64,000 nucleotides of DNA from a virus. The stretch lies in the IMG/VR virus record IMGVR_UViG_3300042460_000692, positions 1 to 64,000 of that record; one strand, 5' to 3'. This document shows positions 1 to 64,000 of this stretch, one piece after another; within the stretch, counting starts at the first letter, position 1; each line of letters starts with the position of its first letter. Under the pieces are notes generated by a model that saw only the letters and a program-made list of their open reading frames with translations, searched no databases and had not been told where the DNA came from. The position numbers and the translations under genes were made by a program.

Positions 1-1619
1 AAGATTACAACGAAAATATTACAAGAAAATATAGACAAGCCGGTGTTACAACAGTAACGGCTGCTTGGTTATCAAAAAAATTACAATTAGCAAAACCAGA
101 TAATCCTGAGAGAGTTCTACTTATTGCAAACAAACGTGATACTGCGGTGGAGATGGCTAATAAGGTTAGACATTTCTTAGAACAATGGCCTGAATGGATT
201 AATGTTGGGTTCTCACCCGATAAAAACTCAGAAAGTAGATTTAGATTAAACAATGGATGTGAGGTTAAGGCGGTTGCAACATCAGCGGATGCCCTTCGTG
301 GTTACACACCTACCATACTTGTATTTGATGAGGCGGCATACATTGAAGCGGGAGATGATTTTTGGGCGGCCTCTATGGCGTCCCTATCAACGGGTGGTAA
401 GATTATTCTTATCTCAACTCCAAATGGTTACGACCCCATCTATTATGGTGTTTACGACCAAGCATTACGTGGAATCAATGATTTCCATATAACCGATTTA
501 AGATGGTTTAAAGACCCTCGTTACACCAAAGATTTACGTTGGATAAAATGTCAAGACATCTGTCATTACATGTTAAATAGAGAACAATATAATGATGATG
601 AAGTTGTTCTACATGATTTTGACATGAAAGAATATCTAAAACTTTTAGAAGACGGTTATAAACCATTTTCATCTTGGTTTGAGTCAATGTCTAAGAAATT
701 TAAATATGATAGACGTAAGATAGCTCAGGAGTTGGAATGTGATTTCTTAGGTTCGGGAGATGGTGTTATTCCTGGCGATATTCAAGAGAATATTGCTAAG
801 AACATGATAAGAGAACCAATTGAAAAATACATGCAAGCCACATTTTGGCAATGGAAAGAACCAATCATCGGTCATCGTTATATTATGGGGGTGGATGTGA
901 GTAGAGGAGATAGTGAGGATTTTTCAGCAATATCAATTATTGATTTTGATGATAGAGAACAGGTTGCGGAATATATTGGTAAAATACCTCCTGATGATTT
1001 AGCTGCCGTTGCATATAAATGGGCTATTTTATATGGTAATGCGTTTATTGTTACGGATATTACAGGTGGTATGGGTGTTGCCACATCAAGAAAATTAACT
1101 GAGTTAAACTATAAGAATGTTTACATTGAAGGAGTTAATACTCAAAACATTTGGGACTATAACGCCAAAGCGATGGAGAAAATACCAGGACTTAACTTCA
1201 ATAATAAAAGAACTCAAATTGTTGCCGCATTTGAAGAGCAACTTAGGAAGGGATTTATTGTTAGATCTGCAAGATTATTAAACGAACTCAATACGTTTGT
1301 TTACATGAATGGAAGACCTGACCATATGAAAGGTTCACACGATGATGCCATTATGGGTATGTCAATGGCATTATACGCTGCAGACGTATCTTTTAACTTA
1401 TTACAAAAGAATGAAAATGCTAACAAAGCAATGTTAGATTCTTGGACAATGAGTGAACGTACATACGAACCAAATAAGTCTTTTTACTCATATGGGACCG
1501 CTTTCGACCAAATAGGATCAATGGGGTTTGACGATAATCCAGCATTTAAAGATATACGTAACGTACCCGGTAAGAACCAATATCAAGAATATAATTGGTT
1601 ATTTGGAAGATCAAAATAA
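1..1619 (+). CDS. 17: Terminase large subunit, gp17-like (5' end outside window)
   Basis: ATP-driven DNA packaging motor with a nuclease domain that cuts the concatemer. The reading frame is open from the first complete codon (position 3), so the true start lies upstream. The ATPase P-loop is KYRQAGVTT, nine codons into the window. It has the lysine at its first position, as in deviant lambda-type terminase P-loops, and not before the Thr pair as in T4 (SRQLGKTT). A Walker B strand (TILVFDEAAYIE) follows. The RNase H-fold nuclease begins at MGVDVSRGDSEDFSAISIID with its first acidic residues, and a late acidic pair lies in GSHDDAIMGMSMAL. Portal follows directly, without gp18/gp19 between as in T4. 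Family assignment is secure; the exact catalytic residues are inferred from the motif pattern. Confidence 0.95.
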   Translation, partial: DYNENITRKYRQAGVTTVTAAWLSKKLQLAKPDNPERVLLIANKRDTAVEMANKVRHFLEQWPEWINVGFSPDKNSESRFRLNNGCEVKAVATSADALRGYTPTILVFDEAAYIEAGDDFWAASMASLSTGGKIILISTPNGYDPIYYGVYDQALRGINDFHITDLRWFKDPRYTKDLRWIKCQDICHYMLNREQYNDDEVVLHDFDMKEYLKLLEDGYKPFSSWFESMSKKFKYDRRKIAQELECDFLGSGDGVIPGDIQENIAKNMIREPIEKYMQATFWQWKEPIIGHRYIMGVDVSRGDSEDFSAISIIDFDDREQVAEYIGKIPPDDLAAVAYKWAILYGNAFIVTDITGGMGVATSRKLTELNYKNVYIEGVNTQNIWDYNAKAMEKIPGLNFNNKRTQIVAAFEEQLRKGFIVRSARLLNELNTFVYMNGRPDHMKGSHDDAIMGMSMALYAADVSFNLLQKNENANKAMLDSWTMSERTYEPNKSFYSYGTAFDQIGSMGFDDNPAFKDIRNVPGKNQYQEYNWLFGRSK

Positions 1620-1661
1620 TGTTCCAATTACTAATAATTTAGTTTATATTATAAAGAAAAG

Positions 1662-1669
1662 TATTTATA
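1662..1669 (+). promoter_or_regulatory. Late-type box TATTTATA before portal
   Basis: TATTTATA, 3 nt before the portal start codon. It is one of about 18 copies seen upstream of virion genes (see findings). Its role as the gp55-type late promoter is inferred. Confidence 0.5.
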
Positions 1670-1672
1670 GAT

Positions 1673-3484
1673 ATGGCAGAACAGAATTACACCGTCTTTC
1701 AGAAACTAACAAGAATGTTTGGTTATCCGGGTCAATCGATTAAGGATAAAACACCATCTTTTAATTTTAACAAAGATGAGTTATTAAAAACAGATAGTAG
1801 AGAAGACTACGAAAAGGCGATGTTGCAAGCACAACAATCGCAATACATTGCAGATAAATGGACCAAGTTAGACCAATCGGTTTATAATCAATCTGTTTAT
1901 TACGAACCAAATAGATTGGCAGCATATTATGACTACGAGTCTATGGAGTTTACTCCTGAAATTTCAGCGTCGTTAGACATATACGCTGAAGAATCTACAA
2001 CAATGTCCGAAAAGGGTGAAATATTAACCATATATTCAGAATCAGATAGAGTTAAAAGTATTTTAGTGGACTTATTTAATAATAAGTTAGATATAAATAC
2101 CAATTTACAAATGTGGGCAAGAGGTCTTTGTAAGTATGGTGACGATTTTGTTTATTTAAAAATTGATCCAGAAAAGGGTATTATTGGTTGCCAACAATTA
2201 CCGAATATTGAAATAGAGAGGTTAGAGGGTGCAACAGGAAAAAGTCCAAATCAAAGTTCTGATTTAAAACTACCAACAAGAGAATTAAGATTTACTTGGA
2301 AGAACAAAGATATGGAATTCCAAGCTTGGGAAGTTGCTCACTTTAGATTATTGGGTGACGATAGAAAGTTACCATATGGTACTTCTATGTTAGATAAGAT
2401 TAGAAGAATTTGGAAACAACTTTTACTTGCTGAAGATGCAATGTTAATTTATAGAACATCAAGAGCACCTGAAAGACGTGTGTTCAAGGTGTTTGTTGGT
2501 AATATGGACGATAAAGATATTGAACCATATGTACAACGTGTTGCCAATAAATTTAAAAGAGACCAAATACAAGACCCACGTAATGGTAACGTGGATATGA
2601 GATACAATCAAATGGCTGTAGACCAAGATTATTTCATACCTGTTCGTGACCCGTCACAAACAAATCCAATCGAAACATTACCAGGAGCTCAGAACTTGGG
2701 CGAAATTGCAGATATTGAATATATTCAAAAGAAATTATTGGCGGCTTTACGTATCCCTAAAGCTTTCTTAGGTTTTGAAGAAGTTGTTGGTGATGGTAAG
2801 AATCTTGCATTGATGGATATTCGTTTTGCAAGAACAATCAATAAAATACAAAAATCGTTAATTCAAGAATTAAATAAAATTGCATTAATGCATCTTTATT
2901 TATTAGGATTAGAAGATGATTTAAATAGTTTTTCATTATCGTTAACTAACCCATCACAGCAATCAGATTTATTAAAGATTGAAACATGGAAGGAAAAGAT
3001 TACTCTTTACAAAGATGCGACATCTGATCAATCTCAAGTAGGTATCTTACCAGTATCACATACATGGGCTAAGAAAAATATCTTAGGTATGAGTGATAGT
3101 GAGGTATTACTTGATTTACAACAACAACGTTTAGAAAGAGCGGTAGGTTTTGAATTACAAAATAGTCAACTTATTATTAAACGTTCTGGTGTATTTGATG
3201 AGGTTGATAAGAAATATGGAATTCCTGAAGAGGAGAGAGCGGCAGCAGAAGCAGCAGCATCCGGAGGTGAGGGTGCTGGTGGAGACATGGGAGGAATACC
3301 ACCACCTCCAGCGGCGGGTGGAGGAGGAGAAGCTCCTTTAAGTGAAGCAACATCTAAAAAATCAAAAATATTAGGTATGTTAGGTGAAGAAAAAGAAGAT
3401 TTTAATGTTTTGTTTGACATGGAAAAGGCACAACAGAATATTTATGAAATAGAAAATAAATTGAACGATATTTTAAACGACTAA
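1673..3484 (+). CDS. 20: Portal protein, gp20-like
   Basis: Dodecameric portal at the packaging vertex, partner of the terminase and the starting point of prohead assembly. The 603 residues are longer than T4 gp20 (about 520). The middle is typical of the T4 portal family: a segment around ARGLCKYGDDFVYLKID, the MLIYRTSRAPERRVFKV helix region, and the conserved PGAQNLGEIADIEYIQKKLLAALRIPKAFLGFEE stretch, read here as its parts PGAQNLGEIADIEYI and LRIPKAFLGFEE. A Gly/Pro/Ala-rich linker (about residues 525-555) precedes a C-terminal helix. The ATG gives MAEQNYTVFQKL. A late-type box lies 3 nt upstream and there is no Shine-Dalgarno. The gene sits between terminase and the core/protease genes. 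Confidence 0.95.
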   Translation: MAEQNYTVFQKLTRMFGYPGQSIKDKTPSFNFNKDELLKTDSREDYEKAMLQAQQSQYIADKWTKLDQSVYNQSVYYEPNRLAAYYDYESMEFTPEISASLDIYAEESTTMSEKGEILTIYSESDRVKSILVDLFNNKLDINTNLQMWARGLCKYGDDFVYLKIDPEKGIIGCQQLPNIEIERLEGATGKSPNQSSDLKLPTRELRFTWKNKDMEFQAWEVAHFRLLGDDRKLPYGTSMLDKIRRIWKQLLLAEDAMLIYRTSRAPERRVFKVFVGNMDDKDIEPYVQRVANKFKRDQIQDPRNGNVDMRYNQMAVDQDYFIPVRDPSQTNPIETLPGAQNLGEIADIEYIQKKLLAALRIPKAFLGFEEVVGDGKNLALMDIRFARTINKIQKSLIQELNKIALMHLYLLGLEDDLNSFSLSLTNPSQQSDLLKIETWKEKITLYKDATSDQSQVGILPVSHTWAKKNILGMSDSEVLLDLQQQRLERAVGFELQNSQLIIKRSGVFDEVDKKYGIPEEERAAAEAAASGGEGAGGDMGGIPPPPAAGGGGEAPLSEATSKKSKILGMLGEEKEDFNVLFDMEKAQQNIYEIENKLNDILND

Positions 3485-3486
3485 AA

Positions 3487-4233
3487 ATGAACAAATTTGG
3501 GGCACTTAAATCTAAATTATTAAACAAATTGACTGAATCTTATGCAAATGAAAATAAGACAGAAATTAAGAATATATTAGCCACAATCAAAGAAAACAAA
3601 GACTTTAAAGAAATGTACTTGTTTTACGAAGAAATTGAAAACAAATATATTGAGGATAAAGAAACAGCAAAATTATATGTTGAGGGATTAAATACATATT
3701 TTGGTCAACCAATAGGTAATTGGGATAGTTTAAATATGTTTTGTGAATCTTTAAATACTAAATTAGGTGAGGTTGAAATCGAAACTAAAGAATTATATGA
3801 ATCTTTAGATATGTTATCAGAAAAAGATTCATTATCAAATATTGAAAAGAAAGTTATTGCAAAAAAGAAATTAGTAGAACATTTAACAACTAAAAAGGAA
3901 ATTAAAGAATCTAAAGATTCGACTGTTGTTCCTAACGAAACATTACTACAAGCGGTATTAGCAAACAATTTTAACGTATTATATTCTAACACATTATCAG
4001 AATCACAAAAAGAAGAATTAAAAAATATTTTATCAATTTCTTATGATGATTTAATTACTAAGAGCAATGAATTACAAGAATCAATCATTAATCAGGTATC
4101 TACACTTTTAAGTGAATCGAACGACCCCGATTTAACCACTAAACTAAATAAAGTAAAAGATGAAGTTAGTCAAATGACAACATCTAAGTACAACTACTAC
4201 AGATTAACAGAATTAAAAAATGGTCTTAATTAA
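3487..4233 (+). CDS. Unknown protein in the prohead-core position
   Basis: I do not recognise a family. The 248 residues are rich in Lys, Glu, Asn and Ser and predicted mostly helical, with no cysteine-rich or membrane region. It starts 2 nt after the portal stop, so it is translated with portal. In T4 the slot between gene 20 and gene 21 holds gp67 and gp68 (prohead core), so a core or scaffold role is a positional inference only. The N-terminus MNKFGALKSKLLNKLTES contains LTE, matching the (L/I)xE consensus of T4 gp21 cleavage. The last codons lie inside a perfect palindromic terminator shared with the convergent bS21 gene, and both proteins end in KNGLN. Confidence 0.8.
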   Translation: MNKFGALKSKLLNKLTESYANENKTEIKNILATIKENKDFKEMYLFYEEIENKYIEDKETAKLYVEGLNTYFGQPIGNWDSLNMFCESLNTKLGEVEIETKELYESLDMLSEKDSLSNIEKKVIAKKKLVEHLTTKKEIKESKDSTVVPNETLLQAVLANNFNVLYSNTLSESQKEELKNILSISYDDLITKSNELQESIINQVSTLLSESNDPDLTTKLNKVKDEVSQMTTSKYNYYRLTELKNGLN

Positions 4234-4244
4234 GACCATTTTTT
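4215..4244. terminator. Bidirectional terminator, perfect 30-bp palindrome
   Basis: Six A, then TGGTCTTAA/TTAAGACCA, then six T: a perfect palindrome that reads as a hairpin plus U-tract on both strands. It lies over the stop codons of the forward 248-aa gene (4231-4233) and the reverse bS21 gene (4226-4228), so it can end both transcripts. Confidence 0.85.
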
Positions 4245-4417
4245 ATTTGTTGAACATATACCGCTTTTAAAACTTCCTTCCTTTTAGTGACTGAAGGTTT
4301 AACAAATTCCTTCCTTTCCCTCAATTTTTGAATTTGCTTAGTTTTTTGAACTCTATTCTTATAGGTTCTTAATGCTGTTTCGATACTACGTTCTTTTGTT
4401 ACGTCAATTATTATCAT
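4226..4417 (-). CDS. rpsU: Phage-encoded ribosomal protein bS21
   Basis: A 63-residue basic protein with the bS21 pattern: a beta-like start MIIIDVTKERSIETALRTYK, then KTKQIQKLRERKEFVKPS, then TKRKEVLKAVYVQQ. The KPS-x-x-[KR]-R block and the Arg-rich helix are what I recall from Bacteroidetes bS21, which points to the host phylum. bS21 sits on the small-subunit platform near the anti-Shine-Dalgarno end of 16S rRNA. In Bacteroidetes, bS21 with bS6 and bS18 is known to help hide the anti-SD. The phage copy could alter initiation on 30S subunits, which is inference. It lies on the opposite strand inside the head module, has its own host-type promoter, and overlaps the convergent gene by 8 bp at the stops. 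Confidence 0.9.
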   Translation of the reverse strand: MIIIDVTKERSIETALRTYKNRVQKTKQIQKLRERKEFVKPSVTKRKEVLKAVYVQQIKNGLN

Positions 4418-4434
4418 AATATATAATTATACCA

Positions 4435-4463
4435 CAAATATATAAAATATTTTGGATTTACAA
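4435..4463 (-). promoter_or_regulatory. Host-type promoter for bS21
   Basis: On the reverse strand: TTG (4463-4461), 18 nt, TATATTTG (4442-4435), matching the Bacteroidetes TTTG/TAnnTTTG promoter pattern. The start codon lies 17 nt beyond the -7 box, so the leader would be short and lacks an SD. Confidence 0.65.
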
Positions 4464-4482
4464 CATTTTTTTCATATATTTT
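4451..4482 (+). promoter_or_regulatory. Host-type promoter for the 141-aa gene
   Basis: On the forward strand: TTTG (4451-4454), 20 nt, TATATTTT (4475-4482), a one-mismatch Bacteroidetes-type promoter. It overlaps the divergent bS21 promoter. The start codon at 4519 leaves a leader of about 30 nt. Confidence 0.5.
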
Positions 4483-4518
4483 AATAACACCATAAAATAA
4501 AGATAATGAATAAAATTA

Positions 4519-4944
4519 ATGAAAACAGGTAAGTATATCCCATTAGGGACTTACAACAATGTAAAGTATGGTTATGGTACAGTAGACTTTAAAAATCTTA
4601 AAACTATTTATGTAAAATTAAATTCTTGGTTGCAACCAGAAAATGAAACTGACGATTATGACTATCTAATTTCAAAATCAAGAAGAAAAATAAAAGAATT
4701 AATTTATAATTTAAACAATTCAAGTTTTAAACAACAATCAATTGTTGATTTAGATATAAGAACCAAAGGAATTAAGATTGAAAAAAAGTCTTTTATGAAT
4801 TTAGAAATAACTTTATATGTTGAAAAGCAATTCGATATTAGATCAAAGGAAATAAAAACATTTATCACAGATTTGACCGAATCCGTTGTTGAGGATGGTT
4901 TAATTGATAAAAAACTATTCAATTTTTACAAAAGCAAGAAATAA
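4519..4944 (+). CDS. Unknown 141-aa protein, divergent from bS21
   Basis: I recognise no family. A Lys-rich alpha/beta protein of 141 residues, without cysteines, signal peptide or membrane segment. It begins MKTGKYIPLGTYNNVKYGYG. The second half alternates charged and hydrophobic residues (LEITLYVEKQFDIRSKEIKTF), which suggests a beta-strand region followed by helices. It is transcribed away from bS21 from an overlapping divergent host-type promoter, so it is probably expressed early, unlike the surrounding head genes. The next gene, the protease, has its own late-type box, which fits separate regulation. Confidence 0.75.
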   Translation: MKTGKYIPLGTYNNVKYGYGTVDFKNLKTIYVKLNSWLQPENETDDYDYLISKSRRKIKELIYNLNNSSFKQQSIVDLDIRTKGIKIEKKSFMNLEITLYVEKQFDIRSKEIKTFITDLTESVVEDGLIDKKLFNFYKSKK

Positions 4945-4958
4945 CCTTGGTATTGATG

Positions 4959-4966
4959 TATTTATA
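4959..4966 (+). promoter_or_regulatory. Late-type box before the prohead protease
   Basis: TATTTATA, 16 nt before the start codon of the gp21-like gene. Same spacing class as the copies at 44231 and 55086. Confidence 0.55.
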
Positions 4967-4982
4967 GTAATAAAATCTATAA

Positions 4983-5666
4983 ATGAAGATATTAGGACCA
5001 AACGAAACGGGTAGAGGAATTTTAATAGAATATGACGCAGGTCATGTTTCTCCCGAACAAAACAAGAAAATTATTTCGGAAATGAGGGATATGGACTTTT
5101 CACAAGACCTTATCCTTTATGCCGTTTTACAAAAATACGACACTCCAAATAAGAACGGAAGGATTTATCCTGAGATGTTACTTAAAAGAGAAAACGAAAA
5201 ATACCAATCACTTATTAAGAAGGGAGGAGCATTAAACGAACTTAATCACCCTTCATCATCTCTTATCGATTTAGATAGAGTTTCTCATTCAATTCTTGAA
5301 ACTTATTGGGACGGAAAAATCCTTATGGGTAAAATAAAATTATTCACTTCGCCAGGATGGAAGAAGATGGGTATTGTATCCACTAAGGGTGACCAAGCGG
5401 CTATGTTAATTATGAACGGAGCTACTTTGGGTATATCCTCTCGTGGTGTTGGTTCCTTAAAAAACATTAAAGGTCAAAACATTGTTCAGGATGACTTTGA
5501 ATTGGTATGTTTTGATTTAGTGTCATCCCCATCAACTCCAGGTGCATACATTTTTAGTGACCCCTCAGATAGGGACCAATATCAAGAATCAGAAATTAAA
5601 AAACCCGCGGTTGATGATAGAATGTCCAAACTTATGGGAAAATTAGATACTTTTTTGAGTAAATAA
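4983..5666 (+). CDS. 21: Prohead maturation protease, gp21-like
   Basis: Serine protease of the T4 prohead core (peptidase U9/herpes-assemblin-like fold). It processes scaffold, capsid and internal proteins at (L/I)xE sites and then itself. The 227 residues compare with about 212 in T4. Visible features: the conserved start KYDTPNKNGRIYP, the catalytic His in NELNHP (H89), the nucleophile Ser in LGISSRGVGSLK (S152 or S153), and FELVCFDLVSSPSTPGAY just after it. The C-terminal tail (MSKLMGKLDTFLSK) is probably the part removed on activation. It lies between the core-position gene and the acidic scaffold, as in T4. Start ATG at 4983, no SD. Confidence 0.9.
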   Translation: MKILGPNETGRGILIEYDAGHVSPEQNKKIISEMRDMDFSQDLILYAVLQKYDTPNKNGRIYPEMLLKRENEKYQSLIKKGGALNELNHPSSSLIDLDRVSHSILETYWDGKILMGKIKLFTSPGWKKMGIVSTKGDQAAMLIMNGATLGISSRGVGSLKNIKGQNIVQDDFELVCFDLVSSPSTPGAYIFSDPSDRDQYQESEIKKPAVDDRMSKLMGKLDTFLSK

Positions 5667-5720
5667 CCAATTTTATAGGGATACAAATATTAAAAATAAG
5701 ACTTTTTATTAAAGTCGTAC

Positions 5721-5728
5721 TATTTATT
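5721..5728 (+). promoter_or_regulatory. Late-type box before the scaffold gene
   Basis: TATTTATT, 23 nt before the start codon of the gp22-like gene. Confidence 0.45.
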
Positions 5729-5751
5729 AGATAATAAAACAAAATTTCACA

Positions 5752-6927
5752 ATGACTGAAAAATCAATTTTAGAACAAGCGTTACTTCAAGTACAAACAC
5801 TTGAAGAAGCAGTAAAGCAAAATGCAAAGGGTATACTTGCTTCAACCATGAAACAAGAACTGAATGACTTGCTTAAAGAATCATTGGAAGAAGAGGATGA
5901 AACTAAAATGCCGATGGGTGAACAACCTGAGGATGAAGTTGATCCTGAAGAAGAGGAAGACGATATGTCAGATGACGATGCAACAGCAGACGACTCTGAA
6001 AATGATACAGACCTCGATAACGAACCAAACAAAGACATTGAAGGATTAGATTCTGAAGATGATGAAGAAGGAGATGAAGATCTCGCTTTACCACCAGCAG
6101 AAGAAGGTTCTGAAGATGAGGACGTAATGGATATGACCGGTGCTTCAGATGATGAAGTATTAAAAGTTTTCAAAGCGATGAAACCAGAAGATGGTATTGT
6201 AGTTAAGAAAGACGGAAATAACATTGAGTTTGGTGACGGAGAAGACGATTATATTATCAAACTTGATGATGAAATGGAATCTGACTCTGAGTTTAATGCT
6301 GAACCCGAATTCGGTACTGAAGAAGATGAATTTTCAGAAATGGATATGATGGGTGATGATATGGAAACTGATGAGGAAGAAACAATTTACGAAATTGAGA
6401 TTGATGAAGAAGAAGATGAAGAAGAAGTTGCTGAAGGTGATGAGATGGAAATCGAAGCTACTGAAGCAGCAAGAACATTTGGAACGGGAGTTAGGGGACC
6501 ATCTCAAAAAACAAAATACAAGACTGGTCGTCACGAAATGAACGAAGAAGTTGAAAAGTTAAAGAAACAAAATTCTGAATACAAGAAGGCTTTAGTTTTA
6601 TTCAAAGACAAACTTAACGAAGTTGCTGTGTTTAATGCAAACTTAGCTTACGCTACACGTTTATTTACTGAACACTCTACTACTAAACAAGAGAAATTGA
6701 ACATATTAAAGAGATTTGATTCAGTTTCAACGATGAATGAATCTAAAGGTTTATTCAACACAATCAAATCTGAATTAGGTACAAAAACAACAGTTACCGA
6801 GTCAGTAGTTGGAAAAATCTCTAACACCCCATCTACATCATCATCTCAAGAAGTGTTATCAGAAGCTAAAGCTTATGAGAATCCACAATTCAGAAGAATG
6901 AAAGATTTAATGGGAAAAATAAAATAA
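5752..6927 (+). CDS. 22: Prohead core scaffold, gp22-like
   Basis: Internal scaffold of the prohead, degraded by gp21 before packaging. The assignment rests on position (between gp21 and gp23) and composition. The 391 residues have a very acidic middle (about residues 45-240, long Asp/Glu runs) flanked by helical, coiled-coil-like ends (EEVEKLKKQNSEYKKALVL and the C-terminal ENPQFRRMKDLMGKIK). It is longer than T4 gp22 (about 270), the extra length being the acidic region. ILE and LEE motifs near the N-terminus could be gp21 sites. The C-terminal FRRMKDLM resembles the terminal peptides shared by several accessory proteins in this genome. Start ATG at 5752 after an A-rich leader. Confidence 0.8.
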   Translation: MTEKSILEQALLQVQTLEEAVKQNAKGILASTMKQELNDLLKESLEEEDETKMPMGEQPEDEVDPEEEEDDMSDDDATADDSENDTDLDNEPNKDIEGLDSEDDEEGDEDLALPPAEEGSEDEDVMDMTGASDDEVLKVFKAMKPEDGIVVKKDGNNIEFGDGEDDYIIKLDDEMESDSEFNAEPEFGTEEDEFSEMDMMGDDMETDEEETIYEIEIDEEEDEEEVAEGDEMEIEATEAARTFGTGVRGPSQKTKYKTGRHEMNEEVEKLKKQNSEYKKALVLFKDKLNEVAVFNANLAYATRLFTEHSTTKQEKLNILKRFDSVSTMNESKGLFNTIKSELGTKTTVTESVVGKISNTPSTSSSQEVLSEAKAYENPQFRRMKDLMGKIK

Positions 6928-6958
6928 TAAATTAAACAAAAAAACAAAAACATACAAA

Positions 6959-8689
6959 ATGGGAGCATTATTAGAATCAGGTATGGTAGGTAACATCGGT
7001 CTTAAGCACCTTCGTGTTATCAAAGAAGATACCATCAGAAAATGGGATGACTTAGGCTTTTTAGAAGGTCTTGACGGTCACCAAAAAGATAACATCGCGC
7101 AATTATATGAAAACCAAGCGTCTTATTTAATCAACGAAGCAGCAGTAGCTGATGCGTCTGGTTCATTCGAGACTGTGGTTTTCCCAATCATTCGTCGTGT
7201 ATTCTCTAAATTATTAGCTAACGACATCGTGTCAGTACAAGCTATGAACTTACCAATTGGTAAATTATTCTTCTTCATTCCTAAAATTCAGGAAAGAAAC
7301 GGAGCAGGTCACTATTCTCCATATGGTATGCCAGGTGCTGGTGGAAGCGCCGCAACTGGTTACACAGGTGGTAACTTATATGACAGATTCTACGAAGCAG
7401 GTGATGGTAACAGTCCTGATACAGGTCTTTTTGATTACTCAAAAGGTCAATATTCAGCTGTAACTTTAACCGCTGTTTCTGCTGTTACTTTCAGTAATGG
7501 TTCAGTTTCTGCAATTGCAGTTTCTGGTGTTACTGGTTCATCAAACGCACAATCATCTTTAATCTTGAAATTTACAGGATTTGCAAAAGATGGTCAAGGT
7601 AAATTAATCGGACCAAATGGTAACGCAATGGATACTGAAGAATTTTTAGCATCAGCTGAAGTTAAATACTTAACTGACTCTAAGAACTTCAACGTTGTTA
7701 CTCAGAAGTATGGTAAAGGTATTGTTGAATATGGTTCAACTGCATCTTCTACTAACTACCCTTCAGGTAACTACAATGATATCTGTGATGCTGATGGAGT
7801 TATCTACGTAAGTGTTGATATGCAGAACTACAGTGCAACATCTGGTTTCTCTAACATCACATTACCTACAGGTACAACTATCGGTGATTTCACATTAACT
7901 TTCAGAACTTATGATACTTTAGAATTTGAAGATCAAATTGGTGAAGTTTCTTTCGATTTACAATCAGTAACAGTTTCTGTAACTGAAAGAAAATTAAGAG
8001 CTACATGGTCTCCTGAATTGGCTCAAGACGTTAGTGCATTCCACAACATCGATGCTGAAGCTGAATTAACAGCTTTATTATCTGAGCAAATTGCAGCAGA
8101 AGTTGACCGTGAAATTTTACGTGATTTACGTAAAGGTGCAGCTTGGAAAGCTAAGTGGGATTACAATGAGTGGAAATACGGTGGAGCATCAGGTGCTACA
8201 TTACAAGGTTACACTCAAAAAGATTGGAACCAAACTTTGGTAACTAAGGTTAACCAAATTTCAGCTCAAATCCATAAGACTACATTAAGAGGTGGTGCTA
8301 ACTGGATCGTTGTTTCTTCAGAAGTTTCTGCAGTATTCGATGATTTAGAATATTTCCACGTATCTAACGCAGCTCCTGAGCAAGATTCATACAACATGGG
8401 TATCGAGAAAATCGGTTCTCTTGCTGGAAGATATCAAGTATATCGTGATCCTTACTTCCCAGCTAGCAAGATCTTAATTGGTCACAAAGGTAAATCACTA
8501 TTGGACGCTGGTTACATCTACGCTCCATATGTACCTTTACAATTAACTCCAACAATGTACAATCCGTTCACAATGACTCCTATCAAAGGAATCATGACAC
8601 GTTACGCAAAGAAAATGGTAAACAACCGTTACTTTGGTGTAATCGACGTGAAAGGTATCACTACATTCTCTTTGGATACATTAAGATAA
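6959..8689 (+). CDS. 23: Major capsid protein, gp23-like
   Basis: HK97-fold subunit that builds the head lattice. The 576 residues begin MGALLESGMVGNIGLKHLRV. Conserved T4-family blocks are present: VFPIIRRVFSKLLANDIVSVQAMNLPIG, and LRATWSPELAQDVSAFHNIDAEAELTALLSEQIAAEVDRE, cited here as LRATWSPELAQD and FHNIDAEAELTALL. Between them (about residues 150-330) lies a Ser/Thr/Gly-rich insertion. The sequence SYLINE/AAVADASG (after E60) fits gp21 cleavage and matches the T4 gp23 site at residue 65 in position and context. The leader is purely A-rich. A strong terminator follows. Well-packed codon usage and position leave little doubt. Confidence 0.95.
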   Translation: MGALLESGMVGNIGLKHLRVIKEDTIRKWDDLGFLEGLDGHQKDNIAQLYENQASYLINEAAVADASGSFETVVFPIIRRVFSKLLANDIVSVQAMNLPIGKLFFFIPKIQERNGAGHYSPYGMPGAGGSAATGYTGGNLYDRFYEAGDGNSPDTGLFDYSKGQYSAVTLTAVSAVTFSNGSVSAIAVSGVTGSSNAQSSLILKFTGFAKDGQGKLIGPNGNAMDTEEFLASAEVKYLTDSKNFNVVTQKYGKGIVEYGSTASSTNYPSGNYNDICDADGVIYVSVDMQNYSATSGFSNITLPTGTTIGDFTLTFRTYDTLEFEDQIGEVSFDLQSVTVSVTERKLRATWSPELAQDVSAFHNIDAEAELTALLSEQIAAEVDREILRDLRKGAAWKAKWDYNEWKYGGASGATLQGYTQKDWNQTLVTKVNQISAQIHKTTLRGGANWIVVSSEVSAVFDDLEYFHVSNAAPEQDSYNMGIEKIGSLAGRYQVYRDPYFPASKILIGHKGKSLLDAGYIYAPYVPLQLTPTMYNPFTMTPIKGIMTRYAKKMVNNRYFGVIDVKGITTFSLDTLR

Positions 8690-8708
8690 TCTTAATAGGA
8701 TTGAATAT

Positions 8709-8738
8709 AAAAACCCTCGAAGAAATTCGGGGGTTTTT
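8709..8738 (+). terminator. Terminator after the capsid gene
   Basis: A 13-bp stem (8709-8721 with 8726-8738, one T-G wobble) closed by a GAAA loop, with a run of T in the right arm. It lies 20 nt after the capsid stop and ends the late head transcript. Confidence 0.85.
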
Positions 8739-8743
8739 TGTTA

Positions 8744-8774
8744 TTGGAATATTCCAAAAAATTAGTTATATTTG
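8744..8774 (+). promoter_or_regulatory. Host-type promoter for the SAP/dCMP deaminase pair
   Basis: TTG (8744-8746), 20 nt, TATATTTG (8767-8774). The start codon is only 4 nt beyond the -7 box, so the transcript would be leaderless or nearly so. Confidence 0.6.
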
Positions 8775-8778
8775 CATT

Positions 8779-9093
8779 ATGAGTGAAGTGGACTACACTA
8801 AATTAAGGTTAGATGTCTTAGAAAAAATGATACATTCTAGAGGTATAGAATGTAAGATGAATAAGACCGAAATGATTAGGACGTTGAAACTCGACGATGA
8901 GGGAAAGTATATTCCACCAATGAAAGAGACAACGTATGAAAAATCCGATGGAGGGTTTATTGTTAGTGTAGATTTATATAATCGTTCACATTTAATACAA
9001 CTTGGGAACTTAATTTTAAAGAAAGAAGCAAAAAACTTACACAGGTACGCAACCGGTATGTTATATTATTGGGTGAAACAAAAATTAATTTAA
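8779..9093 (+). CDS. Small SAP-like domain protein
   Basis: 104 residues from the ATG at 8779. A longer in-frame reading from 8701 would run through the capsid terminator and the promoter, so I reject it. Residues 7-42 (LRLDVLEKMIHSRGIECKMN, then KTEMIRTLKLDDEGKY) look like a SAP helix-turn-helix DNA-binding motif. The remainder (VDLYNRSHLIQLGNLILKKE and an aromatic C-terminus) is unknown. It is followed after 1 nt by dCMP deaminase and shares a host-type promoter with it, so it is probably an early gene. The SAP call comes from the motif pattern only. Confidence 0.75.
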   Translation: MSEVDYTKLRLDVLEKMIHSRGIECKMNKTEMIRTLKLDDEGKYIPPMKETTYEKSDGGFIVSVDLYNRSHLIQLGNLILKKEAKNLHRYATGMLYYWVKQKLI

Positions 9094-9094
9094 T

Positions 9095-9535
9095 ATGAAT
9101 TGGATAGAGTATTTTTTACAGATTGCTGAGGTGGTAAAACTCAAATCTAAGGACCAATCTACACAGATAGGTGCCGTTGTAGTCGGTGAGGGTAATAACG
9201 TCCTTTCTACGGGTTATAATTCATTCCCAAGGGGTTTAGACGATTCATTACAAGAACGTCAGGAAAGACCCGAAAAATACTTCTGGATGGAACATGCCGA
9301 ACGTAATGCAATTTATAATGCGGCATTAGAAGGTGTATCGTTGAAAAACTCAACAATCTACTTAACATCGGGATTACCTTGTATGGATTGTGCCAGAGGA
9401 ATTGTTAATTCCGGTATAAAGACGGTATATTGTAAGGAAGTCTGTACTACTAAAAATAAAGAAAAGTGGGATGAATCCCAAAGTAAGGCTAAACAACTTT
9501 TAAATGAGTGTGGGGTTAATCTTATTTATTATTGA
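9095..9535 (+). CDS. cd: Deoxycytidylate (dCMP) deaminase
   Basis: Converts dCMP to dUMP, feeding dTTP synthesis for phage replication. The 146 residues have the zinc-dependent deaminase signature: HAE (H67, catalytic E69) and PCMDC (C96, C99). An N-terminal substrate region SKDQSTQIGAVVVGEGNNV leads into YNSFPRG, typical of ComEB/dCMP deaminases. T4 Cd is longer (about 190). It is in a two-gene operon with the SAP-like gene. The 3' end overlaps the convergent flavoprotein gene by 7 bp. dUTPase, NrdA and NrdB elsewhere in the window belong to the same nucleotide pathway. Confidence 0.92.
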   Translation: MNWIEYFLQIAEVVKLKSKDQSTQIGAVVVGEGNNVLSTGYNSFPRGLDDSLQERQERPEKYFWMEHAERNAIYNAALEGVSLKNSTIYLTSGLPCMDCARGIVNSGIKTVYCKEVCTTKNKEKWDESQSKAKQLLNECGVNLIYY

Positions 9536-10302
9536 GAATCAGGTATTTTAGTATCCTTTATAAATTTTTTGTAAGAATCTTTATATGATTTTTGACTTTC
9601 ATCGTTAATATCTTTAGTATACTGCCAGTTCCAATATATATCATCGTTTGGTTTGAAACCATAAAATGAATGAACTTGTTTTTGTAAATCAACAACGTTA
9701 CTTCCATTCCAATTATGTCCAGTACAAATGTATCCAGATTCGATATCTTTTACTATGTTAGACTCATTATGTACCGTATGTCTATTTTCAACCCAATTAA
9801 GTCTTTCAATTAGATTTTGATAATACATATTTGTTTGTCCCCACCTTATTGAACTAAAAAATATAACCGAATCTGATTCAAATAGTTCTTTGGATATTTT
9901 CCAAAGTTCATCTGATTTGTTATTGATACTCGCCCAACATCTGTGATGACCTGAAGGATTTTTATCCTTGTCTTCAAGTTTGGATTTTAATACTCCACAT
10001 GAATCTCCGTCTTTTCTTGATACGTTACCTTCACATGGAAATATCTTAAGTTCAGGTACGTCTATTAATGTTGACTTATCACCCAATTCATCATTAAGAT
10101 ACATTGCAATCATTTTAGATTTTGGTATATCAATATTATTTTTGTCCCAATTATGTCTATTAGAACAACTTAATAGTAAAACTTTTTTCTTATTTTTAAG
10201 AACATCCAATGTTTTCTTTAAAGATTTCCAAGCATCAGATTGTACCATCTCTTCCGAAATCATCATTTCTCTAATCCTTTGTATGTTCTCTTGTAAGTTC
10301 AT
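9529..10302 (-). CDS. Flavodoxin-fold FMN-reductase-like protein with phage N-terminal tag
   Basis: Likely NAD(P)H-dependent FMN reductase/flavodoxin-fold protein. From about residue 40: KKVLLLSCSNRHNW (first strand and phosphate loop), KSKMIAMYLND (helix), TLIDVPELKIFPCEGN, then SVIFFSSIRWGQTNMYYQNLIERLNW, cited as SVIFFSSIRWGQTN, which resembles the flavin-binding face of that family. The first 18 residues, MNLQENIQRIREMMISEE, are not part of the fold. They resemble terminal peptides on three other proteins of this phage and include ISE, a possible gp21 site. The substrate is unknown. The stop overlaps that of dCMP deaminase. It is the last gene of the long reverse block. Confidence 0.75.
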   Translation of the reverse strand: MNLQENIQRIREMMISEEMVQSDAWKSLKKTLDVLKNKKKVLLLSCSNRHNWDKNNIDIPKSKMIAMYLNDELGDKSTLIDVPELKIFPCEGNVSRKDGDSCGVLKSKLEDKDKNPSGHHRCWASINNKSDELWKISKELFESDSVIFFSSIRWGQTNMYYQNLIERLNWVENRHTVHNESNIVKDIESGYICTGHNWNGSNVVDLQKQVHSFYGFKPNDDIYWNWQYTKDINDESQKSYKDSYKKFIKDTKIPDSQ

Positions 10303-10309
10303 TAAAATT

Positions 10310-10585
10310 TTATATTTTATCTACGGCACCTGTGAATTTATGACATTTTTCAGATACACCACCTTTATCGTGGTCAGTAATAGATAATTTCACATTATCG
10401 TAATGAACGATTATATCAGGATGATGATTTTGTTTATCTGCGATTTTCATAACTGAATTAACAAATGGTATAACTTCTTTGTAGTTTTTGAAGTGATATG
10501 TTTTGGTAAGTTTATTATTACCCTCTTTCCAATCACTTTTATTTATAATCGTTCTTTTCTGTTCCTCGGTTATAATGTATTTCAT
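10310..10585 (-). CDS. Pterin-4a-carbinolamine dehydratase-like protein
   Basis: The family dehydrates 4a-hydroxytetrahydropterin during pterin cofactor recycling; some members are also dimerisation cofactors. The 91 residues carry the full signature: HFKNYKEVIPFVNSVMKIAD, then the catalytic NHHPD (H54, H55), VHYDNVKLSITDHDKGG with the third catalytic His (H72), and a closing helix. Length and order fit a complete single-domain enzyme. The N-terminus MKYIITEEQKRTII is an added phage-style start (I-x-E-E) also seen in the next gene. No pterin-dependent hydroxylase is visible in the window, so the physiological substrate is unclear. It lies between the flavoprotein and a cleavable-looking virion protein. 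Confidence 0.85.
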   Translation of the reverse strand: MKYIITEEQKRTIINKSDWKEGNNKLTKTYHFKNYKEVIPFVNSVMKIADKQNHHPDIIVHYDNVKLSITDHDKGGVSEKCHKFTGAVDKI

Positions 10586-10596
10586 AAGTTAAAATT

Positions 10597-11478
10597 TTAC
10601 CAAGTACGACAAGCCCAATATCTTGGTTTCCAACGAGGACCTGGATTATCACAATTCATACGAGCTCTAAATGACTTACGTCTTGCGGGGTTATTCTTTT
10701 TGATAACCATTCGTTTACCTTTAGCGGATTTACCACCAAAACCGAAATTTACCTTAACAACCTTACCCTTGTCGTTCTTGACATACACTTTAAACTTTTT
10801 AATATCACCTTGCATGATTTTTCCAAGTTGAACTTTACGTCCTTGATATTCAGCCTCATTTAACATATTGGTCGACTCAAAATTTGTGTTTTGAACGGAA
10901 CCCGATTCATCTTCATAAATTAAAACTGGCGTATCTTCGTTATATTCAAAAAGTCTTTGAAATTGTTCTTCAGATATTTGAATAATTGTTCTTTTTTCTA
11001 CACCTTCAGATAATCTATCAAATTCTTTATATCTAAAAGGATTAGACATTCTTTCTGGTTGACTAAACAATCTTTTTTTTCTTGTAAACGCAAAACTTCT
11101 ACTTCTTTCATCAACATTTTGTTGTTCGTCAAATTTTGTCATTGTTGGTTTATTACCTTTTCCAATTTTAGGGTCCTTTCTTTCTGCACTTCTTTTTTGA
11201 GATGTCATCGCCTTCTTTTCCTTTTTATCATATGAAGAGGCAACTTTAGGAGTATCTTTTGACACTTTTTTTGATGGTCTACATTTTGGATATCCTTTCC
11301 TTCCTTTTTCACCATCAGCATCACTACGTCCACAAGGTGGATGTTTACCATTAACTTTTTTACTTACATCTACCCATTTTTCTTTAAACCACCTACCTAA
11401 ATCTTCTTGTAATACCTCACCATTATTGATGGATAATTTAATGTATTGTAGATCTTCTTCGTTTATGTGTATTTTCAT
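10597..11478 (-). CDS. Composite basic virion/head-associated protein
   Basis: 293 residues in three parts. (a) N-terminal MKIHINEEDLQYIKL then GEVLQED, with two (I/L)xE sites. (b) Residues about 26-100: GRWFKEKWVDVSKKVNGKHP, CGRSDADGEKGRKGYPKC and a Lys/Ser/Ala-rich tail. This resembles a Cys-containing basic domain common in phages and giant viruses (DUF5872-like, from memory). (c) C-terminal: KKFKVYVKNDKGKVVKVNFG, ARRKSFRARMNCDNPG and YWACRTW, a motif I know from structural or protease-linked proteins of T4-like marine phages. An internal copy of the start motif, IQISEEQFQRLFEYNED, lies near residue 165. The charge suggests DNA contact inside the head. Function is not established. Confidence 0.75.
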   Translation of the reverse strand: MKIHINEEDLQYIKLSINNGEVLQEDLGRWFKEKWVDVSKKVNGKHPPCGRSDADGEKGRKGYPKCRPSKKVSKDTPKVASSYDKKEKKAMTSQKRSAERKDPKIGKGNKPTMTKFDEQQNVDERSRSFAFTRKKRLFSQPERMSNPFRYKEFDRLSEGVEKRTIIQISEEQFQRLFEYNEDTPVLIYEDESGSVQNTNFESTNMLNEAEYQGRKVQLGKIMQGDIKKFKVYVKNDKGKVVKVNFGFGGKSAKGKRMVIKKNNPARRKSFRARMNCDNPGPRWKPRYWACRTW

Positions 11479-11481
11479 GAT

Positions 11482-11937
11482 TTACTTTTTACCGCTACAA
11501 TATGAACCCGAACATTTTTTTTTACCATCTAATCCTTTTATTTTACCTTTACAAACTTGTACAGCATAACCATTCGCATATGCCGATGGATAAACTTTAA
11601 ATTTAGATTTTGCAGCAGATAAACCTCTTGAACAAAGTTTATTACTCTTTTTTTCCGCTTCTGACAAATTCTTTTGTTCAAAGTAACCATCAATAAAGTT
11701 AGCCACTTCTTCAATATCATCTTTAGATGTAGTTATATGGTCACCCGCCCACGCGTGTTCACCCGTAACTAATTTTGGAAAATCAGATTGGTGTTTATAG
11801 GACAATATCTTTTCGATATCATTCTTAATTTGAACTAAGTTGGATAAAACCATGTAAGTTCCGTCTTCAGATATGTGTGATTCTTGTTCCTTTACCACTT
11901 TTTTTAAATGTTTCTTAATTAATTCAGTTATATTCAT
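11482..11937 (-). CDS. Small conserved phage protein with VYPSAYAN motif
   Basis: 151 residues. The N-terminus MNITELIKKHLKKVVKEQES continues into HISED, giving an ISE site. The middle (YMVLSNLVQIKNDIEKILSY, then EHAWAGDHITTSKDDIEEVANF) and the C-terminal Cys motif (LCSRGLSAAKSKFKVYPSAYAN, shown here as two overlapping parts: LCSRGLSAAKSKFK and VYPSAYANGYAVQVCKG) occur in many large-phage and giant-virus proteins of unknown role. Four cysteines cluster at the end. It lies 3 nt upstream of the composite protein gene and follows a late-type box, which fits a virion component. Confidence 0.75.
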   Translation of the reverse strand: MNITELIKKHLKKVVKEQESHISEDGTYMVLSNLVQIKNDIEKILSYKHQSDFPKLVTGEHAWAGDHITTSKDDIEEVANFIDGYFEQKNLSEAEKKSNKLCSRGLSAAKSKFKVYPSAYANGYAVQVCKGKIKGLDGKKKCSGSYCSGKK

Positions 11938-11940
11938 AAT

Positions 11941-11948
11941 AATAAATA
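11941..11948 (-). promoter_or_regulatory. Late-type box
   Basis: Reverse strand TATTTATT, 3 nt before the start codon of the gene ending at 11482. Confidence 0.5.
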
Positions 11949-11951
11949 GTT

Positions 11952-13325
11952 TTATTTTTCAGATACTATCTCAAATTTTATTGTTTCGTTATAGAATATC
12001 TCCTCTGTATGAGTTTTTCCCTTTATTTCGACCATATATTCTCTCGGTATCATAAATGAAGTGTCAAACACAAATGAGTTTTCGTTTGTTACATCAAGTT
12101 GTGTCCAGTCGTAAACAACAACATCGGTTCTACCTTCTTTAATGAAAATTCTATAGAATACTTCATCAAATAAAACTGATTTTGGTTCATTTATTGACCT
12201 AAATGTAACAACCACTTTTCTTTTTTCTCCCCTTAATATTTTTTCATTTTGTTTCAATCCGAAAAATTGAATAACGTATCTTTGTAATTCTGTTTGATTT
12301 TCACCAATTGTAAATCCGGCAGTATAAGGTTTTGGTACAAATTTTTGACTAACGTTACTTATTGACACCCCATTAAGGAGTAGTCCTTTCCATTTATCAA
12401 TATAGAACCTTTTTCCGTCACACAAGACACCTTGTAAACCAAATGTAACCTTATATATTCCTTTTCGTATTTTATTTGTTGTAAGTCCTGTTAATCCACT
12501 AATTGGTGTTCCACTATTATCAGTAATGTCAACTGTTGGTAATGAATCTAAATCATAGTAATTAGTTCCCTTTGTAACATGTAGGTATAAATTCTGTGTT
12601 TGTTTTTCAATAAAATTATGTCTATTATCTTCTATTCTATCTTGAAACACAGATTCAACAAACGGTTCAAAGAATGTTTGTGTGTATTTTGTAAAAAACG
12701 CCACAGATTGGTCAATTTCAGGTGTGATATTTTGATATATTACTTCAAAAGCAATTCCTAACCCGTGATTTGTATTCCCCGATAAAATTATACCATTTAT
12801 ATAACTTGTAATATCAACATCTAAATTTTCATTACCATTATCAAAATGGGCGGTGGTAACAATAACAGGGTCGGTACTATAAACACCCTGACTTGACCAT
12901 TGATTCAATGTGGTTTTATTAAACCAGTTAGATGGTCTCTCATCAAATGTACTATTACCTGCAGTAAAGTCATATTCACTATCTTGGTAATCAAAACCTA
13001 AACCTTCGTCCCAAAACTCACTTATTTTAAAAACTATTAGATTAAATGAAGTTGCACGATTTCTACCAGTGGTTCTATTCTGACCCTTTAATCCCTCGTC
13101 ACCAAATATGGTATTGGTCATTTTTAAATAATGTTTAGTATTTTGGTCAATAACCAAATCACCATTATTTATTTTACCTTGTAAATCTGTAAGATTAACT
13201 TTAAATAAAAATTTAGAAAATCCTGAACCATAGAAAATCTCAGTAGTTGGGTTTTTAGCCGTGTTTACCTGAGAATTCTTGATTATCGTGTTGTTTTTTT
13301 CAAAATATGAACGGAAATATGACAT
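11952..13325 (-). CDS. Virion structural protein, beta-rich, fibre/decoration-like
   Basis: 457 residues, predominantly beta. MSYFRSYFEKNNTIIKNSQV begins the protein. The segment NENLDVDITSYINGIILSG followed by NHGLGIAFEVIY resembles the core of carbohydrate-binding/adhesin-like domains in Bacteroidetes phage structural proteins. The C-terminal third (VVVTFRSINEPKSVLFDEVFYRIFI, cited as VVVTFRSINEPKS) looks like a second beta-sandwich domain. No catalytic motif is seen. It follows a late-type box and lies downstream of the spike gene in the same reverse block, so I infer a baseplate- or fibre-associated part. Exact place in the virion is unknown. Confidence 0.7.
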   Translation of the reverse strand: MSYFRSYFEKNNTIIKNSQVNTAKNPTTEIFYGSGFSKFLFKVNLTDLQGKINNGDLVIDQNTKHYLKMTNTIFGDEGLKGQNRTTGRNRATSFNLIVFKISEFWDEGLGFDYQDSEYDFTAGNSTFDERPSNWFNKTTLNQWSSQGVYSTDPVIVTTAHFDNGNENLDVDITSYINGIILSGNTNHGLGIAFEVIYQNITPEIDQSVAFFTKYTQTFFEPFVESVFQDRIEDNRHNFIEKQTQNLYLHVTKGTNYYDLDSLPTVDITDNSGTPISGLTGLTTNKIRKGIYKVTFGLQGVLCDGKRFYIDKWKGLLLNGVSISNVSQKFVPKPYTAGFTIGENQTELQRYVIQFFGLKQNEKILRGEKRKVVVTFRSINEPKSVLFDEVFYRIFIKEGRTDVVVYDWTQLDVTNENSFVFDTSFMIPREYMVEIKGKTHTEEIFYNETIKFEIVSEK

Positions 13326-13335
13326 CTTCTTTATT

Positions 13336-13343
13336 AATAAATA
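13336..13343 (-). promoter_or_regulatory. Late-type box
   Basis: Reverse strand TATTTATT, 10 nt before the start codon at 13325. Confidence 0.45.
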
Positions 13344-13348
13344 TCAAA

Positions 13349-14908
13349 TTAGTTGATTCTAATTGAATTATTTAAAATATCTTGTTTCATTGTTTCCATT
13401 AACTTCATTAAATTAATATAATTTGGGTCACTCGGTACTGGAGGACCGACTAAATTGTGTTGGTGACTGAATATTAAATTAATTATGGACTCAATAAGTC
13501 TAATAAGGGTTTCACCTCTAACTGACGAATATGTGTGAGGTAAAATGTCATTCATGTAATTTTCCTGACTTAATTCATATTTTTCCAATTTAGAAAAATC
13601 TATCGCAATTTGTTTTTCAGGGGGATTAGACTCTGGAGATAACAAAAATATTTTATCCGATTTCAAAGATGAGAAAGTTTGTTCGGAACTTGGTGTGTCT
13701 CTTAATTTTGTAACAGTTTTAGTTATAGGTTTGGTTGCTGGTGACATTTTTGTTTTATCATAAACTAACCCACTTTTAGGACCAATTCCAGACGCTAAAA
13801 TAATATTATTGAATATGATTACCCTGTTGTTTATTTCATCTTGAGTTGTCAATATAGAATTTACACAAGATAATGTTGGTCTAAAATAAAATGGATGTAA
13901 ATCAACACTTGAAAATGGTAGTGTTGGATCTATATGAAAAAGACTTGTTTTATTGTGTATTTTCTTTAAGGTATGTCTAATTTTTTTATAGATACCATTT
14001 ACTCCATTAGACAAAATATCCGATACGAATACAGTAAATGTTGGTTCTGTTGTTCCCGTTGTTATTAATTGAGTACTACCCGTAATAATTGGTGAATTTT
14101 CTAATTTTGGATTATTTGTGTTATATATGTTACCATAGACTGTCTGTTTAGCATTATCAAAATCTTTAATTAGATATACATAGAAACTAATAATTGCGTT
14201 ACTACCATCAAATTTATCAATACTATATTCTATTATAGATTTTAAATTTTTAGACTCAGTAATAAGTTCAGTTGTGGTCTCATCATAATATTCTAATTTA
14301 TTAGTATATTTTTTAAGGTGAAGTGTTGCCATTTTATTTGACATGTATGGCTTATTAAACATGTTTGGTTCTTGAGCAACCATCGTTTTTGGTACAAACT
14401 TACCTCCTCTTAAAGATAGTCCGTTTTCTGTAAACAAAACGTCTGAACCATTTTTACCATATACGGCATAATCTTCATATTTTGCAATTGACGATTTTGC
14501 AAAGGTATCAATAATTTGGCCATCTTTTTGATTAACGATTTTGGGTAATTCTGAATCGGCACCTCCGTATGTTGTGTTTTTAACTTGGGACGCATATACT
14601 TGTGTGTTAAAATCATGTGTTGTGGTAAATGGTCCAGAAATATATTCTCTATTTACTGTGTCTTTAATCGGGTCATAATTGATGATTTTAATTGATTGTC
14701 CGATTAAGGGTACATAGTTTATATTAGCGGGTAAAAATGGAATAGCAATAAAAGGGTCTTTGTCGTCCCATGGTTCATATTTTAAAGCACCAGCAGAAGG
14801 TCCAGAACCGTTACCAAATGTTTGGATACGTATTCTACCTAACCCCAACGGGTCTCTATTATCTGAACATAGACCCAGTTCAATAATTCTAGTGCTCACA
14901 TCACTCAT
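13349..14908 (-). CDS. Baseplate central spike, gp5-like OB-fold protein without lysozyme
   Basis: 519 residues. The N-terminal domain has the gp5/VgrG OB-fold pattern: DNRDPLGLGRIRIQTFG, then DPFIAIPFLPANINYVPLIG, then QSIKIINYDP. That domain sits on the hub trimer beneath the tube. No lysozyme catalytic motif follows; the remainder is beta-rich (GSDVLFTENGLSLRGGK appears near residue 160). The end carries HQHNLVGPPVPSD, a pattern found near the end of baseplate spike proteins. The start overlaps the stop of the next reverse gene region by 4 bp (ATGA-type junction with the 66-aa gene). Spike identity is fairly good; the rest is unassigned. Confidence 0.72.
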   Translation of the reverse strand: MSDVSTRIIELGLCSDNRDPLGLGRIRIQTFGNGSGPSAGALKYEPWDDKDPFIAIPFLPANINYVPLIGQSIKIINYDPIKDTVNREYISGPFTTTHDFNTQVYASQVKNTTYGGADSELPKIVNQKDGQIIDTFAKSSIAKYEDYAVYGKNGSDVLFTENGLSLRGGKFVPKTMVAQEPNMFNKPYMSNKMATLHLKKYTNKLEYYDETTTELITESKNLKSIIEYSIDKFDGSNAIISFYVYLIKDFDNAKQTVYGNIYNTNNPKLENSPIITGSTQLITTGTTEPTFTVFVSDILSNGVNGIYKKIRHTLKKIHNKTSLFHIDPTLPFSSVDLHPFYFRPTLSCVNSILTTQDEINNRVIIFNNIILASGIGPKSGLVYDKTKMSPATKPITKTVTKLRDTPSSEQTFSSLKSDKIFLLSPESNPPEKQIAIDFSKLEKYELSQENYMNDILPHTYSSVRGETLIRLIESIINLIFSHQHNLVGPPVPSDPNYINLMKLMETMKQDILNNSIRIN

Positions 14909-15105
14909 TTCTTAATTCTTTTTTCTATTTCATCGTTTATTTCATTGAACAATTCTTCAACACTATCAAGATGTCTTGTTAAATCAATGATTAATGTTTT
15001 TGTTTTTTCAAATTCATCATTCAATTCATTTATTGCAAGAAATAAATCTTTATTTGATTTATTTTTAACATCGCTAATAACTTCAATAATTTTTTCTTTA
15101 TCCAT
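14905..15105 (-). CDS. Small coiled-coil protein
   Basis: 66 residues, nearly all helical with heptad-like spacing of Leu/Ile (IIEVISDVKNKSNKDLFLAI, then DLTRHLDSVEELFNEINDEI). It overlaps the spike gene by 4 bp and starts 1 nt after the stop of the large 637-aa gene, so it is translationally linked to both. A baseplate chaperone or clamp is possible, but I recognise no family. Confidence 0.65.
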   Translation of the reverse strand: MDKEKIIEVISDVKNKSNKDLFLAINELNDEFEKTKTLIIDLTRHLDSVEELFNEINDEIEKRIKK

Positions 15106-15106
15106 A

Positions 15107-17020
15107 TTAAAATGTACCTCCTCCTACTGTTAATAATCCCGGTGGAATAAATACCGCACCAACGAATGGACTTGGGTGTGGTATAATAACCGAAGTATTA
15201 CTTGCGGCTATGAATCCATTTGTATCTTGTTCTTCCACGTGACCACTTATTACTGATTTTACTAAATCAATTATTTTATTATCCTCACCAAATATGGGTG
15301 AGGTTGAAACACCAGATTCTTCCAATTTTTCAATTGCACGAATCACCGCACCATCTTCACTATATCCAGGTTTTTGTAAGAAAAATGGTAATAAAAAGGT
15401 ACTAATTCCGGCAGTTGCGAACCCACCACCAAAACCTGATAAAGCTAAATCAATTGCTTTATTTATTAAACCATATAAGTCTTTACAAGTATCAAAACCA
15501 CTTTCAAGTATTTTTGTTAAAATTGCAATTAATGATAATAAAATTAATCGATATCTTTTACCTTTCTTTTTTAATATTGTTGCAGCAATGTCAACTAAAA
15601 ATACCAATAAATCTTTTTTAACTCTTCTCCAAAATTCATTAATAAATTTCCATAATAATTTTGTAATAATTTCATTAAATAATTTATATAAAATTTTCAT
15701 CATTTGTTTAGCGGTTTTTATTACCCCACCAACACCTGTAACTAAAACTTTATAAACTATTATGAATGGTAAAAAATATTTTGGGGTTAATAAAGAACCG
15801 ATAAGTGCCTTGGGTAAACTAAGTATGAAAGTATTTAAAATTGACAAATGAAAATTATCTGGAGGTATTGAACCTTCAGACTGATTATGAGCATCGGACG
15901 CAGCATTAAATAAAGCATCATTTACTGAATCATTTAAATTACCGTCATCATAAACAAAATCTTCGAAATGTGTTGGGTTTATGGGTATTTTAAAATTATT
16001 ACAATCTCTAAACTTTAGTACTTTATCTAACCTATCTTTTTCATCATCTAAGTCAACTCCCTCTACATCATCAAAGTCAAAATAAGATTGGATGTCTTCG
16101 TCATTTTCGTTAAATTCTGTGGTTGCGTTAGGAATTTTACCATTTTTGGGGTTTCCACACATTGCACATAGTTTCGCCAATAATCTATTTAAATCATTAA
16201 ACCCCTTATCAAATAAAGGAGGTTCACTACCATCACCATGTAATGTCATGTATATTGCGGTTTTAGTAACTCCACTAAAATCTACGGGTTCAATACTTGA
16301 ATAATAATCAGTAAAAAATGTTTTTATATTTTTACCTTGTAAACCTGCAACATCATATCTTTGGTTCGATGTGTCCCACGATAATGAAAATAAATTATTA
16401 CCATTTAGAGATGTAAAAGTATATGGACTATTAAAAGCATTATATAAATTTCTATTCATTTTACGTTTACCTAAATCTGGAGATTCTTTTTCATAAACAA
16501 TTTGACCAACGTTTGATGTTGGGTCAACGGTTAATACGTTCATAAAATCAAATTCTTGTGGTTTTAATGTTACAGTGTCAGTTGAACCAAATGTTTTGTT
16601 GGAACCACATATACCGTCTCCTGCAAATAATATTTTTTGTACCGCTTCTAAAATAATTTGTTGTGACGATTTTAAAGTTTCGATAGCCGATTCGTTTGTA
16701 AGTTGTCTTAACCTTTGTTTTGAGAATAACTTATCCGAAGATTCAACTTTTATATTTTTCGCACTTACAAATTTTTCTACCGTTTCTAATAAATCAGAGA
16801 ATACGTCACTAGCTCGATTTATCCCACCCTCTAACTTTTTTAGTTTTTTTGCGGAAAAATCTGATAGAGTTTTTGATAGGTCATCGGCACCTTTTAATGC
16901 TTTGTTTTCATAACCATCAACAAATTTGTTAGCCTTATCCTTAGCATTATCTTTTGCCCTTTTAATGGCATCAATTTTTTGCCTAATCTTTTTTCTTGTT
17001 TCTTTTATTTTGTTGGACAT
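15107..17020 (-). CDS. Large virion protein with hydrophobic C-terminal half
   Basis: 637 residues. The N-terminal 100 residues are basic and helical (KIKETRKKIRQKIDAIKRAK). The middle is a mixed domain with an acidic stretch (DDVEGVDLDDEKDRLDK). From about residue 400 come several long hydrophobic helices (FILSLPKALIGSLLTPKYFL, LVFLVDIAATILKK, LILLSLIAILTKILE) interleaved with basic residues. The end is Gly/Pro-rich. Such a pattern is unusual for a rigid virion part and would suit a protein ejected into, or resting against, a membrane at infection. Lies in the baseplate-like reverse operon. No family recognised; role is inference. Confidence 0.7.
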   Translation of the reverse strand: MSNKIKETRKKIRQKIDAIKRAKDNAKDKANKFVDGYENKALKGADDLSKTLSDFSAKKLKKLEGGINRASDVFSDLLETVEKFVSAKNIKVESSDKLFSKQRLRQLTNESAIETLKSSQQIILEAVQKILFAGDGICGSNKTFGSTDTVTLKPQEFDFMNVLTVDPTSNVGQIVYEKESPDLGKRKMNRNLYNAFNSPYTFTSLNGNNLFSLSWDTSNQRYDVAGLQGKNIKTFFTDYYSSIEPVDFSGVTKTAIYMTLHGDGSEPPLFDKGFNDLNRLLAKLCAMCGNPKNGKIPNATTEFNENDEDIQSYFDFDDVEGVDLDDEKDRLDKVLKFRDCNNFKIPINPTHFEDFVYDDGNLNDSVNDALFNAASDAHNQSEGSIPPDNFHLSILNTFILSLPKALIGSLLTPKYFLPFIIVYKVLVTGVGGVIKTAKQMMKILYKLFNEIITKLLWKFINEFWRRVKKDLLVFLVDIAATILKKKGKRYRLILLSLIAILTKILESGFDTCKDLYGLINKAIDLALSGFGGGFATAGISTFLLPFFLQKPGYSEDGAVIRAIEKLEESGVSTSPIFGEDNKIIDLVKSVISGHVEEQDTNGFIAASNTSVIIPHPSPFVGAVFIPPGLLTVGGGTF

Positions 17021-17400
17021 TATAGTGTGTAGTTTGACTTACCTTTATTATCAGAACCAGTTTCCATTAATTTGTCCAATATTTCTCTATCTTCATCAGA
17101 TAAGGTTAATTTACCCATAGGTCCACCGGCCTTACCTGTAGATTGTGTTTGTTTTAATAAAACACCTTGTAGTTTAACTAAGGAGATTTTTTTCTCAGTA
17201 CAATCGTTTAGGATTTTTTGTTGTTCTTTGATGACGGGACCTATTACACTCATGTCCTCAGCATCTTTCATAAATGTTAACATTTTCTTTGTTATCATTG
17301 ATGCTGTATTCTTTTGTTCCACAATGTCATTGTAGATTTCCTGCATTAAAGCTAATGCAGAATCAACCTCTAAGGAGATTAAATTTCTTTGTGTTCTCAT
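17020..17400 (-). CDS. Unknown 126-aa protein beside gp55
   Basis: 126 residues, helical first two thirds (LEVDSALALMQEIYNDIVEQ, MITKKMLTFMKDAEDMSVIG), Gly-rich turn, then a short acidic helix (LSDEDREILDKLMETG). Its stop codon shares one base with the next start. It follows the gp55-like gene after a late-type box. T4 gp33, the late co-activator, is similar in size and works with gp55, but I see no sequence match, so I make no assignment. A virion or assembly role is equally possible because everything downstream is structural. Confidence 0.65.
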   Translation of the reverse strand: MRTQRNLISLEVDSALALMQEIYNDIVEQKNTASMITKKMLTFMKDAEDMSVIGPVIKEQQKILNDCTEKKISLVKLQGVLLKQTQSTGKAGGPMGKLTLSDEDREILDKLMETGSDNKGKSNYTL

Positions 17401-17403
17401 ACC

Positions 17404-17411
17404 AATAAATA
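17404..17411 (-). promoter_or_regulatory. Late-type box
   Basis: Reverse strand TATTTATT, 3 nt before the start codon at 17400, between the sigma-factor gene and the structural operon. Confidence 0.5.
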
Positions 17412-17414
17412 GGT

Positions 17415-18113
17415 TTATTCTAAAAATCCACCTAAAATTCCATCATACAACTTTTTAAATCTTTTGAGGGATATTCTAATTTCTTTGGTTGACAATGAAG
17501 TCATTTCTCTTAAAGAGAGTAATATAAGGTTTTTATTGAATTTGTTACCATCTCCAACTTGAAATATCATATCAAAATTGTTAAAAATCTCTAGTAACGC
17601 ATACCCTAATTTTTGTTCATTTTCGGTTAAATCTTCATTTTCAACAAAAAGTTCTAAGTCTATACTCATTTTTATAATGATATCTCTATAGTCTATAATA
17701 TGTTCATCTATCACATATGATAGGTCAGATCTACCCTCAATATCTGATGATATGTCGTCATATGATACTTGTCTATTTTGTTCCTTTGTATCCTTCTGTA
17801 TTGCTCCCATAAGGTAGTTTTTACAGATTGTACCAAAGTAAGAATACGCTTTGGTATTTTTTGTGTGGTCAAATTTATTAATCTTGGTAATAAGAAAGGA
17901 CATTGTGTCTGTATGAATTTCTTCAAATTCCATATCTTTTCTGTAAAGTTTATAACGTCGAATAATTGATTCGACCATTATAATTAGGGGTTCACGTAAA
18001 TATTCGTTGAATATCTTATTTCTTTCTGCTTCGTCAGTGCTTTCTAAGTAACTAACTACCGCCTTCTCTTGATCCTCCCCAAAATAAATTTTTTGGGTTC
18101 TTGGTCTTGGCAT
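17415..18113 (-). CDS. 55: Late-gene sigma factor, gp55-like
   Basis: RNA polymerase sigma-family protein that in T4 directs host polymerase to late promoters. 232 residues, longer than T4 gp55 (185). Residues about 40-115 read like sigma region 2: LREPLIIMVESIIRRYKLY, EEIHTDTMSFLITKINKFDH, KNTKAYSYFGTICKNYLMGA. The YSYFGTICKNYL helix is typical of the promoter-melting/-10 recognition region. A shorter C-terminal helix-rich part follows. The start codon overlaps the stop of the upstream glycosyltransferase (TAATG). Its presence supports the idea that the repeated TATTTAT(A/T) boxes are late promoters. Confidence 0.82.
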   Translation of the reverse strand: MPRPRTQKIYFGEDQEKAVVSYLESTDEAERNKIFNEYLREPLIIMVESIIRRYKLYRKDMEFEEIHTDTMSFLITKINKFDHTKNTKAYSYFGTICKNYLMGAIQKDTKEQNRQVSYDDISSDIEGRSDLSYVIDEHIIDYRDIIIKMSIDLELFVENEDLTENEQKLGYALLEIFNNFDMIFQVGDGNKFNKNLILLSLREMTSLSTKEIRISLKRFKKLYDGILGGFLE

Positions 18114-18892
18114 TAAGCTTCTATATAATTTACATCTCGTTTATTTTTAAAGAAAAATTCTTTTTTTGCTGAGTCTAACCAAAATTTAACTTCTTTTTCG
18201 GATAATAAACTATTCTCATCGTTTTTGTATAACCAGAATAATGAATCCTCTCTAAGATTAACGTGTTGGTAACCAACTCTCGGTACTATCATCACCCTAA
18301 CTCCATTGTGAGTTAATCTTAATAAAAACTCGTATCCAAAAGTCAATTTAATGTTTTCTTTTAATAAACCATTATCTTTAATTTTTTGTGTGCGATAAAG
18401 TCCACCACTAATTTGATAGTTTTGATATTCTAATAATACCTCATTATCAATAAATCCCTGCATATCAGTAAATCCATAAGCCCAAGCGGATTCGTTAGTA
18501 AAACTAACAAAGGTTCCCTCTGAGTTTATATCTTTTACTATTGGTAAGAATACATCAACATCACTATAAATTTTTCTATAATCGTTAATTGATTTTAACC
18601 AAATTGATTTAAATTGGTCATCAACTTCTAAAATAGTAAACCATTCTGTGTCACATTTCTCGATACCTAAATTTACTTGGGAGCAAAAGTCAGTTTTACC
18701 ATTATTAACTACGAAATTAATTTCTAATTTATCAGATAAGTTAGTTAACTCTTTTTTTACTTCCGCGGGACATACCAACGATACTTTTACGTCGTTGTGA
18801 AAATCTTCAACAGACTCTAAAGCTTTATTTAACATTTCCTTATAATCTTCACTAATTTTGTGAATAGGTATTAATACTGTTATATTTTTCAT
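18113..18892 (-). CDS. Family 2-like glycosyltransferase
   Basis: GT-A fold, likely GT2. The 259 residues start MKNITVLIPIHKISEDYKEM (first strand and nucleotide-binding loop), then NGKTDFCSQVNLGIEKCDTE, and ILEVDDQF, which supplies the DxD-like metal site (VDD). A later ISGGLYRTQ/GYEFLLRLTHNGVR part fits the acceptor side with the ED-like Glu. No membrane anchor, so cytosolic. It is in one operon with the next glycosyltransferase and gp55. The acceptor could be a virion protein, phage DNA or host glycan; nothing in the sequence decides. Confidence 0.82.
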   Translation of the reverse strand: MKNITVLIPIHKISEDYKEMLNKALESVEDFHNDVKVSLVCPAEVKKELTNLSDKLEINFVVNNGKTDFCSQVNLGIEKCDTEWFTILEVDDQFKSIWLKSINDYRKIYSDVDVFLPIVKDINSEGTFVSFTNESAWAYGFTDMQGFIDNEVLLEYQNYQISGGLYRTQKIKDNGLLKENIKLTFGYEFLLRLTHNGVRVMIVPRVGYQHVNLREDSLFWLYKNDENSLLSEKEVKFWLDSAKKEFFFKNKRDVNYIEA

Positions 18893-18897
18893 ATTGA

Positions 18898-19959
18898 TTA
18901 TTCTTGTTCTTGTTTTAATTTTTCTAATGCGTTCTCGATAGATTCGATTCTTTTATTAATTAATGACCCGAAAATTGAATTGATACTATTTTGAGTAATT
19001 GATGTTTCATATGGTAATAAAGTATCTTTCATTTTAGTAGTCACCTCTTCTTGTAACTCAACTCCCTCAATCCATGCTAAGATATATGAACCTAAAATTT
19101 CAACAACTTTATTTGTGTCATAGGTCCACATTCCATTCTCATCCAACCAATCAGGTTCTGTTTCAGGAATCTTACCAATAACGGGAACACCACATTTCAT
19201 AGACTCTAAAGGAAATGTACCAAATGTTGATTCATTATCAACCCAAACAGAAACCATACATTCTTTTAAATTAGTTGCAAATTCATCGTAACTCATCTGA
19301 ACCATATCTTTAAAAGTAATCCAACGTAACTGAGGAAACTTTAAATAAAATTGTGAAATTAATCTTCTATGTACAACTCTATCTCTACAACTAATCGCAA
19401 CATATGGTTTTAATGGTAGTTCAATAGGTTTAAAATTATCACCAATAATTGGAGGGATTACAAAGACTAAACTTTCAGGAAAAATATCTGAAATGTATTT
19501 TTTTGCACTTTCTGTTGTGGTGATGATTCTATCAAATCCATAGTCCGACCATCTACTACCAATTGATAGTGTTTCAAACATAAAATCTTTTTGTTGTACT
19601 AACATTACTTTAATACACTTGATATTAGTTAATTGCTCAAGAGCGTTTGAAAAATATTCAGGAACAACTAAAACATCATCAATTTTTAATTCAATCTTAT
19701 CTTCTTTGATGGACACGACTGGTAGTTCTTTGTACGTATCACCTAACCAAGATTCGACTCCTGTGTATGTTTTGTCCTCCACTAAAATATTTGATTTATG
19801 ACCATTTTGTTTTAAAGTCAACGCCATATCATAAATGTGTTTTATGGACGCTCTTGCGTTATTTCTTGTGTCATAAGTTAGAAAATAAATGTTATTTTCT
19901 TTTGAATGTAACCTACCTAACGCTTCTTCTAATTTTTCTATGTTTTCTTGTTTACTCAT
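18898..19959 (-). CDS. GT-B glycosyltransferase (GT4-like)
   Basis: 353 residues with two Rossmann-like halves. N-terminal half: IYFLTYDTRNNARASIKHIY, MALTLKQNGHKSNILVE. C-terminal half: KPYVAISCRDRVVHRRLISQ, and the nucleotide-sugar-binding signature GTFPLESMKCGVPVIG (E-x7-like motif of GT4) followed by TEPDWLDENGMW. Ends in a helical tail. It overlaps the 97-aa gene by 8 bp and precedes the GT2-like gene by 5 nt, forming a glycosylation pair. Substrate unknown. Confidence 0.82.
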   Translation of the reverse strand: MSKQENIEKLEEALGRLHSKENNIYFLTYDTRNNARASIKHIYDMALTLKQNGHKSNILVEDKTYTGVESWLGDTYKELPVVSIKEDKIELKIDDVLVVPEYFSNALEQLTNIKCIKVMLVQQKDFMFETLSIGSRWSDYGFDRIITTTESAKKYISDIFPESLVFVIPPIIGDNFKPIELPLKPYVAISCRDRVVHRRLISQFYLKFPQLRWITFKDMVQMSYDEFATNLKECMVSVWVDNESTFGTFPLESMKCGVPVIGKIPETEPDWLDENGMWTYDTNKVVEILGSYILAWIEGVELQEEVTTKMKDTLLPYETSITQNSINSIFGSLINKRIESIENALEKLKQEQE

Positions 19960-20245
19960 CGTCTTCGTTTAATTCTTCAATTAAGATTTTATATTTTATT
20001 AAGGTGTTAAATGCTATTTTAAAAGATGTGGTTGTGGTGTTTTTTGCGAACATTCCCATTTCTTCGTCAACATCGTCAATTTCACCTAACACTCTTTCTA
20101 AACACATTTTTATTATTTCGTATTTGAAAATGTTGATTTCGGTAGCACCTTCATCTTCATCATCTTCTACTGTTTTGTTTGTTCTACATTTGTCTGTGAT
20201 TCCATCGATATCAATGTAGTAGTTTTTTCCGAATAGTTCAACCAT
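19952..20245 (-). CDS. Small acidic conserved protein
   Basis: 97 residues, acidic: MVELFGKNYYIDIDGITDKC, an acidic loop (VEDDEDEGATE), INIFKYEIIKMCLERVLGEI and an acidic C-terminus ELNEDDE. No catalytic pattern recognised. I keep the ATG at 20245, which makes it overlap the upstream gene by 79 bp, because the first segment looks like a genuine beta/turn start and no better start follows until deep in the helix. Overlaps the GT4-like gene by 8 bp at its end. Confidence 0.65.
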   Translation of the reverse strand: MVELFGKNYYIDIDGITDKCRTNKTVEDDEDEGATEINIFKYEIIKMCLERVLGEIDDVDEEMGMFAKNTTTTSFKIAFNTLIKYKILIEELNEDDE

Positions 20246-20820
20246 GGTTCTTGTATTTCAGTTAATTTAGTTATTTCTTTTTTATAAGTAAAGTGTCCAT
20301 TATATTTGGTATTAAATTTGATGGCAACTTTATCTTCTGGACATTCATCTAACACAAGTTTTTTATCTGTAATCCAAATATCACATTTGTTCCACAGCTC
20401 TTTAATGTTATCACTTTTGTCGAATTTTATGTTATTACCTAAAAATCCGTTTTTTGATAGGAAGAATAATGTTGCTGGTTTTGATTTACCTAATTCATCC
20501 AACCCAATTAATGTAAAATTGTGTTCTTGATTATCATAAATCATTTTATGTAAATCTGTAAATGTTGTTGAGTAACTTAATCCAGCATGTCCAAATATTT
20601 CAATTGGGTATTCCATAAATGTAAAAAACTCATACTCTTCCTTTGATTGGAATCTGTACGAGTTCATTAAATTATCGTTTTCTATTGGCTCAGTTACACC
20701 ATAGTCAAATGTATTATCTTCAATCACAACATCATCCACTAAAAATGATTCGTTGTAATGATATTCAAATTTTTGTATTGTGTTTCTTAAAACACCATCA
20801 ATACTAATGTATACTTCCAT
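20167..20820 (-). CDS. HAD-like protein, probably catalytically altered
   Basis: 217 residues. Starts MEVYISIDGVLRNT, the place and shape of HAD motif I (DxDGVL), but the nucleophile Asp is Ser here. Later parts fit a HAD core: HNFTLIGLDELGKSKPATLF (motif II-like region), FLSKNGFLGNNIKF, and LWNKCDIWITDKKLVLDECP (motif IV-like acidic residues). If right, it is a nucleotidase-like fold without the normal catalytic residue. Its last 79 bp overlap the 97-aa gene. The PhoH terminator lies just upstream, so it starts a new transcript. Confidence 0.6.
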   Translation of the reverse strand: MEVYISIDGVLRNTIQKFEYHYNESFLVDDVVIEDNTFDYGVTEPIENDNLMNSYRFQSKEEYEFFTFMEYPIEIFGHAGLSYSTTFTDLHKMIYDNQEHNFTLIGLDELGKSKPATLFFLSKNGFLGNNIKFDKSDNIKELWNKCDIWITDKKLVLDECPEDKVAIKFNTKYNGHFTYKKEITKLTEIQEPWLNYSEKTTTLISMESQTNVEQTKQ

Positions 20821-20856
20821 TGGGTAAATATACCATCAAATATGTTATAAGTAAAT

Positions 20857-20896
20857 AATAAACCCACACCATTATGATAAACGATGTGGGTTTATT
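20857..20896. terminator. Terminator after phoH
   Basis: A 12-bp perfect stem (20857-20868 with 20885-20896, core ACCCACA/TGTGGGT) with A- and T-rich flanks, 21 nt beyond the phoH stop on the reverse strand. It would work on both strands. Confidence 0.8.
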
Positions 20897-20916
20897 GTGC
20901 AAAATTACATTTATTG

Positions 20917-21645
20917 TTAATCGTATCTGTTAAGAATTTCAGATATAATTGGGTTTCTAACAATATCCTCCATTCCAAATTCAAAAACACCGATTCCTTT
21001 TACATCACCTAATCTTTTCTTCGCATCATATAAACCAGATTTAGTTTTATCTTTAAATTTATCTGATTGTTCTAAATCTCCTGATAGGAAAAATTTAGAA
21101 TTATAACCAATACGAGTTAGTAATAATTTTACTTGTGCGGGAGTTGCATTTTGAGCCTCTTCAAATACTAATATCGTATTATCAACATTCCATCCTCTCA
21201 TATATGCAAGTGCCGCAACTTCAATGTAACCTTCGTCTTTAAGTTGTTCTCTTGCCTCTTTACCTATAATTTTATTTAATAGATAATAAGACGGGTAAAT
21301 GTATGGGTCCAACTTTTCTTCTAAACCACCTGGTAATGAACCTAATTTTTCTTCTGCCTCAACTGCCGGTCTAACAATGATTATTTTCTCATATTTATTG
21401 GAATCGTCATGTAACAAATCTACTGCTCTTTTCATTGCGATATATGATTTACCAACACCTGCTGGCCCAAAACAAAGGGTAATTTGATTATCTCCCAATA
21501 TGTTCCAATATGTTTCTTGATTTTTAGTTAAGAACTTTTCTTTTGGTTTTTTTATGATTTGTCTAATTCTATCCTTATGTATGATTTTTCTATCTTCCAC
21601 TAATACAGGTGGTTGGGTTCTACTGGTTCTAGGTTTTACTGCCAA
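20917..21645 (-). CDS. phoH: PhoH-like ATPase, TTG start
   Basis: P-loop NTPase of the PhoH family, frequent in marine and T4-like phages; its role in infection is unsettled. 242 residues with Walker A FGPAGVGKS (59-67), Walker B ILVFEEAQNA, and the PhoH sequence LPGGLEEKLDPYIYPSYYLL plus RIGYNSKFFLSGDLEQSD. The first ATG in frame lies after Walker A, so translation must begin at a non-ATG codon; TTG at 21645 (TTG GCA GTA) is the best candidate. A late-type box lies 30 nt upstream. The strong terminator follows. Confidence 0.9.
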   Translation of the reverse strand: MAVKPRTSRTQPPVLVEDRKIIHKDRIRQIIKKPKEKFLTKNQETYWNILGDNQITLCFGPAGVGKSYIAMKRAVDLLHDDSNKYEKIIIVRPAVEAEEKLGSLPGGLEEKLDPYIYPSYYLLNKIIGKEAREQLKDEGYIEVAALAYMRGWNVDNTILVFEEAQNATPAQVKLLLTRIGYNSKFFLSGDLEQSDKFKDKTKSGLYDAKKRLGDVKGIGVFEFGMEDIVRNPIISEILNRYD

Positions 21646-21675
21646 AATATATGTTTTTAATTGTTCTTTATTTTT

Positions 21676-21683
21676 AATAAATA
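21676..21683 (-). promoter_or_regulatory. Late-type box before phoH
   Basis: Reverse strand TATTTATT, 30 nt before the proposed TTG start of phoH. Confidence 0.4.
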
Positions 21684-21686
21684 TCT

Positions 21687-22286
21687 CTATTTACCTGTAC
21701 TTCCGAAACCACCACCACCCCTTTCGGTATTGGATAGTTCGTCACTTTCAAAGATTGTTACTTTAGGAAAAGGAATAATTATCATTTGAGCACCCCTTTC
21801 ACCTACCTTATATTTAATAGAATCTAATCCGTTTGTTTTTACAAAAGTAGCTTGTATTTCACCCCTATAACCACTATCTATAACCCCAACAGAGTTTGAC
21901 AATAGTAACTCTTGATTACGAATAGATGAACGAGGAAACACTAAACCGACGTATCCTTTTGGTATTTCAAACGCAAGTCCAAAACCATACGATACACTAA
22001 AGGTAGTATTTTCAATTTCTCTTGTTATTGTTAAATCCATTCCCGCATCACCATCTTTTGAGTATGATGGTATCACTGCGCTCTCATGTAGTTTTTTTAC
22101 CTTTACAGGAATTTCAAATGAAGATGGATTTGGTACAATTTTATCTTTTGATACATCGTCCATTAAATTACCTAAAACTTTGTTTATTTGGGTAAAAAAT
22201 TCATCGTCAACTTCATCATCTGAACTTAAGTCAGATTCAAATTCTTTTAATTTTTTTAAATATTCTTCAAGACTATCTTTATCCAT
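21687..22286 (-). CDS. dut: dUTPase
   Basis: Hydrolyses dUTP to dUMP and pyrophosphate, working with dCMP deaminase and ribonucleotide reductase. 199 residues. Trimeric dUTPase motifs in order: DGDAGMDL (1), PRSSI (2), NSVGVIDSGYRGEI (3), GERGAQMIIIP (4), RGGGGFGSTGK (5, glycine-rich flap that closes over the nucleotide). The first 55 residues are an extra acidic helical extension (KEFESDLSSDDEVDDEFF) not found in the minimal enzyme. Overlaps the next small gene by 8 bp. Confidence 0.93.
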   Translation of the reverse strand: MDKDSLEEYLKKLKEFESDLSSDDEVDDEFFTQINKVLGNLMDDVSKDKIVPNPSSFEIPVKVKKLHESAVIPSYSKDGDAGMDLTITREIENTTFSVSYGFGLAFEIPKGYVGLVFPRSSIRNQELLLSNSVGVIDSGYRGEIQATFVKTNGLDSIKYKVGERGAQMIIIPFPKVTIFESDELSNTERGGGGFGSTGK

Positions 22287-22500
22287 TTTTTTCTTTTTTG
22301 TCTATAATCCATTTATCTAACTTCTTAACTCTTTCCTTTAAGTCGTTATCTTGAGGTCGTAAACAACACTCAACAAACACGTCAGTTACCCTTTGTAGTT
22401 CTTCAAATGTAACTTGAACACCAACTGAATTTAGGTATTCTAAAGCCATTTTACTTTGCGATTGACGCATAATTTGTATATCTCTTCCGTAGAAATCCAT
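22279..22500 (-). CDS. Unknown 73-aa protein
   Basis: 73 residues, helical, with a Glu/Arg-rich C-terminal half (DNDLKERVKKLDKWIIDKKE) and two adjacent cysteines (VECCLRPQ). No family recognised. It overlaps dUTPase by 8 bp at its 3' end and is likely co-translated with it. Confidence 0.65.
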   Translation of the reverse strand: MDFYGRDIQIMRQSQSKMALEYLNSVGVQVTFEELQRVTDVFVECCLRPQDNDLKERVKKLDKWIIDKKEKNG

Positions 22501-22522
22501 TTCAGTTGGTGTTTAATTGTTA

Positions 22523-22753
22523 TTATCTATAATACTCAGGTGTGTTCTTTTCGTCAATGACGCAATCGATCTTTAATTTCTTAACATCGATAATTTGACT
22601 TGTACGAATATCTCCAGCTAAAAATTTAGAAGCTGTAATATTTGCTTCTGCGTTTGATTCGGCTTGGACAATAATTGTTGATTTTGTTAAACGTGGGTTA
22701 CCCTCTCTGTCTAATTGTTCGGATTCATATCCTACTGTTACTGTGTAATGCAT
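22523..22753 (-). CDS. Unknown 76-aa protein
   Basis: 76 residues, alpha/beta: MHYTVTVGYESEQLDREGNP, then a helix AESNAEANITASKFLAG, then a strand-rich end. The arrangement resembles a small ferredoxin-like fold, but this is a guess from pattern. Lies 11 nt after the stop of the glycosyltransferase, in the same reverse operon. Confidence 0.65.
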   Translation of the reverse strand: MHYTVTVGYESEQLDREGNPRLTKSTIIVQAESNAEANITASKFLAGDIRTSQIIDVKKLKIDCVIDEKNTPEYYR

Positions 22754-22764
22754 AATTGTTTTTT

Positions 22765-23991
22765 TTATTTGTTTATAATTGATTTGAAAAACTCTACTCT
22801 ATCTTTACATACTTTTCTTAATGAATATGTATCTTTTACTGTTTCATATAAACGATTACCTAAATCTTCAATTAAGTTTGGATTCTCAACTAATCGTTTC
22901 ATATGTTTAGCCCAATCTTTATGGTTTCTTTTAGGGTTTACTAATAAAGCATTTCCTTTATTGTTTATAACTCCATTATCAACTGCGGAGATTAAATCCA
23001 AAGTATATGGATTAGTCTCACTAGCAATTAATGCCTTTTTATGGAATCCCGCTTCGATAACCTTTAATTGTGATTTATTTGCGTTAAACACCGACTCAAA
23101 TAACGGAGCTAAAGATACGTCAAAAGTATTGTAATTCAAAGCATATTTTGAAACGTCTTGTGTCCATCTTCTTCTATATGGTTCATTAATGTCGTTATAA
23201 TCACCTTGGGTAAATGTACTTAAAAATGATTTATATTCTGGATTTAATACTTTAAAATTATCTGTAAATATTTTTTCATACTTATACCAAACTGTTTCAA
23301 ATGGTTCAATTGGTCTTTCTCTTTTTTCCCCTGTTTTCATATCAACTTCAGTAACATTACCCCTTAAATCGAATCCACACAATACAAATTGTACTTTGTC
23401 TTTAAATGAATTAAATGTTGTTGATATACCATTAGTTAGTAATTCTAAATCGTGTAAATGGGATGACCCACCCAACCATCCAAACCTAACTTTATCTGAT
23501 TTATTCGTATTTGATTGAAATTGTATTTCCTCATCGTTAACTGCGTTTGGAAATACTTCAACATTTTTTACTCTTAATCTTTCTTTAATTGTATTTGCGA
23601 AAATTGGTGTCGTTGTTGAAACATAATCAACTAACTTTAACATTTCAATTTTCATTTCACCCATACCACTTTGTTTAATTTGGTAGTACATTGGGTGTCG
23701 TTGGTCAACAAACCACATATCGTCAATGTCCATAATAACCTTGACTCCTTTTGATTTTAACCAATTAATACGATCTACATTTTCTTTATGTGTTGTTTGA
23801 TGTATAAATGAATGGAAAATAACGATATCGTACCCATCGAATAATTCGTCTCTATTTTCTAAATTGAAAACTAAATCGACGTGGACATCTTCTGAATGAT
23901 TCTCCCCGATGTATTTAAATGGGTCTAACATTCTAAATTTACCGACCCCGTATCTATCGGGAGGTACTACTAAAATTTTAATTTTTGACAT
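22765..23991 (-). CDS. GT-B glycosyltransferase (GT4-like), third in the window
   Basis: 408 residues. N-terminal half: KILVVPPDRYGVGKFRMLDP (Gly-rich loop), VIFHSFIHQ, KVIMDIDDMWF, EVFPNAVNDEE. C-terminal half: VRFGWLGGSSHLHDLELL (sugar-nucleotide strand), then FNANKSQLKVIEAGFHKKALIASE, cited as SQLKVIEAGFHKKALIAS, carrying the Glu of the GT4 signature. No signal peptide. It has its own host-type promoter, unlike the two glycosyltransferases near gp55, so it may be expressed earlier. Substrate unknown. Confidence 0.82.
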   Translation of the reverse strand: MSKIKILVVPPDRYGVGKFRMLDPFKYIGENHSEDVHVDLVFNLENRDELFDGYDIVIFHSFIHQTTHKENVDRINWLKSKGVKVIMDIDDMWFVDQRHPMYYQIKQSGMGEMKIEMLKLVDYVSTTTPIFANTIKERLRVKNVEVFPNAVNDEEIQFQSNTNKSDKVRFGWLGGSSHLHDLELLTNGISTTFNSFKDKVQFVLCGFDLRGNVTEVDMKTGEKRERPIEPFETVWYKYEKIFTDNFKVLNPEYKSFLSTFTQGDYNDINEPYRRRWTQDVSKYALNYNTFDVSLAPLFESVFNANKSQLKVIEAGFHKKALIASETNPYTLDLISAVDNGVINNKGNALLVNPKRNHKDWAKHMKRLVENPNLIEDLGNRLYETVKDTYSLRKVCKDRVEFFKSIINK

Positions 23992-24010
23992 TATATTACT
24001 TTATATGTCT

Positions 24011-24041
24011 AAAATATACGAAAAAAAAATGAAAAAACAAA
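24011..24041 (-). promoter_or_regulatory. Host-type promoter for the glycosyltransferase
   Basis: Reverse strand: TTTG (24041-24038), 19 nt, TATATTTT (24018-24011), one mismatch from TAnnTTTG; start codon at 23991, leader about 15 nt. Confidence 0.5.
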
Positions 24042-24617
24042 TTACTTAGCCTTATTTACGCCAGTAATTTTTCCTTTGAATATTGAATCTCCAACCTTTA
24101 GGACTAAATTTTCATTAATAGTTGAGGTTTGTGAGGCAGTGAGAATTTGATTTAATTTTTCATCCATAACTTTACGAACGGTGTTTTCAATAAGAACCGC
24201 AATAGCATTCATATCGATACTACCTCCGTTGTTATTGGTCGTTTGTTTTGATTGTGAAGGTTTTGTACTAACACCCTCTTGTTCCATTAAACGTTTTGCT
24301 CCTTTAACAAAATCCATGTCCAACGTATCATTTAAAGATATTTGAGGGATTGGATTCTCAATCATTGCTCTTTTAATTGCTTCAGGTAATTTAGAATTTT
24401 GAATTTGACTAATGTTAGGGGTTCCTGTTTGTCTTTGTGTAGATGGATTTGATTGCATTTGTGTATTGTTCATCACATCTTCCGGTGCGGACCTTAAGAT
24501 ACTCTCATCTATTTGACCTCTCTGATAGTTACCACCATCTACCTTGTTCATAACTTTTTTAGCTTGAACCAATTTATGCATCAAATCATTTTGTGATATT
24601 ACTCCTTGTTGTGACAT
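24042..24617 (-). CDS. Unknown head- or tail-associated protein
   Basis: 191 residues, Gln/Asn/Ser-rich low-complexity middle (MNNTQMQSNPSTQRQTGTPN) between helical ends. The C-terminus has a helix (MNAIAVLIENTVRKVMDEKL) followed by a small beta motif (ENLVLKVGDSIFKGKITGV). No family recognised. Preceded by a late-type box 3 nt before the start, so I infer a late virion or assembly protein. Confidence 0.68.
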   Translation of the reverse strand: MSQQGVISQNDLMHKLVQAKKVMNKVDGGNYQRGQIDESILRSAPEDVMNNTQMQSNPSTQRQTGTPNISQIQNSKLPEAIKRAMIENPIPQISLNDTLDMDFVKGAKRLMEQEGVSTKPSQSKQTTNNNGGSIDMNAIAVLIENTVRKVMDEKLNQILTASQTSTINENLVLKVGDSIFKGKITGVNKAK

Positions 24618-24620
24618 ACT

Positions 24621-24628
24621 AATAAATA
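24621..24628 (-). promoter_or_regulatory. Late-type box
   Basis: Reverse strand TATTTATT, 3 nt before the start codon at 24617. Confidence 0.5.
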
Positions 24629-24655
24629 TTTTTATATTTTAAATAATAACCTTTT

Positions 24656-25501
24656 TTAATAAAACATTAAACGTTTAATTCTTTTTAAACTTTCCTGTAG
24701 ATTTTTTCCTTCTACATCTTCTTCAGGGTTAACTTCTGGTTTCTTTTCTGTTTCTGGTTGAGGTAATTCCTTTTCTACTTCTTTTTTAAACCTTTCTCTC
24801 GTACCTTGACCAGGCTTTATATTGCCGCCAATTTCTTTTTGTTTGTTAATCCAATCGGTCTGTTTAGTTTTATATAATTCTTTTTGTTTAACTTCATAAT
24901 CCTGATTATCACCGCCTTGTGGTAGTTCACTTGGTTTTTCCTCAGGTTTTGGTTGAGGTAATTCTTCGGGTTTAACAGGTTCTGTTGGAGTGACTTCGGT
25001 TGGTTTATCGGAAACCTTACTAACGGGAGGTTTTGTTGGTTCAGGTTTAGTAACCGTTGGTGATGGTTTTTCCATTTTTTTAGTATCCGAAGTTGTACCC
25101 CAATTTGTTGTGACATATGTTGTTGTCATTGAATTATCGGAACCTTCTTTATACTCTGGTCTCTTTCCGTTAAAAACTTCATCAGTAATTTCAACATTAC
25201 TCATTCTACCAATAATAAAAGTTCTCCACCCGTGTTTCGCAAATCCTTTTTTAGAAACGGAAGGAGGTTGTACCCAAGCTCTAACAATTAAATTACCCTT
25301 TTTAGAAAGACCCAAAGCAACCGCCTCAGCCTTTACTCTGTAACCATTTTTTACACTATCTTTTTTAGGTTTTTGAGGACCCGAATAGTAAAATGTAATC
25401 ATATTCCTATTTTTGATTGCATCAACTATAGGTTTGGTTTTTGTTGTCTTTAATATGTTTTGTTCTTCAATTACATTGAAGAATATTTTATTTATGTTCA
25501 T
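24656..25501 (-). CDS. WYL-like domain protein with Pro-rich linker and terminal tag
   Basis: 281 residues. Residues about 25-120 look like a WYL-type beta domain: VDAIKNRNMITFYYSGPQ, GYRVKAEAVALGLSKKGNL, VRAWVQPP, GWRTFIIGRMSNVEITDEVF. WYL domains bind nucleic acid or nucleotide ligands; a phage virion version is known to me only by pattern. A Pro/Glu/Lys-rich linker follows (about 150-260). The C-terminus NLQESLKRIKRLMFY matches the N-terminal LQENIQRIREMM of the flavoprotein and the C-terminus of the 165-aa protein nearby. The N-terminus includes VIEEQ. A packaged accessory protein is inferred. Confidence 0.72.
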   Translation of the reverse strand: MNINKIFFNVIEEQNILKTTKTKPIVDAIKNRNMITFYYSGPQKPKKDSVKNGYRVKAEAVALGLSKKGNLIVRAWVQPPSVSKKGFAKHGWRTFIIGRMSNVEITDEVFNGKRPEYKEGSDNSMTTTYVTTNWGTTSDTKKMEKPSPTVTKPEPTKPPVSKVSDKPTEVTPTEPVKPEELPQPKPEEKPSELPQGGDNQDYEVKQKELYKTKQTDWINKQKEIGGNIKPGQGTRERFKKEVEKELPQPETEKKPEVNPEEDVEGKNLQESLKRIKRLMFY

Positions 25502-25504
25502 AAA

Positions 25505-25882
25505 TTAAAAATCGGGGTATCCTTTTGATGGATTGTATTTGTTTCTTGCAACAACATCAGTTCTTGATTTAATATCTGTCAATGAACCAACTTTACCATC
25601 TAATTCACCCTTACCCTTTTCGTCACCATCAGATAGTGCATCTTTGTTTATTGAAGAGTAATTATTTTCTTTATTAAATCTGTTTCTCCCAACATTATCA
25701 ATTCTATTTTGGACATCAACAGATGACCCTATTGAATTATCTAGTTCACCCTTACCTTTAACGTCACCATCAGATAACGCATTTTTATTTGTGGAAGAAT
25801 AGAATTTTTGTTCGTTATAGATGTTCGGTCCTAAAATTTCAGTTCTAAACTTCTGTGCTAAGATTTCTAATTGTGTTGCCAT
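25505..25882 (-). CDS. Protein with two direct repeats
   Basis: 125 residues, mostly two copies of a 42-45 residue repeat: SSTNKNALSDGDVKGKGELD...NRIDNVGRNRFN and SSINKDALSDGDEKGKGELD...SRTDVVARNKYN. Each copy has ALSDGD-x-KGKGELD as its invariant core. No cysteine, no obvious fold. It starts 1 nt after the preceding stop, in the reverse structural block. The repeated acidic/Gly pattern could bind along a lattice. Function unknown. Confidence 0.7.
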   Translation of the reverse strand: MATQLEILAQKFRTEILGPNIYNEQKFYSSTNKNALSDGDVKGKGELDNSIGSSVDVQNRIDNVGRNRFNKENNYSSINKDALSDGDEKGKGELDGKVGSLTDIKSRTDVVARNKYNPSKGYPDF

Positions 25883-25883
25883 A

Positions 25884-26381
25884 TTAATAACGTATTAATT
25901 TTTTAAATTTTTCAATTTGTTCAAATAAACCCAAAGAAACAATTGGACTTATTGTGTTTTTATGTGAATTACTTTTCATCATATTCAATGACGGAAATGT
26001 ACTTGATTTTTTTGAGTGTGTTTTAAGGTGACTATTTGAACGCTCACCACTAATTGCACCTATTTCATCTGCTCTTTTTCTTGAATCTTTTTTATTACTC
26101 ACCATATCTCTTTCACCTTGTAAATGCGTTTTTGACCAATTATTCATTAGGTCCCCACCCGCTAATTCAAATTTCAATTTATCTTTAACTTTATCCATAT
26201 ATGTTAATTCGTGGATAATTTTCTTTAATTGACCATACTTTACTGTTCCGTCTTTAAGTAACTTTTCTGCCCTTTCTTTCCCGTCAGCGTGTTGCCCATT
26301 TAAATGCATAACAGTTTGACTGATTTTATGCAGTATGTTTTGTGGAATGTTAAATACCCTATCTTTTAAATCGTTATTCAT
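25884..26381 (-). CDS. Conserved phage protein with C-terminal tag
   Basis: 165 residues. The first half (DRVFNIPQNILHKISQTVMH, GKERAEKLLKDGTVKYGQLK) is a helical module I recall from other large phages, role unknown. The middle is Ser/His/Lys-rich and probably disordered. The C-terminus LFEQIEKFKKLIRY closely parallels LQESLKRIKRLMFY at the end of the WYL-like protein two genes on. Overlaps the following 250-aa gene by 8 bp. Confidence 0.7.
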   Translation of the reverse strand: MNNDLKDRVFNIPQNILHKISQTVMHLNGQHADGKERAEKLLKDGTVKYGQLKKIIHELTYMDKVKDKLKFELAGGDLMNNWSKTHLQGERDMVSNKKDSRKRADEIGAISGERSNSHLKTHSKKSSTFPSLNMMKSNSHKNTISPIVSLGLFEQIEKFKKLIRY

Positions 26382-27126
26382 TGTCTTTTAAATGTTTCAT
26401 AATATCATTAATTGATAAATTATGACTTTTTAAACTATTTTTAAGAGATTTTAATTGTTTTGCAACAATTGGATTTATTTCCTTTTCTTCCATTTGGTCA
26501 CCATCGTTAGAAACAATCTCACTATCTTTAGATTTCTTAGCTAAGATACTTTCAATGTATTCCTCCATGAACTTTTTAGGATTTTCAACTAATCTAACTT
26601 TATCGGTATTTTTTAGTTTTTCATCATATCCCATTTTAGCCAACCTTTCTTCGGCCTCATCATCTGTTAAACCTAAATCATCCTCAAAATGGTCCTTTGC
26701 GTCATCATAATCAGCATCTTGACCTAAAGTATCATCATACCCTAAAGATTTACTCATATCGGATTCTGCCCAATATCTTCTATACCCAAAACCAAGACTA
26801 GGTGATAGTGATGTTTGACCACTAGCACTTTTAACAACTTCATCAGTTGTTTTATTTTGTGTTATTCCTTTTGTGTTAAAATTTGTTGGTTTCTTACCTC
26901 TAGCAACGTTACCATTTTTATCTACAATCTCGTCTACTTCTTTTTCTCCCGCTTTATCTGGTATTTCGTCATATTTTGTTTTATCTGAAAATTCTTTGGC
27001 CATTTTACCCCATTTCGACTTTTCTTTCTTTGATGCACCCTTTTCGTTCTCCTTAGCAAAAAAGTATCTTTGTTGCGCTTTTGATGCAAATTTCTCTTCG
27101 ATTACCTGTTTTATAAAATTATTCAT
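26374..27126 (-). CDS. DUF3008-like N-terminus plus acidic domain
   Basis: 250 residues. After MNNFIKQVIEEKFA comes SKAQQRYFFAKENEKGASKK then KSKWGKMAKEFSDKT, the pattern of a small DUF3008-like module (SKAQQR...W..MA.EFS) widespread in phages. The middle is acidic (about residues 125-165) and the C-terminus helical. VIEE near the start fits the IxE-type sites found on other accessory proteins here. First gene of the reverse block, with a late-type box 15 nt upstream that is shared with the divergent fibre gene. Confidence 0.7.
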   Translation of the reverse strand: MNNFIKQVIEEKFASKAQQRYFFAKENEKGASKKEKSKWGKMAKEFSDKTKYDEIPDKAGEKEVDEIVDKNGNVARGKKPTNFNTKGITQNKTTDEVVKSASGQTSLSPSLGFGYRRYWAESDMSKSLGYDDTLGQDADYDDAKDHFEDDLGLTDDEAEERLAKMGYDEKLKNTDKVRLVENPKKFMEEYIESILAKKSKDSEIVSNDGDQMEEKEINPIVAKQLKSLKNSLKSHNLSINDIMKHLKDNE

Positions 27127-27141
27127 CTAAATCGGTTTTAT

Positions 27142-27149
27142 TATAAATA
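27142..27149. promoter_or_regulatory. Late-type box between divergent genes
   Basis: Reads TATTTATA on the reverse strand, 15 nt before the reverse start at 27126, and TATAAATA (the T4 late consensus) on the forward strand. Confidence 0.5.
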
Positions 27150-27166
27150 TCAAATCTTATGAAAGA

Positions 27167-27174
27167 TATTTATA
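27167..27174 (+). promoter_or_regulatory. Late-type box that sets the fibre gene start
   Basis: TATTTATA, 5 nt before the ATG at 27180. It lies inside the seven-codon extension that would result from starting at 27159, which argues for 27180 as the start. Confidence 0.5.
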
Positions 27175-27179
27175 GAAAC

Positions 27180-29087
27180 ATGAATAGACAGAATATTTTA
27201 AATTTTTATGGGTCAAGATTGGAATTAAAATTAGATTCTTCCGAATTATATGATTTTGAGTTGAGTAAAACCCAAGGTGATTATGATGCAGATGCGTTAG
27301 ATTTGAGTACACTCATAGTCTACGATTCATTAAAAATAGATGATAACTTAAATAATTTAGATTGCACAAAAGATAGAATCACCCTTGAGGAGGATAATAT
27401 AAGTGACTTATTAAGTTCTTATACCTATTCTGGATTATCAATGACTTTACCGTATAGTAATTTTGTATCATATTTTGGGACAGGGTTTACACATACTATT
27501 TTAGATAGCAATAGATTTAAATTCACACTTATTAGTGGAAGAACTCATTATTTTAAAATTTTAGGATATAATCAAACGGGATATACATCTAACATTTTAA
27601 CGGGTTATACAGAATCAGCCCTTATTTCGGGGTTTACTTCAGACATCTACAAAAGTAGGAGAAATATTATAAATTTTAATGCATGCTCGGCTCAATCCCC
27701 AAAAACAAATGTAAAACCATGGGCATTTGATTTTAATGAGGGATTAGGTACTGATTATTGTACTCCTAAATTAAAAAGAAGACCTGAAAATGGGTGGACT
27801 TTAGATTTCATATTTAATAGAAATTCTTTACCGTGGTCATCGGGAAGTGTTTTTTATTATTTAGGTGTTAGAGGGGACGATGATTTAACCGACTACGCCG
27901 ATAATAACCTATCTTTTCAATTTACATCAGATGCTAGAATTAAGTGGATATCAAGACATTATTCTGGTGCATGTGTTAATGATTTGGCATATGGAGAATC
28001 TTTTTATATTTCAAGTGGACAAACTCCAACATTGTGTACTACGGGGTTAACTAATAATTTTAATGTTACAATTGTTTTTGATAGATATAAACATTATACG
28101 GATTGTGATCTTGAAAATGACGGGGGACAGAATGATTTAATTCCAGAATTTATTGTGAGTCCGTATCAAAACATAGAAGTGACTGCAGTAACATCAACAC
28201 AATTAGCTCTTTTAAATAATTCTGAAGTTTTAAATAAGAAATGGGCGAATGAAAGACAAAGGAGGTTGGGGACTTTGAAGATATACTTAAACGGTAGACC
28301 AATATATAAGTTAGAAAATTGGGAGGAAATTATACCTTCAAAGAGAGGAACTCAACCGTTTATTCAATCTTGGGGTGGTGGAACTGGATTAATGAGTGGA
28401 ATTCATTCAGGTGTTTCATGTTTTAATATCAAATCAATTAAATATTTTGAGGAGCCATTAAATTTCCCAAGAGTTAGACATCACTATCTAACTGAGATAA
28501 AACCAAATTTTGAAATCGTTGAGTGTGGGGTTAAGTGTGTGGATAGTTTATCTGCACTACCTACTCCAACACCTACGGGGTCATCCACTCCAACCCCAAC
28601 ACCTACAAATACTAGTACTCCATTACCACCAACATCAACACCTACAAATACTAGTACTCCATTACCACCAACATCAACACCTATACCAACTAGTACATCT
28701 ACTTCAACCCCAACACCCACTCCTACAAGTAGTCCAACTAGTACACCGGTACCAACATATAAAAGAGTATATGCGGCATATAATATTAACAGCTCCCCTC
28801 AAGATGCTTATTGTGGAAACACAACAATAGAATATATGAATAATAGTGAATTATATTTCTTGGGAAGTGGTACACTACCTAACCTTGGTGATTATGTATA
28901 TGAAAAATCAATTGGATCATCAACATATACTTTGGGTTGGCCATCTGGTGGAAATTATATTTATTTATCCGATACTTTAGGTGTTCCGGCGATAAGGTCA
29001 TTTAAATTCACCAGTACATATAGTCCTCCGGTTAATGGTTATGTTTCTGGACAAATAAATGAAATATATATTTGCCCAACACCGTAG
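27180..29087 (+). CDS. Tail-fibre/adhesin-like protein with Pro/Thr linker
   Basis: 635 residues from ATG 27180 (642 from 27159). The large N-terminal region is beta-rich, with a concanavalin/LamG-like stretch (GWTLDFIFNRNSLPWSSG, SVFYYLGVRGDDD, LGTLKIYLNGRPIYKLENWE) of the kind found in phage receptor-binding and cell-surface proteins. Residues about 460-525 are a Pro/Thr/Ser linker with two perfect copies of a 13-residue repeat (PTNTSTPLPPTST). The last 110 residues (KRVYAAYNINSSPQDAYCGN onward) form a small Cys-containing beta domain. An adhesin with a stiff glycosylatable linker is a reasonable inference; three glycosyltransferases are nearby. Confidence 0.75.
   Translation: MNRQNILNFYGSRLELKLDSSELYDFELSKTQGDYDADALDLSTLIVYDSLKIDDNLNNLDCTKDRITLEEDNISDLLSSYTYSGLSMTLPYSNFVSYFGTGFTHTILDSNRFKFTLISGRTHYFKILGYNQTGYTSNILTGYTESALISGFTSDIYKSRRNIINFNACSAQSPKTNVKPWAFDFNEGLGTDYCTPKLKRRPENGWTLDFIFNRNSLPWSSGSVFYYLGVRGDDDLTDYADNNLSFQFTSDARIKWISRHYSGACVNDLAYGESFYISSGQTPTLCTTGLTNNFNVTIVFDRYKHYTDCDLENDGGQNDLIPEFIVSPYQNIEVTAVTSTQLALLNNSEVLNKKWANERQRRLGTLKIYLNGRPIYKLENWEEIIPSKRGTQPFIQSWGGGTGLMSGIHSGVSCFNIKSIKYFEEPLNFPRVRHHYLTEIKPNFEIVECGVKCVDSLSALPTPTPTGSSTPTPTPTNTSTPLPPTSTPTNTSTPLPPTSTPIPTSTSTSTPTPTPTSSPTSTPVPTYKRVYAAYNINSSPQDAYCGNTTIEYMNNSELYFLGSGTLPNLGDYVYEKSIGSSTYTLGWPSGGNYIYLSDTLGVPAIRSFKFTSTYSPPVNGYVSGQINEIYICPTP
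28602..28679 (+). repeat. Two perfect 39-bp tandem copies in the fibre linker
   Basis: Unit beginning CCTACAAATACTAGTACT repeated exactly at 28602-28640 and 28641-28679, encoding PTNTSTPLPPTST twice. Flanking sequence (28555-28755) is degenerate P/T/S code almost without G on this strand. Confidence 0.9.
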
Positions 29088-29124
29088 TATGAGAGATACA
29101 ATTAATATATTCGAATTATAAAAC

Positions 29125-29132
29125 TATTTATA
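29125..29132 (+). promoter_or_regulatory. Late-type box
   Basis: TATTTATA, 4 nt before the start codon at 29137. Confidence 0.5.
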
Positions 29133-29136
29133 ACAT

Positions 29137-29505
29137 ATGGAATTCTTTATAAGACAAGGGGCGTCTGACCCAATATTAAAAATGAGACTGATTGATGATG
29201 GTAAAAACGATAAATCCTCATTTAATGATTTATTAGAAAATGCAGATATTACATTTGAGATGTCTGACATTAAAACAGATACTCCAATCATTTTAGATTC
29301 CACATGTTACGTTACCACAAGAATAAAATTATATAACCAAACCACAGACGAATATTATATAACACATAGGTTCACAGAAGAACATACGTTAAATTCAGGT
29401 AAATACGAAGGAAAGGTCATAGTTCAATTCAAGGATACTGACGGAAACCCAACAAACAAACTCATTTTACCTGTAAAAGAGAAATTATTTATTAATATTT
29501 CTTAA
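29137..29505 (+). CDS. BppU N-terminal-like small virion protein
   Basis: 122 residues with the beta-sandwich pattern of the BppU N-terminal domain: FFIRQGASDPILKMRLIDDG, LENADITFEMSD, TEEHTLNSGKYEGKVIVQF, then LPVKEKLFINIS. That domain attaches receptor-binding parts to siphophage baseplates and is common as a fibre connector in other phages. It lies after the fibre-like gene with its own late-type box, so a connector between fibre and baseplate is likely. A weak hairpin (29500-29512) plus T-run follows. Confidence 0.72.
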   Translation: MEFFIRQGASDPILKMRLIDDGKNDKSSFNDLLENADITFEMSDIKTDTPIILDSTCYVTTRIKLYNQTTDEYYITHRFTEEHTLNSGKYEGKVIVQFKDTDGNPTNKLILPVKEKLFINIS

Positions 29506-29521
29506 ATTAAGACTTTTTGTT

Positions 29522-29529
29522 TATATTTG
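29522..29529 (+). promoter_or_regulatory. Host-type -7 box for gp43
   Basis: TATATTTG, about 60 nt upstream of the polymerase start codon. No clear TTTG lies at the expected distance upstream. Confidence 0.45.
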
Positions 29530-29545
29530 TAATGTTAAGACAAAC

Positions 29546-29560
29546 TACCATTTAATGGTA
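29546..29560 (+). promoter_or_regulatory. Leader hairpin upstream of gp43
   Basis: Perfect inverted repeat TACCATT-T-AATGGTA in the polymerase leader, ending 32 nt before the ATG. In T4, gp43 binds a hairpin in its own mRNA to repress translation. The analogy here is only a suggestion, since this hairpin is further from the start codon. Confidence 0.35.
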
Positions 29561-29592
29561 AGCTAATACGTCACATTTAAAAAATATAAAAC

Positions 29593-32490
29593 ATGAAAGA
29601 AGTTATCTCTCAGGAAGTTATCGAAAACTTTCTAAATGGGGGAGACGATGAGAAATACATCGTAGGTGTCGAATATGACTATCCCTCCAACTCAATATCC
29701 AAAATTATTCAGGACCCAATAAAGGGTAAAATTGTTAAAACAGATTCGTTCGTACCATTTTTATGGGTCGGAGACTTATCTAATCTTAATTTTTATGGTA
29801 ACTCCAAATCAACTCAAAAACAAATGATGGGTAAGTACGGGATTATCATTGAAAAGTTAGAAACTCATGGTAATAGTCGTTTGGAGGGTGGTATGAAATT
29901 CTTAGTTAAAAGTATTAAGAGTTACACCGATTTAATCAATTTTTTTAAAACTGGTGGACTTGACCCATGGGGAGAAGAAGTAAGAAAACATTTTACCATT
30001 TTATCTCCTGTTGAACAATATCTTGTTCAAACAAGAAAACGATTGTTTAAGGGAATAGAAGATTATGGTGATGTTTATCGATTTGTATTTGATATTGAGA
30101 CCACGGGTTTAGATCCTGAAACTTGTAAAATCATTTTGATTGGGGTTAAGGATAATCGTGGTCTACAAGAAACAATTCCCGCATTTGGTGAAGATGGTGA
30201 AAAGAAATGTATTGAGAGATTTTTACAATATATTAAAGATTTAAAACCAACGATTGTTGCTGGTTATAACTCCGCTTTCTTTGACTGGCCGTTTATTTTA
30301 AAACGTGCACAAATTCTTGGTGTTGATATTAATGGGTTAACTCAAATATTCACAAGTACAGGAATGAAAGAAAAAAAGGGAATGTTAAAACTTGCAAATG
30401 AAATTGAGGATTACACTCAGCACGTTATTTGGGGTTTTAATATTATTGATATTGCACACTCTGTTCGTAGAGCTCAGGCGATTAACTCCGAAATTAAATC
30501 GTGGGGATTGAAATATATCACAACATATTTGGAGAAAGAAAAACCGAATCGTGTGTATGTTGAGGGTAATCAAATATCTAAAATTTATTTAGATAATGAA
30601 AGTTATTACGTAAACCCTAAGACAGGTGGTTACAAAAAGATTGGTGATACAGGTACCGATAGATTAATGGAGAGGTTCCCCGGTAAGTTTGAAATATGGC
30701 CAGGTAGAAAAATTGTAGAACAATATCTTGACGATGACTTGTATGAGACAATGGTTGTTGATGATTCATTTTCACAATCAACATTTTTACTTTCTAAATT
30801 AGTACCAACAACGTATGAAAGAATTGCCACAATGGGAACCGCCACATTATGGAAAATTATCATGTTGGCGTGGTCATATGAAAATAATTTAGCAATACCC
30901 GCTAAGGATGAGAAAAGACCATTTACTGGTGGATTATCACGTTTATTAAATGTGGGGTTTGCAAAGAATATTGTAAAGTTTGACTACTCATCACTATATC
31001 CATCAATTCAATTAGTATATGATGTGTTCCCTGATTGTGATGTTATGGGTGTGCAAAAATCAATGTTAAAATACTTTAGAAATATTCGTATCAAATATAA
31101 ACATCTTGCCGGTGAATTAAAAGATAGTGATCCCGTTGCTTCAGAAATGTATGATCGTAAACAATTACCGATTAAGATTTTTATTAACGCATATTTTGGT
31201 TCATTATCTGCACCACATGTATTCCCGTGGGGTGAAATGGATTCAGGTGAAACGATTACCTGTATTGGTCGTCAATGTCTTCGTATGATGATTATGTTCT
31301 ATATGCAGAAAGGTTATAAACCTCTTGTAATGGATACTGATGGTGTAAACTTTGAAACACCCGATAGTGCATTAGAAGCTGTGTATATTGGTAAGGGTCT
31401 TAATGAACTTGTTAAGGAAGGTAAAGAATATAAAGGTATTGAAGCTCACACTGCGGAATTTAATGATATTTTTATGAGAAATGAAATGGGTCTTGATATT
31501 GATTATACTGCACCTGCTTGTATTAATGTTTCACGTAAAAATTATATCATTAAGTTAATTAAGAAAGGTAAAGAGAAAATTAAATTAACGGGTAACACTA
31601 TTAAGTCTAAAAAATTACAAACATATGTTGTTGAGTTCTTAGATGAAGGTTTAAAGTATTTGTTAAATGGTGATGGTCATTCTTTTGTAGAACTATACTA
31701 CAATTATGTGGATAAGATTTATAATAAAGAAATTCCATTAGCTAAAATTGCAAACAAGGCTCGTGTTAAACAATCAGTTAGTGATTATAAAAAACACATT
31801 CAGAAAACTACAAAGTCTGGTTCACTAATGTCTAGACAAGCGCACATGGAATTAATTTTACAGAATGATTATCCCGCAGGTTTAGGTGATACAATTTTCT
31901 ATGTTAATAATGGAACTAAGAAATCATCGGGTGATGTACAGAAGGTAACTAAACCAACAAAGAAACAACAAGAAGAGTTTACCGCGAAACATGGATACCC
32001 AATGCCTGATGGTTATATTGAGGTGAGTTGTTATATGATTCCTGAAAAAGAAATTACAGATAATCCAAACTTATTAGGTGATTATAATGTTGCTCGTTAT
32101 TTAAACAATTTTAATAAACGTGTTGAACCTCTATTAGTTGCATTTAAACCTGAGATTAGAGAAGATATTTTAATTGAGGATCCAAAAGATAGACAATACT
32201 TTACAAGAAATCAATGTGAGTTAGTTAATGGTTATCCATTGAAGGAAAGTGGTCAAGATAAATTTGACGAGGTTATGACTCTTTCCGATAGTGAGGTTGT
32301 ATTTTGGAATAAGGTTGGTCGTGACCCATTCTTTATGTATGTTGAAAATAGTCTTGAACTTGTTGACCAATATTGGGTTGACCACAACAGAAAGGTTCTA
32401 CAATTACAAGCTGCAAGTACTGTAAGTAATGAAGACGAAATTATCGGTAACGATAATGGTGATTTAATTTTACACGTAACCGAAAGTTAA
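29593..32490 (+). CDS. 43: Family B DNA polymerase, gp43
   Basis: Replicative polymerase with 3'-5' proofreading. 965 residues (T4: 898). Exo I FDIETTGLDPE (about residue 166), Exo II NSAFFDWPFI. Polymerase motif A KFDYSSLYPSIQL (about 463), motif B KQLPIKIFINAYFGSLSA (about 525), motif C VMDTDGVNFE (about 582), where the usual DTDS is DTDG. The C-terminus ends DLILHVTES. The clamp-contact tail of T4 (ending in a hydrophobic stretch) is not obvious. It has a long leader with a hairpin and a host-type -7 box, so it is probably an early or middle gene. The stop overlaps the convergent neck gene by 4 bp. Confidence 0.95.
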   Translation: MKEVISQEVIENFLNGGDDEKYIVGVEYDYPSNSISKIIQDPIKGKIVKTDSFVPFLWVGDLSNLNFYGNSKSTQKQMMGKYGIIIEKLETHGNSRLEGGMKFLVKSIKSYTDLINFFKTGGLDPWGEEVRKHFTILSPVEQYLVQTRKRLFKGIEDYGDVYRFVFDIETTGLDPETCKIILIGVKDNRGLQETIPAFGEDGEKKCIERFLQYIKDLKPTIVAGYNSAFFDWPFILKRAQILGVDINGLTQIFTSTGMKEKKGMLKLANEIEDYTQHVIWGFNIIDIAHSVRRAQAINSEIKSWGLKYITTYLEKEKPNRVYVEGNQISKIYLDNESYYVNPKTGGYKKIGDTGTDRLMERFPGKFEIWPGRKIVEQYLDDDLYETMVVDDSFSQSTFLLSKLVPTTYERIATMGTATLWKIIMLAWSYENNLAIPAKDEKRPFTGGLSRLLNVGFAKNIVKFDYSSLYPSIQLVYDVFPDCDVMGVQKSMLKYFRNIRIKYKHLAGELKDSDPVASEMYDRKQLPIKIFINAYFGSLSAPHVFPWGEMDSGETITCIGRQCLRMMIMFYMQKGYKPLVMDTDGVNFETPDSALEAVYIGKGLNELVKEGKEYKGIEAHTAEFNDIFMRNEMGLDIDYTAPACINVSRKNYIIKLIKKGKEKIKLTGNTIKSKKLQTYVVEFLDEGLKYLLNGDGHSFVELYYNYVDKIYNKEIPLAKIANKARVKQSVSDYKKHIQKTTKSGSLMSRQAHMELILQNDYPAGLGDTIFYVNNGTKKSSGDVQKVTKPTKKQQEEFTAKHGYPMPDGYIEVSCYMIPEKEITDNPNLLGDYNVARYLNNFNKRVEPLLVAFKPEIREDILIEDPKDRQYFTRNQCELVNGYPLKESGQDKFDEVMTLSDSEVVFWNKVGRDPFFMYVENSLELVDQYWVDHNRKVLQLQAASTVSNEDEIIGNDNGDLILHVTES

Positions 32491-33596
32491 ATGATATTGT
32501 ATGGAGACTGCATTGGTCTGAACTTAAGTGCTTTATTTAAATTTTCAGCCTCAGCACCTTTTCTCTCAAGAATTTTATCGGGACGGAGTCTTTCTAATCG
32601 AGCCATTAATTCTTCAACCAACTTTAATCTTTCATCTTTACCTTCGGTAAGTAAAGAACTATAATCTAATTTAACCGAACTATCTGGAACTTGTAAGTCT
32701 CCAGAAAATTTACTCCAAATTCTACCTAAACCTTCTTTAGAATAACCGATTAGATATTTTCTAATCCAATTCTGAGAAGGTTTATTTAATTTATCCCACG
32801 TTAATTCTTCAGTCATAACGTCTGAAGGTAACTTAATAACGTCTTTGTTTTTATCTAAACAAGTGTCTCTATCCATGGTATCATAGTACCAATACCAAAC
32901 TTGATAGTTATTTTTATAAACTGCACCAAAGTCAAATCTACCGCCAGGTACATTATAAAGATGAATATATTTTTTTCCATCAGGACCTGCAGTTATTCTG
33001 TATGTTAAGTCACCACCAATTAATCTATTTTTAAGACTTCTATCTTGCATTCTTAATAATAAATCAAACGCCGGCATCATAAAATATGAACCACCTGACG
33101 CACCCATTTGTGCAAAACCACCAAACCCGACACCACCTAATCCACCAAATCCAGCAGCAAACGGGTCAACAATTGTATCCGTCATTTCTGATCTTGTAAA
33201 CCATAATAGTTCATTTATTTCACGTCCAGCAGGTACTTCGTACATTTGTGTTCCACCTGTTAATGTTATGAAATCTTTCTTAAGTTCACTATCACCACCT
33301 GCCTGTAAACCCACAATTTTAGAATATGAGTGACTATATTGAGTTTCGTAATCTAAACTTCGAGTTGTAAAGGCGTTAGTTAAAGATTGTGTATCTACGT
33401 CTAATCCAGCCAATGCCGACCATTGAGATTCTATTAACCAATCAGATACATATTGTTCATATTCTGATAATGAAAGTTCAAGGAACGTGTCCATTTGTTC
33501 TTCAGTAAGCTCAATACCACGAACAGGCATACCTAATAGGTGAAATACCTGAGTATATAATTTGTCCTTTTCGGGTTGTGAAATAATAGTCGCCAT
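32487..33596 (-). CDS. 13: Neck/head-completion protein, gp13-like
   Basis: 369 residues. The N-terminus YTQVFHLLGMPVRGIELTEE and LELSLSEYEQYVSDWLIESQ resemble the connector/neck family of T4-like marine phages, and the C-terminus (WDKLNKPSQNWIRKYLIGYS, KDERLKLVEELMARLERLRP) is helical and conserved in look. A Gly/Phe-rich low-complexity stretch (FGGLGGVGFGGFAQMG) interrupts the middle. T4 gp13 (309 aa) seals the portal after packaging. It lies across a small gene and the helicase from the gp14/gp15-like genes. The gp13 label is by pattern and context, not certain. Confidence 0.62.
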   Translation of the reverse strand: MATIISQPEKDKLYTQVFHLLGMPVRGIELTEEQMDTFLELSLSEYEQYVSDWLIESQWSALAGLDVDTQSLTNAFTTRSLDYETQYSHSYSKIVGLQAGGDSELKKDFITLTGGTQMYEVPAGREINELLWFTRSEMTDTIVDPFAAGFGGLGGVGFGGFAQMGASGGSYFMMPAFDLLLRMQDRSLKNRLIGGDLTYRITAGPDGKKYIHLYNVPGGRFDFGAVYKNNYQVWYWYYDTMDRDTCLDKNKDVIKLPSDVMTEELTWDKLNKPSQNWIRKYLIGYSKEGLGRIWSKFSGDLQVPDSSVKLDYSSLLTEGKDERLKLVEELMARLERLRPDKILERKGAEAENLNKALKFRPMQSPYNII

Positions 33597-33611
33597 ATTT
33601 TGTTTTATTCT

Positions 33612-33619
33612 TATAAATA
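33612..33619. promoter_or_regulatory. Late-type box between divergent genes
   Basis: TATTTATA on the reverse strand and TATAAATA on the forward strand, exactly 15 nt from both the reverse start (33596) and the forward start (33635). Confidence 0.55.
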
Positions 33620-33634
33620 GTTTATATTTAAGTT

Positions 33635-33841
33635 ATGAACGATAAATTAAACGAACTATTTAGAATTTGTGGTATTAATGATTTCATATTCACATACCAA
33701 AAAGAAGGTGATAAAAATTATATCGATTATTCGGTAGAACCCGAAAAAAAAATTGTGGTTAACCTTCCGAATGTGGAAGATAAAGAACTTAACGATTTAC
33801 TAACCTCAAAAATTGAGGAGTTAAAGGAGTTGTTTAAGTAA
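33635..33841 (+). CDS. Unknown 68-aa protein
   Basis: 68 residues: MNDKLNELFRICGINDFIFT, a charged strand region, and a C-terminal helix LNDLLTSKIEELKELFK. No family recognised. Its last 21 bp overlap the convergent helicase gene. A symmetric late-type box is shared with the neck gene. Confidence 0.6.
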   Translation: MNDKLNELFRICGINDFIFTYQKEGDKNYIDYSVEPEKKIVVNLPNVEDKELNDLLTSKIEELKELFK

Positions 33842-35572
33842 GTCTTTACTAAAAGATTCTGAATATTCACCATCACCCATAACTTGGTCAATTACTCCTT
33901 TTTTCCTTTGTAGAATATTATAGATGATTTTTTCAACGGTGTTCTCAAATACGGGGTAATAAACAAGAACACTATTTTTTTGTCCATATCTATATGCTCG
34001 GTCTTCACCTTGTGAATGGTCGGCCGGTACAAATGATAAGTCGTTCATAATAACAACCTCAGCAGCTGTTAACGTAATACCAACTCCAGCCGCTTTAATG
34101 TTACCAATGAATACTTTTATTTTATCTTCATTTTGAAATCTATCAACATTTTCTTGTCGTTTATCTTTATTCATACGACCATCAAGAGTTACGGAGTTCT
34201 TTTTATATTTCTCATGTAACATATCTAATGACATTGTAAAATTAGTGAATACAATTACTTTCTTTCCTTGTTCTAAACACTTATCAATTAATTCACAAGT
34301 GTAAGGAATTTTTTCATATGCAATAAGTTGTCTAATCCTCATTAAACGATTTAATGTAACGGTGATTGTTTCATCATCTTTCTTATCATTACTAATACGT
34401 GTGAATTCTTCTAATTCCTCATCGTACATTTTACTTGTTAACTCAACAAAAACAGGAGTAACAATTTTTTCGGGTAAATCAAGAATGTCGGTTTTCATTC
34501 TACGAAGTACTATATTCTTAGTTCTTTCTCTTAACTCATCTAAATTACTTGCACCACTTGTATTCCACACTTTACGATTACCAACGTTGAATTGATATCC
34601 TTTACAATATCTACGAACATAAGATTGCCAATTTAATGTCAATGGGGATTCAACAATTTTTAATAAGTTAAAATAGTTAATAGGTCTTGATGTCATTGGT
34701 GTACCCGTTAGTAACCAAACTTTTGGGATTTGTTCAAGTACATCATTTAATAAACGAGTTCTATTTGCCGTTGCATTTGAAATATAATGTGCCTCATCTA
34801 CGATTGCCAAATCAAAACCGGCATTAACCAATAATTTATAGTCGTCACTATCTTCAGACTTATCTGTTGAGTGGTAATTTTTAATAATATCATAGTTTAT
34901 AATATAATAGTCAAATGTAGAACCCCATTTACGACCCTCAACAATTAACACTTTTCTGTTAGAATAGTTTTTAATTTCTCTATCCCAATTTATCTTTAAA
35001 GATGCGGGGCAAACAATAAGAACTTTCTTAGCTCCGCTTTCCATAGATGCAATAACCGCTGAGGTCGTTTTACCAAGACCCATATCATCGGCAAGTATAA
35101 ACTTATCGTTTGCTAATAACTTCTCAATGGCAACCTTCTGGTGTTCCATGGGAGGTCTTGTATCGTAATTACTATAATCAATAATTCGATTAAGTTTTTT
35201 CTCTTCTTGCATCACTGCGGCTTTCGGTAACCACATTGCAGATAATTGGTCATTATCTAATACTTTACCCCATATATGAAACGCTTTTTCAGAATCACAT
35301 AATAATTTTTCACACCATATTTTTTCAGGAGGTTTAGGTAATAACCTTTCTTCCATTATCTTTTCACCAAAAGAATTAACGATGTTAATATATTTTCTTG
35401 CTACCTTTGGGGACACATTATAATACTTTTGAACATATTCCGCCTGTGGACGGGTTAGTTTGAAGTTTTTTACCTCAACAAATTTTCTCTTCCAATCTAA
35501 TAATTGGTTGTTTGAACCTTCGTAGGTTAATAAAATGTTTCTTGCCTCTATTTCGGGAATCTTAGTTTCCAT
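33821..35572 (-). CDS. SNF2-type ATP-dependent helicase
   Basis: Superfamily 2 SNF2/Rad54-like translocase, possibly the functional counterpart of T4 UvsW in fork repair (inference). 583 residues from ATG at 35572 (METKIPEIEARN). An in-frame extension to 35602 adds ten residues that overlap the divergent promoter region, so I prefer the shorter start. Motif I LADDMGLGKTTSA, motif II VDEAHYIS, motif III LLTGTPMTSR, motif V GNIKAAGVGITLTAA, motif VI GEDRAYRYGQKNSV. The N-terminal 120 residues, with helices such as LTRPQAEYVQKYYNVSPKVA, are an extra domain similar to phage-specific SNF2 proteins. Confidence 0.9.
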   Translation of the reverse strand: METKIPEIEARNILLTYEGSNNQLLDWKRKFVEVKNFKLTRPQAEYVQKYYNVSPKVARKYINIVNSFGEKIMEERLLPKPPEKIWCEKLLCDSEKAFHIWGKVLDNDQLSAMWLPKAAVMQEEKKLNRIIDYSNYDTRPPMEHQKVAIEKLLANDKFILADDMGLGKTTSAVIASMESGAKKVLIVCPASLKINWDREIKNYSNRKVLIVEGRKWGSTFDYYIINYDIIKNYHSTDKSEDSDDYKLLVNAGFDLAIVDEAHYISNATANRTRLLNDVLEQIPKVWLLTGTPMTSRPINYFNLLKIVESPLTLNWQSYVRRYCKGYQFNVGNRKVWNTSGASNLDELRERTKNIVLRRMKTDILDLPEKIVTPVFVELTSKMYDEELEEFTRISNDKKDDETITVTLNRLMRIRQLIAYEKIPYTCELIDKCLEQGKKVIVFTNFTMSLDMLHEKYKKNSVTLDGRMNKDKRQENVDRFQNEDKIKVFIGNIKAAGVGITLTAAEVVIMNDLSFVPADHSQGEDRAYRYGQKNSVLVYYPVFENTVEKIIYNILQRKKGVIDQVMGDGEYSESFSKDLLKQLL

Positions 35573-35607
35573 ATTAAAATATAAGTAAATAGAATGTAAC
35601 ATTAAAC

Positions 35608-35615
35608 TATTTATT
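35608..35615 (+). promoter_or_regulatory. Late-type box
   Basis: TATTTATT, 5 nt before the start codon at 35621. Confidence 0.5.
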
Positions 35616-35620
35616 AGGAT

Positions 35621-36133
35621 ATGGAAAATAAGTTACCTATTACCAGATTATCTAAATTCTTATCTCAAGATGATTTTGACCTCAATATTCAAATGGGTCA
35701 AGAATATCTTCACGGGGATTTAAATATGAAATTAGTTCTATATAGGGTAGATAGAGAAAAGACTCAAATTGATGACGTGTATGTTGAGGTTGGTATAGAC
35801 CAAACAAAATTCTTTCCACCTGTTGAATTTAATGCATTGGTTAAAATTGAGGAACCAAAAAATAGTTCATATAAAAATGGGACTTTGAGGCACCTTGAGC
35901 CGGGAAATATGATTTTATCTGTTTATATTAAACATTTAGAAGAAATGAAAATAGATATAAGATATGGTGATTATATTGGTTATCCCGAATCTGAATTAAA
36001 AGTTAGATTTTATCAAGTGGTAAATGATGGTAAAATAACTTCGGACAATAAACATAATATGTTTGGATTTAAACCATATTATAAATCAATAACTTGTTCA
36101 CCAGTACAAGATAGTCAATTTAGAGGAGTATAA
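35621..36133 (+). CDS. Neck protein, possibly gp14-like
   Basis: 170 residues, beta-rich: SQDDFDLNIQMGQEYLHGDL, KLVLYRVDREKTQIDDVYVE, DIRYGDYIGYPESELKVRFY, PYYKSITCSPVQDSQFRGV. The GDYIGYP stretch and the position directly before the gp15-like and sheath genes suggest a neck or tail-completion subunit. T4 gp14 is 256 aa, so if homologous it is short. It starts the forward tail module with a late-type box and is followed after 1 nt by the gp15-like gene. Confidence 0.55.
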   Translation: MENKLPITRLSKFLSQDDFDLNIQMGQEYLHGDLNMKLVLYRVDREKTQIDDVYVEVGIDQTKFFPPVEFNALVKIEEPKNSSYKNGTLRHLEPGNMILSVYIKHLEEMKIDIRYGDYIGYPESELKVRFYQVVNDGKITSDNKHNMFGFKPYYKSITCSPVQDSQFRGV

Positions 36134-36134
36134 A

Positions 36135-37370
36135 ATGGGAATACCTAAAAGAAAAAACAATATATCTGTTTACACAGAAAAAGAACTGACTGAAAGAAGA
36201 CAAGAATTGTTAGATAAAATTACTAAATCTGACACATATCTTCCCGACTCTATATTACATGATGATTTAGATAAAGGATTTTTAGATTACGTAACTAAAA
36301 ATTTTCAAATTGTGTCCGATGGTAATAAGATACCAATTATTGATAAAATATTAACAGTTCAAAGGTGGGGTGAATTTACACAAACGTGGACATTTACAAA
36401 CGACGACGGAAATATTGAATTACCATTTGTTGCAATTGTAAGAAAACCCGACGTTCAACCGGGAACAAATCCATCGGTTCAGAGAACAATACCCGATAGA
36501 CATCAATTTTACTACTCCTCCGTACCGACTTGGAACGGAACCACTATGGGTGCGGATATATATAAAATACCACAACCCGTACCTGTTGATATAACATATG
36601 ACGTTACGATTGTTTGTAATAAATTTAGAGATGTTAATAAATTTAGTAAAATAGTATTACAAAATTTTTCATCAAGACAAGATTATACTCAAGTTAAGGG
36701 ACATTACATTCCACTTATATTAGATAAAATTGAAGATAACACTCCCATGGATACGTTGGAGGGTAGGAGATTTTACATTCAAAACTACACATTTACTATG
36801 TTAGGTTTCCTTATTGATTCTGATGAATTTGAGGTAAAACCCGCAATTAATCGTTTCTTTTTAATGAATGAATTTGCAAAAGAGGGTGTAGGTAGGAAAA
36901 AATACGTTAGTAAGGTTATTGATATAACCGTGATGTCATTTACTGGAGACGGGATGCAAACTCAATTTAGTGTTGGTGAAAGTATTGGTACATTGTTTAG
37001 TGTTACAATTAATGGTCTATTACAAGAGAAAAACGCCGATTTTTTCCACATTTCATATACATCTAAAATATCATTTGTACAACCACCTTTTGAAGGTAGT
37101 ACTATAGTTATTTCGTACTATAAGGGTAGAAACAATGTTATTATAGATAATTATGGTAAATTAATACAAGTTACTACGGAGTATTTCCAATATGATGGTA
37201 GTACATTAACTTTTCACACATATAACAATATTAGTAGTATTGTCAGTTTAGATATAAATGGTCTACAAGAAGAGGAAGGTTCTGGATTTGATGTTTCAGG
37301 TTCACAAGATATTGTTTTATTAGGTACACCCGTTGTTGGTTCTAGAATTGGTGTGACTTACCTATATTAA
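36135..37370 (+). CDS. Tail terminator, gp15-like, with duplicated C-terminal domain
   Basis: 411 residues. Residues about 50-240 read like a T4 gp15-type tail completion domain: KILTVQRWGEFTQTWTFT, VPVDITYDVTIVCNKFRD, LEGRRFYIQNYTFTMLGFLI. The last 140 residues are two copies of a beta-sandwich repeat: FSVTINGLLQEKNADFFHIS...GSTIVISYYKG and VSLDINGLQEEEGSGFDVSG...GSRIGVTYLY. Such repeats occur in phage fibre and decoration proteins. T4 gp15 is 272 aa, so the duplication is the extra part. It lies immediately upstream of the sheath and overlaps the convergent small regulator by 4 bp. Confidence 0.65.
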   Translation: MGIPKRKNNISVYTEKELTERRQELLDKITKSDTYLPDSILHDDLDKGFLDYVTKNFQIVSDGNKIPIIDKILTVQRWGEFTQTWTFTNDDGNIELPFVAIVRKPDVQPGTNPSVQRTIPDRHQFYYSSVPTWNGTTMGADIYKIPQPVPVDITYDVTIVCNKFRDVNKFSKIVLQNFSSRQDYTQVKGHYIPLILDKIEDNTPMDTLEGRRFYIQNYTFTMLGFLIDSDEFEVKPAINRFFLMNEFAKEGVGRKKYVSKVIDITVMSFTGDGMQTQFSVGESIGTLFSVTINGLLQEKNADFFHISYTSKISFVQPPFEGSTIVISYYKGRNNVIIDNYGKLIQVTTEYFQYDGSTLTFHTYNNISSIVSLDINGLQEEEGSGFDVSGSQDIVLLGTPVVGSRIGVTYLY

Positions 37371-37525
37371 TCGTCACCATAGATGTCCTTCTTTTTTGGT
37401 TTACAAACTTCGTCAATATATTTTTCTAAAACCTTATAAATTTTTAATCCGTTCTTTTCACAATGGTTTTTTAACATCTCGTGGTGTTTTTCACTAATTT
37501 TTACGTTTTTCTGTTTGTTTTCCAT
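37367..37525 (-). CDS. Small ribbon-helix-helix-like regulator
   Basis: 52 residues, MENKQKNVKISEKHHEMLKN followed by HCEKNGLKIYKVLEKYIDEV and a basic/acidic tail. A short beta segment (KNVKIS), then two helices separated by a NGLK turn, is the Arc/MetJ-type ribbon-helix-helix layout. The stop overlaps the gp15-like stop by 4 bp. Two direct repeats 20 bp apart lie just upstream, a good candidate operator for self-control. It is the only reverse gene in the tail module. Confidence 0.72.
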   Translation of the reverse strand: MENKQKNVKISEKHHEMLKNHCEKNGLKIYKVLEKYIDEVCKPKKKDIYGDD

Positions 37526-37532
37526 GATGAAA

Positions 37533-37561
37533 GATAATTTAAGATAGAAAAGGATAATTTA
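37533..37561 (-). promoter_or_regulatory. Possible operator: direct repeats upstream of the small regulator
   Basis: GATAATTTA at 37533-37541 and again at 37553-37561, start-to-start 20 bp (two helical turns). An inverted pair AAGATAG/CTATCTT overlaps the same region. It lies between the regulator start and the sheath gene. Confidence 0.4.
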
Positions 37562-37607
37562 CTATCTTTTTAAACAAAAGTACGGAAATCTTTGGTAAAA
37601 ACAAAGA

Positions 37608-37615
37608 TATTTATA
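37608..37615 (+). promoter_or_regulatory. Late-type box before the sheath gene
   Basis: TATTTATA, 37 nt before the sheath start codon. The tube gene has a box at exactly the same distance. Confidence 0.55.
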
Positions 37616-37652
37616 GAATAACTAATAAAAATAATTAACCAAACAACAATCG

Positions 37653-40511
37653 ATGGCAAATTCAAACAGAGTATTCGTTTCTCCGGGTGTGTACACATCT
37701 GAGAAGGATCTAACATTCGTAGCACAAAGTGTCGGGGTTACAACTTTAGGTTTAGTAGGTGAGGCTTTAAAAGGTCCTGCTTTCGAACCTATTTTAGTTG
37801 GGGACTTCGACGAATTCAAAACGTATTTCGGACCAACTTCACCTGAGAAAGACGGTGCAAATAACCCTAAATATGAGTTAGCTTATATGGCTAAATCATA
37901 CTTACAAGAGTCTAATCAACTATTCGTAACAAGAATACTTGGTAAAACAGGATATAAACCAGGAAAAACTTATAGTATTAAAACTTTAGGTGGTGTAACA
38001 GTGGATTTAGTGTCTACACCTACATCAACAACAGGAATAACATTATCAGCAACAACCGCAACTATTACAGGTTCAACAATTTATGGTGAACTTTCAGGTA
38101 AAACGGCAACCAATGGTTCATCTGTAACAACATACATAACAAGTAAAACAGGTAAGAGTGGTGCGGCGTATGCAAATAACGATTGGTTTGTTATTGGTAA
38201 TGTACCAACTTCAGATACCTCAAGTTTAACAGGTACAAAACTTTTATCACCAATCGGTGAAAATGCTAATAAAAATTGGTATAATGCGTTCTTTACTAAA
38301 ACAGGGTCAGCCGACTCAACAATTGATGGTGTTTACTCTTATCTTTTTGTTTATTCTACAAGTACATCTTCATTTGATGTAACAAGATTTAAATACAGCG
38401 CATCACTTAACACAGATTATAGTGATGTAATTGTTGCTTCTTTAAGATCAAGAGGTGAATATAACGCTTCACAAAGTTTAGTATTACAAGTAACAGGAAC
38501 AACAGCAGTAACATTAACCGATGTTGGTGGTGTTACAACTAACCCAATGGCAGAATTTGCTTTAAATGTTACAGGTATTACGGGAGGAATTAAAACATTC
38601 AATTGTTCATTAGATATTTCATCAACAAAATATATAAATAAAGTATTAGGTACTGAAGTTTTTGATAAAGTAAAAGAAGATTATCCATTATATGTTAATG
38701 AAATATATTCTAACTTATTATTATCAGCATTTAGAAATGGATACGTAAGAGGTTTAAGTTTAGATGTATCATCAAACGTTGAAAGTGATAATTTTGCACA
38801 ATCATGGGATACTCCATCATCACCTACAGTTGTTTCTGAAGTTCGTGGTGGTAATGTTGCAGATTTATTCTCAATATTAACAATATCTGATGGAGACGCA
38901 GCAAATATTGAAGTTAAGGTTACAATTCAAAATATTAATTTAGATACTGCCGAATTTGATATTATGGTTCGTGATTTTAACGATACTGATGAAAATCAAA
39001 TTATATTAGAGAAATTTACAAGATGTTCAATGAATACTGACCTTCCAGGTTATGTGGCAAGAAAAGTTGGTACCTCTGATGGTGAATATGAATTACGTTC
39101 AAAGTTTATCATGTTAAATATGGCCGATAATGCACCTACGGACGCTTTCCCTGCTGGATTCAAAGGATTTACATCCTTACTTGTTTCAAGTAACAAATTA
39201 GGTAGTGTTCTTTACAAAACAGAATTTTTTGATGGTGGTGACGTGGTTTACTACGAATCGGATGGTTCTCAAGTATTATCTAACGGAGATAAAGTAAAGA
39301 AAGTCTCTTTAGGTTTATCATCTCAAAATGGTTTTAAATTTGATAGTGACTTGTTTAAATATAAAGGAAATGCGGCGTCTTCAAGTACATTCGGTTTCCA
39401 CTTATCAACAAACGCATCATCAATAACAGGAACAACATACCAAACAACACCTTATGATTTAGAAGGTCAATCTGGTACCGACAATAAATTAACCAACATA
39501 AACTTCCGTAAATTTACATTAGCGGTTTGTGGTGGATTTGATGGTTGGGATATATACAGAGAGACAAGAACTCTTGGTGACCAATTTATTTATGGTAAAA
39601 CAACATATAATACAGCTAATACCGATAATGGTGGTGTGTTCAATACAACCATAGGAAACTCTGATTATTATGCTTATTTAGAAGGTATTCAAACTTACTC
39701 AAATCCTGAGGCAATTGATATTAACGTATTCGCTACTGCAGGTATTAACTTCTACGATCATTCATCTTTAACAAGTCAAGCAATAGATATTATCGAGAAT
39801 GAAAGAGCCGATTCACTTTATATCATATCATCACCAAATGTTGATGATGCGGCAACCGTTACAGGTTACCTTGACGATTTAGGAATTGACTCTAACTATT
39901 CTGCAACATATTGGCCTTGGATTCAAGTAAGAGATACAGATAACGCAACTCAACTTTACATTCCACCAACAGGTGAGGTGTTGAAGAACATCGCGTTAAC
40001 TGATAACGTATCTTATCCTTGGTTCGCAGTTGCGGGTTATTCAAGAGGTTTGGTAAATGCAATTAAAGCTAAAAAGAAGTTAACTCTTGATGAAAGAGAC
40101 GAACTTTACAAAAATAGAATTAATCCAATCGCAACGTTCTCTGATACTGGTACAATTATTTGGGGTAACAAAACGTTACAAGTTAGAGAATCTGCACTTG
40201 ATAGAATCAACGTAAGAAGATTGTTGTTAAGAGCAAGAAAGTTAATTTCAGCAGTTGCTGTTAGATTGTTGTTCGAACAAAACGACGAACAAGTAAGACA
40301 AGAGTTCTTAAGATTGGTAAACCCAATTTTAGAATCAATTAAGAAAGAAAGAGGTCTTTATGAATTTAAAGTAAGTGTTTCAAGTGATGTTGAAGACATC
40401 GACGCTAACACTTTGAGAGGTAAAATTTACGTTAAACCTACTCGTTCTCTTGAATTTATTGATTTGGAATTCGTAATTACTCCAACAGGAGCTTCATTCG
40501 AGAATATCTAA
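37653..40511 (+). CDS. 18: Tail sheath protein, gp18
   Basis: Contractile sheath subunit. 952 residues (T4: 659). N-terminal NRVFVSPGVYTSEKDLTFVA and GLVGEALKGPAFEPILVGDF are the conserved sheath start. The C-terminal part (ALDRINVRRLLLRARKLISA, LRGKIYVKPTRSLEFIDLEF) is the conserved domain that locks the sheath onto the tube. The middle (about residues 100-520) is longer and Ser/Thr-rich, consistent with inserted surface domains. Terminated by a strong hairpin at 40535. Preceded by a late-type box. Confidence 0.95.
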   Translation: MANSNRVFVSPGVYTSEKDLTFVAQSVGVTTLGLVGEALKGPAFEPILVGDFDEFKTYFGPTSPEKDGANNPKYELAYMAKSYLQESNQLFVTRILGKTGYKPGKTYSIKTLGGVTVDLVSTPTSTTGITLSATTATITGSTIYGELSGKTATNGSSVTTYITSKTGKSGAAYANNDWFVIGNVPTSDTSSLTGTKLLSPIGENANKNWYNAFFTKTGSADSTIDGVYSYLFVYSTSTSSFDVTRFKYSASLNTDYSDVIVASLRSRGEYNASQSLVLQVTGTTAVTLTDVGGVTTNPMAEFALNVTGITGGIKTFNCSLDISSTKYINKVLGTEVFDKVKEDYPLYVNEIYSNLLLSAFRNGYVRGLSLDVSSNVESDNFAQSWDTPSSPTVVSEVRGGNVADLFSILTISDGDAANIEVKVTIQNINLDTAEFDIMVRDFNDTDENQIILEKFTRCSMNTDLPGYVARKVGTSDGEYELRSKFIMLNMADNAPTDAFPAGFKGFTSLLVSSNKLGSVLYKTEFFDGGDVVYYESDGSQVLSNGDKVKKVSLGLSSQNGFKFDSDLFKYKGNAASSSTFGFHLSTNASSITGTTYQTTPYDLEGQSGTDNKLTNINFRKFTLAVCGGFDGWDIYRETRTLGDQFIYGKTTYNTANTDNGGVFNTTIGNSDYYAYLEGIQTYSNPEAIDINVFATAGINFYDHSSLTSQAIDIIENERADSLYIISSPNVDDAATVTGYLDDLGIDSNYSATYWPWIQVRDTDNATQLYIPPTGEVLKNIALTDNVSYPWFAVAGYSRGLVNAIKAKKKLTLDERDELYKNRINPIATFSDTGTIIWGNKTLQVRESALDRINVRRLLLRARKLISAVAVRLLFEQNDEQVRQEFLRLVNPILESIKKERGLYEFKVSVSSDVEDIDANTLRGKIYVKPTRSLEFIDLEFVITPTGASFENI

Positions 40512-40534
40512 TCTAAAAGGAGGATATAAAAATA

Positions 40535-40564
40535 AAAAGGGAGGCCGAAAAGCTTCCCTTTTTT
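40535..40564 (+). terminator. Terminator after the sheath gene
   Basis: AAAAAGGGA (40535-40543) pairs with TCCCTTTTT (40556-40564), loop about 12 nt, T-run at the end, 24 nt after the sheath stop. Confidence 0.8.
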
Positions 40565-40613
40565 AATGCTCCACATGGAACCAATTATTATTAAAATTAT
40601 ATCATTTTATTTT

Positions 40614-40697
40614 ACCCAGTATAATCTGGAACTAGTTATACTAGTATTTATATGTTATATTATTAAACTAGAAATTTATTAATTATTTATACTGGGT
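40614..40697. other. 84-bp segment with 11-bp inverted ends in the sheath-tube gap
   Basis: ACCCAGTATAA at 40614-40624 and its exact complement TTATACTGGGT at 40687-40697 enclose A+T-rich sequence with two ACTAGT sites. It lies between the sheath terminator and the tube promoter region (gap 40512-40833, no convincing gene). Lacks the T-arm and D-arm bases of a tRNA. Could be a structured leader RNA or protein-binding site. Confidence 0.5.
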
Positions 40698-40788
40698 CTA
40701 GAATACTGGAGGATTTGTAAAAAACTACGAAAAAAAATCCACAAAATCAAGATCGATCCTAAAAATAAATTTATTTCTAATTAACATA

Positions 40789-40796
40789 TATTTATA
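40789..40796 (+). promoter_or_regulatory. Late-type box before the tube gene
   Basis: TATTTATA, 37 nt before the tail tube start codon. Confidence 0.55.
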
Positions 40797-40833
40797 AGAG
40801 TATAAAATAACAAAAAAACTTAACAAATACAAC

Positions 40834-41322
40834 ATGGCAGATTTACTAATGAAAATGCCGGTTCCTTACGAACCGAAAAGACAGAACCGATTTATTGTAA
40901 GATTCCCATCTTCTTTGGGTATCAATGAATGGTATGTAACATCAGCGGCTAGACCATCCGCAAAAATCAACGCGACTGAAATTCCTTTTTTAAATACTTC
41001 AACATATGTTGCGGGTAAATTTAGTTGGGATACTATGAGGGTAACATTTAAAGACCCGATTGGTCCATCAGCGTCACAAGCGTTAATGGAGTGGTTCCGT
41101 TTACACGCTGAATCAGTTACTGGTCGTATGGGATATGCTGCCGGTTATAAAAAAGACATCGAACTTGAAATGTTAGACCCAACGGGAGTTGTTGTTGAAA
41201 AATGGATTCTTCAAGGAACATTTATTCAAGACATCAACTTTGGTGAATTAGACTATTCAAGAGATGAAATTGCAACTATCCAATGTACTTTACGTATGGA
41301 TAGATGTATACTTGTATTCTAA
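40834..41322 (+). CDS. 19: Tail tube protein, gp19
   Basis: Forms the inner tube. 162 residues (T4: 163). NRFIVRFPSSLGINEWYVTS, the conserved SRP-like ARPSAKINATEIPF, WDTMRVTFKDPIGPSASQAL, and the C-terminal INFGELDYSRDEIATIQCTL, RMDRCILVF are the T4 tube pattern. Followed by a terminator at 41344. High confidence. Confidence 0.95.
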   Translation: MADLLMKMPVPYEPKRQNRFIVRFPSSLGINEWYVTSAARPSAKINATEIPFLNTSTYVAGKFSWDTMRVTFKDPIGPSASQALMEWFRLHAESVTGRMGYAAGYKKDIELEMLDPTGVVVEKWILQGTFIQDINFGELDYSRDEIATIQCTLRMDRCILVF

Positions 41323-41343
41323 TATTATACTTTTTCATATATT

Positions 41344-41378
41344 AAACCGATATACCAGAAATGGGTATCGGTTTTTTT
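41344..41378 (+). terminator. Terminator after the tube gene
   Basis: AAACCGATA (41344-41352) pairs with TATCGGTTT (41366-41374), inner TACC/GGGTA pairing, then a T-run to 41378. Confidence 0.8.
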
Positions 41379-41423
41379 ATGTTTAAAACTTTACTTTACG
41401 ATAGTTATAGATTAAATTGTACT

Positions 41424-42173
41424 ATGGAAGAATTAAGAATTGACCCAAGAATCGCATATGATGTTGTGGAGTTACCAAGTAGAGGTATCCATTATCAAAA
41501 TGGTAAGAAATCACTAAGAATAGCTTACCTAACTGCCGCGGATGAAAATATATTAGCATCCCCAAATTTAATACAGACAAATGCTATAGTTAATGAACTA
41601 TTAAAAAGAAAAGTATTAGACAAAGACTTATCAACCGAAGATTTGGTTGAAGAAGATAAGGAGGCTATTTTAATATTTTTAAGAAATACCGCATTTGGTT
41701 CAGAATATAAAGTTACATTAACCGACCCAAAAACAAACGAAGATTTTGAGGTTCAAATAGATTTAAGTAGTTTAGATTTTAAACCATTTACATTAGTTGC
41801 AGATTCTAACGGAGAATATTCATATTTTATGAATAAATCCAAAGTAGACGTAACATTTAAGTTTTTAACCCAAAAACAAGAAAACGACATAAAAGAAATT
41901 GCAAAGAGTTGGAATGGTAATGGAATAGCTCCAATTATTACAAAACAACTCGAAGGTATGATTAAATCCGTGGCTGGAGTTAATGACCCAATGAACACAA
42001 GAAATTTCATTGAGAATATGCCGATTAAAGATTCACAAGATTTTAGAAAATACGTATCTGACAATAAGCCAGGAATTGACCTAACACAAACAGCAAATAC
42101 CCCATCAGGAGAAGAGATCCAATTTAGAATTGGGTTTGGGGTTGACTTTTTTCGCCCTTTCTACGGAATATAA
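41424..42173 (+). CDS. 26: gp26-like baseplate/tail assembly protein
   Basis: 249 residues from ATG 41424 (MEELRIDPRIAYDVVELPSR). A longer in-frame reading from 41361 starts inside the tube terminator and is rejected. ELPSRGIHYQ, SLRIAYLTAADENILASPNL and IFLRNTAFGSEYKVTLT fit the T4 gp26 family (Pfam T4_baseplate pattern, from memory). It lies exactly where tail assembly chaperones lie: after the tube gene and before the tape measure. A short frame reading past its 3' end (42142-42303) may be a +1 frameshift extension. Confidence 0.75.
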   Translation: MEELRIDPRIAYDVVELPSRGIHYQNGKKSLRIAYLTAADENILASPNLIQTNAIVNELLKRKVLDKDLSTEDLVEEDKEAILIFLRNTAFGSEYKVTLTDPKTNEDFEVQIDLSSLDFKPFTLVADSNGEYSYFMNKSKVDVTFKFLTQKQENDIKEIAKSWNGNGIAPIITKQLEGMIKSVAGVNDPMNTRNFIENMPIKDSQDFRKYVSDNKPGIDLTQTANTPSGEEIQFRIGFGVDFFRPFYGI

Positions 42174-42303
42174 GAAAAATCAATTATCGGAAATTCACTA
42201 CCTAATCAGGAAAGGATTCTCATATGGAGACATTTTAACTATGCCTGTCTATATTAGACGATATTATATTGGTTATATAATGGAGTTGGAAAACACACAA
42301 TAA
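42142..42303 (+). CDS. gp51-like / tail-chaperone extension frame (start uncertain)
   Basis: A frame open from 42085 to the stop at 42301-42303, +1 relative to the gp26-like gene. It encodes LSTEYKKNQLSEIHYLIRKG then FSYGDILTMPVYIRRYYIGY then IMELENTQ. The MPVYIRRYY element is typical of the small gp51/chaperone partner. There is no ATG before its core; TTG codons at 42130, 42136 and 42142 are possible starts. Alternatively a +1 slip at TTTTTTC (42147-42153) would fuse it to the gp26-like protein as a roughly 292-residue product. T4 has genes 26 and 51 adjacent in the same order. It is followed 13 nt later by the tape measure start. Confidence 0.6.
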   Translation: MTFFALSTEYKKNQLSEIHYLIRKGFSYGDILTMPVYIRRYYIGYIMELENTQ

Positions 42304-42305
42304 CC

Positions 42306-42313
42306 TATTTATA
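42306..42313 (+). promoter_or_regulatory. Late-type box
   Basis: TATTTATA, 3 nt before the tape-measure start codon at 42317. Confidence 0.5.
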
Positions 42314-42316
42314 TGT

Positions 42317-44218
42317 ATGGCAAAATATAGCACAACAGATTTAGAGAAGGCAGGGTCGGATGGAAACTGGCCAAGGTTTTTAACAATTTATAAAGATTTA
42401 TACCCACCATCGAATTCTAATAGTGAGAGTGAACTAAATTCATTACAATCAAGAGCTAAAATTGAATATGAATCGTATTCAAGTGGTCAAAAAAAAGGAA
42501 CCAGTACAACCAAAGGAGCGAAATCATTCATTGAGGCAGCCAGTGGAATTTTAAAAGGACAAGAAGGTGGTGGACATTATAAAGATATTAAGGACTCGGT
42601 TAATTCAACGGAGCTTTTGTCTATGGCATCAAAAGACGGAAAAATTTTACCAGCAGACCAAATTGCACAAAACGTATTCAAGGCTGGATTAGAACAGATC
42701 GGTGATGAATATAATAATCAAAGAAAGTTATTAGAAGACATCAACACCAAAACCGGTTTAACGGGTGCACTATCAAAAGATTTTAGGGAAGAAATATCAA
42801 ACGCAGGACCAAAATTAGCACAATTAGGTATATCATTTGAAACATTAGCGGGAGTTGCTCAAGGTTTAGTGGAAAAGTCTGGTAAATTTAATTTAATAAA
42901 TCAACAATCATTTGAACAGGCGGCAGTGGTTGGTCAAGCATACCTTGGTTCAATGGAAGCATTAACCAACATGTTACCTGATTTTGAAAAAGTAGGTATA
43001 GGGGCTAAAGGTACGTTCGATGCAGTTGAAAAAGCGGGAAAAAGCTCACTAACTTTAGGACTAAATTCACAAAGAGTTTCAAAAGATTTAGCAACAAATA
43101 TAGGTAAGTTAAACGAATACGGATTCCAAAAAGGAGTTGAGGGTTTAGCTAGAATGGTTCAAAAATCTATTGAATTTAGATTAAGTATGGATGCGGTTTC
43201 ACAAGTTGCCGAAAAAGTATTTAGTCCAGAAAGTGCATTAGAGTTATCAGCTAACTTACAAGTATTAGGTGGTGCCATTGGAGATTTCAATGACCCACTT
43301 AAATTAATGTATATGGCAACGAATAATGTTGAAGGATTACAAGATTCAATTATTAATGCTGCAAGTAGTTTAGCCACATACAACCAAGAACAAGGAAGAT
43401 TTGAAGTTACAGGTGTTAACTTAAGAAAAGTAAGAGAGATGGCTACCGCATTAGGTATGGACTATAAGGAACTTACAAAGACCGCAGTTGCGGCACAAGA
43501 AAGATTAAGCGCAAAAGAAATGTTATCTGGTTTAAGAATTGAAGATGAGGATAAAGAATTCTTAACTAACATGTCTCAGATGAAAAATGGTAAAATGACC
43601 ATTGAATTACAATCTGAAAAAATGAGAGACCTTTTTGGTGGAGCACAGGAGGTAGCGTTAGATACTTTAGATAAGAACCAAGCCGAATTATTGTTAAAAT
43701 ATAAAGATGAATTTAAAAAATTAGAGGCAGATGATATTGTAAGAGGACAAGCTTCAGATATTGAAAATATTAGACGAGATGTTTCATTTTTAGTTAAATC
43801 GATTGCGTTAACAGGAACAAGAGAGGTTAAAGAGTTGGCGGATAAAATGGGAATTGATATGAAAAAATTCGCAGAAACAACAAAAGAAGCACTCCCAAAA
43901 GCCGCCACTTTAATTAATAATGAAATAAAAGGTATTATTACACCTGATAATAAACAAACAGGTAAAGTTGAAACACCAAAAAATGCAATAACAAAAGAAG
44001 AGGCAACAAAAATTGCAGAAGAAGAAGCTAAAAAACAAAAAGAATCGTCAACTCAAACAGACAAAAATGTTAAAGTAACAAACGAATATGTATTCAAAGG
44101 TGGTGACGCTTTAGTTGATGGATGGATGAGAGAAGTGGGTAAAAATTCAAGTATCTATAATGACTTCCATACAGTAGATACTCAATCGTATACCACACCA
44201 TCGACAGCTAAAAGATAA
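42317..44218 (+). CDS. Tape-measure-like protein
   Basis: 633 residues, helical, with the Ala/Gly/Leu/Lys pattern of tail tape measures: ISNAGPKLAQLGISFETLAG, GIGAKGTFDAVEKAGKSSLT, EYGFQKGVEGLARMVQKSIE, SPESALELSANLQVLGGAIG. T4 gp29, the hub tape measure, has 590 residues, so length fits. The C-terminus becomes polar and Lys/Gln/Thr-rich. It follows the gp26/gp51-like pair, the standard chaperone-tape measure order. Confidence 0.72.
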   Translation: MAKYSTTDLEKAGSDGNWPRFLTIYKDLYPPSNSNSESELNSLQSRAKIEYESYSSGQKKGTSTTKGAKSFIEAASGILKGQEGGGHYKDIKDSVNSTELLSMASKDGKILPADQIAQNVFKAGLEQIGDEYNNQRKLLEDINTKTGLTGALSKDFREEISNAGPKLAQLGISFETLAGVAQGLVEKSGKFNLINQQSFEQAAVVGQAYLGSMEALTNMLPDFEKVGIGAKGTFDAVEKAGKSSLTLGLNSQRVSKDLATNIGKLNEYGFQKGVEGLARMVQKSIEFRLSMDAVSQVAEKVFSPESALELSANLQVLGGAIGDFNDPLKLMYMATNNVEGLQDSIINAASSLATYNQEQGRFEVTGVNLRKVREMATALGMDYKELTKTAVAAQERLSAKEMLSGLRIEDEDKEFLTNMSQMKNGKMTIELQSEKMRDLFGGAQEVALDTLDKNQAELLLKYKDEFKKLEADDIVRGQASDIENIRRDVSFLVKSIALTGTREVKELADKMGIDMKKFAETTKEALPKAATLINNEIKGIITPDNKQTGKVETPKNAITKEEATKIAEEEAKKQKESSTQTDKNVKVTNEYVFKGGDALVDGWMREVGKNSSIYNDFHTVDTQSYTTPSTAKR

Positions 44219-44230
44219 TCTAAATAAATC

Positions 44231-44238
44231 TATTTATA
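44231..44238 (+). promoter_or_regulatory. Late-type box
   Basis: TATTTATA, 15 nt before the start codon at 44254. Confidence 0.5.
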
Positions 44239-44253
44239 ATATAAAAGAAAATA

Positions 44254-47200
44254 ATGCCAAGTTACTTAAATTTTGATTCTACTAAAGAATTTAGGAATTC
44301 TATCATAGCAAAAACGTTAATCAAACCAAATGGTCCACAAACGTTTACTAAAGATAACTATGATTATCAAAAATTAAGTAATCTATCAAATGTTGATCCA
44401 GGTGCTGTTGATAAAAATAGAAAAGATGATTTAATTAAAATTTCTAATTCAAACATATATAAACCAACTAAATTTTTTATAAAGGAAAATATTGATACGT
44501 TACCAAGAACACGTAACTTATCATTATATTTTAATGGTGGTTCTCCATATTTTACTGCGGAGAAACATAATTTAATTGGTATCATGGCAACAAAAAAGTA
44601 CGATACTGAATCTGAATTATTTAAATTTGCTGCAAAATACATAAGAGAAGATAAGGGAGGTCCTGTATTAACAAGGATAGCTTATAATACCGATAGAGCA
44701 ATTAATGGTAAGATAAGATTGTTAGACGCTTTAAATGGTAACACAGCAACCGCGTTAAACATATTAACAGGTAGAGAACCATTAGTTGAAATGAATAATA
44801 AGATTACTGTTGCAAGTACTCTTATTGGTAAAGGTATCGATTTTTTACAAACAGTTTCAGGAACACAATTACCATTTAGTGAAATACCTGGCGATTATTT
44901 ATCAAACCCAAGAAATCCAATAAATTATAGACCCGAAGCAAAAACTGAATTAGGTAAAATTGCACAAGATGTTACGGGAGTATTAGGTTCATTGATTGGA
45001 ATTGAAAGAAGACCAAAGTTATCAAGAAAACCTTCAGATTTATTAATACAATATATGGGTCAAGGACCTAAACAGGCTTTGTTTGATTCATTAACATTTA
45101 ATAGATATGCACCAAACTATACAACAAGTGCGAGATCTCAACAATCATCAAAGTTATTTAGTTTTGTAGATAAAGCGGCACAAGGTATAAAAAATATATT
45201 AGGTGTCGAAGCTCCCGCAGGACAAGCTTATATTGGTGACGATAGGTCAAATGATGTAAGATTTGCAATGGGAGATTTTAATGACAACCAAGTAAGAAGT
45301 CCTTATTATCTTTCATTAATGTTTGATGAAATTTCTGCTCAGTTATTTCATAAAAGTAAAAATGTAACCGAGGGAGGACAAATTGGAGGTAAACTAGCTT
45401 GGTATAGTAAAAATTCTAAAAATAAATTAGGAGAACATAACAAGGAATATAGTGGTATAGAACAAACTAATTTACAAGATAGTTTATCAACAAAATATGT
45501 TTTTAGAGAAGATTCAATTTTAGGAAAAACACAACAAATATTAAATACATTACCAACTAATGGTTCTGAGATGCGTTCTCACGTAGCAAACGTAATTGAC
45601 CAAACCAGTAGAGTTTTTAAAGATGGTGAGGTAATGATGTCAAGAGGTTCTGCGGTAAAATACACAAACAAATTTTCTGGTGAAGAAAGTGGTGTTGAAT
45701 ATTGTAGAGTATGGACAAAAGATAGACCATACTTTAACTACACAGATACCATGAGAAGAACAAACATGGTAAGAAAGTTTGATGGAAGTGTAATGGGTGG
45801 TGGTAGTAGAGTATGGAACTTAAACTACGCACCAATGTCGAATGGTAGAAAATCATTTGAAAATTCAACAAATATAAAAGATGGACAGGCAAAAAAATAT
45901 ATGTTTTCAATTGAAAACTTAGCTTGGAAATCATCCACACAAAAAGGATTCACTGTACAAGATTTACCAATTTGCGAAAGAGGTTCAAATGGAGGTAGAG
46001 TAATGTGGTTCCCACCATATGATTTAAAAGTATCAGAACAAAATAGTGCTAAATGGGAAGAGAATAGTTTTTTAGGTAGACCAGAACCAATATACACTTA
46101 TCAAAATACATCAAGAAGTGGTACAATATCATTTAAGGTTGTCGTTGACCACCCAAGTATTTTAAATCTATTGGTGAGAGAACATTTCAAAGGTATGTCA
46201 GATGAAGAGGCGGACAACTATATTAATGCATTCTTTGCTGGATGTGAGGAAATTGACTTTTATGATTTAGTAAGAAAATATACTAACTTAGATACGGACG
46301 ATATAAAAAGAATTAATGAATATCTTAATGCTGGAAAAGAAATGTCCACCATTAAGAAATATAAATATTCATCAGAAGAAGTTGAGGAGGTTAAACCAGA
46401 GACGGGTGAAACCCCAACAAAGGCACCCGAACCTTTTTCATTAGCTTTATTTTTTCCAAATGATATTCCTGCTAAAGATGCTAATAACACCACAAAAGGA
46501 GAAATATATAGCACAATACAACCTTCATATTATGCACAAAAATCCTCACTAAACGCAGATGCTTTAGCTGATTTTACAAGATTAAGTGGAGACACAAGTG
46601 GAGATGCAATCCAAGACATAAAGACAATTTTTAAATTAGAAAAATCAAAAATAACAGATTTTCCTAAAGCAATTAGTTTACAATTGGATAAGTTAAACAC
46701 AGGATTTGAAAAATTAAATACAAATTATACGGAATTTAATACAAAAATCGCCGACCTTAAAAAGGCGGTAAGTGGAAATACAATTGAACTTGCTGAATTT
46801 AAAATACTTTCAAGCGCATCCGAAGTTGCAAATGATGATTACAATTTCCTATTAGGAATGAGAAGAGCACATTCTTTAGTATTGGATATTCTTACTAAAT
46901 TAAAAGGAGATGTAGATAAAATACCCGACTTTAACTGGCCATCAGAGCAGGAAGTTAAAAAGAATGCTAAAGATGGTTTAAATGACCAAAAGTTAACATT
47001 TACTTTTGAAAAGTTAGGATATAAAGGTAATGTAGGTAAGTTAATTATAAACTTTTCTACTGAAGGTGAAAACGCTAAAGGATTAACGAATGTTGATCCA
47101 GATGGTAGATTAGATTGTAAGACTGTTATTCAAACAAAATATGGTTTAAAAATAACGACACCAAACGCATTTTATTGTAGACAAACAAGTGTTAAGTTTT

Positions 47201-48975
47201 CCGCTAAAACACTTAGCGTACAAAAACCACCATCGACACAAAAAATTAAAATACCGAAAATTACAAAGGAGCCTGGTGAACCTGAAATTACATATACACC
47301 AAAGCCACCTATTGATGTAATGAAAAGAATAATTACTAAAACACTATCTGAATGTTACTACTTTAAAAAATTGGAGGAAGATTCACCGTTAGCGTTTACA
47401 TCTTTAAAGGAAAAATTAAAATATTTTCATCCAGCTTTCCACTCAACAACACCTGAAGGATTGAACTCAAGATTAACGTTCTTATTACAATGTGTAAGAC
47501 CTGGAAATACAATACCAATAAAAGGAATTGCTGATGTTAATGATTTAAATGCACGAAATACTTCTTTTGGTCCACCACCAATATGTGTTATAAGAATTGG
47601 TGATTTTTATCACTCTAAAATTGTTATAAGAGACATTAACATAACGTATGACGATTCAACATGGGATTTAAATCCAGAAGGTATTGGAGTACAACCAATG
47701 ATTGCTAATATAACGTTACAAGTTAGTTTCATAGGTGGACAAGGACTGGAAAGACCGGTTGAAAAATTACAAAATGCTTTATCATCTAACTTTTTTGCAA
47801 ACACAGAAATTTATGATGAAAGAGCACAATCAACCGCAACTTTAATTGATGGTAAACCAGCGGACCAATTTACTAAAGAATTCATTGCTGAATTACAAAA
47901 GAAACCAGAATTTCAGTTAGAGGGTGATAAAGATAATAAACCAAAAGTTAGTCAAGGATTATATATTGGAACGGGAATTCTTAATTCTGGTCTTGATTAT
48001 ATTAAAATAGATTATACTAGTTTTATTGATACAATTTTTAGCGGTACAGATTCGTATATTAATTTATATAAATCATCATATAACGAAGTTGTTAAAAAAT
48101 ATGGTAAAAAAGTATCAAGTATATTTTTTCACAATAGATACAAAACTGTAACTGGATTAACAATTAACACAAGTGCAACAACAACAGATATATTACCTTT
48201 ACTTGGAGCATCTAATAAAGATGCCAATGTAAACTTTTATAGTACAAAACTTACCACAGATTTAAATAGTTATATTAATAACAATGACGTAACCACCTTA
48301 TTGGGTTTTAATAAAGCAGTAACAAGTGAAGGAATGGATTGGTCTAACGAAAAATTAAGAGAAACGTTAAAATCAATCATTAACGAAAAAATAGGGGAAA
48401 TGCCTGAAAGTAGTTCACTAAAGAAATTAGAAGATTCTAGAAATAAAGTAATTAAATTATTTGAAAAAGCTAATTTTTTAGTTAAAAATGAATTTGACGG
48501 AAAAGTTGATGGAGTACAATTTATCTCAACAACATTATCAGGTTTTACCGGTTCAACCTTATATAACCAATATTCAAATATTGTTGATTATTTTAAAAAC
48601 AAACATGATGAGTTTAATGAAGACTTAGATATAAGTTTTGATTTTGCTACTGGTGTATTAAACGACAATATTTTTGTAGAACTAATTTCAATATTATTAC
48701 AAGGAAAGAGAGAGACAATAACTAAACTTTATGAAGAAATTTCAACAAAAGAAACATCAGATAAAATTGGTGAAATTGTGGACAAATTAATAGAGACACC
48801 GAAAGAAAAGAATTTTAGAATGGGTAAATTCCCAATTAAAAAGGGTGGTAGTAAGATAGAATATGATGTGGATGTAACAGATTACATTGTTCTTGATGAA
48901 ATAAAACAAAGTTTAATGGACCTTCACAATGCTGAACAAGTTAAATTTGGTACAGAAACTTTTAAATTAATATAA
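44254..48975 (+). CDS. Giant baseplate protein with tube-initiator-like domain
   Basis: 1573 residues. No single family covers it. Around residues 580-640, VMWFPPYDLKVSEQNSAKWE, FLGRPEPIYTYQNTSRSGTI and SFKVVVDHP resemble the gp48/gp54/XkdP-type domain that starts the tail tube on the baseplate. A second similar stretch (PICVIRIGDFYHSKIVIRDI, ITYDDSTWDLNPEGIGVQPM, ANITLQVSFIGGQ) lies near residues 1110-1170. Between them is a helical segment. The protein is probably a fused or expanded hub/initiator. Located after the tape measure and before the gp53-like gene. Confidence 0.68.
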   Translation: MPSYLNFDSTKEFRNSIIAKTLIKPNGPQTFTKDNYDYQKLSNLSNVDPGAVDKNRKDDLIKISNSNIYKPTKFFIKENIDTLPRTRNLSLYFNGGSPYFTAEKHNLIGIMATKKYDTESELFKFAAKYIREDKGGPVLTRIAYNTDRAINGKIRLLDALNGNTATALNILTGREPLVEMNNKITVASTLIGKGIDFLQTVSGTQLPFSEIPGDYLSNPRNPINYRPEAKTELGKIAQDVTGVLGSLIGIERRPKLSRKPSDLLIQYMGQGPKQALFDSLTFNRYAPNYTTSARSQQSSKLFSFVDKAAQGIKNILGVEAPAGQAYIGDDRSNDVRFAMGDFNDNQVRSPYYLSLMFDEISAQLFHKSKNVTEGGQIGGKLAWYSKNSKNKLGEHNKEYSGIEQTNLQDSLSTKYVFREDSILGKTQQILNTLPTNGSEMRSHVANVIDQTSRVFKDGEVMMSRGSAVKYTNKFSGEESGVEYCRVWTKDRPYFNYTDTMRRTNMVRKFDGSVMGGGSRVWNLNYAPMSNGRKSFENSTNIKDGQAKKYMFSIENLAWKSSTQKGFTVQDLPICERGSNGGRVMWFPPYDLKVSEQNSAKWEENSFLGRPEPIYTYQNTSRSGTISFKVVVDHPSILNLLVREHFKGMSDEEADNYINAFFAGCEEIDFYDLVRKYTNLDTDDIKRINEYLNAGKEMSTIKKYKYSSEEVEEVKPETGETPTKAPEPFSLALFFPNDIPAKDANNTTKGEIYSTIQPSYYAQKSSLNADALADFTRLSGDTSGDAIQDIKTIFKLEKSKITDFPKAISLQLDKLNTGFEKLNTNYTEFNTKIADLKKAVSGNTIELAEFKILSSASEVANDDYNFLLGMRRAHSLVLDILTKLKGDVDKIPDFNWPSEQEVKKNAKDGLNDQKLTFTFEKLGYKGNVGKLIINFSTEGENAKGLTNVDPDGRLDCKTVIQTKYGLKITTPNAFYCRQTSVKFSAKTLSVQKPPSTQKIKIPKITKEPGEPEITYTPKPPIDVMKRIITKTLSECYYFKKLEEDSPLAFTSLKEKLKYFHPAFHSTTPEGLNSRLTFLLQCVRPGNTIPIKGIADVNDLNARNTSFGPPPICVIRIGDFYHSKIVIRDINITYDDSTWDLNPEGIGVQPMIANITLQVSFIGGQGLERPVEKLQNALSSNFFANTEIYDERAQSTATLIDGKPADQFTKEFIAELQKKPEFQLEGDKDNKPKVSQGLYIGTGILNSGLDYIKIDYTSFIDTIFSGTDSYINLYKSSYNEVVKKYGKKVSSIFFHNRYKTVTGLTINTSATTTDILPLLGASNKDANVNFYSTKLTTDLNSYINNNDVTTLLGFNKAVTSEGMDWSNEKLRETLKSIINEKIGEMPESSSLKKLEDSRNKVIKLFEKANFLVKNEFDGKVDGVQFISTTLSGFTGSTLYNQYSNIVDYFKNKHDEFNEDLDISFDFATGVLNDNIFVELISILLQGKRETITKLYEEISTKETSDKIGEIVDKLIETPKEKNFRMGKFPIKKGGSKIEYDVDVTDYIVLDEIKQSLMDLHNAEQVKFGTETFKLI

Positions 48976-48977
48976 TC

Positions 48978-49301
48978 ATGAGTAGAGAATATTTTAATAG
49001 GTACCAATTTTATATAAATGATGGAGAATTTAGAGTTGTTCCAGGAATCGAAATACCAATAAAAGGAACAGACAAGTACCAACAATATAAAAAAGGTAAA
49101 GATAGATTAGATAAACTATCACAAGAATATTACAATTCACCATTATATGGTTGGTTGATTTTATTAGCAAACCCCGCTGCAGGTAGTTTAGAATTTGAAA
49201 TACCTAACAATTATTATATAAGGATACCATATCCGCTAATCGACTCTTTACAAGATTATAAAAGTGGTGTAGAATTGTATAACTTATATTATGGGGAATA
49301 A
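48978..49301 (+). CDS. 53: gp53-like baseplate wedge protein
   Basis: 107 residues. YKKGKDRLDKLSQEYYNSPL, YGWLILLANPAAG and FEIPNNYYIRIPYPL fit the LysM-like pattern of T4 gp53 (RLD...YY...W.LI..AN......I....IRIP). T4 gp53 is 196 aa, so this is a short version. It starts 2 nt after the giant baseplate gene and overlaps the next one by 11 bp. Confidence 0.65.
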   Translation: MSREYFNRYQFYINDGEFRVVPGIEIPIKGTDKYQQYKKGKDRLDKLSQEYYNSPLYGWLILLANPAAGSLEFEIPNNYYIRIPYPLIDSLQDYKSGVELYNLYYGE

Positions 49302-52300
49302 CAAAATTAGTCAGAGTGAAAATATTTTAGTAAAAGTTGATGTTAATAACTTAGTTTTTGTTGATCCCAATAGTGTGCAAAATGGTGACCAAGTAGAACC
49401 AAGAGGAATAAAACAAGAAAATTTAGTAATGTTTGTCAATCTTGAGGCAGATTTAATACCACGAAGCGTATTAACAGCATCTGGCGATAGTACATCGAAA
49501 GGAACATTATCGTCCATAGCTAAAGGAACCTTAAGTTTTACACAAAATAAAGGTAAAAATGGTAAAGATTTTGATACCGCGTGGACAGAAGAGTTTGTAA
49601 ATGTAAAAGATGGAGTAGACAATGACGGAAATAAATATAACTACCAAAACGACTCAACTGCACAATCTTTTGGTATTGACAGTATTAACATTAATATTAA
49701 GGGTGCTAACTTTATACCACAAGTTAACATTAACTTTATTGACGTTAGAGGTAAAACTCTGTTTGAATCACCCCAAAATTCACCATATGGTGCGTTCTTT
49801 CATTTACCTTGGCCGATCTTTTATTTAACAATAAAAGGGTATTATGGTAAAGCAATTAAATATAGATTACATTTAACTAAGTTCAGTTCAAAATACAATG
49901 AATCAAATGGTAATTTTGAAATTGCCACAACATTTGTTGGGTCAACTTATGCGTTTTTAAATGACATACCACTTGATGGTATATTAAACGCACCATACAT
50001 GTATATGGTTGAATCGGATCCCGATTTACCAGCAAAATTCAACGAGAAAAAAGGAACAAAAGAAAAACAGATTAAAAAATCTTCAAAAGGTTATGTAATG
50101 TTAAAATCTGTTTATGATGAATATAAACAAAAAGGTTTAATTGATAAGAACTTTCCAACAAAAACGTTAAGAGAAGTAATCGTTATTGCTAGAAGTTTAG
50201 ATAAAATATTAGAAAAAGAAATATTCGGTGGATTGGTTGATATGAAACTATTCGTCGGTGTTAAAGATTTTGAAAAAAAATTAACAGAATTTGAATCGGC
50301 AGTTAAAAATTGGAGTAAAAGATTTGTAAGTGCCGAAACTGTGGAAGTAGATGGTGCCATTTATAATAGAATGGTGGATAGAACTATAACAGATATAAAA
50401 ATAAAAGGAAGTACTGTTAATGGTACATTAGAAAGTATTATAACAAATTATCCTTTAGATTTAAAACAGACTAAAATATTTACAGAAACGTTTTTAAAAC
50501 AATCTGCAAATGATTTTAAGAAAGAAACATTTAGTTATTCAAACAAAATAAAACCGATTGACTCTTATGTAAAATTAATAGCTAGCGGTTATGTGGTCTC
50601 TGTTCAAGGTGTTTTAAAAGACATCTATGATATGCAACAATTATTCGTTCAACAAAGAAATAAATTACAAGACCTTGTTGAAAGAAAAATGAATGAAATC
50701 GTTAAAGATAAAGATAAAGGAATTGGATTTGACCCAACAATACGTAATATATTTGCGGTAATTTTAGCAAATGCCGAAGTTTATATTAGGTTACTAAAAG
50801 AAGTACATAGTAAATCATTTGAGGTTTCCACAATAAGAAGACAAATATTAAAAGGGTTTAGTGATGAGTCAAAAGGTAATGATTCAATTTATCCTTGGCC
50901 TGAAGTAAAGAAACAAAGTTCAAACAAACAAAAAGTAATTGCATATCCTGGAGATCCTGAGTTACAACAAAAATTAAGGTCATACGATAAGTTTCTGTGG
51001 CCTGAAATTGATTTTTTAGAAAACTATCAAGCTGTAGGCACAAAAAGACAAGACTCATTAACAGGTAACGAAGGTTCTGCAAGTAAAATTGATTTCGTAT
51101 TTGATAATTCAAATACAGATGGTGATTTACACAAAATAGCGACATTGTTTCAATTAGCAATTGGTACACCATATATTAACAAGTCAATATCTTCTATAAT
51201 ATATGAAATACATGAGAGAGGTAGATATGCAACATTATCCGACGATTTCTCATTAAACACAATTAATGAATTAGCGGATAGAGAATTTGATAATATACAA
51301 AAAATGTTTGGTGAAGACCCTGATGTTGTTGGAATGTTAAAAACAATGACAAACATTACAACACTAACAGAAAATTTATTATCGTTTTCACCATTTGATA
51401 GGTATCCCTATTTTGAAGATAAGTTACCAACAACACCTTATTTAAAAACAATTGAAAATACTCCATTCTCAATTGAAACAAGTTATAGTGGTAATAAGAA
51501 TTTTGAAGATACTGGTGTTTTTAATAAATTAAAAGAAAATTTAAATGATTTCACATATGAGTCTGAAACTTATAGATTAAACATATATCCATTTAATTCG
51601 GATAGCTATTTAAACTATTTGGGTGAAGAATCATTTAGTTTAGCAGATTTAAATTTAAAACAAATATTTCAAGTTAATACCAAAGAAGGATTAATATCTG
51701 CACCTGCACTACCAACATATTGGACAGATAAATACTCTAACTTATTCGATGAAAAAATAAAAATTGGACCGAGTAGTTCCGCGAGTATTTTAAACACACC
51801 ATATTTTCATAAACAATTAGAATCTGATTTCGGTAAGCAATCATATGGAAAGTATGCAGGTTCCGCATATCTTTTATTGAACTCATTACCATTTATTGAT
51901 TTAGAAGATGAATTCTTTGGTAAAACAAGGTTATCTACGGTTTTTAGAGAGATAAGTGCATCACATTATGTACCCTATCATTTAATAATCAAATGGGGGT
52001 CAATTTATCATAGATATAAAAAGAAAATATTAGAAAATAAAGATATATTATCTGGATTTTTAAGTGGAACAACCACAACAGCAATTAGTGGAAAAACATT
52101 CTTTGATGATGGTAACAATTTAACATTTAATATTGGACAAAACGTAAATTATACATCACAAAATGTAATCGGTTTACATCCATTATATGATTCTGTATTT
52201 CATCAAATTGTAAATGGGTATTCACATTTCTTATTTTCAACTGGTGACACCATATCATTTGATACTGCATTTACTAATAAGACCATCAATGTAGTACAAG

Positions 52301-55065
52301 AACCTATTGGTGATAATGGTTTGTATTTCACAAGTTTTATTGACAACTCAAAAATAGTATCTTCAGACAAATATTTTACATTATTACCTTCAGTTGGGGG
52401 GTCTAAGAATGGTTTTACTAATGGACTTACCGCTAGTGGTAACGAACAGAAAAATTTTAAAATTTTATGGTGTTATGATAATGAATCAGTAACGGATTAT
52501 TATGACGGTAAAGAATTCTTTGATTATGATGAATATAATAAATCATATGATGTTGGAACTTTGTTTTTTAATATGGTCGATTATTCTGGTCCATTTTTCA
52601 CCGATTTAAACAAAGATGAAGATGCAAAGTATTCATTAGTAACATCTGAAAAAAGAAAGATATACGATTTAATTGCAACATTTAGTCCTCAAATTTTAGA
52701 TAAATTTGAAGAATATTTTTTAGATTTTGCAACAGAAAAATTAGAAGAAGAAATACCATATAAAGTATTTCCAGACTATAACGTAACAGGAATTGTTAGC
52801 GGTGAAACTAAAACAATTGAAAGTCATTCTGTAAAATATGATAAATTTCAAGATTTATTAAAGGCTTTAGTTACCATAGATAAAGACGATAATAATGACA
52901 ACACAGATGTTAATGCAATTATAACAACATTAAAAGAAAAACAATTAAAAAAATTAGAATCAATAACTCAACAAATATTAGGAACTGATAATTTATTAAA
53001 AGTAACGATTGGTAACCCAAAAGAAATTGTACCAAATGTATGGAATGGTTTTGCTCAAATAGATGACGTAAATAGGTTTTCATATAATGAGTACAATTCA
53101 TCACAATATAGTTCTAATAAAATGTATATTGATTTATATGTGGGAGGAGAACCATCAACAGATTGTTATAAAAATTTCTTCGTAACTAATAATGTAGAAT
53201 TAAGTGAAGAAAATGTATTAATATTTAGACCATTGATTCTAATATTTGCTGGATGGGTCGAAAGTAAAGGATTAGCATACACCCCAACAAAGGCAGATTT
53301 CCAAGATTATATAAAAACAAAAATATTGAGAGGACCTGAATTAAGACTTGGACAATATTTTACACAATTATTACCTAAGTTATCAACTTTAACAGTTAAA
53401 GATAGTAAAAATGAGGTTACGATTGTAAATGGATATAATGACATTCCATTAAAATTAGAATTATATAATTACTTTAAATCGTTTAATGATAAATGGGTTG
53501 CAGGAAATTCATTAGGACAAAGGACTTTAATGGAAGAATTTTTATTCTTAGATAAAGCAAATAAAGACATAGGAGACCAAGCGTACCTTTCACTTGAAAA
53601 ATTATTACCATTAGAAGATACAAAAAATAGTAAGGCGAATCTTTATAGTGTAATATCAATGTTAATACAAGGAACGGGATTTGATATGAGGGGATTACCA
53701 GCATACGTTAATTTCTACGGAACAAACAACTCAACTAAATCTAGAATAACACCATCTAAGAAAATTGCTGAAAATTTATTTGGAACATTTTTAGATGTGG
53801 ACTATCAAGATTCTTCACCTAAAATTCTTATTCAATATACGGGACCAACATCTAAACATCTAGAGTTGGCTGACATTAACGAAAAATATAAATTTAAAAA
53901 CGATAGTGGTAACTTATTTAGTGGAGTAGGTAGTCCATTAGTTATAACAACACCACAGGTGTTTAGTCAAGGAGATTATGCAAAATCTAATAAAGTGGTT
54001 GCGTTTGAAGTAAGTGTTGGTGACCAAAACCAAGGTATTTTTAAGAGTGTACAACTTGACCAATCATCAATAAGGAACACCACAGAATCATTTAATGTTA
54101 TTGAAAATTTGGGTCGTTCTGAAAGTGGTGCGGCTGCAAATCAAATAGACATAAGTTTATTTGACATATACAGACAGGCATCATATACTTGTGACGTAAC
54201 ATGTATGGGTAATGTTATGATTCAACCAACAATGTATTTTTATTTAAAAAATGTGCCTATGTTTAGGGGGTCATATTGGATAACTGAAGTTTCACATAGT
54301 ATTAGGAATAATAATATAATAACCACATTTAAAGGTACAAGAATTCCTTATGCATCATTACCTGACCCTAAGGATTCATTCCTATCAAGTTATAGGGTTT
54401 TATTTGACAAGATAACTAGAGCGGCAATTGCTAAAACTAAAGAACAAGAAAATTCCACAACAACAGGGTCAACAAAGAATGAACAAACACACACAACAAG
54501 TGATGGTAAAACATTCTTATCAGATATGGGAGATAGTAAACAAGCTATTAACGGAGAAAAAATATTATTAGAACAAGGGGTTACACAATATGGTGTACCA
54601 TATAATGGATATAACGAAGAAAAGTACATTCAAAAAGTTAGTTTCAATGGAAAAGATTATTTAAGGGCTCAAGTTATTACTATGGGTGGACCAAATTATG
54701 AGATAAAAGAAACAATATCTATGAATATTATTTCGAGACAAACGGAACATACAATAGAACCCAACCCAATTACTTGGAAAGATTTATCAAGTTCAACAAG
54801 ATACTTCTATTCGACAAAATTTGATTTTGATGTAGCTAAACCAAATTTAATTATCAAAGGAACCACTAAGTTTTATAACCCAAAGGATGTAAAAACCCCA
54901 ATAACCGTACCACCAGTTGGTTCGGGACAAATTAACGTTAATAACATAACAGGACCAATTAATGCAGGACCAACAGGGGTTAAATCTGGATTGGCACTAT
55001 CTAAACAATTAATGAAAGATTTAAAAGTACAAGATGGGGATGTTGTATATTTTGAAATCATTTAA
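49291..55065 (+). CDS. Giant baseplate hub-like protein
   Basis: 1924 residues, the largest gene here. The N-terminal part (GIDSININIKGANFIPQVNI, NFIDVRGKTLFESPQNSPYG, FHLPWPIFYLTIKGYYGKAI) is beta-rich and not assignable by me. Near residues 1600-1690, ASYTCDVTCMGNVMIQPTMY, FYLKNVPMFRGSYWITEVSH, SIRNNNIITTFKGTRIPYAS resemble the last domain of gp27/GPD-type hub proteins. The C-terminal 230 residues include a Thr/Gly linker and end SKQLMKDLKVQDGDVVYFEII. Probably the central hub with added domains. No lysozyme motif seen. Overlaps the gp53-like gene by 11 bp. Confidence 0.65.
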   Translation: MGNNKISQSENILVKVDVNNLVFVDPNSVQNGDQVEPRGIKQENLVMFVNLEADLIPRSVLTASGDSTSKGTLSSIAKGTLSFTQNKGKNGKDFDTAWTEEFVNVKDGVDNDGNKYNYQNDSTAQSFGIDSININIKGANFIPQVNINFIDVRGKTLFESPQNSPYGAFFHLPWPIFYLTIKGYYGKAIKYRLHLTKFSSKYNESNGNFEIATTFVGSTYAFLNDIPLDGILNAPYMYMVESDPDLPAKFNEKKGTKEKQIKKSSKGYVMLKSVYDEYKQKGLIDKNFPTKTLREVIVIARSLDKILEKEIFGGLVDMKLFVGVKDFEKKLTEFESAVKNWSKRFVSAETVEVDGAIYNRMVDRTITDIKIKGSTVNGTLESIITNYPLDLKQTKIFTETFLKQSANDFKKETFSYSNKIKPIDSYVKLIASGYVVSVQGVLKDIYDMQQLFVQQRNKLQDLVERKMNEIVKDKDKGIGFDPTIRNIFAVILANAEVYIRLLKEVHSKSFEVSTIRRQILKGFSDESKGNDSIYPWPEVKKQSSNKQKVIAYPGDPELQQKLRSYDKFLWPEIDFLENYQAVGTKRQDSLTGNEGSASKIDFVFDNSNTDGDLHKIATLFQLAIGTPYINKSISSIIYEIHERGRYATLSDDFSLNTINELADREFDNIQKMFGEDPDVVGMLKTMTNITTLTENLLSFSPFDRYPYFEDKLPTTPYLKTIENTPFSIETSYSGNKNFEDTGVFNKLKENLNDFTYESETYRLNIYPFNSDSYLNYLGEESFSLADLNLKQIFQVNTKEGLISAPALPTYWTDKYSNLFDEKIKIGPSSSASILNTPYFHKQLESDFGKQSYGKYAGSAYLLLNSLPFIDLEDEFFGKTRLSTVFREISASHYVPYHLIIKWGSIYHRYKKKILENKDILSGFLSGTTTTAISGKTFFDDGNNLTFNIGQNVNYTSQNVIGLHPLYDSVFHQIVNGYSHFLFSTGDTISFDTAFTNKTINVVQEPIGDNGLYFTSFIDNSKIVSSDKYFTLLPSVGGSKNGFTNGLTASGNEQKNFKILWCYDNESVTDYYDGKEFFDYDEYNKSYDVGTLFFNMVDYSGPFFTDLNKDEDAKYSLVTSEKRKIYDLIATFSPQILDKFEEYFLDFATEKLEEEIPYKVFPDYNVTGIVSGETKTIESHSVKYDKFQDLLKALVTIDKDDNNDNTDVNAIITTLKEKQLKKLESITQQILGTDNLLKVTIGNPKEIVPNVWNGFAQIDDVNRFSYNEYNSSQYSSNKMYIDLYVGGEPSTDCYKNFFVTNNVELSEENVLIFRPLILIFAGWVESKGLAYTPTKADFQDYIKTKILRGPELRLGQYFTQLLPKLSTLTVKDSKNEVTIVNGYNDIPLKLELYNYFKSFNDKWVAGNSLGQRTLMEEFLFLDKANKDIGDQAYLSLEKLLPLEDTKNSKANLYSVISMLIQGTGFDMRGLPAYVNFYGTNNSTKSRITPSKKIAENLFGTFLDVDYQDSSPKILIQYTGPTSKHLELADINEKYKFKNDSGNLFSGVGSPLVITTPQVFSQGDYAKSNKVVAFEVSVGDQNQGIFKSVQLDQSSIRNTTESFNVIENLGRSESGAAANQIDISLFDIYRQASYTCDVTCMGNVMIQPTMYFYLKNVPMFRGSYWITEVSHSIRNNNIITTFKGTRIPYASLPDPKDSFLSSYRVLFDKITRAAIAKTKEQENSTTTGSTKNEQTHTTSDGKTFLSDMGDSKQAINGEKILLEQGVTQYGVPYNGYNEEKYIQKVSFNGKDYLRAQVITMGGPNYEIKETISMNIISRQTEHTIEPNPITWKDLSSSTRYFYSTKFDFDVAKPNLIIKGTTKFYNPKDVKTPITVPPVGSGQINVNNITGPINAGPTGVKSGLALSKQLMKDLKVQDGDVVYFEII

Positions 55066-55085
55066 GAATATTAACAAATTTGGGA

Positions 55086-55093
55086 TATTTATA
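55086..55093 (+). promoter_or_regulatory. Late-type box
   Basis: TATTTATA, 16 nt before the start codon at 55110. Confidence 0.5.
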
Positions 55094-55109
55094 CATATAA
55101 CAGAAAATT

Positions 55110-55313
55110 ATGGAAAATAATAAATTAAACAACACCATGGATCAGTTCTTAAGTCCTAAACAGACTAAAAGAACATCAAATGATGAAATGGAAAGAGAAG
55201 AGTGTGATATGGTAACGGGAGAATGTTACACAATCAGAGAAAAAGACGGAATTGTTGAAAGAATAAATAAAAAATACGTTACAAACGACGGTAGACAATT
55301 ATTACAAGATTAA
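55110..55313 (+). CDS. Unknown 67-aa protein
   Basis: 67 residues, charged: MENNKLNNTMDQFLSPKQTK, MEREECDMVTGECYTIREKD, GIVERINKKYVTNDGRQLLQ. Two cysteines in the middle. No family recognised. It follows the hub gene with a late-type box and starts the short run of small late genes. Confidence 0.65.
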   Translation: MENNKLNNTMDQFLSPKQTKRTSNDEMEREECDMVTGECYTIREKDGIVERINKKYVTNDGRQLLQD

Positions 55314-55316
55314 GCC

Positions 55317-55952
55317 ATGTTAGAGAAAAAACTACAAGAAGAATTAAATCGTTATAAAGCCATAAATAAATATGGTAAGACGATGATAATGGAACAAGAC
55401 GCACCTCCTGCCGATCCAGCATTGGACCCAGCTTTAGGAGCACCTGCAGATATGGCACCAGATCCAAACGCATTACCTACTGCTGACGCACCACCTATGG
55501 ACGCAGCACCCGCTCCTGAAATGGACAATACAGAAGAAGTAGATATTACCGATTTGGTTAACATGGTTAAAAGTGTTAAGAAAGACCAAGAAGATAGTAC
55601 GGGATCAAACAACGAGGTGATAACTAAGATGGACGACGTGTTTACAAAGCTAACTGATTTAGAACAAAAATTAGCTCAAATGGACCAAGTAATGAGTAAG
55701 ATTGACCAATTAGGTGCAACCGTTGAGGCCAACAAACCAAAAACTGAAGTTGAAAGACTTGAAATGCGTTCTTTGGATTCATATCCATTTAATGAGAAAC
55801 CACAAGAATTCTTCGCACACAAACAAGGTGAGATGAGAGCAAGTGGTAAGAATGAATACATTTTAACCAAAGACGAGGTTGAAAATTATCCAGTTGAAAA
55901 TATAAAAACATCATTTAACCCAAGCGAAGAGGAAGATGAATATAAGTTCTAA
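55317..55952 (+). CDS. Ala/Pro/Asp-rich protein with LQE-type N-terminal tag
   Basis: 211 residues. The N-terminus MLEKKLQEELNRYKAINKYG, then KTMIMEQ, matches the tag LQENIQRIREMMISEE of the flavoprotein in order and spacing (LQE-x-[IL]-x-R, then MI-x-E). Residues about 28-75 are a Pro/Ala/Asp low-complexity region with no codon bias gap. Then comes a coiled coil (KMDDVFTKLTDLEQKLAQMD, MSKIDQLGATVEANK) and a C-terminal charged part. A core or internal-protein role is inferred. Confidence 0.7.
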   Translation: MLEKKLQEELNRYKAINKYGKTMIMEQDAPPADPALDPALGAPADMAPDPNALPTADAPPMDAAPAPEMDNTEEVDITDLVNMVKSVKKDQEDSTGSNNEVITKMDDVFTKLTDLEQKLAQMDQVMSKIDQLGATVEANKPKTEVERLEMRSLDSYPFNEKPQEFFAHKQGEMRASGKNEYILTKDEVENYPVENIKTSFNPSEEEDEYKF

Positions 55953-56307
55953 TGTAAACTTTTTTTTAGGTTTACAAAATCAAATGAAAATATGTCATTG
56001 GCAAACCAAAGGTATTGCAAGACATGAGGCATTTGGTAATTTCTACGACGACTTAACTCCATTAATTGACAAGTATATTGAACAGGCAATGGGTAAGTAT
56101 GGTAGATTTGTTTTGGATGAAGAAACAAAAACTATAGAATTATCAAATTTATCTGAAATAGATATTAAAGGTTTAGTTAATACGACTAGAGAGGCGTTGG
56201 TACAATTTACAGAACAACTTGACCCTTCAGACACCGATTTATTAAACCTAAGAGATGAATTTTTAGGATTGGTAAACAAATATGCGTATCTATTTACGAT
56301 GGAATAA
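55936..56307 (+). CDS. Dps/ferritin-like small protein
   Basis: 123 residues, helical. GLQNQMKICHWQTKGIARHE, FGNFYDDLTPLIDKYIEQAM, then LVNTTREALVQFTEQLDPSD. The HWQTKG...H...FYDDL layout matches a phage family I know as DUF5856-like, with a Dps/ferritin-type first helix pair. It starts inside the 3' end of the previous gene (17-bp overlap). Followed by a terminator. Metal or DNA binding is not shown by the sequence. Confidence 0.7.
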   Translation: MNISSNVNFFLGLQNQMKICHWQTKGIARHEAFGNFYDDLTPLIDKYIEQAMGKYGRFVLDEETKTIELSNLSEIDIKGLVNTTREALVQFTEQLDPSDTDLLNLRDEFLGLVNKYAYLFTME

Positions 56308-56338
56308 CACAAACCCAAAAAAAATATTAAAAAACTTT

Positions 56339-56367
56339 AACCCAGATTTCCAAGTCTGGGTTTTTTT
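56339..56367 (+). terminator. Terminator before gp32
   Basis: AACCCAGA (56339-56346) pairs with TCTGGGTT (56355-56362), loop TTTCCAAG, followed by a T-run. It separates the late genes from the replication cluster. Confidence 0.82.
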
Positions 56368-56370
56368 ATG

Positions 56371-56378
56371 TATATTTT
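56371..56378 (+). promoter_or_regulatory. Host-type -7-like box before gp32
   Basis: TATATTTT, 34 nt upstream of the gp32 start codon. Upstream half is unclear. Confidence 0.3.
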
Positions 56379-56412
56379 ACTATAACAATTTAAATAATTA
56401 AAATTTAACAAC

Positions 56413-57258
56413 ATGTCAACATTTGATGCAGTACTCGCTCAGTACGAGAAAAGCAAAAACGCCACAAGTGGCACCGCAAACAAAATGTCCTCAGAGGACA
56501 GATTGAAACGTTATTTCACTACAGTATTACCTAAGGGTTCTAAGGGAGAAGAAAGACGTATTCGTATTCTACCAACAAAAGATGGTTCATCACCATTTGT
56601 TGAGGTTTACTTCCACGAAGTTCAAGTCGATGGAAAATGGGTTAAACTATATGACCCAAAACAAGAGGGAAAACGTTCCCCATTACATGAAGTTTATGAG
56701 GGTTTGATGATGACGGGTGTTGATTCTGATAAAGAATTGGCTCGTAATTATCGTTCTCGTAAGTTCTACATTGTTAAAGTTGTCGATCGCGATAACGAAC
56801 AAGACGGACCTAAATTTTGGAGATTTAAACACAATCACAAAGGTGATGGTATTTTAGATAAAATCTTCCCAATTTTCCGTAACAAAGGTGATATCACCAA
56901 TATTGAAAATGGTCGTGATTTAATCTTGTCTTTAGCCTTAACTAAGGCAGGTACAGGTAAAGAATACACAACCATCAATTCAGTTATTCCTGAAGACGCG
57001 GGTCAGTTACACACAGACGCAAACGTCGCAAAAACTTGGGTAGATAACGAATTAACTTGGTCAGATGTTTATTCTAAAAAACCTGAGGATTACTTAGAAA
57101 TGGTCGCTAAAGGTGAGGTTCCACGTTGGGATTCAAACAGCAACAAATGGGCATCCAATTCAACATCGGAAGAAGTAATTTCAACACCGAAAACCCCATC
57201 AACTCCTGTGGTTGACCCACAAGAAGATGAGGATGTAGATTCAGAATTACCATTCTAA
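56413..57258 (+). CDS. 32: Single-stranded DNA-binding protein, gp32-like, without zinc site
   Basis: Coats ssDNA and coordinates replication and recombination proteins. 281 residues (T4: 301). The N-terminal basic start SSEDRLKRYFTTVLPKGSKG, the core RRIRILPTKDGSSPFVEVYF, LARNYRSRKFYIVKVVDRDN, and an acidic C-terminal tail fit the family. The T4 zinc ligands (His64, Cys77, Cys87, Cys90) are replaced: the matching region reads DPKQEGKRSPLHEVYEG, and the whole protein has no cysteine. The last residues DSELPF resemble the bacterial SSB tip (DDDIPF). Followed by a terminator before uvsX. Confidence 0.88.
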   Translation: MSTFDAVLAQYEKSKNATSGTANKMSSEDRLKRYFTTVLPKGSKGEERRIRILPTKDGSSPFVEVYFHEVQVDGKWVKLYDPKQEGKRSPLHEVYEGLMMTGVDSDKELARNYRSRKFYIVKVVDRDNEQDGPKFWRFKHNHKGDGILDKIFPIFRNKGDITNIENGRDLILSLALTKAGTGKEYTTINSVIPEDAGQLHTDANVAKTWVDNELTWSDVYSKKPEDYLEMVAKGEVPRWDSNSNKWASNSTSEEVISTPKTPSTPVVDPQEDEDVDSELPF

Positions 57259-57267
57259 TTATTTCAC

Positions 57268-57295
57268 GGGGTGGTGAAACATCCACCCCATTTTT
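57268..57295 (+). terminator. GC-rich terminator between gp32 and uvsX
   Basis: GGGGTGG (57268-57274) pairs with CCACCCC (57283-57289), loop TGAAACAT, then ATTTTT. The most GC-rich hairpin in the window. Confidence 0.75.
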
Positions 57296-57307
57296 AAACA
57301 CAAAACA

Positions 57308-58288
57308 ATGGCAGGTATTAAAAAAACAGATTTTTCAGCAATCAAGAAGAAATTCTCGAAAGAAGCTGAATACAAGGCTGACCGTTTCTTCGATTTAGGA
57401 GATGCTTTCTTGGACGCCACAGGGCTTCCAGGTCCAGCGATGGGACACATCAATATGTTATTAGGTCACAGTGATACAGGTAAAACAACCGCACTTGTAA
57501 AGTCAGCGGTAGATGCACAAAAGAAAGGAGTTGTTCCTGTGTTCGTTATTACAGAACAAAAATGGAGTTGGGAACACGCGGAGTTAATGGGATTTGATAA
57601 GAACGGAGATTATCTTTTCAATAGTGATTTTGAGTATATCGAACAAATTACTGAGTACATCAATGAATTATTAGATGCTCAAGAAAAGGGAGACTTACCT
57701 CACGATTTATTAATCCTTTGGGATTCTGTAGGTTCAGTCCCTTGTAAAATGACTTACGATGGTAAAGGTGGTAAACAGCACAACGCGTCGGTATTAGCTG
57801 ACAAAATTGGAATGGGTATCAACCAACGTATTTCAGGGTCAAGAAGGACAGATAAACCTTACACAAACACATTAATCATTGTTAACCAACCTTGGGTAGA
57901 ATTACCTGATAATCCTTTCGGACAACCTAAGATTAAAGCAAAAGGTGGAGAAGCGATTTGGTTAAACTCAAGTATTGTATTCTTATTTGGTAATCAAAAA
58001 GGTGCGGGTACAACTAAAATCTCCATCACAAAAGATAAGAGAAAAATTAAAATAGCAACAAGAACAAAAATTTCCATAATGAAAAATCATATCAATGGTT
58101 CAGGTTATGAAGACGGACGTATCTTAGTTACCGCCCACGGATTTATGTCAGCAAAAGAAGATTCAGAAGAGAAGAAATCAATTGAGGATTATAAAAAAGA
58201 ACAGGGTGATTACATCGGTAAGATGTTAGGTGTTAATGTTACAGACATCACAGACGTGGAAGTTGTAACAGAGGAAAGTGATTTATAA
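57308..58288 (+). CDS. uvsX: RecA-like recombinase UvsX
   Basis: ATP-dependent strand exchange for recombination-dependent replication. 326 residues (T4: 391). Walker A LLGHSDTGKTT (51-61), Walker B LLILWDSVGS, and the DNA-binding loop region GMGINQRISGSRRTDKPYTN, LIIVNQPWVELP. The C-terminal acidic tail is short (VEVVTEESDL). Lies 49 nt after gp32, after the GC-rich terminator. Its partner UvsY is not seen in the window. Confidence 0.93.
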   Translation: MAGIKKTDFSAIKKKFSKEAEYKADRFFDLGDAFLDATGLPGPAMGHINMLLGHSDTGKTTALVKSAVDAQKKGVVPVFVITEQKWSWEHAELMGFDKNGDYLFNSDFEYIEQITEYINELLDAQEKGDLPHDLLILWDSVGSVPCKMTYDGKGGKQHNASVLADKIGMGINQRISGSRRTDKPYTNTLIIVNQPWVELPDNPFGQPKIKAKGGEAIWLNSSIVFLFGNQKGAGTTKISITKDKRKIKIATRTKISIMKNHINGSGYEDGRILVTAHGFMSAKEDSEEKKSIEDYKKEQGDYIGKMLGVNVTDITDVEVVTEESDL

Positions 58289-58300
58289 TAAATTTATTTA

Positions 58301-59323
58301 ATGTCTGTTTTATTAGTAGATGGCGACAATTTACTTACGATTGGTTTCTATGGCGTTAAAAATGCCTTTCATAATGGAGAACACATTGGGGGAATGTATC
58401 ATTTTCTTAATACTCTTAGAAGAACATTTGAGACGTACAATTTAGACAAGATAGTTGTATTTTGGGATGGATTAGAAGGGTCCCAAACTCGTAAGAAAAT
58501 TTACGCACCTTACAAAGAAAACAGAAGATCACGACTTCGTTCTGAAGAAGAAGTTAACTCTTACGGTTACCAAAGAGATAGAGTAAAACAATATCTTGAA
58601 GAGTTATTCGTAAGACAGGGAGAATATGAGTATTGTGAGACTGATGACAACATTGCATACTATACTCAGAATTCACCCAAAGAAAATAAAATAGTTTATT
58701 CTTCAGACGGAGACCTAACACAATTGGTTTCAAAAAATACACAAATCTACAATCCGTCACACGGAAAACTTTACAAACAAAACGATACAATTGTTTATAA
58801 CCACGAGGAAATCTTAATTGAAAATGTTAAATTGGTTAAGATGATGTGTGGTGACTCCTCAGACAACATTGCCGGCATAAGAGGGATGGGCGTAAAACGA
58901 TTTTTATCGGTTTTTCCCGAACTAAAAACACAACAAATTTCTGTTGAACAAGTTAAGAACAAATGTGAGGAAATCTTTCAACAAGACAAACACAACAAAC
59001 TTATTGCGAATTTACTAACAGGTGTTACCAAACATGGTGTATTAGGTGAGGAGTTTTTTGATATAAACAATCGTATCGTAAGTTTGGAAGAACCTTTTTT
59101 AACCGACGAGGCTAAAGAAAACATAGATTTACTAATAAATGAAAACTTAGATCAAGAAGGTAGGTCTTACAAAAACGCCATGAGAATGATGAGGGACGAT
59201 GGAATTTTTAATCTATTACCAAAATCAGATGATGGATTTGTTAAATTCTTAAACCCATTCCTTCGATTAACAACAAAAGAAAAAAATAAAAAAAAAATAA
59301 TTAAAATCAAAAGTTATGAGTAA
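58301..59323 (+). CDS. rnh: 5'-3' exonuclease, FEN/RNase H type
   Basis: Removes RNA primers and flaps on the lagging strand. 340 residues (T4 RNase H: 305). Metal-binding acids: LLVDGDN (Asp7, Asp9), VVFWDGLEGS, ETDDNIAYYT, VYSSDGDLTQLV, then the helix-three-turn-helix MCGDSSDNIAGIRGMG with Asp pairs. KKIYAPYKENRRSRL is the conserved arch region. Follows uvsX by 12 nt and overlaps the next gene by 8 bp. Confidence 0.9.
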   Translation: MSVLLVDGDNLLTIGFYGVKNAFHNGEHIGGMYHFLNTLRRTFETYNLDKIVVFWDGLEGSQTRKKIYAPYKENRRSRLRSEEEVNSYGYQRDRVKQYLEELFVRQGEYEYCETDDNIAYYTQNSPKENKIVYSSDGDLTQLVSKNTQIYNPSHGKLYKQNDTIVYNHEEILIENVKLVKMMCGDSSDNIAGIRGMGVKRFLSVFPELKTQQISVEQVKNKCEEIFQQDKHNKLIANLLTGVTKHGVLGEEFFDINNRIVSLEEPFLTDEAKENIDLLINENLDQEGRSYKNAMRMMRDDGIFNLLPKSDDGFVKFLNPFLRLTTKEKNKKKIIKIKSYE

Positions 59324-59771
59324 CTACCAACAACAACCGGACATTACAAAATTTGAATTCCTATTAACATTAGAGGGAAACATTATTTGTCAAAGATTCT
59401 TTAATGTAAAGGATCATGTGGAAAATTCGAGACGATCTATGGACCTTCATTATTATCTAAGAAATATTTGTGAGGATATTTCTGAAGATTTAAAAATAAA
59501 AAGTTCTGATTATTTGTGCGAAAATCAAAATTATTTCCTATCTTCGGACTATGTGGAAGACGCTCCCGAGAAGGATAGAGAACACTTTTTATTGGAAATT
59601 AAATTGAATGAAGATGTATTTATTCAAAGAATATTCCCAGCATATTACTATCATCCAAAGGTTAGGTATACTGTCGATATCCGTCCAAATTTGAAGCGTA
59701 TCTTGTCAGACTTAACTGACATCCTGTCTTCAGAAGAATTGGAAACCACATACTTGAATTATCAATTGTAA
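59316..59771 (+). CDS. Unknown conserved protein in the replication cluster
   Basis: 151 residues: FEFLLTLEGNIICQRFFNVK, SRRSMDLHYYLRNICEDISE, HFLLEIKLNEDVFIQRIFPA, YYYHPKVRYTVDIRPNLKRI. No family recognised. The alpha/beta pattern with repeated strand-helix units resembles a small accessory protein. Overlaps the FEN gene by 8 bp and precedes the helicase, so a replisome link is a positional inference. Not the gp59 loader by any motif I can see. Confidence 0.65.
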   Translation: MSNYQQQPDITKFEFLLTLEGNIICQRFFNVKDHVENSRRSMDLHYYLRNICEDISEDLKIKSSDYLCENQNYFLSSDYVEDAPEKDREHFLLEIKLNEDVFIQRIFPAYYYHPKVRYTVDIRPNLKRILSDLTDILSSEELETTYLNYQL

Positions 59772-59798
59772 TTTAAACACACATTATAAAATAAACAC

Positions 59799-61172
59799 AT
59801 GGAAGAGAGAAATTTTGGGCATTTAGGATTTTCGTTTCAACAATCTTTATTGAAGGCGATTATTGAAGATAAAAAATATGGAGAAACAATTATTGACGTA
59901 TTAGATAGTAAGTTTTTTGATAATAACTCATTTAAATTCATCATGGAAAACATGAAGGAGTTATATAAAAATTATAATAAAATACCCGATTACAACACAA
60001 TTGCACAGAAAATTATGGCTGAAGGTGGTAATAACACCTCATCTAAATCACACGCAGATACGTTAGATGCAATTAAAAACAACGAACAACAAGTTGATTA
60101 CGTTAAAGACACGGCACTTAACTTTTGTAAACAACAAAACTTAAAAAAAGAATTAAAAGGAGTACAAAGTATTATTGATAATGGGGATTTCGAATCTTAC
60201 AATAAGATTGAACAAATTATTCAAAAGGCACTTCAAGTTGGAATTTCAAACGATGACGCGACCGATGTTTTTCATGGTATTGATGAGGCGTTAGAGAAGG
60301 ACTTTAGACACCCATTACCGACAGGTATTGTTGGAATCGACAACTTACTTAAAGGTGGATTAGGAATAGGAGAATTGGGTATTGTATTAGCTCCTACGGG
60401 TACTGGTAAGACTACCTTACTTACAAAGTTTGCAAATACCGCATATAACTTAGGTTATAATGTCGTACAAATATTTTTTGAGGATAATCCGGGTAATATT
60501 AAAAGAAAACACTATACGATTTGGACAGGTATTGCACCTGATTCACAACCTGATAATGTTGAGGAAGTTAAGATTAAAATCGAGGAGGCTCAACAACGTT
60601 CAAAAGGTAGTATTAAATTATTAAAATTGGCTAGTGATAATGTAACCGTTTCTGAAATTAAAAACAAAATCAGAAAAATGAATTCAGACGGAACCAAAAT
60701 TGATTTATTAGTTTTAGATTACGTGGATTGTATTTCATCGGATAAATCGACTAATGGTGATGAATGGAAAGGTGAGGGTTCAGTAATGAGAAGTTTAGAA
60801 TCTATGACGGGTGAATTTGAAATGGCAATATGGACGGCAACACAAGGTAATAGAGAATCAATTTCTAGTGAAGTGGTTACAGGAGACCAAATGGGTGGAT
60901 CAATTAAAAAGGCACAAATTGCTCACGTTATTTTATCTATTGGTAAAACATTAGAACAAAAAGAACATAACTTAGCAACCTTAACATTACTTAAATCTCG
61001 TATCGGTAAAGATGGTGTCGTATTTCAAAATTGTAAATTTAACAATGAGTTTTTGGAAATTGATACAGAATCACAAAATACCTTATTAGGTCACGAGGAA
61101 CAAAAAACACAAATCAATGCTAACCGTGCGGCTGAAGCGTTTAAAAGAAGACAAGAATTAGCAACTAAATAA
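59799..61172 (+). CDS. 41: Replicative DNA helicase, gp41/DnaB-like
   Basis: Hexameric 5'-3' helicase. 457 residues (T4: 475). The N-terminal helical domain (to about 150) is followed by the RecA-like core: GIGELGIVLAPTGTGKTTLL (Walker A about 198-206), FFEDNPGNIKRKH, LDLLVLDYVDCIS-like Walker B (LLVLDYVDCISSD), IWTATQGNRES, and GGSIKKAQIAHVILSIGKT, KSRIGKDGVVFQ. C-terminus is Lys/Glu/Ala-rich. Start ATG 59799 after an A-rich leader. Confidence 0.93.
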   Translation: MEERNFGHLGFSFQQSLLKAIIEDKKYGETIIDVLDSKFFDNNSFKFIMENMKELYKNYNKIPDYNTIAQKIMAEGGNNTSSKSHADTLDAIKNNEQQVDYVKDTALNFCKQQNLKKELKGVQSIIDNGDFESYNKIEQIIQKALQVGISNDDATDVFHGIDEALEKDFRHPLPTGIVGIDNLLKGGLGIGELGIVLAPTGTGKTTLLTKFANTAYNLGYNVVQIFFEDNPGNIKRKHYTIWTGIAPDSQPDNVEEVKIKIEEAQQRSKGSIKLLKLASDNVTVSEIKNKIRKMNSDGTKIDLLVLDYVDCISSDKSTNGDEWKGEGSVMRSLESMTGEFEMAIWTATQGNRESISSEVVTGDQMGGSIKKAQIAHVILSIGKTLEQKEHNLATLTLLKSRIGKDGVVFQNCKFNNEFLEIDTESQNTLLGHEEQKTQINANRAAEAFKRRQELATK

Positions 61173-61181
61173 AATAAAAAA

Positions 61182-62153
61182 ATGACAGAAAAAATATTAC
61201 AAGACAATCCAGGAAAGTTTGTCCTTTTTCCAATCGAACACCATGACTTATGGAAGTTCTATAAACAATCTGAGGCGTCATTTTGGACTGCAGAGGAAAT
61301 TGATTTAGGTCAAGACGTATCTGATTGGGAGAATAAGTTAAATGATGATGAACAACATTTTGTTAAACACGTTTTAGCATTTTTTGCAGCTTCTGATGGT
61401 ATTGTTAATGAGAATTTAGCGATGAATTTTGTTAACGAAGTTCAATATACCGAAGCTAAATTTTTCTATGGTTTTCAAATTATGATGGAAAATATCCATA
61501 GTGAAACGTATTCATTGTTAATTGATACCTTAGTTAAAGATAAAGAAGAACAACACAAATTATTTAATGCAATTGAAACCATACCGGCAATTAAAAAGAA
61601 AGCGGATTGGGCTCTTAAGTGGATTAGCTCTGAATCTTTTGTTGATAGATTATTGGCATTTGCTGCAGTTGAAGGTATCTTCTTTTCAGGTTCATTCTGT
61701 TCAATTTTTTGGTTAAAGAAAAGAGGTTTATTGCCAGGATTAACATTTTCAAATGAATTAATCTCAAGAGACGAGGGTATGCATTGCGATTTTGCTTGTC
61801 ATTTATATAACAATCATATTCAAAATAAAATCTCACAAGAGAGAATTAAAGAAATTATTTGTGGAGCTTTAGAGATTGAAAAAGAATTTATTTTAGAAGC
61901 ATTACCTGTACGTTTAATTGGTATGAATTCAGATTTAATGGCACAATACCTTGAATTTGTAACTGACAGATTATTAGTTGCATTAGGTGTACCTAAGGTT
62001 TATAATTCAGAAAACCCGTTTGATTTTATGCAGAACATTGCATTACAAGGTAAAACAAATTTCTTTGAAAAAAGAGTCGCTGAATATCAAAAGGCGGGAG
62101 TTAATAATGTATCAGAAGATTTAGATTCTGCGTTTGGTGATGTGGATTTTTAA
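61182..62153 (+). CDS. nrdB: Ribonucleotide reductase class I small subunit
   Basis: Holds the radical cofactor for NrdA. 323 residues. Metal and radical residues: [17 protein letters not shown] (first Asp/Glu), [20 protein letters not shown] with E-x-x-H-x-x-x-Y (likely radical Tyr), [37 protein letters not shown] (E-x-x-H). The C-terminus ends VDF after acidic residues, as needed to dock in NrdA. Ten nt after gp41; nrdA follows 20 nt later. Confidence 0.94.
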
Positions 62154-62173
62154 TTTAAAAAAGACTTAATAAA

Positions 62174-64000
62174 ATGAAAGTAAAAAAAAGAAATGGTGAA
62201 TTGGAGGAGATGAGATATGACAAGATCACTAAACGTATTAGTGTTCTTTGTCATGATTTAAATATGGAATATATTGACCCAACGTTTGTTACCCTAAAAG
62301 TAACTTCGGGGATTTACGATGGAATTTCAACAACTGAATTAGATGTATTAGCTGCGGAGACCGCAGCAGCCATGGTTACCACACATCCTGATTATGCAAA
62401 ACTGGCGGGAAGATTGGCTGTTTCTAATTTACATAAAACAACACCTAAAAAGTTTTCACAATCAATGAAAGAATTATATTCCTTTATTGAACCAAAAACA
62501 GGTAAAGAATCTTCATTAATTGATGATAATGTATATCAATTTGTTTTAGCAAACAAAGAAATCTTAGATGGAGCTATCAATCAAGATCGTGATTTAGATT
62601 TTGATTATTTTGGAATTAAAACTTTAGAACGTTCTTATCTATTAAAAATTGGTACTCGTATTGTTGAAAGACCTCAATATCTTTATATGAGAGTTGCAGT
62701 TGGTATTTGTAAAGGAGACGTCAATATGGCGTTAAGAATTTATGATGACCTATCACAACATTTTTATACACACGCAACACCCACATTATTTAATGCTGGT
62801 ACTAAAAGAGCACAAATGTCATCTTGTTTCTTAATTGGAAATAAAGGAGATGATATTGATGGATTGTTTGATACAATTTCTGACGTTGCAAAGATTTCTA
62901 AGTGGGCTGGTGGTATTGGATTACACGTACACGATGTTCGTGCTAAGGGATCATATATTAAAGGAACTGGTGGAGAATCTGATGGTCTGTTACCAATGAT
63001 GAAGACGTATAATGAGGTTGCTCGTTGGATTAATCAAGGTGGTAAACGTAAGGGTTCATTTGCTATTTATCTTGAACCATGGCACGCTGACATTTATGAA
63101 TTTATTGATTTAAGAAAGAATCATGGTAAAGAAGAAATGAGGGCAAGGGATTTGTTTTTAGCAATGTGGACACCAGATTTATTTATGAAACGTGTTGAGG
63201 AAGACGGTGATTGGACATTGTTCTCACCTGATGAAGCGCCAGGATTATCTGATGCTTACGATACACCTGAAGAAAAAACATTTACCATGTTGTACGAATC
63301 TTACGAACAACAAGGGTTAGGTAGAAAAGTGGTTAAAGCAAGAAAATTAATGGATGCAATTTTAACCGCACAAATTGAAACAGGAACACCTTATATGTTA
63401 TATAAAGATCCTGCCAATTATAAATCAAATCAAAAGAATTTAGGTACGATTAAATCATCAAATTTATGTACCGAAATTATTGAATACTCATCACCAACAG
63501 AACAAGCTGTTTGTAATTTGGCTTCAATCGCATTACCTAAGTATATCGTTAACGGTGAATTTAATCACGATATGTTATATGAATATACCTACCAAGTTGT
63601 AAAAAACTTGAACAACGTAATCGATTTAAATTTTTATCCAACTGAAGAAACAAAACGTTCAAATTTCAGACATCGTCCTGTTGGTTTGGGTATTCAAGGA
63701 TTGGCGGATGTATTATGTATGTTACATTTACCATTCGAATCTGATAAGGCAGATACACTACAAACTGATATTTTTGAAACAATATATTTTGCGGCAATGA
63801 CGTCCTCAAAAGATTTAGCTAAAGAATTCGGAGCATATGAAACAATCGTTGGTTCCCCAATTGAAAAAGGAATCTTTCAATATCAAATGTGGAATAAAGT
63901 AGATTCTGATTTATCTGGTCGTTGGGATTGGAAATCATTAAGAAAAGATGTCATCAAATTTGGAGTTAGAAACTCATTATTGGTGGCACCGATGCCAACA
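62174..64000 (+). CDS. nrdA: Ribonucleotide reductase class I large subunit (3' end outside window)
   Basis: Reduces ribonucleoside diphosphates to deoxy forms. The frame opens at ATG 62174 and runs 609 codons to the window end. The N-terminus MKVKKRNGELEEMRYDKITK is the ATP-cone start. SSCFLIGNKGDDIDGLFDTI has the first redox-active cysteine, and SSNLCTEIIEYSSPTEQAVC has the catalytic NLCTE core (Asn, Cys, Glu). The last codons read SLLVAPMPT, near the C-terminal third, so about 150 residues are missing. Translated with nrdB. Confidence 0.95.
   Translation, partial: MKVKKRNGELEEMRYDKITKRISVLCHDLNMEYIDPTFVTLKVTSGIYDGISTTELDVLAAETAAAMVTTHPDYAKLAGRLAVSNLHKTTPKKFSQSMKELYSFIEPKTGKESSLIDDNVYQFVLANKEILDGAINQDRDLDFDYFGIKTLERSYLLKIGTRIVERPQYLYMRVAVGICKGDVNMALRIYDDLSQHFYTHATPTLFNAGTKRAQMSSCFLIGNKGDDIDGLFDTISDVAKISKWAGGIGLHVHDVRAKGSYIKGTGGESDGLLPMMKTYNEVARWINQGGKRKGSFAIYLEPWHADIYEFIDLRKNHGKEEMRARDLFLAMWTPDLFMKRVEEDGDWTLFSPDEAPGLSDAYDTPEEKTFTMLYESYEQQGLGRKVVKARKLMDAILTAQIETGTPYMLYKDPANYKSNQKNLGTIKSSNLCTEIIEYSSPTEQAVCNLASIALPKYIVNGEFNHDMLYEYTYQVVKNLNNVIDLNFYPTEETKRSNFRHRPVGLGIQGLADVLCMLHLPFESDKADTLQTDIFETIYFAAMTSSKDLAKEFGAYETIVGSPIEKGIFQYQMWNKVDSDLSGRWDWKSLRKDVIKFGVRNSLLVAPMPT

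Follow-up and report, generated by a model that had tools for sequence, protein, structure and literature searches.

The window analysed here, a stretch of 64,000 nucleotides of viral DNA, encodes a prohead protease of the S77 family (Peptidase_S77, gp21 family), a scaffold and a major capsid protein, together with several otherwise unrelated proteins that bear short peptides at one or both ends (Table 1). The capsid protein has LINE/A (the slash marking the predicted cut) at the place of LTE/A in T4 gp23 in all 80 loci compared, and the scaffold tail motif R[MIV][KR][DE][LM]M is found in 77 of the 78 loci, out of the 80, with a readable gene before the capsid gene. The tail of the protease was compared by eye with 76 homologous tails listed, and its profile score in the window lies within the shuffles.

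Table 1. Head genes, leaders and terminal tags of the window; the quoted ends are the five termini cited in the sequence-only reading, as read from the sequence
Feature	Gene	Position	Strand	Quoted end	Remarks
Prohead protease, Peptidase_S77 (gp21 family)		4983..5666	(+)		Domain match
Prohead protease C-terminal tail DDRMSKLMGKLDTFLSK		5613..5663	(+)		Arg and LM spaced as in scaffold tail
Scaffold C-terminal tail ENPQFRRMKDLMGKIK	5752-6927	6877..6924	(+)	...NPQFRRMKDLMGKIK	Motif in 77/78 loci
Predicted propeptide of major capsid protein, ending LINE/AAV	6959-8689	6959..7138	(+)		80/80 loci; cf. T4 gp23
Class A leader MNLQENIQRIREMMISE of 257-aa 'flavoprotein'	9529-10302	10252..10302	(-)	MNLQENIQRIREMMISEE	Profile score 39.9; predicted cut after ISE
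Class B-type N-end MKYIITEEQ... of pterin dehydratase	10310-10585	10535..10585	(-)		Overlaps native Pterin_4a start; profile covers residues 6-80
Leader-like N-end MKIHINEEDLQYI...VLQE of 293-aa DUF5872 protein	10597-11478	11404..11478	(-)		DUF5872 match; leader assigned by resemblance
Leader MNITELIKKHLKKVVKE of 151-aa protein	11482-11937	11887..11937	(-)		Other leader classes on homologues
C-terminal tag NLQESLKRIKRLMFY of 281-aa 'WYL-like' protein	24656-25501	24659..24703	(-)	...NLQESLKRIKRLMFY	Profile score 22.1; homologues
Leader-like N-end MNINKIFFNVIEE of 281-aa 'WYL-like' protein	24656-25501	25463..25501	(-)		Putative; N-ends of homologues similar
C-terminal tag LFEQIEKFKKLIRY of 165-aa protein	25884-26381	25887..25928	(-)	...LFEQIEKFKKLIRY	12/13 family members; alone not significant
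Leader-like N-end MNNFIKQVIEE of 250-aa protein	26374-27126	27094..27126	(-)		Putative
N-end MLEKKLQEELNRYKAINKYGKTMIME of 211-aa protein	55317-55952	55317..55394	(+)	MLEKKLQEELNRYKAINKYGKTMIMEQ	Family-specific; grouping with shared tag unsupported

The sequence-only reading had proposed a single terminal peptide shared by five proteins, in a looser form on the scaffold, and all five ends are present at the genes that it named. They were scored with a profile of 42 distinct N-terminal 13-mers from other contigs, orthologues of the flavoprotein included, which was run on the full 76.9-kb record (24,150 13-mers) and on 20 shuffles as control (maxima 3.4-12.2, four of them above 8.7). The flavoprotein N-end ranks first and the WYL-like C-end second; since these two exceed all of the shuffles and the others do not, they alone are individually significant. 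Ranks 3 and 4 fall to two unrelated stretches (10.0 and 9.0), and the remaining ends follow at rank 5 (211-aa protein, 8.7), rank 7 (scaffold, 5.3) and rank 9 (165-aa protein, 5.0). The proposal thus stands for the flavoprotein and WYL-like ends, whereas the other three score within the shuffles, though they are conserved in homologues. In the flavoprotein leader, 13 of the first 18 residues are invariant over 10 aligned sequences. The WYL-like family has a clear C-end in 9 of the 12 members listed (it is looser in G005, degenerate in G006 and broken in G004), and the 165-aa family ends in LFE...KL[IM] in 12 of the 13 members listed from window-clade records. The names flavoprotein and WYL-like remain by-eye labels: neither protein matches Pfam, NCBIfam or PHROG, the flavoprotein has no match among PDB sequences, and its predicted structure was discarded for low confidence (pLDDT 52), a fold search giving no significant match.

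A motif search across related genomes, as suggested earlier, separated the proposed members of the group. The N-end of the 211-aa protein is conserved among its homologues, yet its motif matched its own family alone; this end looks family-specific, its grouping with the tag is unsupported, and it was also rejected as a separate shared class. The class A tag (consensus MNLQExIxRIKxMM), in contrast, recurs on unrelated families across contigs. Of the 82 distinct ORFs of viral contigs that contain the pattern QExIxRIKxMM, 80 have it at the N-terminus (79, and one whose Val in the start position was taken as GTG), with a Met 3-4 residues upstream in 78 of the 79, and the other two have a stop codon within the pattern. 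As a negative control, 84,980 prokaryote genomes gave 12 matches, six internal in long ORFs and six in stub ORFs, and no such N-terminus. A looser motif was terminal in 36 of 40 matches from 13 whole records. Among 3,340 proteins, class A was counted 14 times at the N-terminus and once elsewhere (shuffled N-terminal count 0), and class B 44 times and 12 times, respectively (shuffled count 1.3); the 12 matches away from the N-terminus show that the class B expression is loose, and part of this class, such as the pterin dehydratase, may represent native starts. The LAGII tag lies deep inside the ORF in 10 of 113 LAGII ORFs.

The N-terminal tags had also been said to precede a site that fits the cleavage rule of gp21, and this was borne out: of 70 distinct tagged proteins, a number that counts homologues, 59 have [IL]xE within 9 residues after the tag, against 4-10 of the 70 in each of seven control windows. 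A candidate protease accompanies the tags, with S77 found in all 13 tag contigs that have a capsid protein and in none of the four where no capsid protein was found (contigs tested for both; the capsid-protein searches covered contigs of 44 of 120 LAGII stretches and 49 of 95 RIKxMM stretches). Among large tag records 23 of 31 have an S77 match, and the other eight are perhaps fragments.

Class A is one among several leader classes, the others being IITESQ, RLTESELxxLVKKIxNE, the T4-CTS-like MKxLxILxE, KKSQLRxIIKEEL and FDLKKFLxENKLT, and several of these are interchangeable on one body. The 554 tagged ORFs with four leader classes fall into 165 blast families, which are partly merged via the tag, and two or more classes were detected by regular expression in 20 of 770 body clusters, about a dozen being clear by eye. 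In the LHDTSW family, A, B and C leaders are followed by the same body, with Glu directly before it in 8 of 8 cases; leader swaps can end at the Glu of the cleavage motif. The leaders are found on variable accessory genes; lysozyme, thioredoxin, sigma-70 and ADP-ribosyltransferase domains occur in one member each, and most tagged proteins have no domain. T4 IPII and IPIII start with MKTYQEFIAE, which resembles class E and differs from class A; as residue identity of the CTS is not needed across phages, the mismatch of class A with the IPIII CTS weakens homology, not function. In annotated phages, at E values up to 10, the short class A and class B leaders gave no match, the class C leader gave weak matches inside unrelated genes only (22 records), and immuto-type, G and F leaders were confined to four immuto records. 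Literature searches, outside of which most subscription papers lay, found none of six leader strings and no paper on such leader sets.

The likeness of leader to scaffold differs by clade. In the clade of the Flavobacterium phage immuto, the leader plainly appears, by sequence, to copy the C-terminus of its own scaffold: a scaffold-tail profile run over 715 proteins placed three scaffolds and five N-terminal leaders in the top eight (20.4-31.7; shuffled maxima 13.2-17.3). With the corresponding profile of the window clade the best two cargo leaders score 12.6 and 11.8 and the protease tails 13.2-16.1, neither exceeding the shuffled maxima of 14.8-18.6, and the leader likeness is not significant. 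Moreover, the scaffold core of the window scores immuto leaders (31 and 36) above its own leader (29), and the copying is therefore strong in the immuto clade only. The matching of W versus M between leader and scaffold within the immuto clade is mixed and was set aside. The scaffold could be read in 33 tag contigs, of which 18 combine LAGII-type tags with an immuto-like capsid protein and 15 combine RIKxMM-type tags with a window-like one, which is close to one single evolutionary contrast; five of the 33 have no tag row, identical proteins having been dropped, in G055 the tagged protein is the scaffold, and immuto-type tags are in some cases internal. The scaffold tail is also present in Mel-JY01, RM378 and LR756508, whose sequences, as far as read, showed no leader similar to it. 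The scaffold tails of T4 and P-SSM7 were rejected as the same peptide, being dissimilar and devoid of the motif.

Many unrelated proteins of the window phage and its relatives thus appear to carry one of a small set of short address peptides, which seem to be removable and most likely serve for loading into the head. From the sequence, position, cleavage motif, swapping and co-occurrence observed, we infer docking, cleavage, packaging and ejection. The short amphipathic class A leader would dock its carrier protein into the growing prohead core, the activated prohead protease would cut after the [IL]xE beyond it, and the mature protein, freed inside the head, would leave together with the DNA on ejection. 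It is highly probable that the N-terminal tag is such a T4-type capsid-targeting propeptide, with class A among several classes and the C-terminal versions as uncleaved docking helices. The equivalence to T4 propeptides proposed in the sequence-only reading is accordingly retained for the N-terminal versions, given the S77 protease, the capsid LINE/A, the terminal position, the [IL]xE and the swaps at Glu, and it extends neither to the 211-aa N-end nor to the C-terminal versions. The latter, in the 165-aa and 281-aa proteins, run up to the stop codon and are similar to the tails of scaffold and protease, so that cleaved propeptides are unsupported there, and they may be docking helices akin to those tails.

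An alternative is that the leaders retain their carriers at the prohead, where these would help in assembly or form minor parts of the core, and that most of them are lost on maturation and not carried into the host. T4 core proteins are indeed cleaved and mostly exit the head, according to the available part of PMC9026906, and the C-tagged genes (24656-27126) show the conservation across the clade that would be expected of core head genes. This reading is nevertheless unlikely, as the leaders occur on variable accessory genes, some with the enzyme-like domains listed above, and their junctions leave an intact body after the cut. Even less probable is an address elsewhere (the host membrane, a replication compartment or a host partner) with an incidental [IL]xE: several classes could mean several addresses, but the [IL]xE is enriched directly after the motif, the immuto-clade leaders resemble the scaffold tail, class E resembles an experimentally tested T4 sequence, and the tags co-occur with the S77 protease.

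The resemblance in the window might finally be chance plus orthology, a short helix of Leu, Glu and Lys having been chosen by eye. Three of the five quoted ends score individually within the shuffles, and for the family-specific 211-aa end this is the best account; it is contradicted for class A overall by the flavoprotein and WYL-like ends, which lie above all 20 shuffles, and by a tag common to unrelated families across contigs, and as a general explanation it is scarcely credible.

Phage cargo that enters the host is usually known solely from the proteomics of cultured phages, and among the papers listed by our literature search none presented a virion proteome for a phage of the kind described here. 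Flavobacterium phage immuto provides a cultured system, the window phage itself being uncultivated. If the leader code is readable, the carried set of uncultivated phages could be predicted from the genome, and unfamiliar takeover or counter-defence proteins would be flagged. Because the leader of a related cultured phage copies its own scaffold tail, the carried proteins are perhaps readable in this way, and the suggested route of entry is scaffold imitation, whereby cargo would get in by posing as scaffold. A wider reading, which falls a little short of an even chance, is that of a modular loading code: removable copies of the scaffold tail, or other short leaders, might each have a separate docking site on the prohead core, C-terminal copies would be retained, and, since bodies exchange their leaders where the protease cuts, the full carried and probably injected set would be readable from the genome.

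In the cargo-loading peptides of encapsulins and scaffold tails, a short terminal helix docks cargo inside an HK97-type shell; here, by contrast, the leader precedes a protease site and the phage encodes a protease. In giant phage SPN3US, head and ejection proteins bear N-terminal propeptides, and the protease bears one at its C-terminus (PMC10052503); the N-terminal propeptides measure 20-254 residues, and the available part of that source describes no shared targeting peptide. In phage P1 the N-terminal 30 residues of DarB are enough to carry a reporter into the head (PMC9024508), a comparable packaging signal, yet that source, as far as available, finds no consensus among Dar proteins, while the tags described here have a strong one. 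The closest likeness is to T4, in which IPI-III and Alt carry a short N-terminal CTS, cut by gp21 after L/I-x-E, the first 10 residues of IPIII suffice, and the CTS is common to IP bodies that diverge, according to the available parts of PMC9026906 and PMC3012670. Both systems place a short N-terminal peptide and then an L/I-x-E site on unrelated proteins. The present one differs in its several interchangeable leader classes, its many more cargo families, its C-terminal versions and, in one clade, a likeness to the scaffold tail, whereas the T4 gp22 tail is unlike the T4 CTS; the best reading of these sequences would be a great expansion of T4-type propeptides, joined by uncleaved C-terminal versions.

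The window, bases 1-64000 of a viral contig 76.9 kb in length, includes a T4-like head block, the genes of which are listed in the table. Its major capsid protein matches 2,502 annotated phage records, every one at less than 60% identity; first among the matches listed is Microcystis phage Mel-JY01 (39% identity over 61% of the query), followed by Flavobacterium phages immuto (40.5%). Close viral contigs are numerous, with at least 600 stretches matched, of which the best 80 loci were kept. Long Thr/Pro/Ser-rich repeats were seen in two proteins, at 27159-29087 of the window and 76138-76911 of record G000.

Features of the window and leader classes (counts are N-terminal/other matches among 3,340 non-redundant proteins)
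Feature	Position (strand)	Motif or ending	Basis or setting
Portal-like gene	1673-3484		by eye
S77 prohead protease	4983-5666		Peptidase_S77 match
Protease tail (position of its gene)	4983-5666	DDRMSKLMGKLDTF	Arg/LM spacing same as scaffold tail
Scaffold-like gene, acidic	5752-6927 (+)		place and composition
Major capsid protein	6959-8689		
'Flavoprotein'	9529-10302 (-)		label by eye
DUF5872 protein, 293 aa	10597-11478	IIQISEEQFQRLF (internal)	
151-aa protein, N-end (position of its gene)	11482-11937		homologues bear other leader classes
'WYL-like' protein, 281 aa	24656-25501 (-)		label by eye
165-aa protein	25884-26381 (-)		
211-aa protein	55317-55952 (+)		
Leader class A		MNLQExIxRIKxMMGLLxE	accessory runs in relatives; 14/1
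Leader class B		MKIIITESQL	accessory runs in relatives; 44/12
Leader class C		MKKIVRLTESELxxLVKKIxNE	accessory runs in relatives; 3/0
Leader class D		FTITESExxEIRxxYNL	accessory runs in relatives; 2/0
Leader class E		MKFLEILEE	accessory runs in relatives; 9/0
Leader class F		MKKSQLRxIIKEEL	added from immuto genome; 3/0
Leader class G		FDLKKFLxENKLT	added from immuto genome; 4/1

The sequence-only reading had proposed one shared tag on five protein ends, that of the scaffold being a looser fit, and all five are present in the sequence. Scored against a profile built from 42 tag 13-mers of other contigs ('flavoprotein' orthologues among them), the 'flavoprotein' N-end and the 'WYL-like' C-end are individually significant, and the other three are not. 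Conservation, not score, is what backs the 165-aa C-end and the scaffold tail; that of the 211-aa N-end is confined to its own family. Two further ends of the window belong with the tagged ones, the protease tail and the 151-aa protein's N-end. Inside the DUF5872 protein a further leader-like stretch occurs, as if this protein were a fusion of two tagged ones.

A scan for QExIxRIKxMM through a viral collection of 2.9 million contigs gave 95 stretches, or 82 distinct ORFs once identical proteins were removed. The motif is N-terminal (Met at most 14 residues before) in 79, and in 78 of these the Met lies 3-4 residues ahead, as MNLQE; among the other three, one has a preceding valine read as a GTG start and two have a stop codon within the pattern. 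The 12 stretches in 84,980 prokaryote genomes are six internal to long ORFs and six in stub ORFs. With a looser motif, 36 of 40 matches in 13 whole window-clade records, including two nearly identical pairs, lie no more than 25 residues from the N-end or 15 from the C-end. The motif of the related immuto clade, MQKLAGIIxE, occurs in at least 120 stretches; among 113 distinct ORFs examined from these, it is near the N-terminal start in 92, more than 55 residues in (though near some Met) in 10, at the C-end in five (four scaffold-like), elsewhere ('mid') in four and at a contig edge in two. The 10 deep ORFs and three of the 'mid' ones make up the internal or near-C-end tags, observed at L385, L387, L416, L481 and further loci. 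A third C-terminally tagged type, of about 500 aa, was found in two window-clade records (G005 179062-180603, ending RMKEMLMYNKKTQ; G006 20491-21981, ending RMKDMLSYNEKTQ). Record G004 has 617 ORFs in 251 kb, with many genes seemingly split or frameshifted and its 281-aa and 250-aa gene copies broken, which suggests poor assembly.

Relatives have accessory gene runs in which successive genes start with one of a few leaders (for example G001 124-140 kb, G002 263-271 kb and G005 1-12 kb). After shuffling, mean N-terminal counts fall to 1.3 for class B, 0.4 for E and 0 for the remaining classes. Tag-bearing fragments hold 554 ORFs with an A, B, C or E leader by regular expression, grouped by BLAST into 165 families (89 singletons), some joined through the tag alone. 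In 93 proteins scanned (87 family representatives and six window proteins), Pfam matched 20 families, in one member each. These include lysozyme, cell-wall hydrolase, sigma-70 regions, thioredoxins and an ADP-ribosyltransferase; the window's own genes account for the matches to pterin dehydratase and DUF5872, and several of the rest are weak. The sigma-70 matches are to regions 2 and 4 (members of alignment A1), and a sigma factor carried in the virion would be notable. In a tagged 442-aa protein (L365:9508-10836) the class C leader recurs internally as a second copy, RLTESDLTRIVKLVIAESE.

PMC9026906 gives L/I-X-E as the gp21 cleavage rule of T4. Within nine residues after the class A motif, [ILVMFA]xE is present in 64 of 70 distinct proteins, homologues included, and strict [IL]xE in 59, compared with 7-15 and 4-10 of 70 in seven control windows further in. 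At residue 60 of the window capsid protein stands LINE|A, kept in 80/80 loci and comparable to FLTE|A in T4 gp23. When 7,788 proteins were clustered with their first 30 residues cut off, 20 of 770 body clusters combined at least two leader classes by regular expression; certain class assignments are mistaken or loose, and roughly a dozen clusters are convincing by eye. In the clearest family, of eight members (six with an A leader, one each with B and C), every leader ends in Glu immediately ahead of GLHDT(S/Y)W. The 16-member NYMFF family has one body under B, C-like, immuto-A and Lys-rich leaders; in other mixed pairs the homology start does not match the predicted cut.

An S77 match over the curated cut-off was obtained in 23 of 31 large tag-bearing records versus 0 of 14 control genomes. 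Among records also searched for the capsid protein, the protease accompanies it in 13/13, and 4/4 that have no capsid protein have no protease either, as fragments would be expected to show. The 269-kb record G081 (contig of L293) has two S77 matches and a window-type capsid protein, together with another capsid-like place (36% identity); either it holds two head blocks or the contig is a chimera.

In the immuto clade the tag also resembles the scaffold tail. The immuto scaffold terminates VSEQVSRWQKLAGIIK, and two non-scaffold immuto proteins start MKKQILSEQF(K/R)RMQ(F/K)LAGIITE. R[MFWI][QKR]x[LI]A[GNF] is common to the immuto-clade scaffold tails in 77/77 loci read out of 80. Among 715 proteins of three records, the top eight for the immuto scaffold-tail profile, all exceeding five shuffles, are three scaffolds (two of them profile sources) and five N-terminal leaders; the ninth, a C-end GRMQYYAGIKK (18.8), likewise exceeds all five. 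Window-clade scaffold tails are RMKDLM-like in 77/78 loci and the leaders RIKxMM, though these leaders score under the shuffled maxima with the scaffold profile. With either A or M permitted at the sixth position, an unselected scan gave 30 window-clade and eight immuto-clade N-terminal matches; by eye, 12 of the former are leaders, all with M, and five of the latter, all with A. Of 33 tag-bearing contigs with a scaffold read (five without a tag row, identical proteins having been removed), 18 belong to the immuto type and 15 to the window type, and no mixed case was seen. Among the 18, two scaffolds end RMRELAFG, and one 'tag' of the set is the scaffold itself; since the match follows the two clades, this is nearly one single contrast. 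Related tails end the scaffolds of Mel-JY01 (RMKKLAGIVK), RM378 (RIKRLAGL) and LR756508 (RMQKLADIS), and those parts of these three records that were read yielded no scaffold-like leader; the T4 and P-SSM7 tails have no related ending.

The most likely course of docking, cutting, packaging and ejection, all four of them inferred, would be as follows. While the head assembles, the leader would dock its cargo at the core or the inner shell, and the activated protease would cut after [IL]xE; mature cargo would remain in the head and exit with the DNA, and C-terminal tags, which have no downstream site, would stay attached. For T4, PMC9026906 describes that the initial 10 residues of IPIII are enough, that gp22 and the internal proteins co-purify, and that fusions to foreign proteins are delivered.

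Six leader strings had no match in the full-text literature searched, which covers part of what is published, and topic searches over titles and abstract openings, likewise of partial coverage, gave nothing on such leaders. The principle is already established for T4 and P1; set against PMC9026906, PMC9024508, PMC3012670 and PMC10052503, novelty appears to lie in the scale, in classes that can replace one another, in tags at the C-terminus and in the copied scaffold tail.
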